A stretch of DNA of 64,000 nt from Heterotrichella gracilis. Its lineage: Eukaryota; Sar; Xanthophyceae; Tribonematales; Xanthonemataceae. The stretch covers positions 1 through 64,000 of the forward strand of contig JAULBX010027274.1 in NCBI GenBank assembly GCA_032358255.1. Direction: 5' to 3'. A model generated the notes under the pieces. It was not told the DNA's origin. It was given only the letters and a program-made list of their open reading frames with translations, and did not search any database. This document shows, in pieces, positions 1 through 64,000 of the stretch. A program made the position numbers and the translations under genes. Each line of letters begins with the position of its first letter. Position 1 is the stretch's first letter.

Positions 1-198
1 GTGTGGCAGATGGTGGCCAACCAGTCGTGCCGCTTACCGCACTTTCGTGCTACCCATTTTATCCCGTCGCAAAGTTCTATAAATGGAATTATATAATAAA
101 TAAACTCACAATGATGATAGATAGTTGGCTACGCTGCTCATCTCAAGTATAAGGGTGTTGGTTAAGAAAGAGACAGACAAATCGACTCCATTCCGCAG

Positions 199-3100
199 GC
201 AGCCTGTGGCCCCACCCCTGGCAGCCCCCCACCCCCGAACCTCCACCCGCCGTCCGAAAGTACCTGCGCCACTGCGACCTCCTGTTCCCTCCCCTCTACA
301 TCTTATTGTACTCCCTCCTCTGCTGGGCCGCGCTGCTGCCCTTCTGGCTGCTGCTGGTGTTGGTGCCGCCCACCTTCCTGTTTGGGGCCATGTATGTGGT
401 GGTGAAAGGTGCGTGGAAACCGCTACTGAAAACCTGCACAAATATGGTGTTATTTTGTACTCCAAATGTTGAAATGCGTCCCTTGCTCACCATGACTGCT
501 TTCCAACAGTACAGCCACTGAGCAGTCAACAGGCATTTAGTCAAATAACTTGAATGGAAGTAAAAGCCCCTCCCCTCCCCCCACTTACATCGTGCAGGCC
601 AAGGCCTGCGCGCCCCCCAGATCCCCAGCTCCCGCCTCACCCTAGGCCTGACCCTAGCCATGGAGAGTGTGGGCATGTACCTCTACCTAGTGCTGGTCAT
701 GCCTGTGGTGGCTGACAGGTGGCTGTTCCACACGCTGTTCCTGGCGGGGGCGATGACCACGCTGGTGCTGCAGTACAGGTGGGTGGTGGCGGTGGTTCTG
801 CGGTGGTGGTGGTGGCGGTGGTGGTGATCACCTTGAACAAACCCTTGATGCTGAAATGCCAAAGCCCTGCCAAGGCAGGGCCTGTGCAAGGGTGGAAAGG
901 ACTTCTCCTTCCTGAGCCCCAAACCCTTGATGCAGAAAGCGTGTAAAACCCTAACCAAACCCCTGCTTTACCCTCCAGGAGCATCTCCATGAACCCCGGC
1001 TATGTGCCACTGCCCACCGAGGAAGGTGACAATGGGGAGTACATGATGCAGCCAAACGGAGACGAGGCGGCGACACCTGGCGATGGGTTTGGGGCGACCT
1101 CCTACTGCCACACCTGCTGCATACAACGCCCCTTGAGAGCCAAGCACTGCCCCTACTGCAACCGGTGAGTGGCCAAACTCTTGCCTGGGTGTTTTTGCAC
1201 ACTTGCCTAGGTTTCTCCACATCCTTGCTAAGGGCATTTTGGCAACAGCTCCTTTTGCTTGTTCACATGGGGGGTGATACACTGTACCATTGTGGGATGC
1301 CCTTGCTACCATAATATCACTGGAAGCAATTTTAGCAATTTTGATTGGCCTCCCACTCAAGTTCGACCGCCTCTGTACCTTTGTTTAGGGCTTTGCCATG
1401 CCATTGCTTAGGGTTTGCGAAACCTTCCTAGGGCAATTTCAGAAGTGCGTTCTTATCTTGCCACCCCCCTCCTCCCTTGCAGCTGCGTGCACAAGTTCGA
1501 CCACCACTGCCCCGTGATCAACAACTGCGTGGGCGAGCGCAACCAGCGCTCATTCGTGGCCATGACCTGCCTCATGGCTGCCTGCACATGCGCCCTGGTG
1601 TACATAGATGGGGTGTTCTGCTGGCGGGGGGCGGAGGGGGCGGGGGTGGTTGGGGCAGCAGAGGGGGTGGGGGTGGGCAGCGCGTGGCGGGTGGCGGGGT
1701 GGGCGGGCGCCACCTGCCCCGGGCTGCTGCTGTGGATGGTGACGGTGGTGCGTGTGCGGTGGGGGGTGGGGTGGAGGGGGGCGGGTACAGTGGAGGGGGG
1801 TGCACGGGGGCCCTTGTGTTGTGTGCAGGTGCCATCTGCCATGGGCCCGCAAATGGGCAGGCTTGAATTACTTATAACCTACATGTGCACCATGTCGCAT
1901 GCCTAGCTGAATGACCCAAAACAAATCCTAAAACGTCAAAAGAATCCCAGAAAATATGTCGTAAATGGAATCCCCCATTCCCCCCCCCGCAGCTGCCCAT
2001 CCTGTGTGGCCCACCTACCTGGGCCTGCGCTCCCTCTACTGCGTGGCGGGCAACCTCACCACAAACGAGTGGCTGCTGCACCGCAAATATGCCTATTTAA
2101 GTGACCAAAAACAATGAAAAAGAAGTCAATCAAAATGCCAAAACATTTCGTAACATATACCCCCCCATCCCCCCCTGGCAGCTGCCCATCCTGTGCGGCA
2201 CCACCTACCTTGGCCTGCGCTCGCTCTACTGTGTGGCGGGCAATCTCACAACCAATGAGTGGCTGCTGCACCATAAGTACGCCTACCTGAAAACCCCAGG
2301 CGAGGGTGAGCCCAGCGAGTTCTGGAACCCCTTTGACCGGGGCCCCGCCACCAACTGCCTCCAGTTCTGGTTCAACCACCCGCACCAGTGGGAGCCGCTG
2401 CTGGCAGTGGCGCTGCAGGTGAGAGGGTTTTTGGGGTGAGGGTTTCGGGTGCAGGCCGAGCTTTTCATGGCCCTATGAATGGAGTAGTATTGAACAGAGA
2501 GAGAGGAAAAAGCCTTCACTGCTGAAATGGGGCTAGCATCGCTGAATAATCTCACAATGAAGGGCTGAAGTGACCATTTACTTCACTGCATTCTGGTTTA
2601 TATTGTACCTCCCTGTTCCGGTCCTCACCCCCCCACCCCCCACCCCGCAGCGGTACCGCCAGCAAGGGCCTGCCTCCACCCCCTCCTTTTCCATCACCTC
2701 CCTTGTGCGACTGGAGGACAAGGGGAGGGCATGGCTGAGGGCCAGGCGGCAGGGGGGGAGGGGGAGGGGGGGCAGAGGGGAGGGAGGCTCGGGAGTGGAG
2801 GTGGGTGTGTTGGAGTGAGGGTTTGATGGACCTTCAGTTGGTCGGATGGAAATTATGGAGACCATCATTACCACACAAACACCATCCTTCCTTGCTGGAC
2901 GCCCCCCCTTTGTGGGCTTGAGTGCTCCCAAAATTGGTCGACAAGCACGGCGGGTGGCAACTGCCCCCACAACGCACAAAGTACTGTTCCCCTGCTGGTC
3001 CCCGCAACCCCACCCTAAACCCTGGTACCGCTTCCCTGCTGGGAGCCCCCATATGAGTGCAGGTCACACCAATGCCGTCCCCCTCTCCCCCCACCCACCT

Positions 3101-3273
3101 CCCACCCACAACCCCCCCCCGCACGCACTCCATCCCTGCCGAACCCCCCCTTGTGTGTGCAGGTGCCCCTGATGGCCAACGAGCACAGCGGCCAGCTGGC
3201 AACTCCCATGCCTGCCGGTGCAGACGAGGAGGTGGCGCTGCCCACCAGCCGGCCTGCAGGGGGTGGAGGGTGA
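199..3273 (+). CDS. DHHC-type protein S-palmitoyltransferase (5' partial)
   Basis: Zinc-finger DHHC acyltransferase, a membrane enzyme that transfers palmitate to cysteines of target proteins. Exons by frame continuity: 199-408, 598-778, 979-1164, 1483-1747, 2182-2418, 2651-2800, 3163-3273 (446 residues in the window; the first exon begins in mid-codon, so the true start lies upstream or in an unrecognised 5' exon). Visible parts: two hydrophobic N-terminal segments in exons 1-2, a Cys-rich lead-in in exon 3 (CHTCCIQRP), the catalytic DHHC core in exon 4 ([13 protein letters not shown]), two further membrane segments after it, and an NLTTNEW stretch in exon 5 matching the family TTxE motif. 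The C-terminus is Gly/Arg-rich and hydrophilic. The order TM-TM-DHHC-TM-TM is the family topology. Intron 4 carries a tandem copy of exon 5 (separate entry). The specific family member is not assignable. Confidence 0.85.
1911..2100 (+). repeat. Tandem duplicate of exon 5 edge plus intron tail (pseudo-exon)
   Basis: About 190 bases are repeated next to each other: 1911-2100 and 2101-2290. Both copies start with a CCAAAA-type A-rich stretch, pass through a pyrimidine tract and CAG acceptor, and then encode the start of the same exon (LPILCG...). The upstream copy lacks one base in the GGCACCACC segment, so it would shift the frame. Only the downstream copy continues in frame into the rest of exon 5, so it is the functional one. 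Confidence 0.9.
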
Positions 3274-3768
3274 TTGTGAATCAGCAGGAGGGGGAGGGAG
3301 TACGACTTTTTGAGCTTGTAGGCCGGCTCTGATGGGTTGTTTGCTGCGGCCATGGCTGTGGCTGTGGCTTTTCTATGACGTTGCAAGACATTCAGTGGGC
3401 GTACGTGCCACTGTAACCTCAGGCAAAGTGTGAATCATCCCAAGGTGTGGTTGATTCACTCCTTTGGCGTTGCTCATCCTAATGGAATATGAGTTGGTGT
3501 CACTTGTGGGGATTGGCATGGGTACACTCCAGGGATTTAAACCTCCGATGGGGGTCCCTGACAGAAAACGTCCCTAAAGTTGTAAACGAGTTGGCAATAA
3601 CCACGAGGCGGCTGCTTTGTCACGTTCATTCAGCACGCACTAACCCCTCCTTGCCCTCAGATCCACACAACTAAACTCGTTGCTACGTGCTTCAACGGTG
3701 AACCAGCTGTGGATAGCTTTAATACCGGCACGACCGCTTTTTCACACTAGCAGCTGCCCCATCCCCAC
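3274..3768. other. Intergenic / UTR region
   Basis: No gene recognised between the DHHC stop and the aminotransferase start. It presumably holds the 3' UTR of the first gene and the promoter/5' UTR of the second. An in-frame TAG at 3748 lies upstream of the aminotransferase ATG and fixes its start. Confidence 0.5.
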
Positions 3769-6700
3769 ATGGCCCTGGTGGGATCAAAAGCCTCCGCTTG
3801 CGGGGGGAGGCTCCTTAGGAGTGCATTTGCGCCAGCAGTTTTCGCGCAGTCCAGATCTGTTGCTTCCCCAGCACACTCCTCAGAGTCCCCATCCACGTCG
3901 TGGTTCAGCCATGTGGATGCAGCTCCAGCCGACCCCATCTTGGGAGTCACCACCAGGTTTAAGGAAGACACTAACCCCGAGAAGATGAACTTGGGCGTGG
4001 TAGGGATCCGATTTCAATCCTGGTTGCGCTGTCGTCTGGTTCAATTTTCCAAGTCTTGGAAGGGTACGACCTGCCATGTGGGCTTGTGCAGGGTGCATGG
4101 AGGAACGATGAAGGGAAGCCAGAGGTCCTTCGTGCACTGCGTAAGGCAGAGATGGCCATGGCTGGAGCGTTGGATATGGAGTAAGTAAAACCTGTAGGCT
4201 TTCCACGCTTAGTAGCAGATCGCCTCTGACCGGCAGCTAGACATGCAGCTCCGCAGCAATCGACGGTGCAACGTGACACGTGTTTCAAGCAGTTTCGGAG
4301 TTGGTACTAGCGACGCTGACGCAGTGGTGCTTTATGGGCGGTGTTGTTGGGTGCATACAGGAGCGTGGTGAAGCTGGTTTGGGTGCCGGTATGCAGCCGG
4401 CCGTCGATGGTGCAGCGAGTCGGCTCATCCACCCAGTCAATGCATGCATGCATCCTTGGCACCACTCAAGGCAGGTTACAACTCCGTTGCTGGTGTGCTA
4501 GTCAAGACGTGCTTGCTTTCATCAGTGTTGCACACTTGAAAAATAGAAGCGCGCAGGATCCTAGGCACCTAGCTTTCCCGCGTTTCCGCCTGGCTTTGTG
4601 CATGCTATCCTTTACAACCACTGCGAGCTGTGGCGAACCCCCTGTTCAGACCCTTATTGAAAGCAATACGCCGCACGAAAATCTGCTGCGCGCACTGTAC
4701 CGGTGCACCAAACACTTGTCGCTTTCTCAACGGACAGTGCTCACCAGCTTTCAGGGCAGGGTTGCTAGGCCAGGGTGGTGGGTGGTGGTGGGTGGGTGGT
4801 GGTGATGCGGTGGGTGATGGTGGTGCGGTGGGTGGTGGTTGGGTGTATCTGTGAGGGGCAGGAATGCTGTTGAACATTCCTCACCCTAACCTAGGGTTTT
4901 GTCAAAAGGTGTATGGCTTGGCTTTCATCCGGGCCAGGATGGTGCCTGCTGGAAAAGTGTTGAGTCAGCCTCGCTTTGGGCAATCCCTCAGAAACAAGGA
5001 AACCTTGTACTCATCACCTTGTATGCGCTATATATGCGTGCCTGTTGCTGCATGCAGTGCCTGCCTGGCCATACGGTATGGTGTTGCATCGTTGCAGCGA
5101 AACCTTGTACTCATCACCTTGTACTCATCACGTTTCCTGACGCCCCCCTTCCCCCCCCCTGCAGGTACCTCCCCACCGAGGGCCTGGCCACCCTGCGGCG
5201 GGGCCACCTGCACGTCACCTATGGCACCAATCAGGGGGAGCAGCTGTGGGCAGGAGGCAACACAGCCGTGCTGCAGGCAAGAATGACTAGGGTTTAGGGT
5301 TTATTATAAGGGTTCTGCTGGCCCGGGTGGCACTCACCTATGGTTCCAACCAGGGGGAGCAGCTGTGGGTGGAGGGCAACACAGCCGTGCTGCAGGCAAG
5401 GATGACTAGCGTTTAGGGCAAAGCTAGTAGAGTTCTTACATTGTACATTTCTGCTGGCCTTGTGGTGCGCTTTGGTAATTCGTTTGCCCAATGGCACGTG
5501 CACACGCTCATTCCCTTGGTCAACTGCAACAGAAACGGCTGCTTATCCGCGAAACCACAGGGGATGGCTTAGGCTTTGTTATTCATGCCCAACTTCCTAT
5601 TTACCCCTTCCTCCCTGCTGCAGGCGCTCTCCGGCACCGGTGCCCTGCGCCTGTTTGCCCAGTTCATGGCGCGCTACCTGCCCGGTGCTAGGGTATACAT
5701 CCCAGATCCTAGCTGGTCCAACCACCACAACATTTTCCGGGATGCGGGGGTCGAGCGGGTGCTGTACCGCTACTATAAGGGGGAGACTAAGGGGCTGGAC
5801 TTCGAGGGGATGATGGATGACCTGACGGTGCGTGGGTGGGGTGGGTTTGTTGGGGGCAGGAGTGCATGGTGACGATGGAATTGTGTAGTTGGTGTGTGAG
5901 TAGAATACCCTAGTCAATCACCAATCGCTGATCACATCCGTGCCATCTCACGTCCCCAAGGTGTCATTCAATGAAGGTACTGGGTCTATGACATACCCTC
6001 CCCCCCCTTTATGCAACACACTCATTCGTTTCTTCCCGCAACCAGGCGGCCCCTGAGGGCAGCGTCATCCTCCTCCACGCATGCGCACACAACCCACTGG
6101 ATTTTACCCAACCCCCGACCAGTGGACCCCACCCTCCCCTTGCTCCACACAATTTCTGCACGCGCACCCCATTGCACCCACTCACCCCCCACCCCTCCCC
6201 CACCCAGGCGGCCCCAGAGGGCAGCGTCATCCTCCTCCATGCATGCGCACACAACCCAACCGGGGTGGACCCCACCCCCGACCAGTGGACCCAGCTGTCG
6301 GCCCTGTGCGCCAGGCGACACCTCCTGCCCCTGTTCGACAGCGCATACCAGGGATTTGCGTCAGGGGATTTCGACGCCGACGCTTTTGGGATCCGGAAAT
6401 TCCTGGAGGACGGGCACAAGCCAGTGGTTGCTGCTTCGTTTGCCAAGAACATGGGGCTGTATGGGCAGCGCACGGGGGCGCTGAGCGTGGTGTGTGACAA
6501 CCCTACAGAGGCCTCGGCTGTGCAAAGCCAGATCAAGGTGAGTGGTGGCGGAATTTCCAAGAAACCCTAAGCCCTAAACCCTATGTTGGGTGATTGGAGC
6601 GGACAGATGGCAAAAATGATCCGGCTGTCCTTTGAGGGTTCTAAACCCTAAACCCTAAGCAAATGCTATCCTGGTCGTCTTCCAAAACCCTACAAGATAT

Positions 6701-7837
6701 GTGGTTCATGTACTCTGGCGTCCCCTTTCTGCTACACACAGCCCCAAGCAGACCCTAGTCGCTCACTACTTACCCTCCCTGTGCAGGCCATTGCTCGGGC
6801 CATGTACTCCAGCCCGCCCCTGTATGGTGCACAGCTGGCGTCTCGCCTCATCTGGGATCAGGAACTCAACGCCGAGTGGAAGCAGGTGAGCAATCTCGAG
6901 TGGAGAACCCTTGAGTGTGGTTCAGCATTGGTGTTGAAGGAGATGGGTGTTGACCGCTTAAGGTTCACGATAATCCTTAAGCCCATCTCAAAAGGTGCAT
7001 GGCGCCTTTTTGGGCCAGATCAGTTGGTGGGGAAGCCCTAGAAATTTCTTAAAAACCCTTACAGCCCCGCTCCACAAGTAATTATTATTCACACATCCAT
7101 GCACCCATCCTTGCACAGGAGGTGAAGACGTGGGCAGACACCATTGCCGGCCGCCGCACCGCGCTCCGCTCCGCCCTGGAGGCGGTGGGCAGCCCCCACA
7201 GCTGGCGCCACATCACCGACCAGATTGGCATGTTCTGCTACAGTGGCCTCACCAAGGACCAGGTAAAATTCTTGTGCAAACCCTTCTGTCAAAACCCTTA
7301 TGTATAAACCCTTGCCCACATCAGTTTATTTATCGTTGTGAGTGCCCTTGCCCAGACCTTTGTCCGAAAGTAATGAACTTTGTAGTGTATCCGCCTAAAG
7401 CAAAACGCCTTGTGCACAATCCTAGTGGGTACCCTTGCCCAAACCCTGGCGTAAACCCTCCTGTATCCATCTTGCCCCAATTTGATTACCTTCCCCCCCT
7501 TGCAGTGTGTGCGCCTTGAGCGCGACTACAGCATCAACCCGACCAGAAACCCTTGTGTAACCCCCTTGTATTACCCTGTCCAAAACCTTATTAATTTCCA
7601 CCCCTTGCAATGCGTGCGCCTCGAGCGCGACTATAGCATCTACCTGACCAGCAACCCTTGTGTAAACCCCTTCTATTACCCTGTCCAAAACCTCATTAAT
7701 TTCACCCCTTGCAGTGCGTGCGCCTTGAGCGCGACTACAGCATCTACCTGACCAGCAACGGCCGCATCTCGATGGCGGGATTCTCAGAGCCACAGGCGCC
7801 AAAGCTGGCTGAGGCAATCCACAAGGTCACCACGTGA
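3769..7837 (+). CDS. Aspartate aminotransferase, organelle-targeted
   Basis: PLP-dependent class I aminotransferase (aspartate + 2-oxoglutarate to oxaloacetate + glutamate). Eight exons: 3769-3999, 4092-4180, 5165-5276, 5624-5827, 6208-6537, 6787-6885, 7119-7262, 7715-7837; they join without a break into 443 residues. Motifs: N-terminal Arg/Ser/Ala-rich targeting peptide (about 40 residues) before [53 protein letters not shown]-binding lysine 292 in [22 protein letters not shown] near the end. Length and motif order match mitochondrial/plastid AAT; which organelle is not decided by the sequence. Intron 3 has a GC donor (CTGCAG|GCAAG). Introns 3, 4 and 7 and the 3' flank contain copies of neighbouring exon edges. 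Confidence 0.95.
5333..5412 (+). repeat. Intronic copy of aminotransferase exon 3 end with GC donor
   Basis: Near-copy of 5211-5290 (end of exon 3 and start of intron 3), including the GC splice donor and the following GATGACTAG-type sequence. TTTAGGG motifs follow both copies (5289-5300 and 5412-5418). Confidence 0.9.
6043..6126 (+). repeat. Intronic copy of aminotransferase exon 5 start
   Basis: Copy of the acceptor CAG and first 75-80 bases of exon 5 (6205-6285), encoding [17 protein letters not shown], then diverging. The downstream copy continues in frame into the long exon 5; the upstream one runs into non-coding sequence. Confidence 0.9.
7500..7708 (+). repeat. Two intronic copies of aminotransferase exon 8 start (104-105 bp period)
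   Basis: Units begin at 7500, 7605 and 7709. Each has pyrimidine tract, acceptor position, [10 protein letters not shown] coding start and, in the first two, the same AACCCTTGTGTAA-type tail. The acceptor is CAG in units 1 and 3 and CAA in unit 2. Only unit 3 goes on to the stop codon at 7835-7837. Confidence 0.93.
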
Positions 7838-8180
7838 TGTGGCCACACGGTGATGTGTTCAGGAGCAATGGGATGCGCATAGCGTGCGATCAAGGGGGGC
7901 TGGATGCTTGTGGCATGCACTAAGGGGCAGTTGGATGCTCGGGGCGTGGGGTAAACTGGGTGGAGATGCTCGTAGCATGCGGTTAGCAAATTCATGCTCA
8001 TGCGCATGCTGGCTGAGGCCATTCACAAGGTCACCATGTGAGCCACACGGGTGAATGGTGTGCAATGTTGAGCGTTCAGATGCGCATGAGGCTTGACCAG
8101 GAGCAGTTGGCTGCCCATGGCGTGCAATACGGTGCGGTGGGGTACTCACAGCGTGCGACACCCTGCGCTACGGTTGTGAG
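7838..8180 (+). repeat. Copy of gene end plus degenerate 40-bp-scale repeats
   Basis: 8005-8050 repeats the last codons, stop and first 3' UTR bases of the aminotransferase (7803-7850: CTGGCTGAGGC, then CACAAGGTCACC). Around it a motif of the type GGATGCTCGTGGCATGC recurs about six times between 7880 and 8155 with drift. No gene is seen. Confidence 0.75.
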
Positions 8181-8329
8181 CTTTGAAAGCAAATTTGTGC
8201 TGATGGCATGCAAATAGGAGCTGGCAGCCGGGAGGGATCGGCAGCAGCAAACGTATGGTCAGGTCATGAATGTCTTCGTACGTTTAAACTCAACATAGGG
8301 AGCCGATTGGATGCGGCCATGAACGCTGT

Positions 8330-8455
8330 TCAGGATCGGTGCTACGTGAGGTGGGCTGCAGTGAGAGCGTGAGGTGGGCTAGTTGGCGTTGATCGTTGCT
8401 AGCGTGAGGTGGGCTAGGTGGCGTGAGGTGGGCTGCAGTGACAGCGTGTGCGTGT
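8330..8455. repeat. Short tandem repeat GCGTGAGGTGGGCT
   Basis: The 14-base motif GCGTGAGGTGGGCT and close variants recur at least four times within about 110 bases, interspersed with AGTGAGAGC/AGTGACAGC. It is simple tandem array DNA with no coding signal. Confidence 0.8.
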
Positions 8456-8926
8456 GGTGGTTAGTCATGAACACTGGTTACTGTCTTGTTCTTTTTATCA
8501 ATTAGTTTAGCATCCCAGGTGTAGTTCCCATCCCAATGACATGAGCGAGAGACGATGAGCACGGGTAGTTCCTCACAAAACTCTCAAACAGCATAGAGAA
8601 GCAAGTTGATGGCCATTTTCCATCTGTACCTAATTTGTGCATCCATTTTCTTTTCAGTGAGGCACAGCAAGACATGCGCACATGTCGTTGGGTGCTTGTG
8701 TATGTGTGAACTGAGGGTGAAGTGGGTGGACCAATGTCAAAACCTGGATGATGACTGACATGTGGATTTGGGATATTTTACTACGAACGCAAGTTGATGA
8801 CAGACGCATGACCGAGAGCCCTAGATAGTCTATGCACAATTTCAGGTAGTGTCCCGGGTAGTTTCATGCAGTGTTTCAAGCATCGGATATGTAAGGCAGC
8901 AGCTTTTCCATGGTGCGGGTGCAGCC

Positions 8927-9217
8927 TCATGCCATGCCATTGGTGAAAAGTTGCTGCGTAGGATTTTCCTCGAGCCTTTCTAGATGCACGTATGTCTCCT
9001 TTGAAGACATTAATTCAGCGAAGCAACCTTCCTGCCTTTTCACGTAGGTTTTTTCCTTCGGTTTGCTTCTGTCCTCCAAAGGAGGAAGATCTGCCTCTTG
9101 AGCAGTTCTGTAGACATTTGTTTCAACAGAATCAGGCAATTTGGGGTAATTAATGGCCTGCAGGTCATTTTCACAATCCCTGGCAGTCCCAAGCTGTACG
9201 CCTAGTACGCATTGCAA
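8927..9217 (-). CDS. Unidentified open frame, possible isolated exon
   Basis: A 96-codon open frame in a less GC-rich stretch, rich in Lys and Glu (e.g. YVKRQEGCFAELMSSKETY). It has a plausible acceptor CTGCAG about 18 codons in, but I found no neighbouring exon, start context or family resemblance. It may be a chance frame, a gene fragment or an exon of an unrecognised gene. The rest of 8456-9600 shows nothing else recognisable. Confidence 0.15.
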   Translation of the reverse strand: MQCVLGVQLGTARDCENDLQAINYPKLPDSVETNVYRTAQEADLPPLEDRSKPKEKTYVKRQEGCFAELMSSKETYVHLERLEENPTQQLFTNGMA

Positions 9218-9687
9218 CTTTTGGCATTATTCACATTTTGAAAGCGCTTGTCAATGGCGCAAAAAATATTAATAAAAATGCTGGACCAGCGCCAGGCGTG
9301 CAAAGCTGGTCTACTGCAGTGCACACCTCAAAGCTCACTGGGTGCCAGTGACAGTTCATCAGCGCTAAGCCTTGCCATCAAAGTTGACATTGAAATGTCA
9401 AAAGATTGCTGAAGCCATCCGATGTGGCGAGCCTGACATGCTTGCAGCAAGCAACTTGCAGCATGTGACACACACAGCCTACTGGCAACACTGTTATACG
9501 GTATCGCTACGCATGCATGGTATGTATGTACACTCAGCGCTGCTGACAGTGTCACGGTGAGCAGGGGATCATCGGTGTTATCGGCTGGTTACAGCCCTAC
9601 CCCCTGGCGGCGCTCCCATGGGCAAGACAGAGATAAATTCTCCTATTAATAACCATATGACTTCAGACGTGATGGAATTGGCCTGCC

Positions 9688-10112
9688 TCAAGGTTGCCCC
9701 AGCTCGTGTTGTGCCTCCCCTGTTGCGCATCTCCCTGGGCCAGCTGCTTCCGCACATGCCGCAACCAGAAGCGGTGTGGTGCTGCTGGCATGGACCAACC
9801 CCTCTGCCTCCCCCGTCACACCACCCCCTCGGCCATCATCACATGCAGCCACCAGCAGCGGGGTGGTGCTGCTGGCATGAACCAACCATTCAGGCTCCCC
9901 TGTGGCATCCCCCCCTGTGCCAGAGACTTACTCCCCTGTGTCACCACCAGAGCCCCCACCCCCACACTCGCCCACCAGCAGCCGGGCGGTGCTGCTCGCG
10001 TGGACCAACCCAATGTCTGATGCACCAGGCGTAGCAGGTACCTCTGTGGATCCACCGCCAGTTTGCGCATCAGAGGGCGAGGCTGACAATCCAGAACCTG
10101 CACACAGGTCCA
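9688..10112 (-). repeat. Degenerate coding-like tandem repeat
   Basis: Read on the minus strand, the phrase LVHASSTTPLLVAAC appears three times (about 10020, 9885 and 9800) followed by Gly/Glu-rich linkers. The first copy ends at a GTAAGT donor-like site. Units differ in frame relative to each other. This could be alternative 3' exons of the CD36-like gene (Ser/Gly-rich tail from 10092) or a decayed array; not resolvable by eye. Confidence 0.5.
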
Positions 10113-10237
10113 AACAATGAATGGAAAAAAGCAGGCCCTGTTTGTCTTGAGCCAGAAAGGACTCATTGAGGGTTAGGGCTTAGTTTTGGGGTGCCCAGGG
10201 CTATCCGTGCACATCTTGCACACACCAGTCACACCTG

Positions 10238-10590
10238 CATTGTGCACACCGCAACCCTCCAGCCCCTTGCCCCTCCCCTGCTCAATGGATATGGTGACAG
10301 ACACCGAACCATCGCCACTGGCGCCCACTGTCCCCTCGTTGCTGCTGAAGGGCGGCGCTTGCACAGGCGCTATCAGCATGTCGTCGAGGTTCATTGGGAG
10401 GGGGGCAGGTTGCTGGGGGCCGACCCCAGGGCCCTCCTGCAGAACATGCAACATATGGAGGTCATTCATGCTTAGTACAAGGGGACCACAGCGGTGGGTG
10501 CCCTCTCCCAGGTCCATTCTGCAAGATGTGCACATTTGGGTCATTGATGCCATTTTGGGGCAACAATTTGGTGTACAAGGTGTTGCCACC
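10238..10590 (-). other. Possible additional C-terminal exon of the CD36-like gene
   Basis: After an acceptor-like CTGCAG near 10440 (minus strand) an open frame encodes a low-complexity acidic/proline tail (EGPGVGPQQPAPLPMN...). Upstream, 10500-10560 repeats the same acceptor neighbourhood (GINDPNVHILQNGPG versus GMNDLHMLHVLQEGPG), the same border-duplication habit seen elsewhere. If a GTGGGG donor near 10694 is used, the membrane protein would run into this tail; otherwise it stops at 10657. Confidence 0.3.
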
Positions 10591-10656
10591 TTAAAGCATG
10601 GAATTCATGCATAATATTGATCTTGAAGAAGTTCTTGACCACATTTAATTGTGCAG

Positions 10657-13600
10657 CTAGTGCCCTAGTAATGTCAAATTTTGCAAACACCACCCCACCT
10701 CCAGCGTCTTGAGCTTGTTCTTGATGCCCGAGACCTCAAACCGGTTCAGCTTCAGGTTGCGTGCCTTGCTCTTCCGCAGCATGCGCAGGATGGCACCGGA
10801 CTCCTTGGCAGAGGCGGTGCAGCAGAGCATGGCCAGCGCAGGCAGTAATACCAGAAGGCCCAGCCCGGGGCAAACTAGCAGCAGGAAGAGGTACAGGTAG
10901 CGCCTGAGCCACAGGACCAGGGCCAGGCGCTGCGCGTCCGCTGTCTGCACCTGCCATACCCCATAAAAAGGTATTACCCCCATTACAATTCCATCAGGGA
11001 TAAAATAAACAAAGTGCAAAAAATTAACAGATACAGGTAGCGCCGCAGCCACAGGACCAGGCGCTGCGCGCCCGGTATCTATGCCTGCCAGGAAACGGGA
11101 AGAAATCAAGTGAGCAAAACCAATTTTATCAATGCCAATTTTTGCATAGCTGGCTGACACGGGCAGCAAGCCCACCCAGGGCACACCAAAGGTACATGTA
11201 GCGCCTGAGTCACAGGGGCCCCGCGCATGCTGTCTGCACATGCCTCCAAAACAGTAATTTCCCCCCTTTCCGAACCCATTCCTTCCCGTTACCATTCCAT
11301 GTGAATATCCCCTCACCTGCCACCGCACGTTGACCCAGTAGGAGGGCACCCAGAGGCTGCCCTGGGATGCATTCACTGTGATGTTGGGGTACATGATGGT
11401 GGTGGGGGTGACCAGGTGGGAAAGCTGGTAGGGCTTGTTGGCCTGCGGGGATGGAAATGGATCAATGATGGGGTGGTTATCATGGCAAGGTAATCGATGG
11501 AAATTTGGTCGGCATTGCGCATGGCTATTCAGGTAATGACATGAAATAAAATGCACGCAGGTTGTGTAGAAACGCCATTAGCAGTAAAGTCCAGTTAGAT
11601 CAAATGTAATTACATGAAAAATTCAAGCAATATTTGACATAGCATGGAATTGATAGTACGACACTTGCGCATGGTTTCTGCATGGATATCGCATGTGATG
11701 CTGCTCACCCGCATTGTATGCCCACTGGTTGGTTCAATCTCCAGGTACCATTGGCCATTGTAGTCAGCCACGCTGTTGGAGGAGCCAGCAAACCAGCTCG
11801 AGGTGTCAGCCCCTTCAAACCCCGGCAGGCTGTATACTGACGGGGTTTTAAACCTTGCGGATGCATCCCAGGTTCCCTGCACCGCATCCCCCAGCAGGCA
11901 CCGACTAGCCAGCACATCTTGAATGCCTGGCAATAATACAACAACATGGACAAAGCGGCATCGCAACCATAGATCTCCAACAATCATTGGACCTGGTCAT
12001 GCTTTGCATACACCTTGCAGGCACACACATTGATACACCATGTTCAGTTGTGGCATGGCAGTTTTCACGCTGCGTACCTGCCACAATTTCTTCACAATAC
12101 CCCAGGCTATCTGCACTGAGGCTGAACTGCTTCAGTGCTAGTCTGTGTAGACTGCTTTTCTTGCCTGCATGCAACCAATCAAAAGTACAAGAAAGGCTAC
12201 CAAATCACAAGCCACTGCATGTATGTAGCGGAGCCCCATTAAGATATATAAGCTTCAAAACAAGCCATTGTGCAAGCAGCCATTGTACACTCTTGGATTT
12301 AATGCGGTGCACCGGCCTGTCACCAGCCGCAACAAGAGATACCTAGACACCTGTGATTGCGAGTCAGAGTTATGCAATATAATACCCGATTTTCAATGCA
12401 TGCTCACCTGCATATTTTGCATCCACCACTCTGGATATTGCTCCATCGTGAACAAGAACCCTGCTGGTTCTCTTGCGCACCGGCGGCACTGTTGCACCCT
12501 CGTGAAACCCTGTCAAGAATGGCAGTGGGTTGTCTTGGCCATTGAACTGCAACACCTGCAGACAAGTACCACAGGTTTCATATGTGTACACTGTAGAATA
12601 TGTGCTTGCTAGGGCAGTGGAGCCAGTCGACACGCGATCTAATTGGCGAGGCTGTTACAGAGCCAAAAGCAGTGGCAAAAGACTTTCACAGACACCAGTG
12701 TGCACCAAACTGAGTTGTTAGCAGTAATTACTCCTGTCACCTCATCAACAACACCATTGGGTGATATAAACCAGTGGCCAACACAACAGATGCTCAAGCA
12801 AGTGAGAAGCTTGCCCATGTATATGCTGGTTGCAATTCACAAAGCGGTCACCACACTGTGACGTCACCTGGCTGTGATTATAAGCACAAGTTGTATCATT
12901 GAATGACGATTATACAAAATAATTGTACCCAATTACGAGATGATTCACACCTCTGTCGACTGGCTGTGATTCTGTTGACCAGTGGTGATGTTGGCCTGCC
13001 AAACAAGGCTATTGCACAATGCGCACGTGGAATTGGGGACAGTCAAGGGATCCTTCAGTGGAAATGACTGGGTCTCTTTGTTGGGTATAGCCCAAGTGAA
13101 AGCCTGCGTGCTTTTGTCACTGTTCAACAGCGCAACAGCTGGGTCTTTCCACCCTGCATGGGTCACACATACCAGTGATTCTGCAGCTGGTGCTCGGAGA
13201 TGAGGAAGCAAAATCTTAGTTATACGTACTCCCCTGCCAGCCCTTGAACATGGGCATTGGGCATGGCATGGGAGTGAATCATGGGCTGATGATTTTGCAC
13301 TTGGTTGGTGCAACAGATGCCAGGTAGAAGGCAGAAACAAATCTGCAAATATCAGGCTTACCCTGCTTAGGGCACAACGCATCATGTCATGGACGATCAC
13401 ATCGATAACGACCAGCCCCATGCACCAATCATGCGACACGATAGGAAGACATGAAGCAAGCTTGGACAAAAGTGTACAGCACCACTGTTGTTCTACGCAC
13501 CATACAGCCAGTCTAGAGCGGTGTTAGTCACCACCAGGCCACCCTTGGCCGGGGGATCAAACACCGCTTTCCTCAGGATGTACCACATGTACTGGTTCAG

Positions 13601-15783
13601 TAGCTGGGCCTGCGCACTGGAGATGCTGTACCGCTGCACCACACGGGGCTGCTGGCTGGGATCCATTACTGCCAGGATCGCCAGCACTGTGCTGTATCTG
13701 CGGGTTGAGACAATGCCAGGGATCACAAACCATCTGAATGTCTCGAGAATTTGCAGATTGCTTCCTCGCGTTCTTAGCAAATAGTGATTATGGGATGTGG
13801 CATGCGGTTCATTATGTGGCATGCGGTTCATTACATGACGCGTCAGTGACCTGGCCTGGAGGTTCATGTTCATCAATGTCCACATAGCAGTGTTTGTGAT
13901 CCTTGATCCTTGAACAAAAATCGACCATCATCCCGCTCAAGGTGGTAAGTATTGCCTGCATGATACAGTATTGCGTAGTGGCAATGCATGACCCGCGGCT
14001 GACCGCTTATGGATCTTGGGACCCTAAACCCTAAACCCCGCATGGTGCATGGTGACAGTGCATGATCCAGAACTGACTGGCCACTTCCATATCTTTGCTT
14101 AACCTCAACCCCTGCATGATGCATAGTGGCAAAGCATGACCCAGAGCTGACGACGCATGGATTTAGGGTTTAGCAGTTAGGGTTTAGGGTGCATGGCCCA
14201 CAGTCCACCACTTACGGGTTTTCCCAGTCGGTGATGCTGGCAATGAACACCTGCGCACTGGCCAGTGGAAGCACAACCGAAGGCACCGGCAAATTGGTGG
14301 CTGCAGCAGCAAATGTGCAGAACTCCGGGGCAAGGGTGGCAACCCATTCTGGTGGCGTGTAGCTGGAGTTGTACGTCCCGGTTGGCTTGACGCACCTGGC
14401 CCACTGCCTGACTGCCAAGCTGCTGGAGATGGGTGTCCCAGGGGGATCCACTGCTCCTGATAGCTACACAAGCAAACTGCAGAGTGACTGGAAAAGCATC
14501 TATTGTCCCGGAGCAAACAAGATCACTGTGATAGCGCAGGTAAAACAAAAATAGCCTGGGATAAATCAAATCGTGGTGGGTTGGCCCGACTTTGGCAGGG
14601 TTCCTGAATTTTCCACAGTGCAACAGCAGCAAAGCCAGATGGTACCTGCGCTATGAGGGTTGTGTACAGGTACAGGCTGCTCTCTAGGTACTTGGCGGCC
14701 ACCACTGCAAGCGCGGCTGCTTCTTTGTCTGGTGTGCCGCTGAACAGTGGCGAGTTGAGGAGCTGGAGGTAGGCCCTGTAGGAGTTTCAAGCACCCTCAC
14801 TACGGTACCTTGCGTGTACTTGCAATGTGAACACCAGCACAACTGCTATCTGTGCGTGTACTTGCATTTTGGCACTATATTGCTGGGCTAAACCCCGTCA
14901 AGTGGGCGGCCCCCTGTACCTGTTGATTCCAGTCACAGGGCGGTCCAGATCACATCCAGGACAGCTCTTTGATTGGTCAAACTCTTGGACGTAATAGTAC
15001 GAGTAGTGCACGCTGGTCTGCTGTTGGAACCCGTCCGCTTTCAGCCTGTCCCAGGTGACATTATAGTGCACTTCTGTCACCTGCAGAACAACGTTTCAGC
15101 TGTGCTGCCAACACAATGCCCCTACAGTGATCACAACATCACACCACTTTGGTATGCAGTGGTTCAGTTCTTGCAAGTATGTGGCAGGTGTGTGGCAGGT
15201 GTGTTTCTCTTTGGTCGGTGATCTTCAAGGGCCCCCTACCTTGAAGGAGTATGGACCCAGCACTGTCAGCTCGATTGGTTCCACGCCCTGTAGCCACTGC
15301 AACAGGATGCCACAGGCACATATCAACTCACACTCCACAGGAACCGTGCAGGTAAGCAGCAACAATTGGTGCACAGCTAGCTGGTGGGCTGACACAAATA
15401 AGGCTAGTGCAGTGCCTAGCCAACCCACTTGCCTGGTCTGCGTTGCTGATGTTCCAAAAGTAGTACTCAAAGGACAGGGGCTGCTTGCAGGTGGTTATGT
15501 TGTGCCTGAAGCACTCGTTGGTCGTCTCCACCACCCGGGACTGGGTTATCGAGGTCTCCAGGAGTGGCATGAGCAGCGCGATCCCCACGACCGGTCCCAG
15601 CACAGGCAGAACAACACCCACGACGACCATGACCTCTAAAAAGTACCGCTTGCAGCTGCCATGGTCGCCAGCCAACAGGTAGGTTCGCAGCACAGGGTTG
15701 GGTCCAGGCGAAGCGGCACTGACCGGCCCACTATCCCCGCTGCCCGGTAGGCAGCAAGCCTTCATTGATGCATGCCAGGGCAT
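10657..15783 (-). CDS. CD36/SR-B/LIMP-2 family membrane protein
   Basis: Scavenger-receptor-like two-pass membrane protein with a large lumenal/extracellular domain; family members bind lipids or glycoproteins. Twelve exons (minus strand): 15783-15433, 15296-15240, 15080-14920, 14775-14646, 14463-14216, 13697-13501, 13153-12951, 12555-12408, 12164-12078, 11926-11709, 11442-11317, 10950-10657; all phases join, giving about 739 residues. Evidence: N-terminal membrane anchor (VMVVVGVVLPVLGPVVG); the FxNxSNA then LGPYSF signature at the exon 1-2 junction; repeated N-glycosylation sequons (NVT, NIS, NIT, NSS); a GATVPPV segment like the family GTdGtxfPP motif; C-terminal membrane helix at about 661-687 with a basic tail. 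An in-frame TAG directly before the 15783 ATG fixes the start. Intron 1 has a GC donor (CAG|GCAAGT). It is longer than animal members (about 470-500). The exon 7 start could instead be 13180. Intron 11 holds two exon 12 copies. Confidence 0.8.
11028..11250 (-). repeat. Two degenerate intronic copies of exon 12 start
   Basis: 11028-11105 and 11170-11250 both resemble 10890-10955 (acceptor plus first 60 bases of the last exon; GTAGCGCC...AGCCACAGG on the plus strand). The copies have lost usable acceptors and frame. Confidence 0.85.
14021..14192. repeat. Interstitial telomere-type motifs
   Basis: CCCTAAACCCTAAACCCC at 14021-14039 and TTTAGGGTTTAG...TTAGGGTTTAGGG at 14161-14190, in opposite orientations, flanking three similar units with GCATGATGCATAGTGGCAAAGCATGACC-like text at about 13985, 14045 and 14115 in intron 5 of the CD36-like gene. 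Confidence 0.85.
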
Positions 15784-16300
15784 GGACTAGACCGCCATGT
15801 AAGCTGCCACACTCCTCAACGACGGGCTGTGCTCTGCCCTGAACGATTTTATAGCCTCTCCTCCGCTCGGTTTGGTTCCGAGGTAGGCGCTCGCAGCAGC
15901 AGTATCGGTTCGGAGCGCATGCATGCCTCAGCCCCCTAATATCATACCACCCCTGGAGTACCCAAAGGTGTTGTAAATGACATCCCCCCCTGGGCAGCCT
16001 AAAAATAGGCGAGTGAGCCTCGAGGCTCGCCACAAAGGCATCAAAGCGCTCCAATCCCACGCACCTTTACCCGCAATGAGGTGTAATTCGTTTCATTAGA
16101 GCATCGATTGGACCCAGCGAAGCAGTTGGAAGCAGGCGGCAAGTTTGCGATAAGCCTTAATGCACCCAGGCGACTCATAAACCATGGTGGCACTTACCCG
16201 TAACGCTTTGGCCTGAATCCTGCACCAGCTTTCCTGTATTGCCCGTATTAAGGCTTGTTAGTGCGCTGATTGGTTGATATTGTTTTCTACTGTGTGGAGT
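15784..16300. promoter_or_regulatory. Shared divergent promoter interval
   Basis: 517 bases separate the start codons of the CD36-like gene (minus) and PAT1 (plus), so both promoters and 5' UTRs must lie here or overlap. No TATA box or defined site could be assigned with confidence. Based on gene orientation only. Confidence 0.45.
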
Positions 16301-19300
16301 ATGACGGAGGTGGAGCAAAGACCCTCGGGCCCCCTGGCTGGCGAGACAAGTAAGCGCTCGGTACGTTGCCCTTGTGTGCCACGCTCAACCTCCGTTTACT
16401 GACTGTTGCCACTCTTTGTTTGCAGACGGGACGGCAATGGGTGAGGCTGCCGGCCAGCAAAGATTCTTTGGCGCGGTAAGTCCTAGTGTTGCCATCATGG
16501 TTTTGCCACCTGTGAAGGCCACGTAATATGTCACCTCTCAACGAGCCTGTTTTGTTGCGGAATATCGTCCAACGCTGTTTGCCTCCTTCGCGCAGGCCAT
16601 GGACGGGAATGAATCGGCGGGTGTGGGTGCTTACTCCTTTTTTGGGGCGCTGGGAGGTGGTGATGATGCGCTGGAGGGAGGTCTTGAGGTGAGCTCCACG
16701 AATGGCCTATAGGTTTGGGATACCTCACCGCATCACGGGCGCACCGGAGATCAAGTAACATGGACGTTTCTACCTGCAGGATGGCGTTGAGGCTCCTCCC
16801 GAGGAAGAGTTTGTTGCCGGCGGAGGGCTTGATGATGAGACCGGCGAGGATCTATCGTTTGCGTCAATGTTCTCCTCTACCCTTCAGCTTCAACAAGATG
16901 ACGAGACCTACAAGGTATGGCTTCCCACCACCACTGCTCTTCGCAGCACGTGCCGGTATGCCTTTTCCGCTTCTTCCTTGGCTTGTTTTAAAACTCCTCT
17001 CGTCTACTTTTGGTAGATGCGGTGTTCATTGGCCAGGCCAACCCAAATCGATGTAACTAACCACCTTGCCTGTTGGTGAAACAGGCGTTCCAGCCAGAGC
17101 AGACCCGCGCCTCAGGGATATCATCTAACGACACCGCTCACGCCTACAGCTCCAACTCTCTGTTTGGGGCAGTGACCAAGCCCCTGAATGGCAGCGCCAA
17201 TGGCAACTCTGGCTTCCCAGACCCATTTGCTGCTCCCACCTCCAACCTGCAGCAGCTCTTCGCCGATGGTCGCCCAATCCTTGGCGCTGACGCTCTCCAG
17301 GGGTTCAACCAGTTCCCCCAGCAACAGCCTCTGCTGGTAGGTTCCAGTGTACCGCTCTGGGTTGCTATTGTACATCAGGGCTTGGTGGTGTTGCACCTTT
17401 GCCTGGTGCTTGTTTGCTGACTTTGACCACTGACCAATGCCTTGTCCTTGCAGAGGCCAGGGTCTTCTGGTGACCTGGGTTTTTCTGGGCAGCAGATGCA
17501 GGGGCAGCAGATGCAGGGGCCTGGCATGCCCACTTCCTATGCACAGCAGATGCAGCAGCAGAGGCCAGCCGGCATGCAGTCGTTCCTCCCGCCCACCAGC
17601 ATGGCTCAGCCATACCTCCCTCGCCCCAACCCTGCCCCGGTGTCCCAGGGCTACGCAGTGAGGCAAGGTGGTGTGCTGGGCCAGAACATGGGGCAGCAGC
17701 AGAGGCCTGCATACCCGCCCAACATGATGGCGGGCATGGGAGCACCCACCGCACAGCCCATGCAGCAGCAGCAGCAGTTCAACCCCATGCCCTCCATGCC
17801 GCAACAGAGGGCATACGCTGCCCCCGCAAGGCCCGGAGTGCCCCAGGTGTACCTGCCAACCCCTCCTGGCCAGCCCGTGAGGCCTGCGCGCCCCCCGACC
17901 CAGTACCAGATCAACCACATGGGGATCATGCACGCGGTGCACCCTCAGCAGCAGCAGGCCCAGCAGGCCACCTACTCCAGGCAGCAGGAGCAGATTGTGG
18001 CCTGGGCACGCCAGCAGGCCAACGAGGTGGCTCGCCAGCGCAGCAACCAGGAGCTGGCGGCAGCTGTGGCGCGCAACCAGATGGGCCAGACCATGAACAC
18101 GTGAGTAGCAGCCCCTCCCCTCCCATTGTGCGCGTTAGATATGGCGAACACCGCTACATGTCGTGGCTGACGTGTGCTGCCTGCCTGGCCATTGTGTGTT
18201 GCTATGCCACTGTCGTGAGTGAAGAACTTGTGTGCTCTACTTCTACCTGCATACTAACGTGTTGCTGGTCCCCATGCAGTCGCAGGTATGGCTCCAAGTA
18301 CATGGACCCCGAGGAGATTGAGCAGATCCTCCGCATCCAGTGGAAGTCCCTCAACAGCGGATCCCCATATCTGGAGGACTACTACTACCAGGTGACAACC
18401 TTCATAGGGTGTCCTTTATGTTCACTGGGATATCATGCATTGGAGCCAGCTGGCTGTCACCCTTGACAGCTTGCTGTGTTTCGGCATGCCTTGTACCACT
18501 TCTGGGCAAGTAGAAGTCATCAATCCTGTTCCTTCTCTGCCAGTGACTTAGCTGGTGTTCAGTCTGGTTGTATGCTGCAGCAGGCCTATCAGTTCAAGAA
18601 CGCCGGGCAGAGGAACATGCGCACCTTTGCGCCTGAGCAGCTGAGGGACGCAGCGCCAGGGGAGAAGCTGACTGGGGAGCCAACCGCGTACGTCAACCTG
18701 GACGGCCTTGGCAAGATAGCCTTCTCCAACATCCGCCGCCCCAGGCCACTCATGGACCTCACCCCAGATGAGATGAGGATGCAGCGGGTGAGCCTCCCAG
18801 TGTACACTGGCTTGCTTGCCTTTGCTTGTCGTCGTTTGCTTATGTACCTGGTGCTGGAATATATATGTGGGCCACTGAACAACCTGTTTGAACCTGTGGT
18901 TTTGCTTCGTTTGTAGGAGATGAGCGGTGAGGACCGCCCCATGAAGCCCCTGGAGCAGGAGCCGCTGCTGGCTGCCCGCATCATGATTGAGGACTGCATG
19001 TACCTGCTGCTGGACGTGGACGACATCGACCGCATGTTTGCTGCTGGAGGTGCCAGGGAGGACGCTGCGCTGCTGCGCCAGAGGCGCGGGCTGCTGATGG
19101 AGGGCCTGGCTGCCTCTCTGCGCCTGCCCGACAACCCCGTGCCACCGCCACCTGGCAGCGCCGCGGCCTCCGCCGATGGCAGGGACGCTGGTGACGGCGT
19201 GTTCCTGAGGCTGGTTGCCCTGCCGAAAGGCAGGACCCTGCTGGCCAGGGCGCTGAAACTGATGTACCCGCCATCCTACGCCGAGGGGCCCGAGGCGCCA

Positions 19301-20659
19301 AGCCACGCCCCTCCACTCCGCATCCTGTGGGCCACTCTGAGGAACGTGCGCTATCTGTTTGGGGCAGACAGCCGCGGAGGCCAGCGCCAGGCTAAGGTGC
19401 GCCCACCCACTTCTCCTCTGTTCACGTCCTCAACTCGTGCCCCTGTATGCCCTCGCCGTTTTGGCCCCTTATTTTCTCATCTTAGTGGTGAAGCCGCAAG
19501 CTGATTTATCCCTTGATTTATCCCTTCTCTGGAAACCCTTAAACTCAACCTTCTTAACCCTTATCCATTGCCCCAGGCGGACTTCAGCTCCATGAATAGC
19601 ACTGAGGTCACCTCCAAGATTGCCGCCTCTGCTGTCGACGTGGCGCGCCGCCTGGAGAACGCCACCGCGGTGTGCAACAGCATCGCCGCGGTGGTGGCTG
19701 GCGACCTCAACCCCGCAGAGGTCAAGGACGCCAGCGGCGACCTGGCGGCCACCCTCATGCCTCTGTACCCTCCAGGTGCGCCTCAGCTGCTGTGCTGCGG
19801 TGTAGATAGGGTAGCAGTGGGTCATGGCTGGGTGTACCTGTGCTCTTAGGATAAGCTGCAATGGCGGCAGGGCAGTACACGTTGTACACTAGGCTGGGGA
19901 GTAACACTGCAGTTTGCTATTGCTGTGCACACAGTGCTGTCCTGCTGCTGAGCTACTCTACTGAGAGTTGCCACTCACCTGGTGCTGTACCTGACTTGCT
20001 CCTTTGTGTTACAGGCGTGAAGGCCACCGAGTCCCAGGTGGAGTGGCTGGCCGACGTGCTGGTGGCGCTGCTGCTGCGCGCCTCGGAGCTTGGCCTGGCT
20101 GACGCCAGCGTGGTGAAGGGCGCGTACAACCAGCAGGGTGGGCCCACCAACCCCGAGGCCAAGGCATGGCGCACCTGCTTTGACATCTTCTTTGGGATGG
20201 TCATCCACCACATGCAGGTCCTGCTCAACATCTACAAGGCGGCCCAGCAACAGGTGTGGGGCTGCTGCGAGCATTTCTCTTGTAGCATGTGTTTTTGCTG
20301 TGCATGGGTTCTTGCTGTGTGTTGTGCTTGGGTGTTCCCTCTCCTGACCACAGGTGCAGAAAATGCAGCCAATATGCAGTTGTATCTCTTGTCAGTTCCT
20401 GCTGCATAGAAAATAGCTGGGCCTGTACACACAAGCTGGGAGTGACTGACTATTATGGCATGAGCTGCGTGCCTGGCCTAGAAGGTGCCCTGATAGATAT
20501 ACGGTGCAGGGCTGACTTGCCTTGTGCGTGCAGGGTGCCCAGGACACCGCCGACCTTGCACGCGGGATGGTGCCTGTCAACCTCATCCGCGCCACCCTGC
20601 CCCACGCGACCGACAAGCAGAGGGAGCAGCTGCGCGCCTGCCTGTCTGAGCTCAACTAG
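16301..20659 (+). CDS. PAT1: PAT1 homologue, mRNA decapping activator
   Basis: P-body protein that bridges deadenylated mRNA, the LSM1-7 ring and the DCP1-DCP2 decapping enzyme. Exons: 16301-16349, 16426-16475, 16596-16688, 16780-16914, 17085-17336, 17454-18100, 18280-18391, 18584-18787, 18917-19396, 19577-19775, 20015-20253, 20534-20659; they join into 861 residues. Features: acidic N-terminus with FFGA and SFFGALGGGDDALEGG segments; Gln/Met/Pro-rich low-complexity middle (residues about 190-400); the plant-type motif KYMDPEEIEQILRIQ with a following YYYQ at exons 7-8 (about 411-445); a helical C-terminal PAT1 domain with VALPKGRTLLARALKL. Exon 8 begins at a CAGCAG double acceptor. Unlike its neighbours, its introns show no clear exon-edge copies. 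Confidence 0.93.
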
Positions 20660-23184
20660 GGTGCTCCCACGCGGCTGTATGGGGCAAGCTGGGATATCGC
20701 GCCATCGGAGGAACAAGGGGGGTGCCTGGGCCGATATGAACACCAAATCAAGGAGCTGCCATATCGCCCAGGATGCACCCTTCCAACCGCAAGTATGCTC
20801 GCAACCCCAATACCCCATGGCTCAATCGGAGTGGGGTCAAAAGCTTATTACTGTTATTGAAATTCAGGTTATTGTGACGTTTGGTCGGAGTTTTCTCTTT
20901 TCCAATATGTGCCATTTGAAGTTGTCATCCGACACATGAGTGCGGTTGCTGCGTTAAGGCATAAATATGTGATGTCATCGTGCCAATTTCATCGAGCCAT
21001 TTTGCTCAACAGCGCGTCGTGCGCTTAGGGCCGCAACTGGTGCCCTACAATAAGCAGCCCCTAAAGTAAGTTGATTATTAGGCAGTACATATTCTTTCCG
21101 TTTTGTGTTTTCAGCCATTTACAACCAGTACATCAGGATCTCTCTGTTTTTCCCACACTTGTATGTTTACCTAGCCAATAGCTTGAACGAATGATTGTGG
21201 ATGTGCGGTGCGCGCTGCCCCCACTGGGCTGGTGTGATGCTGCTTGTATAACCGCCGTTTGCACTTTGCCCTCTTCGCAGTGCGTGTGCCACCTTGGTCC
21301 AACTTTTCAGTTGTATTTTGGTGTTGCAGCTGGTGCAGGCATGTACGCGGTATGGAGGGCAAGGTGTGTTAGTCTAAAGATTTTGAGCGCCTTCCATGCG
21401 CTGTGATACTACAGCCAGTTTCTTGTGCACAGGGCATACTACCCATAGCTCCCCTGTCTGCTGAATTAATTTTGTGCTGCTCCAAATTTCTTTTATTTGC
21501 CCCACTGTTGTGACAGCTCTAAGAGAACTGCTTAGGATTTAGTAAATCTCAGCGCGTGGGCTTTGACACACTGATCAAATTCACCACTTGGAACACAGTT
21601 GATCAGGTCCTTGCCACACATTCATATGGTTTTTGAGCATGCTGCTCAAATGTGCTAGAGCGTCAACCACATATGTGGCAGCAGTAGAGAGTGTATCGAG
21701 TGTGTTACAGATTTGAAACAAAAAAAGCTAAAAAAAAATCATTTTTTACCTGAGTAAGCTTGAGTGGTAGGGAGTAGGAAGGGTGGTCCGGCAAGCACAA
21801 CCAAAGGTAGTATTGGAGATTGGTACTTGTGTTCTTATTAGCTTTTACTTCTTCAGAGCACGCCTATGCTGCGGTGCGCAGTTGTTTCTTTGGTTTGGGG
21901 TTTCCTTTGCTCAAATCAGCAACATTTAGGTTCGTTTCCTAATGGCTAAGATCCTTGGTCCATTGTGACCTGTTTTCGCTTTTGTGCTTCGCTGTTGTCC
22001 AATCATCGTCAACTTGATGGTATGCCGGAAACTTCACTGTTTATGATGGGGGAAAAGGGGTGTCCTTGGTGTCTAGTATTTCACTCAGTGTTGCCGCCTG
22101 CCTGTGTTGGTTATCAGTTTTTGTGAGCACAGCAGGTTGCAGGAAGTCTCTACCATTGTATCGGTGTAGGCGCGCGAAACTGCACCGAGGGTTTGGTGGG
22201 TATAGGGTTTTACTTGGGTGTTCCTCTCAGCTGGGAGAACCATCTGATGGTGCCATGGTAGTCGTTGAAGGCTGGATGACGGTGGTTTAGGCAAAAGTGT
22301 TTGTGTTTGTGTTACCCGCAGGCAGTGTGTGTTTCCAGGGCTCAGTGGGGCCCAGGGCCACCTGCAGATTCGGTTGTGGGCATTTGTTTTGTCTAGGTAG
22401 TTATTCCCCTTCTGGCAAGTTGGGAGATTGTCAGTGATAGTGTGTGCATGCAGACTACCCACCGCCTTGTCGTACTGTTGGCGGGTGTGTGGTATCATCT
22501 GTGTGATTTGAATCCAACATTGCTTGCCTGGTGCGCTCACTGAGCTGACAGCTTGCGTGTTTAGGTATTTGCACTGATTTATGTGCAATTTTTGTAAATA
22601 ATTCAGATATTGTTATGATTGCTCTGACACCTCAACCGGCCTACGGTCACCCTCTTTGTGGAAACATGCACAAAGCATTGTACTTACAAAACAAATTGTC
22701 GCCCTGAGCCAAGACATGTCATACGATGGCATCAAGACTTTAGTGCCATTGGCCTAGATTCTGAGGGAAAGAAAAGGAAAAGAAATTCGACCCAAATTGC
22801 AATAGCCGTGAAGCATAGTCAAGCTGGGCCCATAGCATCCAGTTACCTGAAAAGGCATTTCTGTCCACATCGTGTCGGCTGTTTGCCCTGCGTGCCTTGA
22901 TGCTTACTAGCCTAGGTTGCATTTAAAACGTATGCCCTAATTATGGGGGGCCCATTGTAAGCATGCCACGGACCGGAATTTATTCCTAAAATATATTCCA
23001 TCCCAAAACTATATCCTTAATGCTGTGTGGCTGGCACTGCCTATTGATTGCTGGAACAAAATCTATTGAAATGCACAGTCCCATGTCAATACTGCCCGGC
23101 ACCGCCCCCCCTTCCCTTTTAAACACCTGGCACAGCCAGGCATTCAGCCCCCACCCGCCCCCCTTCCTCCTCCCACTCCTTCCC
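20660..23184. other. Convergent intergenic region
   Basis: Lies between the 3' ends of PAT1 (plus) and the EME1-like gene (minus). The base composition is clearly more AT-rich than the flanking genes, with an A-run at 21720-21745. No exon chain, RNA gene or mobile element was recognised; both 3' UTRs must lie at the edges. Confidence 0.6.
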
Positions 23185-24165
23185 TCATGCGGCATCCGCC
23201 TTGTCTTCCACCCCCCGCACCACCTGCCCCGGCTCCCCCAGCAGCGCCTTGCGCAGCGCGTGGAAGGCAGCCTGGCCCACGCGCTTCATGCGCGGGAGTT
23301 GCTCCGCCCCCGGAACCTGCAGCAGGGGCCATTGGGACATCTCCTTCTCCCGCTGCGCGTCGGTCCTGCGGGGCGAGTGGGGTGTGTGAGCGTGCGCAGG
23401 TGGCGGGTGGGGGGTGGTTTGGGGTGGAGATCATCAGGGGTCAGTAGCACAGCTCCAATCCCCCCTGCGCGTCGGTCTGCGGGGCTGGTTGGGCTGAGGC
23501 TGGGCATGCTACGATATATGGGGTGCAGGGCAGAGATGGTTACCCTAGGAAGGGGTGTGGGCGAGGGCTGTGGGGCGTCGCATGGTGAAGGAAGGCGCTC
23601 TGAAGCTGCACTGCAGATGGCCTTCCAATAGTGGCCCAGGGATGCATACATATTATCTACCAATTTGGTTTCATTTCTCTAGGCATGAAGGTTCCAAAAG
23701 CCGCACATGCTGCCCTGGTAGATGCCCCATTTCTCACTACTTCAACATCACTTAACCTTTCACTTGCATGGATCCAGTTCCACTCCTCCAATTATATTGT
23801 CCCACTCACTTGGATGGGTCCATGAGCCACATGATTGCTGCCCCGGCTGAGGGCAGGTGGTCCACGATGGCCCGTGCTTTCATGCCGTCAAGCCTGAGGG
23901 CATTGGTCATTGCAAAGTACCAGGTGCGCGTGGCCTCGTCCGGTATGGAAAACCTGCAGGGTGGGTGGTGGCGGAGGGTTTGAGGTGATTTGTGAGTGTG
24001 TGCACGGGTGGTGGTGGTGGTGGTGGTGGTGTGGGGGGTGTGTGTGTTTGTGCAAAGGTGGGGTGTGAACTTAGAATTTCAAAACTCAAACTTAAAACCC
24101 TAAGCAATGTGTGTGCAAAGGTGGGGTGCAAAGTGGCCATGTCGCATGTGCGGTGTGGAATGGTG

Positions 24166-24213
<48 letters not shown>

Positions 24214-27200
24214 AAGGGTGGGGGGGCGATCCACCGCCTGTGCTCAGCAGAGTGTGGTGGATAGGTGGAGCGAGGGGTGCAGGGCAGGTGGGTGTGTGGG
24301 TGCGTGTGGGAGGGTACCCCGCTCACTCTACCAGCACTTGAGTGAAGTTTAGGGTTTGCAGATAAGTTAGGAGGGTATTCTGCTCACTTTGCTATCGCAT
24401 CCTTTGCCGTGTTCTTCTTGTCCACGCCACTCATCACTGATAGCCAGCTGTCCTGGTGGACCAAGGGGGGAGCAGCAGTCAATGCACAGGGGAAGTGGGT
24501 AAAAGACGAGGCAAGGAGCAGACAATGCACTAGGGAGGAAGGGTTGAGGGCAAGAGAAGGGACAGCTGATTTAAAGCACAGGGCACAGGGTTTAGGGTTA
24601 GCGTCTTCATCCCAGCCCTGTGCTGGGATACCCAAACACATACATTTCAGAGAGGGGACGCGTCAAACGTCCCCACAACCCTGGATTCATTGGCATGTAG
24701 GATCCAGTCAATGGGCACTGCTACCATATGAAACTCTGGACCCCTAGGCGTGTGCAACCTACGCATATAAAGAGTTTGAAATCCCTGAGTATTTTGGGCG
24801 TCCAAGAGCCTGATCCCAGCATACCTGTGCGGTGTAGGGCTGCTTGGCCAGTGCCCTGGTGAGGTAGGCCAGATACTGCGCCGCGTGCGCCGCATCGACC
24901 ACCTTGCGGTAGCGCACAGCTGGGTACTCCGTGACCAGCCGTATGAGGAAGCCCTCCACCTTGGTGCGACCCTCGATGGCCTGGCGAATGTCGTTCTGCA
25001 AGGGGGGGGGCAGGGAGGGGGGGAAGGTGAGGACGAGGTGAGGGGTAACAACGAGGGAAGGGGGGGGTAACCTGCCAGATGGTGCCGGCTAACCCTACAG
25101 CTCCTGGAGCCCTAAACCCTAACTTCCAAGTCTGTGACCAGCCTGATGAGGAAGCCCTCCACCTTAGTGCGGCACTCGATGGCCTGGCCCAGGTCGTTCT
25201 GCAAGGGGTGAAGGGATGGAGGCGAAAGGACATGGCAGGGCAGTTGCTGAACTCTAAACCCTTGACCATACCCTAAATCTTTAATTGTGATGAGTTCGAT
25301 GAAGAAAAACTGACATGTTGCTGCTCGTGCCTGCGCCTCTACCGCATGCAACCCCACCAGCACCAATTTCACAGGACATATACGGTTGAGGGTGCGCCAT
25401 GGCGCCAACTCCACAGGATGTGTAGGTTCAGGGGTGCACCACCGACTCCACTGGATGTGTAGGCTTGTAGGCTAATTGTAAACTGTAGACTCCACTGGAT
25501 GTGTAGGGGTTCCCATGTGGAACTGACTCACCTCGCGCTGCTGGGTCCTGCCCCAGTGTTTCAGCCCCCCATCCAGCCCCACCAGCACCAGGTTGAGGCA
25601 GTAGCCTGGGTAGCAGCGGGCAGCGGCTGTGAACAGGCCATCCAGCTCATCCTTCAGCACCTCCTCGATGAACTCGTCGGGCTGCAAAAAGACATTGAAT
25701 TGAAAATCAATTAAATTAGATTTGTGAAACTCTTGGAGACCATCCAGCTCATCCTTCAACACTTCCTTGACGAACTCCTCGGGCTGCAGCAACCACAAGG
25801 TAACGAAATCAAAATGAAAAACATCAAAAAACACCAAATTGATGGAGATAGTCTAGAAATGAGTGATCACTATTACCTCGTCGGGCTGCAGCGCATATTG
25901 CACTTACACGTGGTCACTTTTTTAACCTTTTCCAATACACAAACTAATAAACTTTCAATGACCTTGCAGTTGCCGTTTGATTTAAAGACAGCGGTATGTT
26001 CATCATCTCATCCCCCTCCCTCATTGATGATCCCTTCAGGCTACATCAACTACGCAGTATTTTTGGCTTTGCCTCCACCCACCACTCACCGCGAAGAGTT
26101 TGTAGTCTCATATACTCGAGCTCATGTAAGCCTTTGTCGTTTATATTTCAATTTCTTTCTTTTCCACTAGCCACTCACCCCAAAGAAGATGACCATGTAC
26201 TTGATCTCCTCCACTGCTCCCGCCTGGAAGCTGGATGACGCTGGCTGGCTGTCAAGCAACTGGTCATCCGTTCGCTGGGACTGCAGTGCAGTGCGCAGGG
26301 CGGTGAGTCTGGCGGGGGGTGCACTCACAGGGGTGCGCAGGGCAGTGAGTGGCAGGGGGAGTGAGTTTAACAGGGGTGAGCACTCACAGGGTGCGCAGGG
26401 CAGCAAGCCCAGTGTGCTTTTGGACAGTAGCAAGCAGGCAAACTGGCATCAGCTGGCAAAACGCATCTGATGTCCCCAAGCGTGGATATCCTGTATACTG
26501 AGGCATTATTGGCGTCAAGCAACGGCAGGTAGAAATCAGCAGCCCATTTTGCATCATGCAATGGGTCTTTGGAAGATTGCAGCCTGTCATCCAGCCCTCC
26601 ATACACCTTCACGGCAACCATGTACCAAACCAACACCAAACCATGTTGCTGTTTTCACAAAATCGACTATCGTCAAGAGATTCCTGGGGCGTTTTAGGGT
26701 CCAGAATCTTTCAGGTCTCCTAAGGTCTGTAGCCCACTAGGGTCTACCATCTTCCAGGGTTTGGGGTCTTGGTTTAGGGTTTTCACCTGTGACGACGACA
26801 TGCCCCTGGTCCTATCCCGTGTGAACGTCACCACCTTGTACCGCTGGAGCACCTGGTCAGGGACCCGCTTCTCCTGTGATAATTTGCGAGCACGTCAAAA
26901 AATTGGTCGACACACCTAAGCAAGTACTAGTAGACACGCAGACAATTGAACGCTGATTGGAATACATGCAACAGGCTCGTGAAGGGTACACCTCTGCTGC
27001 ACTTCGGCCACACAGGACATACATACGATGTAAGGCTACTGGATGTATGCCCATCCCTCACCACCTGCCCACCCAGCCACTTGATCAAACGCAACACTGC
27101 CACCACTAATGGGTCTAGGGCAGGGCATTTCAGGGTCTAGGGTTTCACCTGCATCTCCACCGGCCCATCCAAGGGCTTCTGTCCTGTTCTGTTGGTGAGG

Positions 27201-30018
27201 TAGGCCCTGATCTGGACAAAGGGGTTGTGAGGCCCAGATTCATTCATCATAATCGAGGAGTACCCCACTGTGATCTCCTTGAGCGCAAAATTGCCTGTGA
27301 AAATGGGGGAGGGTTTAGGGTTTTAGGGTTTTGAGATACAACCACTGTGATCTCCTTGAGCACAAAAATGCCTGCGGGTAAGGGGGAGAGTTCAGGGTTT
27401 CGAGGTTTTAGGCCTTTAGGGTTTAGGACACGACCACTGTGATCGCCTTGAGGGCAAAATTGCCTGCGCGGAAGGGGGGCGTGGTGCAGACGTGAGTACC
27501 AGATTGCAATTCCATTTGCAGTTCTGTAGGCAAAAGGAAAGGGTGCCAAAGCGTGTGTGTGTTTGGGGTGTATGCAGTACAATTGGTGCAAGACCAGTAT
27601 CATGATACATGCCAGAGTCACTCAGCATGGCTGGGGACACGACCGTTGGGGTTCCCTACAGAGCAAAGCGGCCTGCGGGGACAAGAGCAGGGGTGCCACG
27701 CAGGTGTGCCTGGCAGATTCATCAGGGACATTGTGCTGTGGTTGGCGTAGGAAGACTCTATTTAAAATTGCAGTCACAGTCAAGAAAGGCCTCAAGTCAA
27801 ACAATGACTCGTGCCATATATAAGCAATATAGAAGACAACTTACATGCAGCGGTCACGAAAAATGGGTATGATGCCCTGCCCTTGTTCACCCTGGGGCCG
27901 CCACGGAACCTGGTACCCTTGGCCAACTGTACTGCCTCTTGCGGGCTGCAACTGTTTAGGGTTTACGGGTTTTAAGTCAGGTTTATGTTGTGTAGCAAAA
28001 TAGCTAGCTAGTTGGTACCTTTGGCCTACTGCATTGCCTCGAGTGTTCAACGTTTTAGGGTTTAAAGGTTCCAAAACCAGCCAACTACATGGTACCTTTT
28101 GCCTGCTGTCCCTCCTCGCGTGCGGCCCTTTTTGTCTCCTTCTCCCGCTTCAATTCGGCCTGCCTCTCCTGCCTCGTTTTCACGTCTGCTCGTTCTCTGT
28201 CCCCCGCTAGTAATTGCTTCTCCAATTCCCTGGTGGCCATGCATGGGGCAGTCAATATACCATGATACAAGACGGGCATGCTTTTGACATGCATATATGG
28301 GGCATGAAGGCAACATCAAAATGCCATGAAACAACAGGGGCATACATTTACAAGCGTGAATGGGGCATGAAGGGAAGGTCAAATTTGGATGTTGTGTCAT
28401 CCGAATCATCGTTGCTGGTCCCCCCTCCGGTGAGCATGCAGGGGCCAGTCAACGTGCAGCCCTCATACCTAATAATACATTCATCAATAAAAATGTATTA
28501 TTCATCACAATGCATATGTCATCACTGCCCACAGTCTTTGATGAGCATCCAGGGGTTGCAGCTTTGCAGGAGGCAACAACACTGACCGCAATTCATGAGA
28601 CTAATATCTTGCAGACATGCATAGGGCATTGTAGCAGTATCCACGCCTTGCAGGGACAGTGGCCAAAGTGCCATTGTGTCTGTGTTGCAATGCGGGGGCT
28701 ATGGGTGCAGGGAACCCAAAACCCTAAACCCTAAACCCTACCACAAGCAGCACAAAGTGCACTCACTCTATTCACCGCCATGCAGTGCAATGATGCTTGA
28801 TAGTGCTTGAAGGTGCTTGATTACAATCGTATAATAATTCCTCCCCTTTGTGTGTCAATCTCGTCCATAGCTCCTTTGCGGCATAAGGGTTTAGGTTTTA
28901 AGGTTTCTCGAACTCACTTTGTCTTCTTTTTCTCCAACCTCTCTTGCTCCGCTGCTGCCTTCTTTGCCTCCCTTTCCTTTCTAGCAACCTCCTGCTTCTC
29001 TGCCTTCTCCCTTTCCTTCACCTCCTGCTTGCATTCCCGCCACACAGCAAGCAATCAGTCATACATGTACACACCGCGCCAGGCATGTCTGTCAAGTCAT
29101 GGATTTATGCCACCTCCGCTGAATGCATGGGACAACCAACCCCGCTGACACAGAGCTGGTTTGCCCCAGCTGTGCAAAATGACTCCATACCCAAACCCCT
29201 AAACCCTAGAATGCTACCACGGCTAAACCACGGCTATACCAGTGGAACGCATTGGACTCGCTAACCAGCGGGACCAACCAATGGGCAAGCTGTGCAAGAG
29301 GATGGCTGCTGCCCTACCACAGCGGAAATACATGGGCACTTATTACCCTGAACCCTGAATCCTAAACCCACCTTCAAGCGCTCCTTCTCGGCCTTGTTGG
29401 CAAGCCTCTCTGCGTTTGTTGGCTTACCGCCACGCTTGGAGCCACCAGCACCTGTAGAGACCACCAGGAACGTTGAGGTTGCAGGGTTTAGGGTTTAGGC
29501 TAGGTGTCCTTAGCGAGGGGCTGCATGCACTGCACTTGCAGGGCATCCAGTGGCTCTCAAGGCTCGGAGGTGTTGCAAACTTGACGGCGGACCACATAAC
29601 AGGGCTCTAACCCACCAAGTCTCCAACACGTTTGGCAGACAGTGGTAGGCAATGCAGGGTGTGGGGTGCAAGGTCCTCTCCCCTACCATACCATTGGACC
29701 CTGTCACATGGCACCTCATATGTAATATACACAGTTGTACACAAGTCACTAGCACTCCTGTAGATTTTCTAGGCTACCTGTATCCGAGACTGGCAGTGAC
29801 TGTTGGCTGGGGAGGCACTCTGAAAACGGCACCCTTGGCACAGGTGCTGCTGCATCTTGTTGTCTGTTTGGCGAGAGGTTCTGGTCTGGGCTGCGCCTGG
29901 CAGCTGGTGGGGCAGCAGGGTAGGCTTCCACGTCGATCAACTCGACCTCGTCGTCGTCGCCAAAGAGGCTCCGCAAGGGTTTGACTTCCCTCTTTCGCTT
30001 GCCGCTGGGTTCTGCCAT
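23185..30018 (-). CDS. EME1: EME1-like subunit of the MUS81 structure-specific endonuclease
   Basis: Non-catalytic partner of MUS81, which cuts branched DNA (replication forks, Holliday-type joints). Thirteen exons (minus): 30018-29778, 29451-29372, 29024-28918, 28229-28096, 27294-27149, 26873-26787, 26648-26499, 26280-26179, 25681-25532, 24995-24825, 24452-24388, 23953-23810, 23365-23185; 585 residues without a break. Domains: acidic N-terminus (FGDDDEVELIDVEAY); Lys/Glu-rich coiled coil about 82-187; NFALKEITVG matching the plant EME1 KFALKSIV block; ERCC4-like core KYMVIFFG then PDEFIEEVL and a CYPGYCLNLVLVGLDGGL strand (plant: YVLLVYEADEF, RYPSYTLCYLTNKL); YLAYLTRALAKQPY; C-terminal helix-hairpin-helix-type part (MKARAIVDHLPSAG, LLQVPGAEQLPRMKRVG). 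The VERKxxxD nuclease motif is not present, as expected for EME1. Introns 4, 8, 9 and 12 hold copies of exon edges. Match to plant EME1 is from memory, not a search. Confidence 0.75.
23461..23484 (-). repeat. Intronic copy of EME1-like exon 13 acceptor
   Basis: CCTGCGCGTCGGTCTGCGGGG-type sequence repeats 23351-23372 (last-exon acceptor and first bases) about 110 bases upstream on the gene strand. Confidence 0.7.
24168..24212. repeat. (GT)n microsatellite
   Basis: About 22 uninterrupted GT units inside intron 11 of the EME1-like gene. A (GGT)n run lies nearby at 24008-24030. Confidence 0.95.
25120..25206 (-). repeat. Intronic copy of EME1-like exon 10 start
   Basis: About 85 bases repeat 24914-25000: acceptor CTTGCAG followed by NDLGQAIECRTKVEGFLIRL (functional copy NDIRQAIEGRTKVEGFLIRL). 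The frame is intact in the copy for about 26 codons, after which it departs. A CCCTAAACCCT motif sits at its far end. Confidence 0.92.
25725..25900 (-). repeat. Two intronic copies of EME1-like exon 9 start
   Basis: At about 25790 and 25890 (minus strand) acceptor CTGCAG is followed by QPEEFVKEVLKDELDGL-type and PDEV-type text, repeating the exon 9 start at 25681 (PDEFIEEVLKDELDGL). The middle copy is full length for 50 bases; the outer one is only about 15. Confidence 0.9.
26285..26405 (-). repeat. Tandem GGTGCGCAGGGCAGTGAGT-like units
   Basis: Three units of GTGCGCAGGGC(A/G) at 26290, 26335 and 26390 upstream of EME1-like exon 8, each resembling the region just before its acceptor (CTGCGCACTGCACTGCAG on the minus strand). 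Confidence 0.8.
27302..27468 (-). repeat. Two intronic copies of EME1-like exon 5 start with telomere motifs
   Basis: 27341-27376 and 27433-27468 repeat the exon 5 acceptor and first 25 coding bases (functional copy at 27266-27297, GCAATTTTGCGCTCAAGGAG on the minus strand). TTTAGGG runs at 27313-27330 and 27405-27427 sit exactly between the three copies. Confidence 0.92.
27905..28075 (-). repeat. Two intronic copies of EME1-like exon 4 end with donor
   Basis: 27910-27948 and 28012-28045 repeat the end of exon 4 and its GTACC donor (functional copy at 28089-28125; minus-strand AGGCAAAAGGTACC). Telomere motifs (TTTAGGGTTTA, TTTTAGGGTTTA) separate the copies. Confidence 0.88.
28717..28741. repeat. 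Interstitial CCCTAAA array
   Basis: Three and a half CCCTAAA units in intron 3 of the EME1-like gene. Confidence 0.95.
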
Positions 30019-31049
30019 GGCTGTGGTGGGTTAAAAACGAAGCTGGCACCTCCCACTAACCCCGTTGCTAATGTCCCCGTTTCTGCCTGAATGGTATCAA
30101 GAAAAAGCACTACGTGCACTGGACTAGCTTGTAAAATAAGCCCCACTATCTACTTCTCACCAAAAGTGACATCTGGCCAGACACCGGCATATCACGTTAT
30201 GCAACAGGCCAACCCAGGCTGGTGAGGCAGGAGGACAACGTCGTTGTCGACGAAAAGATGTAGATAGGATTAAACAGGTAGCCCTTAATTCACGTCAGCA
30301 CGAGCCTGGAGTAGATGCTAAAGTCTGGATGTTTCACCACAAGTGCAAGTCAACGCATATGCATGCATACCAACTTTAATCGCATGTGCATACCAACGGC
30401 GTTTCCCGGCAGACTACACAGGTCTATGACATCCATCACTTGTGCACAAAGATGTTTGTTGAATCGATTAGGTAGGAGGCAAGCTGGGTGGCTGCTGAAA
30501 TGGAAAAGTTGCCTGCTGACAAAAGACGCGGGAAAATGTGCATTGTCGTGGTTTCAGAGTCGATCGAGCATGCGATTTTGAATTTGAACCAAACACCTTT
30601 TTGCTGGCCGACATAAGGCAAACTTTTCACAGCACGAACGGCAACAGTTGACGACGCTGGTGTAAACATCAACCCTTGTAGATTTGCCTTCCGTTGTTGC
30701 CGACCTAAGCAACTTACGTCCCACAGCATCGCGACACTCGGCCAACTGGGGTCCTTCTCTGTGCCCTACAAAACAAGTGAGTACGAGACGCACTTGGCCC
30801 CTTTTACTCGCTTCATAAGCGCCTGGTGTACTTCTTTGCCTTGCTCTTGCTCTGCTTGGTTGGAAGGATCACTCCATAGTACTGCCCGCTGCCGAATGGC
30901 TGCCCATCACTCACACACCGACTTGGCACCACCTCTTGCCTAAGCCGGTAGTCGCGCACGCGAAACACAAACGAGGCCCACGCTTTGATGTAACAGCGTG
31001 TTTCTTGTTCTGGCGTGTTTGAGTAGTCGCCTTCCGGGGTAAATGCTTT
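30019..31049. promoter_or_regulatory. Divergent promoter interval between EME1-like and CDCA7-like genes
   Basis: About 1 kb between two start codons pointing away from each other. No recognisable coding segment or defined promoter element. The CDCA7-like start is uncertain, so part of this interval could be its 5' exon. Confidence 0.4.
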
Positions 31050-33770
31050 ATGCCCAATTTTGAATTCGAGTTCGAAATGCATGTGCAGGTTGCCATTACG
31101 ATGCTGTCCGAATATGAGCGCCAGAGGCAGCACAGGATTGCCGAGAACAAGAAACGGCTCCAAGACCTCGGCGTGGTTGAGGTGCGGCCTCCGAGTAACC
31201 ACATTTGCCTCGCTCACCCCATCACCAACGGGGTGATGCAGCCACCCTGAACCATCGTGTTACTGAGGGCGCACTAGCTCCCCCAACAGTCCTCCTTGCT
31301 GCTTTTCCAACCCATACTGAGAGGATACGGTTCCTCCTCGGTCCCAAGTGTGTAGCATATGCATCAAGCACTTTGCCCGCAAGCCCATCATGTGCCCTTG
31401 GGCCACCCCAGAGCACCATCCCCTCCACTCCTCCACACCACCCCTCCCTGCTGATATCCATACCACACTAGGGTTTTCTTGTGTGACTGATGTGTCCCTT
31501 CCCTCGCCTCCCCGTAGGTATCCAAATCCCTTTTTCACTGTGTCAAGGAAAGCGTCCCACCTTGGCACCTAAACCCTACAACCTCAACCCTTGACCGTCC
31601 ATCCTGAACCCTACTCCCTGCCTACAGGCATCCAAGTCGCTTGCGCAGCACGTCCAGAAGAGCGCCCCAGCCCCCAAGCCACGCGCCATCAAGGAGCGGG
31701 TCCTACGCACCCTGGTCAATGTCCCTGCCCGCCGTTCAGCCAGGGTGCAGGGCCAACCCGCCACCAACTACAACGAAGGCGCCCTTGAGATGGTGGAGGT
31801 GTCGCTAAGGAGCGTCAAGCGGGGCACCCGGCCGGGCAGGATCACCGACTTTGAGAGTGAGGACAAATACCCTGAAGTCTAGGGTTTAGGTTATTTCCCC
31901 CACTGTGCGGCACCCTGGCTTTGCATGGGTGGTTTGTTTGGCCCTAGCCAACTTGCATAGGGGAGCAGATCATGTTACTGCACTTGCGCCAATGCGTTCA
32001 CAGCAGGTGGTGTGGGTAATCACCTGCAGCGCCATTCTGGTATCCTTGTCTGCTGTTTTATACCCCCGCCTTGCTGATCCATGTTCTCTCCCCTTGTTAT
32101 AGCTTCTGGAGCTGAGCTGTACAGTCAGCAGCATGTGGAAGCCCTGGGAACACATGAAGCGCCCTGGTGAGGCCACGGCACCACCACCTGCCTGGCAAAC
32201 CCTTGCGTAGGGCATTACTCACTGTCCCTGTCAGCATGGGATGCTCCCTTGAAATTCAATGGTGTACCTGCTTTGCCCCACTCAGTTTGTCAAGTCATGC
32301 ATCACTTATGCCACATGTCGGGCCTCCAAGCCCACATCTTGTACGTGCAGCATTGGTCCCCACTGACCCTCACTCACCCCCCCCTGCCACGTGTCCCTCA
32401 GGGAGCTGTTCCGCGACGGCTACGATGTGAACGGTCAGCGCATGTACGACAGGATCGCGGGCCAGACCTGCCACCAGTGCAGGCAGAAGACGCTGGGCAA
32501 GCACACTGCCTGCACAGAGTGCGAGACGCTGCAGGTGCGCTATAAATTCTATTGGATTTGTGTTCGGGGCTTGGGGTTTGAGACTGCATGCATAGAGTGC
32601 GAGATTGCTATTGCGCCTCGATCTTATTGGCAATGACTTTTTTGTTGGTCATGCATGACCTGCTACTGTACCCCTTTGCCCATCACCCTCAAGCCTATTG
32701 CACGTGAACCCTACACCCTGCCCATCCATGTATGATGCAATTTGGCAATATCATGGATTTATTGGCAATACAAATATCCTGAGCAGCACATTCTAACCTT
32801 AAGCCCTACCCTGCAGGGGGTGTTCTGCGGCGACTGCCTGTTCATGCGCTACGGCGAGAACATTGACGAGGTGCTGGCGCTGGAGCAGTGGGTGTGCCCC
32901 CCCTGCAGGGACCTGTGCAACTGCTCATTCCACCGCATACGCAAGGGATGGGCGCCCACAGGCACGCTGTACCGCAAGGCCATCGCGCTGGGTGAGTCGA
33001 AAGCAGAGGGAAACCCTAAACCCTGACCTTTTGAACACTGTAATCTTCAGCCACATTCTCTAAGTACACCGAGCGCTTGCTGTGTAAGAATGTGTCAATT
33101 GCCTGGTCTCGCACGCATGTATCTGGTAGTTCATATGTTGACACCTGCTGGTGACATGTGGCGCTGTCACTCCTGCGATACAATGTCTGAAGACCACTTG
33201 TAAACCCTGGACCCCAAAACCCTAAACCCTATCCGGCCAATCGCGCTGGGTACATGTCCGTGGCGCAATACCTGGTGCTCGACAACCCAAATAACACTTG
33301 TAAACCCTAATGCCCCAAACCCTAAACCCTGAGCCCTTCTCTGTGCAGGGTACAAGTCGGTGGCGCACTACCTAGTGCTCAACAACCTCGACCCCATGAC
33401 CGACGGCGCGCCACATGGCAGCCAATCCAGCAGCGACACCCAGATCCAGGTGGACCCCGCGCCACCCGCCGCCGAAACCGAGCCCGCGACCTCCCCGCCG
33501 GCATCCAGCAGCGGCGCCGGCCAGGGGGATACAGCAGGGGAGGAGGTCACGGGGACGGAGGAGGCCGACGTGCCACTGCGGGCGCGCGTGGTCGGCAAGA
33601 AACGCGGCGGCGGCGGAGGTGCGCAGCTGCGCATCGATGACATGTTCCCCGCCAAGCGCCGCGCGGTGGCAGGGGGGCATAAGGGGAAGCCCGCAGGGGG
33701 GGAGAAGGCGGGGGAGGCGCAGGGGAGGCGGGGGGCGCTGCGCAGCTCGCCGAGGCTGCAGGTGGCGTGA
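31050..33770 (+). CDS. CDCA7-type 4CXXC zinc-finger protein
   Basis: Nuclear protein of the CDCA7/zf-4CXXC_R1 family; members recruit the HELLS/DDM1 remodeller and are tied to DNA methylation. Exons: 31050-31181, 31628-31856, 32103-32166, 32402-32534, 32817-32991, 33349-33770 (384 residues). The N-terminus has the family-like YERQRQHRIAENKKRLQDLG helix; the exact ATG is uncertain (31050, 31077 or 31101). Basic region in exon 2 (RRSARVQGQPATNYNEGAL). Zinc domain about residues 160-250: CHQCRQKT, CTECETL, FCGDCLFMRYGE, WVCPPCRDLCNC, GWAPTGTLYRKA, YKSVAHYL. In animal CDCA7 the last part reads CNCSxCR; here it is CNCSFHR, so one cysteine is a histidine. The long acidic/Gly-rich tail contains QLRIDDMF at 336-343, resembling a PCNA-binding box. 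Introns 1, 4 and 5 carry exon-edge copies. Confidence 0.88.
31497..31567 (+). repeat. Intronic copy of CDCA7-like exon 2 start
   Basis: TAGGTATCCAAATCCC...TGTCAAGGAAAGCGTCCCA resembles 31621-31672 (CAGGCATCCAAGTCGC...GTCCAGAAGAGCGCCCCA), acceptor included, with CCTAAACCCT motifs in between (31569-31578, 31608-31613). Confidence 0.82.
32563..32612 (+). repeat. Intronic copy of CDCA7-like exon 4 end
   Basis: GACTGCATGCATAGAGTGCGAGA resembles the exon end CACTGCCTGCACAGAGTGCGAGA (32503-32526); a GCGC...TTATTGG tail follows both, matching the start of the intron. Confidence 0.8.
33232..33290 (+). repeat. Intronic copy spanning an already joined exon 5-exon 6 boundary
   Basis: Inside intron 5, GGCCAATCGCGCTGG (like the exon 5 end GGCCATCGCGCTGG at 32978-32991) is directly followed by GTACATGTCCGTGGCGCA (like the exon 6 start GGTACAAGTCGGTGGCGCA at 33349). 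So the copy matches both exons without the intron between them. CCCTAAA motifs flank it on both sides (33205-33229 and 33303-33330). Confidence 0.85.
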
Positions 33771-36158
33771 TGCGTGTGGTGGTGGGGCGATCGGGCTGAT
33801 TGCATGGGATTGCATGTGGTCGGTGGCCAGCGGGACGGCGGTGGCGCCTAGCGGGGAATTGGCTGTATGTTCCCTGCCAGACTCCACGCAGTGGTAGAGG
33901 GGGCAATGGGAAAACCCCGCAGGGAAGGCGGGTGATGGTGGCGACCGCATGTGGATGAGATGGGATGAAGACTTACAGCCCGGGAGTACCAACGGAGACC
34001 GTGAGTGATGGCGGTTGGCGCGATGGTGTCGGCTGGATGCTTGTTGGTGGGGGAGGAGGGGGTTGCCACGCACATGTGGTGCATGGGGCTTGGCCGCCAC
34101 TGCCATGTAGCATCGGGTGCGCTGGATGCACCTGGTAGCACCACACAAAGTTGATGATTTGGTGGCATTATTTTCATCCTGGTCAACATGGAGTGCGATA
34201 CGCAATGATGGTGATGCTGGAATGGAGGTGGGGGCGGGAGGGGCTACTGCCGTGAATGGGAATTGAGGTGTGCATGCATGCACATCTCCTTGGGTCGTCA
34301 TGTTGGTGTCCTGCACATGGCTGGCACAGCATGGGAAGTTTATTGGTAAGGTACTGGTCTGGTTCTCAGGCAGCAGTTATACAAAATGGCTAGGCTGAGA
34401 AGTATAGCGTTTCAATGGGTTTGTTCATGTCGAGAACCCTTAAATTGTGTAGTTTGTAGCAGGGATGTGCATGGTGTGGGGGTGCGCACCTGACAAATGT
34501 CTTTTGACCTAAATTACCCTTCAAGATGTTCTAAACCTACTTCCAGGTTCAGAATACAGGACTGACAAGTTGTTGAACGTCCTATTGCACTGTTTGACAT
34601 GCCAGTTATTTGATACTGTGCGCACAATGATTGACCTTCCCTTCCACTAGATTATGTCTTCCAGAATTGTTACCTGACAAACTGTTGGCTGCATTGATGT
34701 GTTGATGCACTACCCGACGCTTCATTTTTATATTATATTTTATGGCTTGAGGTGTTCTGTTTAAGCCTGTTGGTAGCACAAGTGCAGCAGTTGCAGGTGA
34801 AGCACACACCGTACCATCTTGCAAGTGTTATACTTATTTTATTCTGCGGCCGAGCCGCAGCCGCACAGTCTGCCAATGGTTGTCTTTGTAGCTTAATGCC
34901 ATGCTGGTCTGCAAGGCGTCAGCCTTGCTGGAATCGAACCTTGAGCAGTCTGACCAGGCCATTTGCCGCCGCCTGTCTCAAGCCTTGTGGCGTTGGATTT
35001 TATTTTGAAAAGGAATATATATTTTATTAATACTCAGAGTCTGGGAGAAGCATTGAATACCCTTATTAAGGGTTTCTGTTCAACCCTGCGCAGCTCGATG
35101 CATTCCCGTCATGACATCCCGGCGAAACTAAAGCACAGCACCACCCTTCAGGGCAAAGCAACATCGTCCGCTAACTTCTGTCTGCCAGCACCGAGCGTGG
35201 AATCTGGTACCCTCTCCAGCGTTCGTCCACTGCGTTTATTTCGTTGTACAAGCACATGTGCTTGCCAGGCAGTGGGCACACCCCCACCTTGTCACAACAG
35301 TACTTGCAGCAGGCCTTGTCGTCAACTAAACGTCGTACCGGCAATACGTCTGTATTCATATACTTTGAATAGAAGGTGGGCAAGGGAACATGTAGCCAAC
35401 ACATTGGGCTGTACCTTATTTTCGGATGTAGGCGTAGCAGGATGCGATGTCACGGAGGAGAACGGGTCACGGTGTCCTTGTCCTGCTGTGGGCGACTGTT
35501 CTTTGCTTGCAACGCGCAACATCAGGTGGGTACTGCATGTTCTAGAGGGACGAAACTCTGCTGTTGGCAATGTTTCACCAGGTTCAACTGGCCATGACAT
35601 TGCTGAAAACACATGGCTTACCCAACTGGGGGGGTGGATGGATAGGCTGTATACAGCGTTTGAAACTTGTATGTGCAACTCCTAGCACGAGACAGCGTTT
35701 AGCTTGTAGAGGCCTGGGTGTAACCAACACTTGGCGTAGGTATATACATGCATTCCAGCTGTAACAGGGACAGCCTAGCACCAGCTTGCGCCACTCAACT
35801 CTGTCCTGGCACTGCGTATCCTTTTCTGTCTGTGTTGCTTGCCCATTTTCTGTGCAACAAAGCAGAATTGCTTCTTACCCAGTAACTTACCCAGTTCTCA
35901 CCAGTGCTCAGCGCACGCAGAGGACTGCCACCTGTTGTCTTTGCTGCGCTTCACTACCACCGTCATCCACTCTTTGTTGCCCGCTTCAAACCTGTTGCAA
36001 CCCCTTGAACGTTGACCGGGACCCGGAACCGGATTGGGCCCATTCGTGTCAGTCTGGCACCCACCAACGGGTACATGAAGCATGGCACAGTAAACAATGC
36101 CTGTGTCAATTTGCTCAGTGCAGTGCCCTAATCTAACCCTTCCTGCTTGCCCCAACAG
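33771..36158. other. Intergenic / unresolved 5' region of the GT61 gene
   Basis: Holds the 3' UTR of the CDCA7-like gene and probably the promoter and missing first exon(s) of the glycosyltransferase. A 240-codon open frame at 34963-35685 has no domain, splice support or biased codon use and is not called. 35751-35811 belongs to a dispersed repeat also seen at 46717 and 53197. Confidence 0.5.
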
Positions 36159-39100
36159 AGCCTCCGCCTCCCGAGGATGAGGAGGAGGCGGTCCCCGACC
36201 ACCTGCGCACCTTCATCGACAACACCCACCTTGACATACCCGGCAAGAACACAGACGAGTTTGGATACGTGGTGCTGGAAAACGTGTTCTACCACAACTA
36301 CACCATAGTGCTGAACCAGGTGAGGCGCCCCACTGCACGCATCCAGGCGCGGCGGTATGGCATGACGGGATGGGGGATGGTGGGATGGGGGATGGATGGT
36401 GCGGGGTGAGAGGGGTGGGATGGGTGTGCATGGGTTGGGACATGAATGGGATGCTGCATTCCAATCATGTCCCAACCCTATGCCTATCTTGTTAAATTAC
36501 CAGTATTCTCCTGAAAGAGCATAAGACAAGGACACTTCACTCACTTGTCCCTCCCCCTGCCTGTGCAGCCATGGTTCCAGGGAGAGTTCCAGTCCACCCC
36601 CCCTGTGTACCTGCTCAAGCCAGGCCTGACACCCCTCAACATATGGAGGTACGGCAACCCTAAGCCCTAACCCTGAACCCTAACAAAATAGCCACGTGGA
36701 CACGACACCTGCTGTATCATCACACGGGACATGCGCATGGAGCACGGCGATGCACTGCGCGGCTCATTTGCCAGCTGCATGCCTTGCATCTGGAATGCGC
36801 ATTGCCGCCCCCGCCCCATATCATTACCTTCCACCCCACAGGTACAGCACCACTGAAGAGGTGCTTCGCTACATCAACACCTTTGTGCCCCGCCCCGGGG
36901 CCCCCGTCACCAACCTCACCGAGTATGAACCCCCCTGCGTGGTGGCCAAGCCGGTGTACATGTTTTCCGGGCTCTATGCCTCCAACTTCTACCACTTCAT
37001 GTGCGACGTGCTGCTGCAGTCGTTCCAGGTGCTGAGGGAGCAGGGCGTGCTCAAGATCCACGAGTGCTTTAAGGGTGCGCTAGATGTAGTTCTAGGGTTC
37101 AGAGATTGTCGTCAGGTTTAGGCTTTAGGGTTTAGGGTTAGGTAATTCCACTTCATGTGCGACGTGCTGCTCCAGTATTTCCAGGTGTTGAGGGAGCAGG
37201 GCGTGCTCAAGATCCACGAGTGCTTCAAGGGTGCGTGCTAGGGTTTTAAGGCGGGTGCAGGGCTAGGTTTCGGCGCGCTCTAGGGTTACGGCTAGGGTTT
37301 AGGGATGCTATACGTTTTTTTGGTTAGGGTCCGACATCTACCATTTCATGTGCGACGTGCTTCTGCAGTAATTTCATATGCACGGACAGGCGGGTAAACT
37401 GGATGGTATGTCCAACAATCGCGCCCACGCCCCCTATGCAGGCGACCCGTCCTGCCTGACCCCCGGCGGCGTGTTTATAAGAAACCTGGATGACTACAAG
37501 CTGGTTGCGTTTAATCCAAAGTTCTGGCGATTCACCCCCGCACCATACCTGCACCGCCATCTGGGGGCGGACCTTGGGGTGCCTCTCAATGTGGATGGCT
37601 GCTTGTTACGAAAGGTACGCACAGCTGAAACCTGCACACATTACTTGCGTGACCCCAAAGGGATGCATCCACCGATAGTTGCCAAACGCCAGGCACTCCT
37701 GTCCAACACAATACGCTGCCAGGTGTCAGCCCCAAAAAGCCCTTTGAAACCTGCATGAAAACAGCAAACAGGATGGGTTTCAGTGGCTGAAAAGGTGAAA
37801 TAAGGTGATAATACCATTGTTGACTGGCACTTCACCCCTGTGCCCCTCCTGCACCGCCACCTGGGGGCGGACCTAGGGGTGCCTCTCAATGTGGATGGGT
37901 GTCTGCTAAACAAGTTTCGCACAGTTGAAACTGGCTTGATTCACAGGAAAACAAAACCTGTTATTCTTGATTATATTGTGTCCTATATGTGTGCCCTTGA
38001 AGGGCACACAAGGCAATAAGCCGATGACGGCTGGGAATGCCTTTCTGTTTGTTTGTGTGTTATTCTGGATTTGACTACACTTTGCTTAATGTTTTTTTTA
38101 TCGTCCAATCACTGGTGCTCACCGCTGCGCTGTATCCGCCTACTTGAGGGCCTGTTGGGGGATACGGTAGCATGCTTCATCCCCAGGCAATTTTGTGAGT
38201 GACATTGGTGCCTGAAGGTGATCATTGGTCAGAGCAACATGCTCAACTTCAGGCGCAAGGACTTCCTTGACCAGCTTGAGATGCAGCAGGCGGCGCTGGA
38301 TCTGGCGGTGCGCTGGATGAAGGAGAGCGTGTGGAGGTACTGGGGAAGCCAGCCGCAGGTGGGGGGTGGGATGGTGGTGGGTGGCGGTTGCACTTGCCTG
38401 AAGTACACATGGCATGTGGTGGATGAAGGAGAGCGTGTGGAGGTACTGGGGAAGCCAGCCGCAGGTGGGGGGTGGGGTGGGGGGTGGGTGGTCGCAGAGG
38501 CATTGTACGGAGTAGGAGGTGGGTGGTGAGTGCAATGACCTGCAGGCAGGCATTTTACCCCCTGGCAGCTGTATTTGCCTGGCGCCCCCATACTTTCTCC
38601 ACCACCCCTTGCCAAGCACCTTTGCATGTCATGAAGCCTCCATGCCGCTGCACCAGTATTTTGCCCCACATACCCACCGCTGCGCCACCCCCTCCCCTCT
38701 GCAAGGGGGGATTATTGTACCTCATAGTACGAAACCTGATACCCATGCCTCGCGTGTTCCCCGCAGGCCCCCCTTGTGTTCTCCTCAATGCGCTTCACTG
38801 CACCAGACTCCCATCCGTGTTTCTCACCGTGTGTGCCTCCCCCCATCCCCTCAGCAAGGGGAAAAATTGCTAACGCAATCCACTCTACTTGCATATGTGC
38901 AGGCCCCACTGGTTTTCCCGTCCATGCAGATCTTCCCCGCCAGCGACCAGCTGCGCCTCACATGGCCGGTGCGCGCAAGCACCCGTATGGTCACAAATGC
39001 TGACGAGGTGCTGCACCGTGCGCACCACCACCACAGGTAGGTAATGGCGGATGTACAAGTCAATGAAAGGCTGGTGGTTCAGAATGTAATCTTATATTTT

Positions 39101-40015
39101 TTTCATGGTATCGAAGAATACGGTACTAGAGCTTGAAGCAGGCTTATTATCATAGCAATACTTGGGATTTTCAAGTCATGAAAGTTATCATCATTGTTCT
39201 TAGAAACTGACTCAATAAGAGGTATCATTATTATAACTAATATTAAATTGTTCTGTCACAGGGCGCACATCCAGCAGACCTTCTTCCAGGAGCACCTTCT
39301 CCACGTGATCAACCTCATGGAGCACACAGATGTGTTCATAGGCATGCACGGGGCGGGGTTCACCAACCTGCTGTTCATGAAGCAAAACGCATCATGTGTG
39401 CAGATGTTTCCATACGGCTGGGACAGGTGCGACCGCAATACCATAAACTCTAGACAACCTTGAAACCCTGAGCCCACAACCCTAAACTCAGGACAACCTT
39501 CAACGTTGAAATGTAGAGCGTCCTGCGTGCGGATGTTCCATGCCGCTGGGGTAGGCAATGATGCGTGGCGTGTGGGCACAGTCATTTTCAAGACCTGTTT
39601 GCATGTCACAACCCTTGCATATTTTTACAACCCTGCTAGGTACTCCTTGCTACAGTGATCTACCGAGCTGCTGTTGACCTCCTCTTGCAGGTTCTGGGCA
39701 AAGCCGGGGTCCCAGCGCCAGACGCCCGGCAGGGGAAGGAATTACAAGCACATGGCGCTGGCGCGTAGGTGCAATTACTACTCTTACTTCAACGACGACC
39801 CACAAAATGCCTTTTTCAATGAGTCTCATTTTCTGCCCGAGTATGGTGTGGCGTATGTGGTGCACCCCAGTGAGGCTATGCAGCCAAACCCTAAGCAGAG
39901 GTTTTGGATCCAGCAGAACACCCACCTGGATATGGAGACTCTTGACCCCCTCATTGAAAAGGCGATGAGGACGTCGGGCACTTTTTTGACGGAGCGAGAT
40001 TTTATCAACCTATAA
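36159..40015 (+). CDS. GT61/EOGT-like glycosyltransferase (5' exon not found)
   Basis: DUF563/GT61 family, which includes plant xylosyl- and arabinosyltransferases and animal EOGT (secretory-pathway enzymes using nucleotide sugars). Exons: 36159-36319, 36569-36648, 36842-37074, 37442-37614, 38218-38358, 38903-39036, 39262-39426, 39691-40015 (about 470 residues). The first exon listed starts in mid-codon, so an upstream exon, expected to hold the membrane anchor, is missing. Motifs: ASNFYHFMCDVLLQSFQVL (family N-terminal block); LNFRRKDFLDQLEMQ; the hallmark MHGAGFTNLLFM in exon 7 followed by MFPYGW; C-terminal YSYFNDD and ERDFINL. Introns after exons 3, 4, 5, 7 and before exon 6 carry copies of adjacent exon edges, the densest such gene here. 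Confidence 0.87.
37127..37375 (+). repeat. Two intronic copies of GT61 exon 3 end
   Basis: 37142-37225 repeats the last 75 bases of exon 3 plus its GGTGCG donor (CTTCATGTGCGACGTGCTGC...), nearly unchanged; 37331-37370 repeats a shorter part. TTTAGGG runs lie between exon and copies (37125-37140, 37295-37305). Confidence 0.93.
37843..37920 (+). repeat. Intronic copy of GT61 exon 4 end
   Basis: CACCGCCACCTGGGGGCGG...GGTGCCTCTCAATGTGGATGG repeats 37552-37612 about 300 bases downstream; it would encode the same LHRHLGADLGVPLNVDGCLL. Confidence 0.93.
38405..38475 (+). repeat. Intronic copy of GT61 exon 5 end
   Basis: GTGGATGAAGGAGAGCGTGTGGAGGTACTGGGGAAGCCAGCCGCAGGTGGGG repeats 38316-38364, including the donor. 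Confidence 0.95.
38757..38800 (+). repeat. Intronic copy of GT61 exon 6 start
   Basis: CCGCAGGCCCCCCTTGTGTTCTCCTCAATGC resembles the true acceptor and start at 38897-38930. A second look-alike spacer (CCCCTCTGCAAGGGGG / CCCCTCAGCAAGGGGA) precedes each copy, so the unit is about 140 bases. Confidence 0.82.
39497..39560 (+). repeat. Intronic copy of GT61 exon 7 end
   Basis: GCGTCCTGCGTGCGGATGTTCCATGCCGCTGGGGTAGGC repeats the exon end at 39388-39430 (GCATCATGTGTGCAGATGTTTCCATACGGCTGGGACAGG), donor region included. CCCTGAGCC...CCCTAAAC motifs lie between. Confidence 0.85.
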
Positions 40016-40954
40016 TGGTCACAGCAAACTTTTGTGTACTGGAACGATGGGGCATGGTGGAGGCACAGATTGGGTCTTTATATTTGGGGTCTTCTTCCCT
40101 CCCTGTTATCTATTTGTTTCTGGGAAGCAAGTGCATTTCTTCTTTGCTGCTCTGATTAGGGTTTAGGGTTTCTGGCCAGCAAGTCGCTAGTGCTGTGCAC
40201 GAACCTGGCTGGTGGTAGGTTTTTTTTGGGCATAGCACGTGAGGACATGGTTGGGCAAGGGTCTTATTGCACACTGTTGGTCCAGCTTTGCAAGCTGGTG
40301 CATTCATTTGTTGCCATTCCTTTCACACTTGTGGCTTTTGCTTCTTGGTTTCCGTTGTAAAAGAGCGAGCGAGCGAGCCTAGCGCGTCAGCTTGTCAGGC
40401 AGTCCCTCTGGGACACTCGGGTTTATGCGTATCGTTTTTTGGCCATGATTCCAGCCACTTGCCAAAGGCTTCTGCAAAGGCTTTGTGGCGATGGTTTCTT
40501 TCCTCTCTGCAGACTGAGGCCCATTATCATTTAATCAATTTATTTAATATCTTTAACATTTCCCCCCGTCTCAGTAGTTCCCTCCCATTTGTCACCTTGT
40601 ACCCTTTGAACATAGCCCTAATAGGAGCAAGCACACGTCTATCAGTTAACTGTATTACGCTTGAAGCGCAACTCTCAACATCCTACTACTCTTGAAAGCA
40701 GACACCGTGCCGTGTCATTCACAGAAAGCTGGACCTCTTTTCTGCATGCATGCATATTGGCTGGCACACAAAAAGACTCGTGATGTGGTGCTGCACCCAC
40801 TTGCCCTCCTTGTGAGCCGTTTGGTCACACAGATGAGCTGCTGCCGTCTCTAAAGTGCAACTGCTTTACAAACCAGGCCTTGTAACGACCTGCCTTGGCA
40901 GCGTCTCTGAGCCAGGCAGCTTTCCTTACTAAAGGGGGTTGCAGCCCGTTCACT
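40016..40954. other. Intergenic region
   Basis: 3' UTR of the glycosyltransferase (TTTAGGGTTT at 40158-40170; a TGTAA polyadenylation-type element near 40355) and upstream region of the next gene. Nothing else recognised. Confidence 0.5.
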
Positions 40955-42633
40955 ATGGGTATTCCGATCTCAGACCGTTTCCAAGACAGCTCAGACGACG
41001 AGGAGTCGAGCATTCCAACCAGCAGCGAGACGCACCTTGCCACGTCGCTACGGTTCGTCAACACTCGTGAGATCAGGTCAGCTACCTCGCTGAGTGCCGT
41101 CCAAACAGCACAGTTGGAAACGGCTGGCGAGCGGTACGACGGGCTGGAGCTCACTGCAGAGGAGCGGCTGGGGCCTGGTCAGGTAGGTGGAACAACTTGC
41201 AAGGGAGCAGTGGGTAGCTACCTATGTTCCCACGCAGTCCAGCGGTGCTCAAGTTGTGTCCCTCATAGGTATAGGGCCTCGTACCAGCCGGCACCAACCC
41301 AGCCTTCACTGAAGCAGACCACCATGCCTTGCTTATTGTATAGACAATCAAGTTCATAAAGGTACACAGTAACAGTGTCAGCTGTTGCATGGGTATAATA
41401 CCCCCCATGTCTGACTTCTGCACGTTGGTTTAGTAACCACCCTTTCTGACTTTTGCACGCAGGACTTTGACGATGAGTCAAGCTTCCTGGGCTACTGCTA
41501 CCTGCACGAGGTGGTGGTGGCGGTCCCAGGTGAGCTACCCTGCTAGCGCAGTCATGCTGCACCCTCCATGCCCTTGTCTACTGCCACAAGACCCGCCTGG
41601 GCTGCCCTATGAGGGTTCTCCCAAGCAGTGTCTCCGCCACTCGAGCTATTCTTCACGTGTCAACCCTGAGTGGATGTCCATGCTCACAACCTGTTGGAAG
41701 GGGGTTACGGCGTGGTAAATCTTGTGGCTGTATAGCAAAACACCCAGGTTAGCAGATAGCCTTGCACAAGCAAGCCCCTTCTGGGCCCCTCCAGGCAGTG
41801 CGTATACTGTTCCTGGGTGTGTTGCCGTCAAGTCTTGTGCAATGAAGGCACCGCACCAGGCCCTGGATGGGCCTAAGACATTGCTAGCTAGCATGCCAAC
41901 CTAGCCATGGGTGGTAGTCACTGACTTGCTCTCGTCGCAGGTCAAGACGAGTCAGGCCATGAAACGGTCAGCATCGAGGTCCTGTTTGACTGCTGGACCT
42001 ACGCGGTGGACAGCGGGACCTTCTTCAAGCACGGCACCTGCGAGGTGGCGGCTGACATCATCCAGTGTGGCGTGGAAATCACGGACGACGTGCGGTACCC
42101 AGACAACTTTGGTAGGGTGACGGGCTGGTTAGGGTTTAGGGTTTACGATTAGGGCGACGTGGAGTACCCAGCCAACGTTGGTAGGGTCATGGGATGTTTA
42201 GGGTTTAGATTTAGGACGGGGTGCGGTACTCAGTTAGATTTACGTTCCTGCCGCTGGGTAAAATAAGAGTGTGCGTGCACCAAGAAATGCTGCACTAGGT
42301 TGTTTTGTGCAACTCAGCAATATACTCAGGGTAGCAGTCACTCTTGCGCCGTACCTGCATCCTTTTCATCTTGTAGTTGCACCCGTTTATCTAGCCATTT
42401 CTGGGAGTGCACCTTATAGGTTCATTGATCTCCTACCTTAATGTGTTATACATTATACATATGTTTTTTAAAACTGGTTCTGTGTTCCTGCAGCTGAGCT
42501 CCTGCAAGAAGCCTATGACCACATGGAGCGGGAGTCGCTGGTGCATTCGGTCAGCGCAGCAACTGCTGTGGCTCGGGCGGTGAGGGGCCTCCCTGGGATA
42601 GACCGCGCTGTGGTCACAGTCGACTTGCGGTAA
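40955..42633 (+). CDS. Unidentified 201-residue protein
   Basis: Four exons join cleanly: 40955-41182, 41463-41529, 41941-42111, 42494-42633. The ATG at 40955 is chosen because an in-frame TAA lies upstream at 40881. The N-terminal third is Ser/Thr/Glu-rich (FQDSSDDEESSIPTSS), the rest folded-looking: YCYLHEVVVAVPG, HETVSIEVLFDCWTYAV, FFKHGTCEVAADIIQ, then LVHSVSAATAVARAVRGL and a final VVTVDLR strand. The strand-helix-strand tail after DDVRYPDN distantly recalls the tunnelling fold of dihydroneopterin aldolase (FolB), but catalytic residues cannot be matched, so no function is claimed. Intron 3 holds two copies of the exon 3 end. Confidence 0.7.
42126..42245 (+). repeat. Two intronic copies of exon 3 end with telomere motifs
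   Basis: GACGTGCGGTACCCAGACAACTTTGGTAGGGT at the true exon end (42088-42119) recurs as GACGTGGAGTACCCAGCCAACGTTGGTAGGGT (42155-42186) and in part at 42215-42235. TTAGGGTTTAGGGTTT and TTTAGGGTTTAG separate the units. Confidence 0.93.
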
Positions 42634-42649
42634 CACAGGACTGGGTGTA

Positions 42650-42684
42650 GGGTGTAGGGTGTAGGGTTTAGGGTTAGGGTTTGT
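42650..42684. repeat. Interstitial telomere-type array after a stop codon
   Basis: GTAGGGTGTAGGGTG..TTTAGGG..TTAGGG, five units mixing TGTAGGG and TTTAGGG, starting 17 bases after the TAA of the 201-residue protein gene. Confidence 0.95.
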
Positions 42685-42689
42685 TTGTG

Positions 42690-44358
42690 GTGACGCACTG
42701 TGGATTGGACACCTGGTATAATGCTCCTGGCGGTAGGAGTCCCTGGAAGATTGGGCAGCCGGCGCATTTGTGAAAGCATGGTTGGAGAGTCACATGCTGC
42801 ATGATCTTGGCTCCCCGCCAATTTCAGTGGAGGGGGGCGCACACATGCCCGACAATGGCGTGTGATGGTGTGAGGGTGGGGTGGGGTGCCTTCTAGGTCT
42901 TGACAAAGAGTGAAACGGACTGCTTATTGATGTTTATTTCCAAAACTGACTTTTATTGCACACACTGCACGCTTGGCGTTCAACCATTACTACTTGGCTT
43001 TCAACCTCAAAACTTTTCAACTAGCATAGTTACTAGGGGGGGTACCCAATGACACTGGCGCCAGTTTTACCGACATGATGTCGCTTTACTACTACTTTTG
43101 GCAACGTGATGAAAATATGGAATTGAATTTAGCGTTGTGTTCATGCAAGTGGGCTGCGCCGCCATCTTTCTTTTCGTCTGTGGCACCAGTGGCATCTGTT
43201 TCACTCTTTAATTAGGTTGAAATAAGGGGCCCTCTTGGGCATCGCAAGGTCGAGGACGGGGTGAGTGCTTTGAATAGCAACCTTCTTACTGGCGGCCAAC
43301 AAAGCTGCCATGCTTCTATCCTAGGCCTACACCATCCACTCCTCCAACCCTCACACCCACGCTGGCGCATTGGGCACCCCTTTCCTCGTACACTGTGCAC
43401 CCTTCAGCGTTAATTGAAGTGCAACACAAGGGACCCAGGAAGCCTGTTCTAGTATGGACCATCGAAACAGGTATGTGGTTCAGCGGAAGAGAGACCGTAC
43501 CAAGCTTTGTATTTGTGGCTGAAGTTTCGGGTGGTACTTCTGCATGCATGTGAATTTCCCGCCAAACAGACCAAGGTTCGCCAAGTCTTTTACCCCTTTA
43601 TTACAGCTGGTTTTGATAAATATCTCGCTGGATGCCCATGAAATAGTCACGAACTTCGACTTGCAAGCTAACGGCATGCATAAGACAAGCAAAAGCAATG
43701 CACGCATGCATGCATGCGTTGTTCAGTCAACGAATAGCGACTCTGTCGGCGGAAGTCGTGTTGCACTCGAAACCCAATACGTCTACTATTCCTTCACACA
43801 CTTTCCGTATATTCCAAGTAGCTTTGTCAACCGTTTTGACTAATCACGCTTCCGTTTGGACGGTCCGACAGTCACTTCCATTGCTTAGCTTTATTGGGTT
43901 TCTCCACTTGTACGCCGACTGCCGCCCTGTATGGGCGCAGCCTTCCTATTTGTTTTTCTTACTTCATTTTGCAATCCTCTCTGTGTGTGAACGTGAACGC
44001 TTCCAGGTGGGTTGTTGCACCGCTGTGCATACCGGTCTGGTTTTGCATGCATTGGTGTGGTTTTGCATCTTGACCCAGATGACTGTCACGCCCTCGTTGT
44101 GTAAGCAAACAACGCTTCTATAGTACCTTAGAGCAGATTGCAAGAAGTGGTGGCTGCCAGATAGAGCCCTGACTTACTACTGGCAATGAACAGCTGGTCA
44201 CCAAGAGGGAACATGTTCTGTACAGCGGGTTACTAACAGTTGCCACCCCAGTGCCTTGTCCAGGACCAGTAGGCAGTCGGACAGGGAGTGCAAGTGCAAG
44301 TCAGTGTAGGCTTCACCATCACCATCTGCAGGCGTTTTGTCCACCTGTTCCAGCGAGG
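42690..44358. other. Intergenic region
   Basis: Lower GC, no exon chain or RNA gene recognised on either strand. Short (ATGC)n-like run at 43700-43722. Confidence 0.55.
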
Positions 44359-46654
44359 ATGGCCACAGCAACGGCGAGTGTTGGGCGAGTGCCTTGTCGA
44401 GTACGTATACGGCGTTTTTGGCCTGACCTGTTGTGTGTGTCTTGCAGTACTTGTAGCGTGAAACCCACAGTACCCCCCCTAATGTATGCATGTACCCAAC
44501 ACTGTGAATTTCCAGCACTTCAAAGGACTTTCACTTAGTACCCAGCCGTTGCAGCCCACATTCCCAAGTACCTCCATAGTCTATGTAAGACGCATGTATG
44601 TGCCAGCAAGGGGGGCATCAGTGAAGTTTACTTCTGCGCCTCACAATCAGCCTGAGTCACCACATGTTCTTCCTCCTTACAGGGCATGCTGTCTCCTGTC
44701 AGCAATCGCCAAACCTTCCGCAAGGCTGCTGCTGGCACCGGTCCCACAACTGCGCTTGTCACCACCCCAAACAACCTGAACCCTAAGCCACGCACCAAAC
44801 CCATTGGGGTGAAGCCATGGTTGCGAGCGACTTCGATGGTGAGTTGAAACTACCCTGGTACTGGTTGGCACCATGAATTGCAGTCATACTATTCCATGCA
44901 AGGGTGACTGCTGGCCTTTGTCACTTCACAGTCATCATGTGGCAGATGTGCATCCAGGCGGGGAACAGGTTAACGCCACTTACCGGCACTCCTAGGGTTA
45001 TAATCCCTTGGGAAGGGCACCAAATAAACATGGTAGGGGACATAGTGAATAGGAGGGCATTGCCTTCTCTCTGCTAAATCCTCTTCCTTAACCAACGCGC
45101 TTGTTCAAGGACAGGCTGCGTAGCTATTTATTTAATTACTTATTTTGTGGCAAATGTGTGGCCCAGGGGTGGTAGTAGAGTCTTAGCTCACCCACCCAAC
45201 ACAAAGGTACCGCTTGCAGGCAGCTGCTTGCGAGCAGTTGAATGAATACCTAAACTTGGTTTCTTTCCCTATCTCACCCCTAAGGCTCCATATAATGCAC
45301 TGTCATGACATGATCATGCAAGAGTGACTGTCCTACCCATGCCATAGGTTTGGGCCCTGACAAGGAGAACTCTTATTATAATACCCTATAGACTACCTAC
45401 ATAATATGGATAGTGTCTGCGCCCCCAACTCTATCCGATATGATGGTCCTGTCCCTAAGCAATGCCTGTGCTCTACCTGGTGCAGAGAAGCGTCAGAAGG
45501 CAGGGCCTGGTGCCTCGAGCATGCAGCAGCAGCGAGGAAGAGGATGGTATGGACGACAGCAGCAGCAGCAGCAGCAGCCTGTATGGCAGGGCGCAGAGCT
45601 TGATGCCCTGAGCAGCAGCAAACCCACAGGCATCACTGTGATTCTGGGGCCCCGCAACAGCGGAAAAAGCGCCCTGTTGGCCAAGTATGTGGAGAACGGT
45701 CCCTGGCAGCAGGCTGCTACCATCCACATTGACTGTGGGGAGAGGTGCATCACAACCCCCACTGGCCTGGCCATGTGGATGGTCAATCTGCTGGCGGATG
45801 GCAAGGTCACCGGTGAATGCTTGGACTAGGTCGACGATGCTCTGGAGCAGCTGCGGGAGACTCCGGAGAACTTTGATCAGGAAGGGTGCTCCACTGTGGT
45901 TTTCAAGGCGATAGGGTACGGCCGTAGCACTTGGCATTGTTGGGTCCCCACCAGACGCATGCCCATGCAGCTCGACCATGCTGGCCTGACTCAGTGTGCA
46001 CTCTAGTGAATGGCCTGACTACAGTGTGCACTCTAGTGAATGCTCTAATTGGCATTGGCATATGCACCATGAATTGCGACACCTTGGGAGTCTCATACCA
46101 GTGCCGGTTGGGGCCTGCGGCATCTGTACCGGGATCAACACTGTGCACGCCCTAGCTGCATCCAGTTGTTGATCATCATTGCGGCTCATAGAAGTGTTCC
46201 TTGTGTGTGTCTTTGGAGGGGACTTGTGTGCCGCAAGTGAAAAGGCGTACCTGTCCTGTGTGTGCAGGGTGCTTGTTTGCGGTTGGGAAGAGGCGCTCTC
46301 GGATGAATTTGACTTCACATATGGGCGCCAGTGGCCGATGATTGTGATGAAGCCCAGGCAATGATGGGCTGGAGCGAGGCGCACCCAATCAAGCTCGAGG
46401 CCCTTCTGAAGTGCTTTCTGTGGATGAGCAAGGCCTCTGGGCGCTGCCACGGGCTCCTGGCAACCTCGGAGCCTGGCCTCCAAGGGTGGCTGCAAAAAGG
46501 TATCATCTGAACCGCCTAGCATTGATCCATTTTAATATTCCTTCTAACATGTATTCTGATGGTTTTCCTTGTGTGGGTAAGAGGCATGCATCATTTAGGA
46601 TGTCACATATGACAATTCCAGCGTTACTATAAGCATCAACAATCTTCTAATTTG

Positions 46655-47040
46655 GTCCTGGCCAGTTTGGAGTCTGGTTTCCACGCGTGGCTGCAAAAAA
46701 GTTAATTAGTTACTTGCATGGATTCCAGCAATGCAGCCAGATCAGCAGTCAGTCCTGCACATGTGACGCCAAGCAGTTCAACTTCATTCCTGTCACTGTT
46801 GGAACTGGCTTCCTCACCTGGGAGCTGGAGCGGTGGGCATGCGAGTTGCTGTGTATGACGCTACCTGGTCCATGGTATACAAGGTGCGCTCGACAAGGGC
46901 TGCCTACTTATTGCCTATTGCCTACTTATTTACCCTATTTTCCTTATTGCCTTATTGCCTACTTATTTACCCTATTTTCCTTAGGGTCATTTAGGGTTTA
47001 GGGGTTAGTAGATGACGCTGTGTGGTCCATGGTTTAGACA
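46655..47040 (+). repeat. Copies of ATPase pseudogene exon edges
   Basis: 46655-46705 (GGCCAGTTTGGAGTCTGG...GTGGCTGCAAAAAAG) repeats 46458-46500; 47008-47040 (GATGACGCTGTGTGGTCCATGGTTTAGACAGG) repeats 46853-46884 (TATGACGCTACCTGGTCCATGGTATACAAGG). Confidence 0.85.
46717..46795. repeat. Dispersed repeat, copy 2
   Basis: GATTCCAGCAATGCAGCCAGATCAGCAGTCAGTC and following GACGCCAAGCAGTTCAAC match 53203-53275; weaker matches at 35751-35811 and 41727-41775. Read on the minus strand the family shows CNAPRLTANLAVLL-like text. Family unknown. Confidence 0.7.
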
Positions 47041-47940
47041 GGTGGGTTTTATCCTTAGGGAGAAGAGGGCTGCCTACTCATAATGAACTGCGCTCACTCC
47101 GTACCGTATGCAGTAAAGTCTACTGCGCAAGTGGCTGATTTTTAGGTTTACTGCGTTTACTGCGTACGCAATGATTCCATGTTTGGCGTGCCTTACAAGG
47201 CGAGCGGACGGCGGGGTACCGGCGGCCGCTAGCCTGAAAGGCTACGGCACAGCAATAAGCTAGAAATAATCTTGGCGATTTTTTTTTACGTCCCTGTGTC
47301 GATCCCCGTGTAAAAACGGGGATTGTTGGCATCCCGGGCCGAGTAAGGCACGCCCCTCCTTGCCCGCGTGGCGGAGCAGGTTATCTCCTAAAGTCATGAT
47401 GGCTGAGCCATGTGACTCCAATGCATATCCAGCAGCAGCACCAATGCAACTGACCCGCAGGTGTGCGGGGGCAATGCTGGTGACCTTGCCCGCTTGGCAC
47501 AAAAGGTTGTTGCCTCTGTCGAAGTTGCCGAGGTTGACTGAGAAGAAGGTGGGCACTCCATCCCTGATTGCCTTGCAGGTGTAATGAATGAGTGTATTAT
47601 TCCAACAAGAAAAAATGAAGTTCATATTTTTTTGTAAAGAATATAGACATATTTGCTACCAAATGAATGATGTTTTTTGCTGTTGCGCCGCTCCCATGGC
47701 CATGATCCCGGGACCATTGACCAGCACCAGGCGCAGCTCATCCATAAACCCTAATCCCCAACCCCAGGTGCTGGTGCACTATTATTTCTGCTGTGCCACA
47801 TCACATTTTTTCCGTTTCAAGAACAGGCTGCATCTTACTACAGTATTGTTTTCAACATCAACATTTCATGCATGAACATATATGTATAATACACTGTATC
47901 CAACATATACATGTCATGTATGTTGGCCAAACTAGAGTTG

Positions 47941-48150
47941 TACCGATTGCAGCACTGGCGGAGCTTGCGAGCAGGCACCTGAGTTTGTCACGGCTGCGTC
48001 TTATCATTACGATTATTTTCATGTATGCAATCCTGTAGATCTTGCATTAATTAAACCAGAGTTTACTGATTCAATCGACCGATTCAGTAGCTGCGGCAGC
48101 ACTGTCAGAGCTTGTGAGCAGGCACCTGGAGTTTGTGAAGGCTGCATCAT
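47941..48150 (+). repeat. Two upstream copies of an ATPase pseudogene exon start
   Basis: Units at 47941, 48087 and 48201 each contain GATTGCAGCA-like acceptor followed by GAGCTTGTGAGCAGGCACCTGGAGTTTGT. Only the third continues into the long exon 48207-48368. The unit period is about 115-145. Confidence 0.93.
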
Positions 48151-48868
48151 ACTAATAGGATTGTTTAAATGTAAATGTCGATTAAACTAGAGTCTACCGA
48201 TTGCAGCATTGGCAGAGCTTGTGAGCAGGCACCTGGAGTTTGTCAAGGCGCTGATGCGAGGCGGCCAGGGCTGGACGGGCGCTGGATATGCAGAAGCTGC
48301 CCTGAAGCTGCTGGACGCACCGCGCCACGTGGTGCCTGAGGATGACATGCGAGTGCTGCTCGGGGGAGGTACGGTAGGGTTTTGCTCTTAAAAGCAATTG
48401 CTACGATTTTAGAGGAGCCAACCACAGGTAAAGGCTTTTATTTTTTATTTACTTTTTACAAGCAAGGGCTATCACTGTAAAGATCCACTTACTGCTAAGA
48501 AATGCACATGTTATTTTTAGTGACAGCACTTGCTTGCCTGGTGGGCGCACCAGGGGCCAAGGCCAAACCCTAAAGCCTAAACCCTAAACCGCCACATGGT
48601 CGCGGCTGCAAGGGGGGTTGTGCTCAAGCGCCTGGTGGAGGCCCATGCGCTGAGTGTGCGGCCCTACTCGAGGTGGGCGCGCGACATCCCCAGGGAGGCG
48701 TTTGGAGCCCCGGGGATTGGTTCCATGGTCCGCGTGGTGACTGCGCCCTCCCGCCTGGATCTGTACTGCATGGGGCTGGTGCGCGGGGAGCTTGAGGGGA
48801 TGGTGAAGGGGGATGAAGGGCCCAGCGGGGGCTGAAACAGCAGCCACAGGTGCGCAGCAGGTGGGCAA

Positions 48869-48948
48869 CCCTAACCTCTAAACCCTAAACCCCAAACCCT
48901 GAACCCTACACCCGAAACCCGAAACAGGTGCGCAGCAGGTGGGCAACC
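48869..48948. repeat. Telomere-type array between two copies of a 25-base unit
   Basis: ACAGGTGCGCAGCAGGTGGGCAACC occurs at 48846-48870 and again at 48924-48948; the interval between is filled with CCCTAAA/CCCCAAA/CCCTGAA variants. Confidence 0.95.
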
Positions 48949-49048
48949 ACATGTCGTGTCATCACAGGGAATATGCATGTCATGCCATTGCAGGGCATAC
49001 GCGTGTCATGTCATTCCAGGGCTCACGCATGTCATGTCATTACAGGGG
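48948..49048 (+). repeat. 26-27 bp minisatellite, four units each ending in CAGGG
   Basis: Units of the form ATGTCATGTCATTxCAGGGx..ACGC, with CAG at 48964, 48991, 49017 and 49043. Every unit ends in an acceptor-like (T/C)(N)CAGGG. Confidence 0.92.
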
Positions 49049-49136
49049 GTGCCCGTCCCCACATGCGCTTGCAACAATCACTGTCAACTGCCGCTGCCGT
49101 CGTGCCCATCCGTATGTGGGCGCCTCCCTGCATGGA

Positions 49137-49190
49137 CCCTAAACCCTGAACCCTAAACCCTAAATCCTAAACCCTGAACCCTGAACCCTT
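49137..49190. repeat. Longest interstitial CCCTAAA array of the window
   Basis: About seven and a half units of CCCTAAA with CCCTGAA and TCCTAAA variants, in the intergenic region after the ATPase pseudogene. Confidence 0.95.
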
Positions 49191-49199
49191 GGCAAAGTG

Positions 49200-50770
49200 G
49201 CGCCCATAAGCTTACTGCCCTTTGTTGCCCCTTGCTTGCATCACAGGTTGGTGGCCCTGTCCCTTGCCTTGGGGTGGGGCAGACCAGCCCCAAGATTGAG
49301 GGGGTGGAGCAGCAAACCAGGGGGGGGATTGGGCAGCAAATCACTGATTCGTTGAATGATCTTGCAAGCAATAGAGCAGTAAGTCAAGAAGGCCAGCAAG
49401 AAGGGCAGCACAGCTGGAGGGTGAGTACTGCATGCAAAGGAGTGGCAGCTTTGGGCAGAGGGACGTTGCTGGACAGCTGCATATGGAGGGGGAAGCAGCT
49501 CCAATTGTGCCGGATACAGAGCAAGAAGGTGCTGCTTCTGGATCTTCCTAAGAATTGCAGTTCATTCGCAGCAGGTGGATTGGCACTGACGTTTGGGAGA
49601 TGTCGTCTAGGAACGCATAGCATGCTTTGGGAAATTGCAACACTTGTCATCCGAGCCTGGTTGGTGCGACCGCCACCTTGCTTTAGCGCGAGGGTGAACA
49701 GACAGATATAGACAGGAAATAATGCAATGAGTGGCTGCCTGAGCCGGCCGCCGGAGCGCTCTGTAGCAAGCGCTTAAGAAGTACACGAGTCCTGTTGATA
49801 CTCAGTATACTAGCATTTGTAAGATTTGTGTCAACCGTCACGGTTGCTACTGTTAGTGAGTAGGCTAGGCGTTCTCAGAACGTTCTCAGAACGCCAGAGT
49901 GGAAGTAGAAACTAATTAGGCTTGCAGGGCTGAGCCTGTCCCACGGCCTGAAAAGGTTTCACATTTCTTACAGTCACTGGCACTGACAGTGTGTCAGTGA
50001 CGCTGTTCAAATTCATGGCCACATGCCACATGTGTGCTGCTGAGCACTGCTGCCAGGTGCCATGGCAAATTATAATTGATCCGGAAGGTGCGCACGTGCA
50101 CTGGCCGCCAGTCACAGTGGCAGTGTAGCCATGTCCATTAATGGACCAATTAGCTCCTCACAAACTTGCCGTTTGTAACGCTATTACAAATGAATGAATC
50201 AGATTACCCTGCCCGGCAAGCCAGGCTGCTTCTCCAAAGCCTCACTGGGGTGCCTAACAATTTGTTTGAAACCCACTCCCGCTCATTGACAATGATTGCG
50301 CCAAGCGCTCTGCAAGTGACACATCCTGCCAGGGATAGATCTGGATGGATCATTGCATCATCCATTCAATAGCCACGCCACACACACTGCACATCTGTTC
50401 TTCAACAACATCACATGGCCATGGGTCGGCCCCCCGGGTTGGCAATTCCTTCCAATTTCAAGGCTGCACAACTGTGGTACTATCTTGTCTTCCCCCGACA
50501 CCACCTCCATCGCCACCACCACTTCCAGACCCCTCCCACCCTCCTCCCCAGCTTTGTTGCTGCCATGCCCCCCTTTCGTTTCCACCGTTGAACAAACTGC
50601 TGGGTTGCATGCAGCCCTTCAGTGGGGCCACCATGCCCCAGACGCTTCCTTCTCTGCTGCCGCACCATGTTCACTCAAATGGTTAAACTCTCTCCTATAT
50701 AATGCCCTGGTGCGCGCCAGTGACCTCCTAACTCCATCTCTGTGCCTCCCCTTTCCACCCTTAACTATTT
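49200..50770. other. Intergenic region
   Basis: An open frame at 49232-49711 (begins SQVGGPVPCLGVGQ) follows an acceptor-like CAG at 49228 but has no neighbours or recognisable domain. A short direct repeat CGTTCTCAGAACGTTCTCAGAACG lies at 49870-49893 (two units). No other feature seen. Confidence 0.45.
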
Positions 50771-53700
50771 CTACCCCGGCCGCACCAGCTTGTCCGCCCC
50801 CGCCACCACCTCCGCGCGCACGATGACGTCCCCGTTTTGCAGGTACGGCACCAAATCCACCCCTTGCACCACGTACCCAAACACGCCAAAGGTGCCCTCG
50901 TCAAAGGCAAGCCCCGCCAGCCCCGCCTGCTGGCGATCGAATTTGTACACAAAAAACTCGTCCCCCGACAGGTATTGGTCCGCCAGGGGCCCCGGGATGT
51001 GTGCCATGGAGACTGCTCCGAAGATTGAGAGGGGGAGGACCGGGAGTTCGCCTGATTGCACATCCAGGGCTGACTTGTAAGTGGGCTCAAAGTCGCCCAT
51101 GGTCAGGATCTCCAGTGGGACCAGCTTGGCTGCGGATGTAGGGTTGATAGGGTTTAGGGCCTGGCCGGATGCAGGGTTTAGGGTTTAAGAGATCTCAAGG
51201 GGGACCAGCTTGGCTGCGGGGGAATGTAACAGCAGGTTTAGAATATAAACTTCAAATTCAGGGGGTGAAAAAGCGGTCGATGGTTTTGGGGTGAGGGGTT
51301 TTGGTCACCACAGAGGGTTTGGTTTAGGGTTATTAAAGTTACTGGGGTACGGCAGGTGTGACTCAAGGGTGGATAACTTCAACATGTGTGCTGTTCATAT
51401 GCAACTTCCACACAATGCGGCATCCCAACTAACCCACATGCGGCATCCTCCCTGGCACCCTTTATCAAACCCCTCCATCCACCCTCCACCCCCCACCTTC
51501 TGGGTCCAGCTCCCGTGCCTTTGCAAACACCGATGCGTAGTTCACCTCAAGCACACGCCCGTTGTACACACCATCCAACACGTTGGCGGCAAAGTTGCCT
51601 GCAGAGAGGGGCATAGAGGGTAAGTATCATGCTCATTGCGCACCAATCCCAGGTCTTGTACAAAACAGAGAGCCAAAACACAAACAGAAAAAAGCCAATC
51701 AAATACAAGACTGCTTGCACAGCAATATTGGAATAATATAACATAATGGTATGATATAATGGTATACCGATTTGAATACCAATGGTACTGAGGCAGTGAT
51801 CATGCATGTGTTAAGTGCAATGCTACCTGCCGTGACGGGTGCTGAATACCCGTCCAGCACTATGCGCAGGACGGCCGATTGCTGGGGCCCGTCACCACTG
51901 CCGTCGAAGAACGCAAGGGACCCGTCTGGGCGCTCAATGGTGAGCTGGACGGTGGCGCGGCCTGCAAGGTGGTGGGTGGTGGTGGTGGTGGTGGGAATGT
52001 GGGGAGTCTGTGTGAGGCAATGGGTGATGGATGGCAGCTGGACCGTGCGTAGCCTACCGTGGAGTGGTGGGTGCCATGGTGTGGGTACTGGATGTGGGTA
52101 GCGGTGGTGGTTGTGATGCATGGCTTTGGCACGCCTGCATGCGCTACCCCCAAATTTTAATTACCCATCCCCCCCATGTGCACCACCTCCCCTCTTCCCA
52201 CCCACCAGTGAGCAGCGGGGATTGTCGGAACTCCTTGGGGATGATGAAGGGGATCCCGGGGGCCTGCATCAACTCGAGCTCGGCGATCTGCTGCAGCAGC
52301 CCCGCCACCCTGCGGGAAGTCCTATCCGCGTCCTTGGCTGCCACGTCCCCCTGCAGCCTCACCAGGCCCCCTTGGATGCCTGTCAGCAGCTCCTGACCTG
52401 CCTCGCGCTGAGCTGGCGGCACGCCGTACATCATCTGCAGATACGGGGTTTAGGGTTAAAATGTAGGGTTTTAGATGAAGGATTTTATAACCTTCACCTA
52501 AAGTGAAGGTACTAGTTTTTTTACTCCAGCACTAGGGTCTTAGGTGCCTGGCGACGGTCCATCATCTTGTGTGAAGGTACACAAGGGGAATAAGGTAAAA
52601 GAGAGCAGCCTTGTGGTGGGTCATGCGGTGGGTCATGCAGTGGGTTGTGGCGCCATGCGGTGGATGGCACGGTAGGTGGTGGTGTGTGCGTACCTTTGCA
52701 TCCTGCTGCGTTGTGCCCAGCTGCCGCCACCTGGCCGCCATGGGCTGCAGAGGTTCGCATGGGGTGGGGCCCAGGCAGTGGGGCGAGTGGGACGGTGGTG
52801 CATGCGGAGGGTGGTGTGGTGCAGGCGGTGGGTGGTGCAGCGTGCGCCTACCTTTGCATCCTGCTGCGCTGTACTCAACGCTGCCGCCACATCTGCTGCC
52901 ATGTTCGGCCAGGGCTTGCGCTGGGGGATGCGCAGCTTGAACGCCACAGACTGCACCATGGGGGGGCAAATTAGGGTTTGGGGTTTAGGGCTTGCGCTTA
53001 GCATGCGCAGCTGGAAGGCCACAGGAGGGGGGTGGGGTGCACACATCATTTGCACTTGGGATAAAATTACAAAGAAATCACAAAGGAGGTCAAGAGGCAC
53101 AGCTTGTAAAAACACATCGTCTTTTGCCATCATGAATTCAAGAAATGAAACCATGCAATTACCAAGGCGGATGTGGTACGTGTAGGGTTTAGTTACATGC
53201 ATTCCAGCAATACAGCCAGATTAGCAGTCAGTCTTGGACATGCGGCGCCACGCAGCTCTATCCTGGAACAGTTTGAACCATTTATTGATCCCACGCGACT
53301 TGAGATCCTGCTGGAGAAGTCGAGTGTAGGGTTTAGGGTTTTCAGAAGGGTTTTACTGATGCACGCACCTCCAGTTGCCGCTGGATGGTGCGCACATCCT
53401 CGTTGAAAGCAGGTATGGAGCGCCTGAGGGCCGCATCGACGCTGCGAGGGATCTGGGCATTGGGCGAGTTGAGCAGCGCGTGCGCGCTGGGGGGTACCGC
53501 CACCCCCCCCCCCGCCACCCCCATGCACAACTGGAGGGCAGCTAGAGTGGAGGCCAGGGCTGTCTGAATGGGGTGCGTGGGGGGGTGGCATGGTGGTGGG
53601 TGTGGTGGGGTGTGGCTGGGTGTGGAGGGTGGTGGCTGTGTGGTGGGGTGGTGGTGGCTGTGTGGCGGGGGCAGCCGGGGTTGTGGGTGGTGGCTGCGGC

Positions 53701-53797
53701 GGCTGTGCGGGTGGTGGGGGGTGGGTGCTGTGGATGAGAAGGGCTTGTGGTGGGGGTGGCGAGGCTGAGTGGCTGTTGTGTTCATGGCTGCTAGCAT
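50771..53797 (-). CDS. CYP38: CYP38/TLP40-like thylakoid-lumen cyclophilin
   Basis: Lumenal immunophilin needed in plants for photosystem II assembly and repair. Six exons (minus): 53797-53369, 52950-52852, 52434-52206, 51961-51827, 51598-51497, 51129-50771; 450 residues. The N-terminal 75 or so residues are His/Pro/Thr-rich (plastid transit), then a lumen signal LAALQLCMGVAGG ending in an AHA cleavage site. Next AALRRSIPAFNEDVRTIQRQLE, equivalent to plant [22 protein letters not shown], a helical PsbQ-like part, IIPKEFRQSPLLTGRATV, and the cyclophilin fold: VLDGYSAPVTAGNFAANVLDGVYNGR, PLSIFGAVSMAH, GTFGVFGYVVQGVDLVPYLQNGDVI with VVAGADKLV at the end, matching plant CYP38 in order. Catalytic Arg/Phe residues of active PPIases are not obvious, as in CYP38. 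Introns 1, 2 and 5 show edge copies. Confidence 0.9.
51183..51222 (-). repeat. Intronic copy of CYP38-like last exon start
   Basis: GATCTCAAGGGGGACCAGCTTGGCTGCGG repeats 51106-51134 (GATCTCCAGTGGGACCAGCTTGGCTGCGG), the acceptor and first codons of the last exon. TTTAGGG motifs (51151-51158, 51176-51187) lie between. Confidence 0.93.
52685..53025 (-). repeat. Copies of both edges of CYP38-like exon 2
   Basis: 52690-52745 repeats the exon end and donor (TACCTTTGCATCCTGCTGCG on the plus strand; original 52848-52905), while 52988-53025 repeats the exon start and acceptor (original 52915-52953). The small exon 52852-52950 is thus flanked by a copy of each of its ends. Confidence 0.85.
53197..53275. 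repeat. Dispersed repeat, copy 3
   Basis: ACATGCATTCCAGCAATACAGCC, then AGATTAGCAGTCAGTCTTGG and GCGCCACGCAGCTCTATCCTGG; same family as 46717 and 35751 (GCGCCACTCAACTCTGTCCTGG at the end of that copy). Lies in intron 1 of the CYP38-like gene. Confidence 0.75.
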
Positions 53798-53986
53798 CCG
53801 CTCCCGATGATCCGGATGTCGGAAAAGTCAAGAGATATTACTACCAATGTGAGAAAGCCAGTGCCAATGTCACCACTCTAGTGCTGGTGGTGTCTACACT
53901 AGCAGAGCCAGTACGTTTGCTACTGCTTGTTGCCTGCGCCAAGTGCCTTGGTGGCTGGGAGGCGCCTGCCTGTTGTCTTCCTGGGT

Positions 53987-54521
53987 CTAGGGTTTGGGTG
54001 GCGTGGGGTAGCTAGGGTCTGGGCCGACGTCCTTTGACCCTAGGTTGATGTACGCACCCCGCACCAGTGCCTCGCCAGACAATGCCTTGCTGTGGTCAGT
54101 CTGCATGAAGGGAATGCAAAACACGTTCAGGTGCTTAATTCTACACCCTAAACAGTAGACCCTAAACCCTATGTGAAGGCTCCCGGCTCAGACCCGTAAG
54201 GTGATGAATGATATTGGCAGGGTGTACCACTTTGCTTAGCTGGTTATAAGCAGCAGCGTACAGACAACACTGAATGCCGTGTACAGACATATACACAATG
54301 GGATGCCACGGGCATGGCATGGCAATGCGCTACATGTAGTGCGGGCATGAGCGTCGGGGTTTATGGTTTAGGGTGCGTGCCTTGGGCCCGGCTGTGGCCA
54401 AGTAGAATGGTACCGCAGCCACTGCCCCGGTGAAGGCCACGAGTGCCGCTGCAATGCCTAGCCTGCCCCCTCGTGAAACCCTCCCCCTGCTCATACCCCT
54501 GTGGCGCCCCCCCTGGACCAT
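53987..54521 (-). CDS. Small membrane protein with SKDVGPDP tail
   Basis: Two exons, 54521-54381 and 54100-53987, give 84 residues. The N-terminus is Arg/Gly-rich (GRHRGMSRGRVSRGGR), followed by one membrane helix (LGIAAALVAFTGAVAAVPFYLA) and a hydrophilic C-terminus with SGEALVRGAYINLGSKDVGPDP. The last motif resembles short uncharacterised plant proteins with a (R)GAYxNxGSxDxGPDP segment; this is recollection, not a search. The intron uses a GC donor (AAG|GCACGC). It lies head-to-tail 189 bases upstream of the CYP38-like gene. Function unknown; a mitochondrial or plastid membrane location is a guess from the basic N-terminus. Confidence 0.6.
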
Positions 54522-56702
54522 GGAAATGGCAGAGTGGGCTGACTGGGAAGAGGGTTGGATGAGAGTGGTGCAGCAGCTGGCTTAATCCCTACACACCCTT
54601 ATAACTAGGACCCAATTACAGTGAGACCCCTGGGTGATGATGAACGGCTGGAGAGAGATAGGAGCTGTACCAGAATAGAAAGCTGGGGGCTTGAGCAGGC
54701 AGAAGGTGGCAAAATAACACGAGGTGCAAAGGGTGACAGGACAACCTCCGAACCCAAAGTCTATCTCCAGCACACCTGGGGGGTAGAGGGTGGGCAGTGG
54801 GGTGAAGCTGGGACATAGTGTGACACTTTGGGAAAGCCAGCAACAGACACAAACACATTAAAAGCAAAAGGTTATGCCACTGCCCTAGCGTAACGCTCTA
54901 ACCGTCCCAGCTTGATGCGTGCCCCAGACAGCACTGCCACACAAGGCATGCCATCACCTTGCGCATGCCAATCCCAACCCTAATCTCGCGGAGTGGCGCA
55001 GGACGGATACGAAATGGCAGTCCAAGTATCAGCGCCGAAAACACCTACTGCATGCGTACAGCACCGCCAAATGCTTGCCCAACTTGATCTGGGCGATAGG
55101 CATGGCATGGCGGACACCTTACCTAGGGTGAAGCTTCTCTTCTCAACTCGGTGCCTATTCAAGCAACGCCTCTTTGCAGGGATTTTCCTGAACTTCACCA
55201 GCTACCGATTCCTTTAACGTCTGGTGATAGCAGTGAAACTGCTGGCCTGGATAAGCCTTTGCCTTTATGGAAAATGGCCCATAGGTATTGGACAGGAATT
55301 TCAGGGGGGTTCAAACGGGGATGAATTTTGCTGAGCTGGATCACAGGGCAGGTTTGCATCTCCGAAAGGTTCTCGACAGCCTTTTTGCACAGGTGACGCA
55401 GCCTGCAAAAGACAGTGCGCACATGTCCAGCAGCAAGCTATCTCACCTGCAGTAGCATGGGCTACGCATGATCGGGTACAGCGCTGCGTGGGATAAGAGG
55501 CACGCCTGTAACCACTTCAGCATCGCGAGCTATTGGATGGTGCGAGCACCTGGTGAGTCACCACACGTTTGGCGCGGCGGGCGCGGTTTCCCACCCCACT
55601 CAGCCGCTGTTTTGCTCGATTGTCCGTTACTGGGCCTACCGTACAGCGGCATTGTTGTATTGTTGTGCGGCAAGCGGTGTTGGACAACAAGGCCATTTTA
55701 AATTTACGGGTGAAACATGACAAGTGCTGTTGACCGTAGCGCAGTAGACACGACCGCGGGTGCACTCCTATTTGACAACATACCGGTAGGCACTGTTGCC
55801 CCTCTCGCCTGTAGCCGTCTGTATTCATCTTCACCCGAGACGTTTTCTTGCTAGTGGCGCCTGCAGCTTGTCTAGGCCCAAAGTGAGTGTGCGTTTCCAA
55901 CCTATTTGAACTCCGGCATAAACGTGGGATTCGCTGTGTCCGTCCATCTTCAGTAATACCCACACGAGGTGTAGGCTTTATCCGAAGACGACTTTGGGCT
56001 GCATGTCACTGGATGCCAGACACCGTATATTCTCGCCAACGGCCACAAACTAATGCTGAGGTGCTGTATGCTGTGCAGAAGATGTTATTCCCTGGAGAAA
56101 TTCTGGTTTTCTTTACAAGCGCCTGACCCTTGCTCCTGCTCGGGAGCTTCTCAGCAATTCCATCGCTATGGGCTCACTCTCTGCCTTTGAGAACCTTTTT
56201 GGGTCCAGAGGACAGGCGTTGTGATGAAGGCAATGCCACGCTCAACGGTCTGCTGCACTGTTGAAGCAGACTGGCCGGTGGTCTACTGAACAGTACCGTT
56301 AGCAGAGACAGTGGTCCTCGTGGTACCACTGACCTTGGCCTAGAGCTGGACCCGCTATGGCATCTGCAGCATTTTCTCCCTTGCTACCAGCTTCACCAGT
56401 GTACAGTATCAGGTACGCAGGGCCAAGTGTAAAGTACTGAACATTCTAGACTGTGTTATGACCACACATGTTGGTTTATAACAACTTAAAAGTCATTGTG
56501 GAGTTTGTGCTATTATCTGCGTTTGGTTTGGTCCAACCTGGGCTTGCGCTTCCAGACTTATTTTGCAACTCCTGCGGGACACTACAGCACAGCACCAAAG
56601 CACCCATCGCTGAGACTACCCCTGTTTTGCAGCCCCGTGGCCGAGGCGCTACCCCCACAGTACCAGCTGTTCCAAGCGCGGCCTCCAACCTCCGCCCAAG
56701 CC
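54522..56702. other. Divergent intergenic region
   Basis: Contains the promoters of the small membrane protein (minus) and the Q-rich protein (plus). No exon chain or RNA gene recognised. An open frame continues upstream of 56703 to about 56496, so the first exon of the Q-rich gene may start earlier. Confidence 0.5.
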
Positions 56703-59700
56703 ATGACAGCCACAGCGTCCATCCCACTCTTTGCTGCTGCGCACCACACCCAGGGCAGCAGCCCCCGCCACCAGGCCGGTATGGGCGCGCAGTTTGATGG
56801 GCTTTGTACACTACAGTCTTCCTACCAGCAGGACCAGCGCGGCACACAGAGTGTCCTTGACTTTTTCCAAGGCGCCAACCTGGCGCCAGTCAGGGTAGAG
56901 CCCGCCATGGTCGACAATGCAGCAGCTTCTCAGCACCCGCTTCCTTCTTTTCTCAGCAACTACGAAAACGTGCAATATGGTACCCAGATTTTGCAGCAAC
57001 AGCAGCAGCAGCAGCAGACTGGCTTTGAGGCCAAACCTGGTGGCTGGAGCAGCTTGAACGCTCCAATGGACAATGCATTCCAGCTCGACTGGGGTGCACC
57101 AGCCGACCAGGAACCAAATGAATACCACCTCTTTTCCAAGCTCAGCGATCTGCCCATTACAGCGGATCAACACCCCGGGAAGGGCCATTTTTTGAGCGCC
57201 GCTTCCCAATTCTACCCGCCACTCCCAACCAGCCCGGACGTCTGCGGTAGCAACAACCTCCCACCATTGGACAACTGCAGCGCGCACCATGCCTCCACCC
57301 CCGCCCTGCCTCTGGAGCAGGATTTGGCCCTGCAGGCGCCAGGCACCGCATGGTCCCTGTGGACTCGAAATGCACCCCTGGGAAACAGGGACGGCCCCAT
57401 GGGGTTTAGGTCGCTACCCGCCTCCCCACTCCATGCCCCACTGGGGCCCATGCCGAAGCCGAGGCACACCACACTGGGGCGAGGAGGGTTGGCAAGGAGT
57501 GCACCGGTTGCGCAGCAGCAGGTGCAGGGGGATGAACTGGGGGGAGGGTTGGGTGGTCAGCCAGGATTGGAGGGGCATGTGGAGGCTGTTGCCCTACCAC
57601 CACTTAGCGCAAGGTCGCTGCCTGGGAGTGGCCCGACTCTGCACCAGCCCACAATGCCACAGCAGCAAGGTACGTGGGACATGGTCATGAGGGCATATTT
57701 CATAGGTGCATGTGCTATGTCACCGTGTTGCTGGTTCACTGACTGCACTGTTAAATCCCTGTAGATAGTAGGGCCACCACCTCACCCTGTAGCTGGGCAG
57801 AAGCAAGTGTACCAGAAGCTGCAACTGTCGCGCTGGACTGGAACAGGCTAATAATAGAGATATTTGCTTGCAGGTGCAAAGCTGAGCCCCACCACCCCAA
57901 CCCCCGCCCCAGCCGCTCAGCCAGAGGATCTCAGCCACGCGGAATTCCTGGAGGGCCTATTTGAGGGCTTGCTGTCGACACGGATCGCACGCTGCTGCGA
58001 CCTAATCCCCAGCCCTGAGCCGCACCCTGCACCGCCAGCCAGCAAACCCCAGCCGCAGGCACGCAGCACCTCCCCTCGGGTCCCAGTGGCGCCCCCCACA
58101 GCCGAGCAGCAAGAGGACGCAGCGCAGCTGCTGCAGCATGGGGCGCAGCCTGCGCCCCGCCTGCCTCAGACGGCACTGGAGCAGCTGCGCGCGCGCACAG
58201 CAACCACTCCGCGTGCAGGATGCACCAATGGGAGCCCTCCCCAGCCAGCGCAGGCGGGTAGTGGTGGAACCCATGGGGATGACCGCCAGCCAGCGGCGGC
58301 GTCATCTAGCGGCAGAGGAAGGGGGTTGGGAACGCCTGTTTCCCTGCCCCGCGACACGTTTGACAGCCTCTTTGCGCAGCTTCCTACGTCTTTGTCGCTG
58401 CTTGATGGGCCCGGCTCCCCCCGCAGCATTCTTGACCCGCTGGCGGGTAGCGACCAGGGGCGCGGGGTGGTGGGGGTGGTGCGCCGGTTGCCGCCCCCAC
58501 CGGCAGCGGAGGGGTGTGTGATCGGAGGGGTGGCCGAGGGTGATGGGCAGGGAATGGGGGCCAGCAATGACGACCTTGCGAGGTTTGATGGGGGGGTGGA
58601 TCGCCTGTCGGGGGGTGGGGATGATGCGATCATGGCCTGTTGTTTGGAGGGCGGAGGCGTGCGGTGCGGGGTGGCGCAGGGCTGTGGTAGTGAGGCGTCT
58701 GGCATTGGGGCTGGTGGGGAGTTGGTGGGGGATCAGGGAGAGTCGCAGGGCAGCTGCCGTGTGCAGCATGGCATGCATGATGGGGACGAGCAGGAGCAGC
58801 AGTGGCGGCAGCAGGTGCCAGGCATGCAGGAGGTACGCTCTCTGCCAGCAATTCTCAGTCAAGTGGCGCTACTTGGTGTGATTAGCATGATGCATGTGTG
58901 CCAGCCATGCAAGCACGCTGGCCACCGGAACATACCTCCCACCCACACTATGGTAGTCATGCGCAGTGCTCCTGTTGCCCGCACCCCCACGGCATGCTCA
59001 TCTTGACCTCGCCCTTGCTAATGTGGTTCAGGTGGACACCCCCCTGGCCGACGCCCTGCAGCTGCTGCACGCCTGCGGGGGAGAGGAGTCGGCAGAGGGC
59101 AATGGGGGCGCTGGCCAGGCCATGCTTGACCACTTGCTGTGGATCATGCAGCAGCTGGGGGGGCAGGTGGGTGGGCGGAGGGATAGGGTGGGTGGGTGCG
59201 ATGGGGTAGGTCATTGACTGTTTGCAGGCAGAGTGTGGGGTGAGTTGATTTGTGCCCATATGCAGTGCAGGTGGCTGGGGTGAACATGCATTTGGATGTG
59301 CGTCGCTGTGGATGTGGGCGGGGGTAGGCAGTGAATGTATTGTAATATGTAATTTAATCTGTTTTCACATAAATTTCAGTTTCATTTTGGATTTATATCG
59401 CGAACGTTGCTCCCCTTGGTGCAGGAGTTGATGCAGCTGCTGGAGTGGTGCAGCGCAGAGGGCATGGCACCCCCCACACAGGTGGTGCAGGCAGCGGTGG
59501 GGGGCCTGGCGGCGCCTGGGGCCCTTGCGCCGACTGGGGCAATGGGTGCCCTGCGGCTGCTGGAGCTGGTGGAGGGATGGGGGGTGGAGGGTGAGGCGCT
59601 GTGGGAGGTGCTGCCGGCGATTGAGGAGGTGCTGGAGGTGAGCGAGGGGGCTGTTTGTGCGTGTGGGCAATGCAGTGGGTTGCGTCACCTGGGTTGTGGT

Positions 59701-60966
59701 AACTCCCACCACATGCTGCCCAGACTGGAGAACAAAAGCGGCAACTATGTCCCCACCCACCCACGGTACACCCTTGCTTGTGTACAAATCCCACACCCGT
59801 GCTTGTGTGCGACAAACCTTCCTTGCCTTTTGTGCTGACACAACACCCATCCAGCATTCAGCAGCGCACGTGTCCACCCTTGGTCTGACACCTGCCCGCT
59901 CCATCCAACCTGGTGTTTACGTCATGGGCCATGTGTCACTGCATGTGCAGGAGGCCATGCGGCGCACATGCGAGGGCCCCGCCCCGCCCGCCTGGCTGCA
60001 CGCACGCCACCTGTCGCCGCTGCGTCGCAGACTGCGCCGCCTCCACCTGGCAGCGCACGGCACCCGGAGCTACGTCAACACGTACGTGTACGGCTTTGCC
60101 GGGGGGTTCATGGAATCGCACCGCAGCCATTTTGGATGTAGAGGGGGGCGTGCCAGCGGGCGGGGGAGGCGTATGGGTAATGAGCAGTTTCAGCAGCAGC
60201 AGGAGGGTGTGGTTTCCAGGGCGGGGTGTTGAATGGGCAGCGGGCAATGGCCCATGCGGGGATATGGAGCTGGGCAGCCCCGAGAGGGGAGGCATGTGGA
60301 AAGGGATGCAGCGGCAGCAGCAGGGCGTTGTTTCCAGGGCAGGTGTTGAGCGGTACAAGGTTGATGGGAGCATCTGGGCCTTCTATGCGTGGGTTGTTGC
60401 CTGCTGGTTCATGGTATGCACTGCGGGTATGGGGCAAAGGAGGGACATGTGGGCAGGAAACATTTTCAGCAGCAGCAGCAGCCTGAGGATGTGGTTGCCA
60501 GGCTTAGGAGTTGAATGGGCAGCGGCAACAGGCCCATGAGGCGCATTGGCGGCCTCCCAATGTGGCAGAGTCTCTGCTGCAGAGGCAGGTGTGCGGTTCC
60601 ATGGCCCTTATTGCAGCCGCTGGGCACCAGGGGTATGGTGCTAACCACTGGCTTGGGGCAGGAGAGGCTGGCGCGTGTGGGCGGGGTGCAATGGGAGTTG
60701 GTGTACCGTGGCTATGGCTGCCAGGACCATGTGGTGAGGGGGTGGAGGCGATGGCCCAAATGTGCGAGTGGGTTTACCTGGTGGGTTTGTGGCATCACCT
60801 AGCATTCATGGGGGCTGCAGGGCGTGGGCTGGGACAGGAGCAGGCCAAGAGGTTTGCATTTGAAGTTGGGCTAGGGGCAGAGCCGGCGCCAGCTGTAGAT
60901 ATGGGTGAATGGCTGTGTGCAAGTGGGTTTGGAAAGCTGGCGAGGCGTTTGGGCGCTGCATGGTGA
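56703..60966 (+). CDS. Unidentified Gln/Gly/Pro-rich protein
   Basis: Exons with matching phases: 56703-57669, 57874-58832, 59032-59166, 59425-59637, then 59951 to about 60085 (donor uncertain), 60662-60733 and 60838-60966. The first ATG in the long open frame is 56703, though the frame is open from 56496. Exons 1-2 are low complexity with polyQ at 56995-57017 and Gly/Ser stretches; islands such as HAEFLEGLFEGLL, DTFDSLFAQLPTSLSLLDG and LLDHLLWIMQQL-like helices look structured. Exons 3-5 encode leucine-rich helices (ELMQLLEWCSAEGM, GALRLLELVEGWGV), and HLSPLRRRLRRLHLAAHGTRSYVNTYVYG may be a nucleic-acid-binding patch. The tail RGYGCQDHV then EQAKRFAFEVGLG..FGKLARRLG ends at 60966. The family was not recognised; a regulatory or RNA-associated role is conceivable but not shown. 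Confidence 0.55.
60170..60545 (+). repeat. Three degenerate CAG-rich units of about 120-150 bp
   Basis: Units near 60185-60255, 60305-60360 and 60460-60535 share (CAG)3-5, then GGTGTGGTTTCCAGGGC...GTTGAATGGGCAGCGGGCAA-like text. They lie between exon 5 and the next recognised exon of the Q-rich gene, so they may be copies of an exon edge or alternative exons. Confidence 0.8.
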
Positions 60967-61760
60967 CGAGGTTGGTTGTAGCAGTAGCGGATAGGACTGA
61001 GGGAGGTGCCAGGAGGACTTGTATCAGGTGGACTAGAATGGGTCTAAGTCAGTCCCCCTGCTTATGTACTACAGTCCTGGGTGTGACCATTATGCTTGTA
61101 CAGATTGCGTAGGCTACGTAAACTAGTGTGACCAGATATGGCTGAGTAGATGCTTGTGTATACCTTGGCTTGCTGTGGGTATTGCTGCAGAAAGCAGTAG
61201 CAGTATCGAGACAGGCAAGGTAGTGGTGTCAAAGTGGCCCATTGGTCGTTTGGGGGCCATGTAGGGTCATGACCAGGGGCCAGGGTGGAAGCCGATGTTT
61301 GTAGTTACAATCTCAATTTTGCACAAAGGAAAACAAAAACAGACGCAGCGTGATGTAGCATAGGTTCTAGAAAATACACAGCAGGTAGAGCTAGAAGACT
61401 AGCGGGAGGTTGGATGTTTATTGTATATGGCAGCGGTACAGTGTTTGTTTCATCACCGTTTCCTTTGGACCAAAGTCCCCGACTAGTTTAAAACGTGGTG
61501 GGATTTATGTACATATTTTGATGAAGCGTGTGGGCCTTGGCGCTAGCCAGCCTTACTAATTGTGTTATCATGGTAGTGGATATTATCATATTATATTATC
61601 TTATTAAGGCCTTCGTTGTTTGACCGGAAATCGCGTGTAAGTGGGATGAGAAATGGTGCTGCACAGGACCTAGGTGAGCTCAGCATCAAAACCCATTCAA
61701 CACCCTAGAAAAGCCTTCGGAGGATTTGAGTAATCCCCATGTACTCCCCTGGTGGGGACG
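60757..61760 (+). repeat. About 1 kb tandem duplication, copy A (gene tail)
   Basis: Covers the last exon of the Q-rich gene and about 800 bases of 3' flank. Copy B is 61857-62895, offset about 1.1 kb. Shared landmarks: GAGGTTTGCAT, GCAAGTGGG, CCCCTGCTTATGTA, GCTTGTACAGATT, CAGCGGTACA, CATCACCGTTTC, AAGCCTTCGGA. Confidence 0.92.
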
Positions 61761-61836
61761 CAGGAATATTTTAAATCTTTCTGGAATCCCACCAAGGAAC
61801 ACTCCCCCTGGTGGGGACGCAGGAATATTTTAATTC
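61747..61836. repeat. 58-bp tandem pair
   Basis: CCTGGTGGGGACGCAGGAATATTTTAA occurs at 61749 and 61807, between copies A and B of the 1-kb duplication. Confidence 0.95.
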
Positions 61837-61856
61837 TTTGTGCAACCTGGGGCCGT

Positions 61857-62895
61857 CCCATGTGCAAGTCCTTACCCGGTGGGTTTGTGGCACCGCAGGG
61901 GGGGGAGCGGGCTGGGATGGGGATATGTGGGGAGGTTTGCATATGAAGCTTGGGCTAGGGACAGCGCCAGCGCCAGCTGTTGGTATGGGTGGATGGCTCT
62001 GTGCAAGTGGGGTTGGGCAGCTGGTGAGGTGTGGGGCGCTGCATGGAGTTGGTTGTAGCGGTAGCATGTAGGACAGGGCGGTATCTGGATGTATATCATG
62101 GGGGCTTAGAGTAGTTATTTAGTAGTTTATTCTATCTAGTCCCCTGCTTATGTATTACAATCCTGGTTGTGATCATTATGTAGTATGCTTGTACAGATTT
62201 CGTAGACCAGTGCGACCAGATTTGGCTAACCAGATGCTTGCACCTTGGCTCACGTGGTTCGGCTGGTAGTGGTGCAGAACTGGTAGCAATCTCAAGACAC
62301 GGGAGGTAGTGGTGGCTAATGGCGCATTGGTCAGTTTGCCGCCTTTTGAGGTATGACCAGGGGACAGAGTGTAAGCTGTCGTGTGTAGTAATATTCCCAG
62401 TTTTGCAGAAAAGAAAAGAAAAATAGACGCAGAGTGAGAATATGCAGGTAGAGCTAGAAGACTAGCAGCAGGTGGCTGCTATTTTGGAAGATGTTCGACT
62501 AGGGTCAGACCATAGACTCTACGGCAGCGGTACAATGTTGTTTTCATCACCGTTTCTTTTGGTCCTGGACAAGACGTGGTGGGATTGATGTACATCTTGT
62601 TATGAAGCGTGGGGGGGCTTGGCGCGATGCCAGCCTTGATATTTCCCTTATTTGGTAGTGGATAAGGCCTTGGTTTCTTTGATTCGGAAACTGCTTGTAT
62701 GTGAGATGAGAAATTGGTGTGCATGCGCAGGACCCAGGCTAAGCCTGGCAGGCTTGGCCCAATTGCATTGATGGTGTGCAAAATCTGGGCCGCCCAATTT
62801 GAAATTTGGATTGGATGGGCAAAACCCCGTCCAAAACCCTAGAGAAGCCTTCGGAAGATTTCAATAATCCCTTCTACTCCCCCTGCTGTGATGGG
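61857..62895 (+). repeat. About 1 kb tandem duplication, copy B (gene tail)
   Basis: Diverged second copy of 60757-61760 with indels. The coding tail is recognisable (CASGVGQLVR versus CASGFGKLARR) but the upstream exon acceptor is altered (GCACCGCAGGGGGG), so copy B probably encodes nothing. Confidence 0.9.
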
Positions 62896-63511
62896 AACGC
62901 ACGTCTCGCGTGACATTTTGGGCCTGTCCAACTGAAACGTATGCATGCTTTGCATAACCCATCGAAACTGGCGTGCAACGACCTCTATCTGTGTCTCCGT
63001 ACAGTGTGCGAGTCTCCCTTGTGTCTGCATGTTAACTGCACGCGTTGTGGGTCGCCCTGGCCCAGAGTCTGGGAACTGTCCAACTGCAGTGCGATCTTTC
63101 GGGATCTAGATCGCGTTGCAAACAAGCCCACGTGTTCCTTGGTATAGTAAGAGCCTCTTTTGTCATTTGGCGTCTGTATTCTTGTTGTCTTAGACCGCTG
63201 CGGGAGCTGGACCCAGTTGGAATTGGGGCACATCCCACATTGTTGTCACGACACACAGTTGACGGGAACTGCCCACTTGGCACCCCTCAGCTTGCTGCAA
63301 ATCAGGCTTTACAAGCAATATCCGCACGTTGGGACACAGTGCTATCGCCACCTTCAGCGTCCACTCCCCTTGAGGATACTGGGAGCTCCAGTCCAATGTG
63401 AAAGCACTTCACCTGCTCCAATAAAAACAGCCTGTGCAACAACAGCAACGACACACACGGGCGTGGTGGGGAAGCCATAGTCCCATGGTATAGCTCCACC
63501 AGCGAAGCACC
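62896..63511. promoter_or_regulatory. Upstream region of the PHM-like gene
   Basis: No coding chain recognised; presumably promoter and 5' UTR. No defined element could be assigned. Confidence 0.4.
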
Positions 63512-64000
63512 ATGGTCCGATTGCGCTGCCCAGCATCGATGGCAACCGGGTGGGTTGTGCTGGTGGCAGCCTGGGTGGCCCTCTCCTCCCCCATGGAAAT
63601 CCATGGCAGCACCGAAGGCATTGACGAGCTGGTGACAGTCAACGCCACGATGCCTCCGTTCGTGGTCCCAGGGGCGGAGCCCTACTTGTGCACAGCTGTC
63701 AGCCTGCCAGACGAAACCTTCAAGCTGGTTGGGATCAAGGCCCTTGCAGAGCAGGCGACAGTCCATCACATCCTCCTGTTTGGTAGGTGATTTATGGCCT
63801 TAAGGGTCTCGGTGGAGGTAGGGCAGTGGCTGGGTATTGGTGGGAAGAGGCATTACCTTGACTGCTGCCAGGTATCCAGTAATATGGTTCCATGGCATTG
63901 GGTTACTGCAAGCCATGTGGGGAACCGTCAAGCTGGTGGGTATCAAGGCGATGGTGGAGCAGCCACACTGCATCACTTCCTCTTATTTGGTAAGTGCACA
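63512..64000 (+). CDS. Copper type II, ascorbate-dependent monooxygenase (PHM-like), 5' part
   Basis: Only the first exon is inside the window: 63512-63782 (90 codons plus one base), followed by a GTAGGT donor. Hydrophobic signal peptide (GWVVLVAAWVALSS), then MPPFVVPGAEPYLCTAVSLP and ATVHHILLFG: the VHHxLLFG motif supplies the two histidines of the first copper site in peptidylglycine hydroxylating monooxygenase and dopamine hydroxylase relatives. It is therefore probably a secreted or secretory-pathway C-terminal amidating/hydroxylating enzyme. Green algae are known to have PHM. The start at 63512 gives a proper signal peptide; the second ATG is 63539. The remainder lies outside. Confidence 0.78.
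63905..63995 (+). repeat. Intronic copy of PHM-like exon 1 end
   Basis: GGAACCGTCAAGCTGGTGGGTATCAAGGC...CATCACTTCCTCTTATTTGGTAAGTG repeats 63712-63787, donor included. The copy has a better donor (GTAAGT) than the original (GTAGGT) but is disrupted in the middle. Confidence 0.93.

Follow-up and report, generated by a model that had tools for sequence, protein, structure and literature searches.

The edges of exons are copied into the adjacent introns of ten genes in the window, the whole 64,000-nt stretch of Heterotrichella gracilis DNA analysed here, and these copies are real. They look like ordinary short local duplications that survived via splicing, and a special process acting on splice junctions is not needed. 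A hand tally of masked self-blastn matches gave 19 splice boundaries with a strong local exon-edge copy on the same strand, with more than one intronic copy (decoy) at five of them and, judged by eye, apparently at two further boundaries. Weaker exon-edge copies were found at the CYP38 exon 4 acceptor, GT61 exons 6 and 7, EME1 exons 4 and 5, CDCA7 exon 4 and the EME1 exon 9 donor, and the same window scans detected no boundary copy in PAT1 and G11. The initial annotation, whose exon numbering may differ from ours, had proposed at least 25 copies in ten genes, a figure that is about right.

The strong boundaries are given below with the exon-side copy, probably the one that is spliced, designated as used. 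On the forward strand, the DHHC exon 5 acceptor (1972-2285) has its decoy at 1972-2095 and the used copy at 2162-2285, within a blastn block (1899-2095/2089-2285) with homologous tails. AAT contains three such boundaries, namely the GC-type donor of exon 3 (5210-5418; used 5210-5299, decoy 5330-5418, telomere-like spacer), the acceptor of exon 5 (6034-6292; decoy 6034-6129, used 6196-6292, spacer without homology to the expected tail) and the acceptor of exon 8 (7485-7759), a regular three-copy array with decoys from 7496 and 7585, the used copy at 7690-7759 and a final spacer with 94% likeness to the expected tail. These are followed by the CDCA7-like exon 6 acceptor (33195-33387; decoy 33245-33287, used 33345-33387) and by the GT61 donors of exon 3 (36982-37376; used 36992-37079, decoy 37148-37235, exon-interior copy 37331-37376, telomere-like spacer), exon 4 (37524-37931; used 37524-37631, decoy 37824-37931, GT of the decoy donor lost) and exon 5 (38314-38490; used 38314-38383, decoy 38420-38490). 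The remaining forward-strand boundaries are the G8 exon 3 donor (42083-42205; used 42083-42136, decoy 42152-42205, telomere-like spacer), the G9a exon end (46455-46702; 46455-46501 and its copy 46656-46702), the G9b acceptor (47929-48249; decoys 47929-47994 and 48096-48142, used 48184-48249) and the PHM-like exon 1 donor (63715-63996; used 63715-63789, decoy 63923-63996). On the reverse strand lie the acceptors of CD36 exon 12 (10886-11244; used 10886-10956, decoys 11026-11090 and 11190-11244) and of EME1-like exons 13 (23320-23493; used 23320-23382, decoy 23432-23493), 10 (24928-25208; used 24928-25005, decoy 25131-25208), 9 (25635-25788; used 25635-25686, decoy 25737-25788) and 6 (27265-27478; used 27265-27297, decoys 27342-27374 and 27434-27466, telomere-like spacers). 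Homology of the EME1-like exon 10 spacer to the expected tail is not clear (p=0.75 in the stricter test, p=0.07 in the other). CYP38 contributes, on the same strand, the exon 8 acceptor (51107-51219; used 51107-51135, decoy 51191-51219, telomere-like spacer) and exon 4 (52671-53024), with a donor used at 52827-52903, its decoy at 52671-52742 and a weaker acceptor pair at 52911-52949/52987-53024. The first version of the CYP38 model had two stops, and its second donor was then altered.

Self-blastn of the window (E≤1e-3) returned 42 same-strand pairs less than 4 kb apart and no inverted pair within that distance. With telomere-like and simple repeats masked (≥40 bits), 38 of 39 same-strand pairs were local (<1.5 kb) and none was inverted, and an ungapped scan within 1.5 kb detected 57 direct pairs against no inverted pair, the proximity and common orientation of tandem or partially tandem duplication. 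Of 156 tests of an exon edge against its own adjacent intron, 19 gave a match; the corresponding figures were 0 of 1056 for non-adjacent introns within the gene and 2 of 3495 for introns belonging to other genes. The two copies are spaced 69-300 nt apart. The view that the copies are local and identically oriented was thus borne out, as was the view that they do not resemble exon shuffling or a transposon: because only one of the masked same-strand pairs is non-local, the window shows no dispersed family of similar insertions resembling Introners or transposable elements.

Fifteen of the 19 exon-edge matches start within 1 nt of the boundary. The copies had been described as including the splice site, and most do, but those of CDCA7 exon 4, the EME1 exon 9 donor and GT61 exon 7 end inside the exon (8, 35 and 4 nt short, respectively), and the second GT61 exon 3 decoy pairs with 36982-37020, ahead of the exon end at 37074, and so carries no splice site. 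Contrary to the initial annotation, the copies are not centred on the splice boundary, since the blocks are mostly exonic, with an intron side of at most 25 nt in 13 of 19 (hand tally, with EME1 exon 6 from the masked run). The alignments of exonic blocks mostly held no more than about 25 nt of used-side intron, and intron extensions were taken from self-blastn runs. Templated insertion of random exon pieces was rejected as the main mode because so many copies are anchored at the boundary, although a few without a splice site exist.

Splice sites are not the only places with duplications. One crosses the AAT stop codon on the forward strand (7804-8050; used 7804-7850, with the copy at 8008-8050 beyond the 3' end of the gene), with tails homologous across about 150 nt; another is an intron-only pair (4999-5123) of 25 identical bp, 100 nt apart; and between genes there is a non-genic duplication of about 1.1 kb (60774-62882), which served to measure the ratio of indels to substitutions. 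Boundary events made up 17 of the 22 detectable intragenic events, against a share of 0.58-0.62 (p 0.08-0.19) in simulations of random tandem duplication filtered by selection, with detection bias and indel-rich noncoding evolution; the simulations omit G9 and PHM, which the observed tally includes, and the final one drops simulated boundary events with less than 20 nt of exon. Masking or gaps kept out of this tally two boundary events (EME1 exon 13 and G8 exon 3) and three intron-only ones (at 26283, 28252 and 46907), with which it becomes 19 of 27. The preference for boundaries over random positions claimed at the outset is therefore not significant. Loss by selection of duplications lacking one intact exon copy, together with the longer recognisability of the exonic half, yields nearly the observed boundary share. 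Short intron sides are commoner than simulated (0.36-0.50; p 0.007-0.11 by setting). Substitution-dominated tandem duplication, which predicts them in 24% of boundary blocks, was discarded, and indel-rich noncoding evolution as measured on the non-genic duplication moves the model closer to the observation. A mild excess of exon-weighted copies over the simulations remains.

These results bear on a process aimed at splice junctions, such as breaks at transcribed splice sites, that would copy the exon edge and splice site into the intron. The anchoring at the boundary and the somewhat excessive short intron sides would suit it, but selection on boundary-crossing units also predicts the anchoring, the boundary share does not significantly exceed random placement, young events are mostly non-boundary, and a stop codon and intergenic DNA carry copies too. 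We consider such a process unlikely, gene structure, selection and detection bias giving nearly the same share and the age pattern fitting them.

Duplication by break repair, followed by selective survival and unequal fading, is probably the best explanation of the exon-edge copies. Error-prone repair of DNA breaks would recurrently produce short local, partly tandem duplications anywhere in the genome, sometimes with unrelated spacer DNA. Two main sorts would survive in genes, those wholly intronic and those crossing one splice boundary, the latter because splicing to the exon-side copy would restore the old mRNA while the other copy turned into intron. Intron-only copies would fade first, since both copies decay, and boundary copies would stay recognisable longer because one of them is protected coding sequence. 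The outcome would be longer introns that carry many decayed exon edges. In line with earlier fading of intron-only copies, these are mostly young and boundary events mostly old, identity reaching at least 95% in 4 of 5 intron-only and 2 of 17 boundary events (p=0.009; AAT exon 5 was scored young on one ungapped sub-block, the exon being 90% alike overall). In the hunt for a relative with which to date the copies, an aminotransferase query gave no match to viral contigs.

Several observations run against this explanation, the short intron sides among them. The spacer is unlike the expected tail in 12 of 22 pairs; the other 10, whose tails are homologous like those of true tandem units, speak for the explanation, as does the regular three-copy array at AAT exon 8 (a stricter test found homology clear in 5 of 23 and weak in 5). 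The age contrast between boundary and all non-boundary events is weaker (p=0.049 at 95% identity, 0.06 at 97%). Codon position 3 shows less spread in divergence among events than steady accumulation would give (chi2 29.8, 22 df; with uniform ages, P=0.025), with denominators of about one third of exon sites and, as in the age tests, five second decoys omitted. In GT61 exon 5 all 45 exonic nt are identical, yet the tails differ at 9 of 54 positions and by gaps. DHHC exon 5 is an exception among decoys, with 10 synonymous codon differences and 1 nonsynonymous, unlike a neutral decoy.

Telomere-type heptamers are abundant in introns (392 against about 22 expected). In the 21 of 24 spacers covered by the test, telomere-like DNA takes up 13.8% of the sequence between copies compared with 6.0% of the same introns (p=0.0004), and 15 of 52 telomere-like islands lie between direct repeats, compared with 12% of control sites (score ≥30; p=0.0014). 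One telomere-like array outside exons (48846-48948) is flanked by identical 25-bp direct repeats (48846-48870 and 48924-48948). The orientation of the islands along introns gave a weak signal (p=0.11). Breaks healed by telomere repeats, each leaving a duplicated flank and a telomere-like patch that later decayed, could on these grounds be proposed as the main source of the copies; against this, many spacers have no telomere-like sequence, such DNA may predate the duplication, and introns with telomere heptamers carry a copy about as often (11 of 38) as those without (7 of 37; p=0.42). Given the lack of a per-intron association, the idea that telomere repeats caused all events was rejected, and as the main source they are very unlikely.

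Introns bearing a copy are longer (median 417.5 vs 243 nt, p=3e-6), a difference that is partly mechanical. Of the suggested intron gain or growth by short tandem duplication, growth fits these lengths, and gain is suggested at CDCA7-like intron 5 only. There, about 14 nt of the exon 5 end lie just ahead of the exon 6 decoy, with telomere-like blocks on either side; such a fused exon-junction copy was found in 1 of 78 introns. Three others have 6-9 nt that may reflect likeness between exon ends and intron ends, a pattern sought under the Rogers model of intron gain by tandem duplication, which predicts that intron ends repeat the opposite exon edges or that a joined exon junction sits in the intron. 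A broader reading, which we regard as doubtful, is that telomere-type repeats with a duplicated flank would often heal gene breaks in this lineage and would be a main source of intron growth and occasionally of new introns, as the unsplit exon 5-exon 6 copy amid telomere-like blocks might illustrate.

Used and decoy copies differ at 49, 32 and 91 sites at the three codon positions, which fits one free and one constrained copy. Nonsynonymous codon differences are overall about as many as synonymous ones, and several decoys have gaps in their exonic part. Splice-equivalent decoy distances are multiples of three in 10 of 26 cases, which argued against a frame-keeping duplication suggested at first by block offsets rich in such multiples. 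The decoys drift about neutrally, with no frame preference. Joining, out of register, of diverged haplotypes or parental genomes would place the divergence of the copies before the duplication, and would be in keeping with the fairly even position-3 divergence, with exons alike and tails often unlike as between diverged alleles, and with the mostly synonymous differences of DHHC exon 5. Multi-copy arrays, the exonic gaps, the overall balance of codon differences and the identical GT61 exon 5 beside pairs near 80% make it highly improbable.

Decoys that serve as alternative or regulatory (poison) exons under selection are likewise highly improbable. The splice dinucleotide is retained in 20 of 26 decoys (hand tally, counting EME1 exon 13 although its AG is one base later), and three (AAT exon 5, EME1 exon 9 and, by extrapolation, the CYP38 exon 4 acceptor) would give an open in-frame peptide if used; the synonymous pattern of DHHC exon 5 would also suit such a role. 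However, dinucleotide retention is what drift predicts, the other 23 decoys are out of frame or stopped, and the combination of kept frame and coding constraint expected of alternative or mutually exclusive exons was not found, the codon pattern being near neutral overall. That only one copy keeps the reading frame, as noted earlier, holds for most decoys but not for these three; since gene models were picked to keep frame, an open frame counts only partly as independent evidence. False local duplications from contig or haplotype joining would likewise be short and local, but the window is free of N, divergence is very uneven among copies, decay marks are present and arrays are multi-copy, and we give an assembly artefact hardly any credence.

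If duplication by break repair is the correct reading, introns record past local duplications of which one copy was kept by coding constraint, and how often such duplications arise, how large they are, what becomes of them and how much they contribute to intron growth could be measured from this record. Caution would then be due, as copies would seem clustered at splice sites because their survival and visibility are greatest there. If telomere-type repeats mark repair sites, this genome would also make it possible to test whether telomere healing supplies intron sequence.

Schiml et al. 2016 reportedly described tandem or partially tandem duplication during break repair. An account of such duplication by Vaughn and Bennetzen 2014 is given in PMC7407515, and fill-in by Pol alpha-primase was given as a route to it (PMC8355091); those duplications are, as here, short, local and direct, with or without inserted DNA, but they are young or induced and have known empty sites, whereas ours are old copies judged from one sequence. 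In the potato RdRp gene, an intron was gained through tandem duplication spanning an intron-exon boundary (PMC4974935), a single dated case with proven gain, compared with many undated copies here, mostly with no sign of gain. New introns of Daphnia have internal direct repeats, read as marks of staggered-break repair and of intron lengthening (PMC4202315); direct repeats likewise lie inside introns in the window, but the exon-intron repeats of Daphnia measure 4-12 bp and the exon edges copied here 23-100 nt. Direct repeats near intron splice sites were also tied to break repair in 213 introns of many taxa (PMC11782384), and share with ours their position at exon-intron borders; at 4-30 bp they are shorter than ours, which affect a subset of introns. 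Introners, intron-forming insertions known from green algae among others (PMC9860276), differ in being dispersed, the copies in the window being of the neighbouring exon. In mammals, telomeric repeats were inserted at breaks, with few target duplications (6 of 130 rodent and 4 of 25 primate loci; PMC2246262); these resemble the present case in that repeats of telomere type occupy proposed repair sites, where the target is sometimes duplicated, and differ from it in that their empty sites are known, the repeats here being undated and degenerate.

Spliced gene models were assembled from splice motifs over the whole + strand and three stretches of the - strand of the 64-kb window (0 N), from which alone all results were drawn. 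By its appearance the sequence would be green-algal nuclear DNA. The models comprise 12 loci with 78 introns (mean length 314 nt, median 278 nt), and four introns with a GC donor, at 5277 and, on the - strand, at 15432, 28102 and 54380, are required by them. Following a single modification of the CYP38 model, the spliced frames of all loci except G9 were free of internal stops. Pfam matches above cut-offs were obtained for the aminotransferase, DHHC, zf-4CXXC_R1 (CDCA7-like), GT61, CYP38 and CD36 genes, and residues 44-442 of the aminotransferase were co-linear with a solved aspartate aminotransferase structure. The names PAT1 and PHM had sub-threshold Pfam support only and the Pfam search gave none for EME1; the EME1 and PHM labels were taken from the initial annotation, and PAT1 and CDCA7 are assumed names. 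G9 (44683-48835) includes a P-loop ATPase piece with sub-threshold Pfam matches, and its chosen exons do not join into one open frame; it may be a pseudogene, or the model may be incorrect.

The initial annotation had claimed that exon edges are copied locally, and in the same orientation, into introns, and this was borne out. Self-blastn of the window returned 42 same-strand local pairs and 0 inverted local pairs; after masking, 38 of the 39 same-strand pairs of at least 40 bits were local and no inverted pair was left, and an ungapped scan gave 57 direct and 0 inverted pairs. By hand tally, a strong copy is present at 19 splice boundaries in ten genes. When each exon edge was aligned to its adjacent intron, as the annotation had suggested, the threshold score of 32 was reached in 19/156 cases within the window, against 2/3495 for introns of other genes and 0/1056 when the intron belonged to the same gene but did not adjoin the edge. 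A second test, with its cut-off at the 99th percentile of other-gene pairs, found the upstream exon edge copied in 10 and the downstream edge in 13 of the 78 introns (about 0.8 expected each). The copies are real and of an ordinary kind, and their number, to judge from this single window, is unusual.

The claim that the copies are centred on the splice boundary did not hold in the form given. Of the 19 matches scoring at least 32, 15 start no more than 1 nt from the boundary, and the starts of the other four lie 4, 8, 13 and 35 nt into the exon; a longer alignment extends beyond the splice site for CD36 exon 12 (4 nt) and GT61 exon 4 (13 nt), and none past the splice site was found for CDCA7 exon 4 or the EME1 exon 9 donor. 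Exon coverage by matches drops with distance from the boundary, to zero from 120 nt onward. For comparison, a simulation inserted tandem units at random into the gene models, with periods taken from the data and only at positions that kept the mRNA recoverable; the units were then aged and searched for by alignment. Its indel settings were like those of a non-genic 1.1-kb duplication, in which the ratio of indels to substitutions is 0.25-0.72 according to the gap penalties used. Duplications crossing a splice site (boundary events) made up 17/22 detected events against a simulated share of 0.58-0.62 (p 0.08-0.19), not significantly above random placement. Boundary events with at most 25 nt of intron numbered 13/19 against 0.36-0.50 simulated (p 0.007-0.11), and there is therefore a mild unexplained excess of exon-weighted copies. 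Identity of at least 95% was found in 2/17 boundary events and in 4/5 events with both copies inside an intron (p=0.009; p=0.049 against all non-boundary events), and at 97% identity the corresponding values were p=0.003 and 0.06; this age pattern supports detection bias. PAT1 (16301-20659), CD36 (9928-15765) and G11 (56633-60141) carry few boundary copies: their 28 introns have 1, and 47 introns elsewhere have 17 (p=0.0015; p=0.08 for introns of at least 200 nt only).

Duplication also occurs away from splice sites. The aminotransferase gene has its stop-codon end duplicated 204 nt downstream, the ungapped scan gave intron-only pairs at 4999/5099, 13795, 25444 and 45992, intergenic local duplications are present, and one PAT1 exon contains an in-frame repeat of 15 nt. 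The C-terminal coding end of CD36 recurs in degenerate form beyond its stop codon (9712-10017), and a dispersed repeat, seen by eye, is common to a G9 intron region (~46725-46800) and a CYP38 intron (~53188-53260).

The exonic parts of the copies (28 alignments) share 87.7% identity, with 49 differences at first, 32 at second and 91 at third codon positions, and 72 synonymous and 73 nonsynonymous codon differences. One free and one constrained copy should give roughly 1:1:2; since the counts are near this, with position 3 slightly above, the intronic copies (decoys) look to evolve about neutrally. DHHC exon 5 departs from this pattern, with 10 synonymous differences and 1 nonsynonymous. The distance from decoy to used splice site is a multiple of 3 in 10/26 (8.7 expected), open in-frame read-through is possible for 3/26, and the splice dinucleotide is retained in 20/26 by tally, matching the drift prediction.

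If a duplicated unit is continuous, its noncoding flanks (tails) should match too. Tails were homologous in 10/22 pairs (p<=0.015) and had no clear match in 12/22; where tails could be aligned, they are heavily gapped and 17-25% of their sites differ, about 16% being expected from the decoy rate. Given this division, and the regular array formed by the aminotransferase exon 8 set, tandem and spaced duplications both seem present. At GT61 exon 5, 45 exonic nt are identical and the tails, a simple G/T-rich repeat, differ at 9/54 sites with several gaps, a contrast still unexplained. Position-3 divergence is evener across events than steady accumulation (chi2 29.8 with 22 df; P=0.025 if ages are uniform), so even that it leaves room for a burst of duplication or diverged haplotypes.

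Telomere-type heptamers (all rotations of TTTAGGG/CCCTAAA, expectation from shuffles) numbered 392 in introns (~22 expected), 70 in intergenic DNA (~17) and 12 in exons (~5.5), and 40/78 introns hold at least one; degenerate islands include 27394-27427 and 37115-37139, both intronic, and 48867-48925. They cover 13.8% of the 21 spacers between decoy and used copy, against 6.0% for the introns that contain these spacers (p=0.0004) and 5.6% for same-gene introns (p=0.0008). Per intron there was no association, a copy being found in 11/38 introns with such repeats and 7/37 without (p=0.42). Within 60 nt of acceptors, 2 islands were TTTAGGG-sense and 17 CCCTAAA-sense; in PAT1, CD36 and G11, 3/28 introns have telomere-like islands. 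The decoy in intron 5 of the CDCA7-like gene lies near telomere-like blocks and has ~14 nt from the end of exon 5 fused directly to the exon 6 start. From its arrangement, this fused exon-junction copy, found in 1/78 introns, could be the relic of a duplication predating the intron.

A literature search, with poor coverage of subscription papers, returned no title combining telomeric repeats with introns in an alga. The break-repair literature covers tandem and spaced duplication (PMC7407515), Pol alpha-primase performs fill-in at break ends (PMC8355091), direct repeats are linked to introns (PMC11782384; PMC4202315) and mammals are known to insert telomere repeats at breaks (PMC2246262). The closest proven parallel found to the candidate CDCA7-like intron birth is the potato RdRp gene (PMC4974935).
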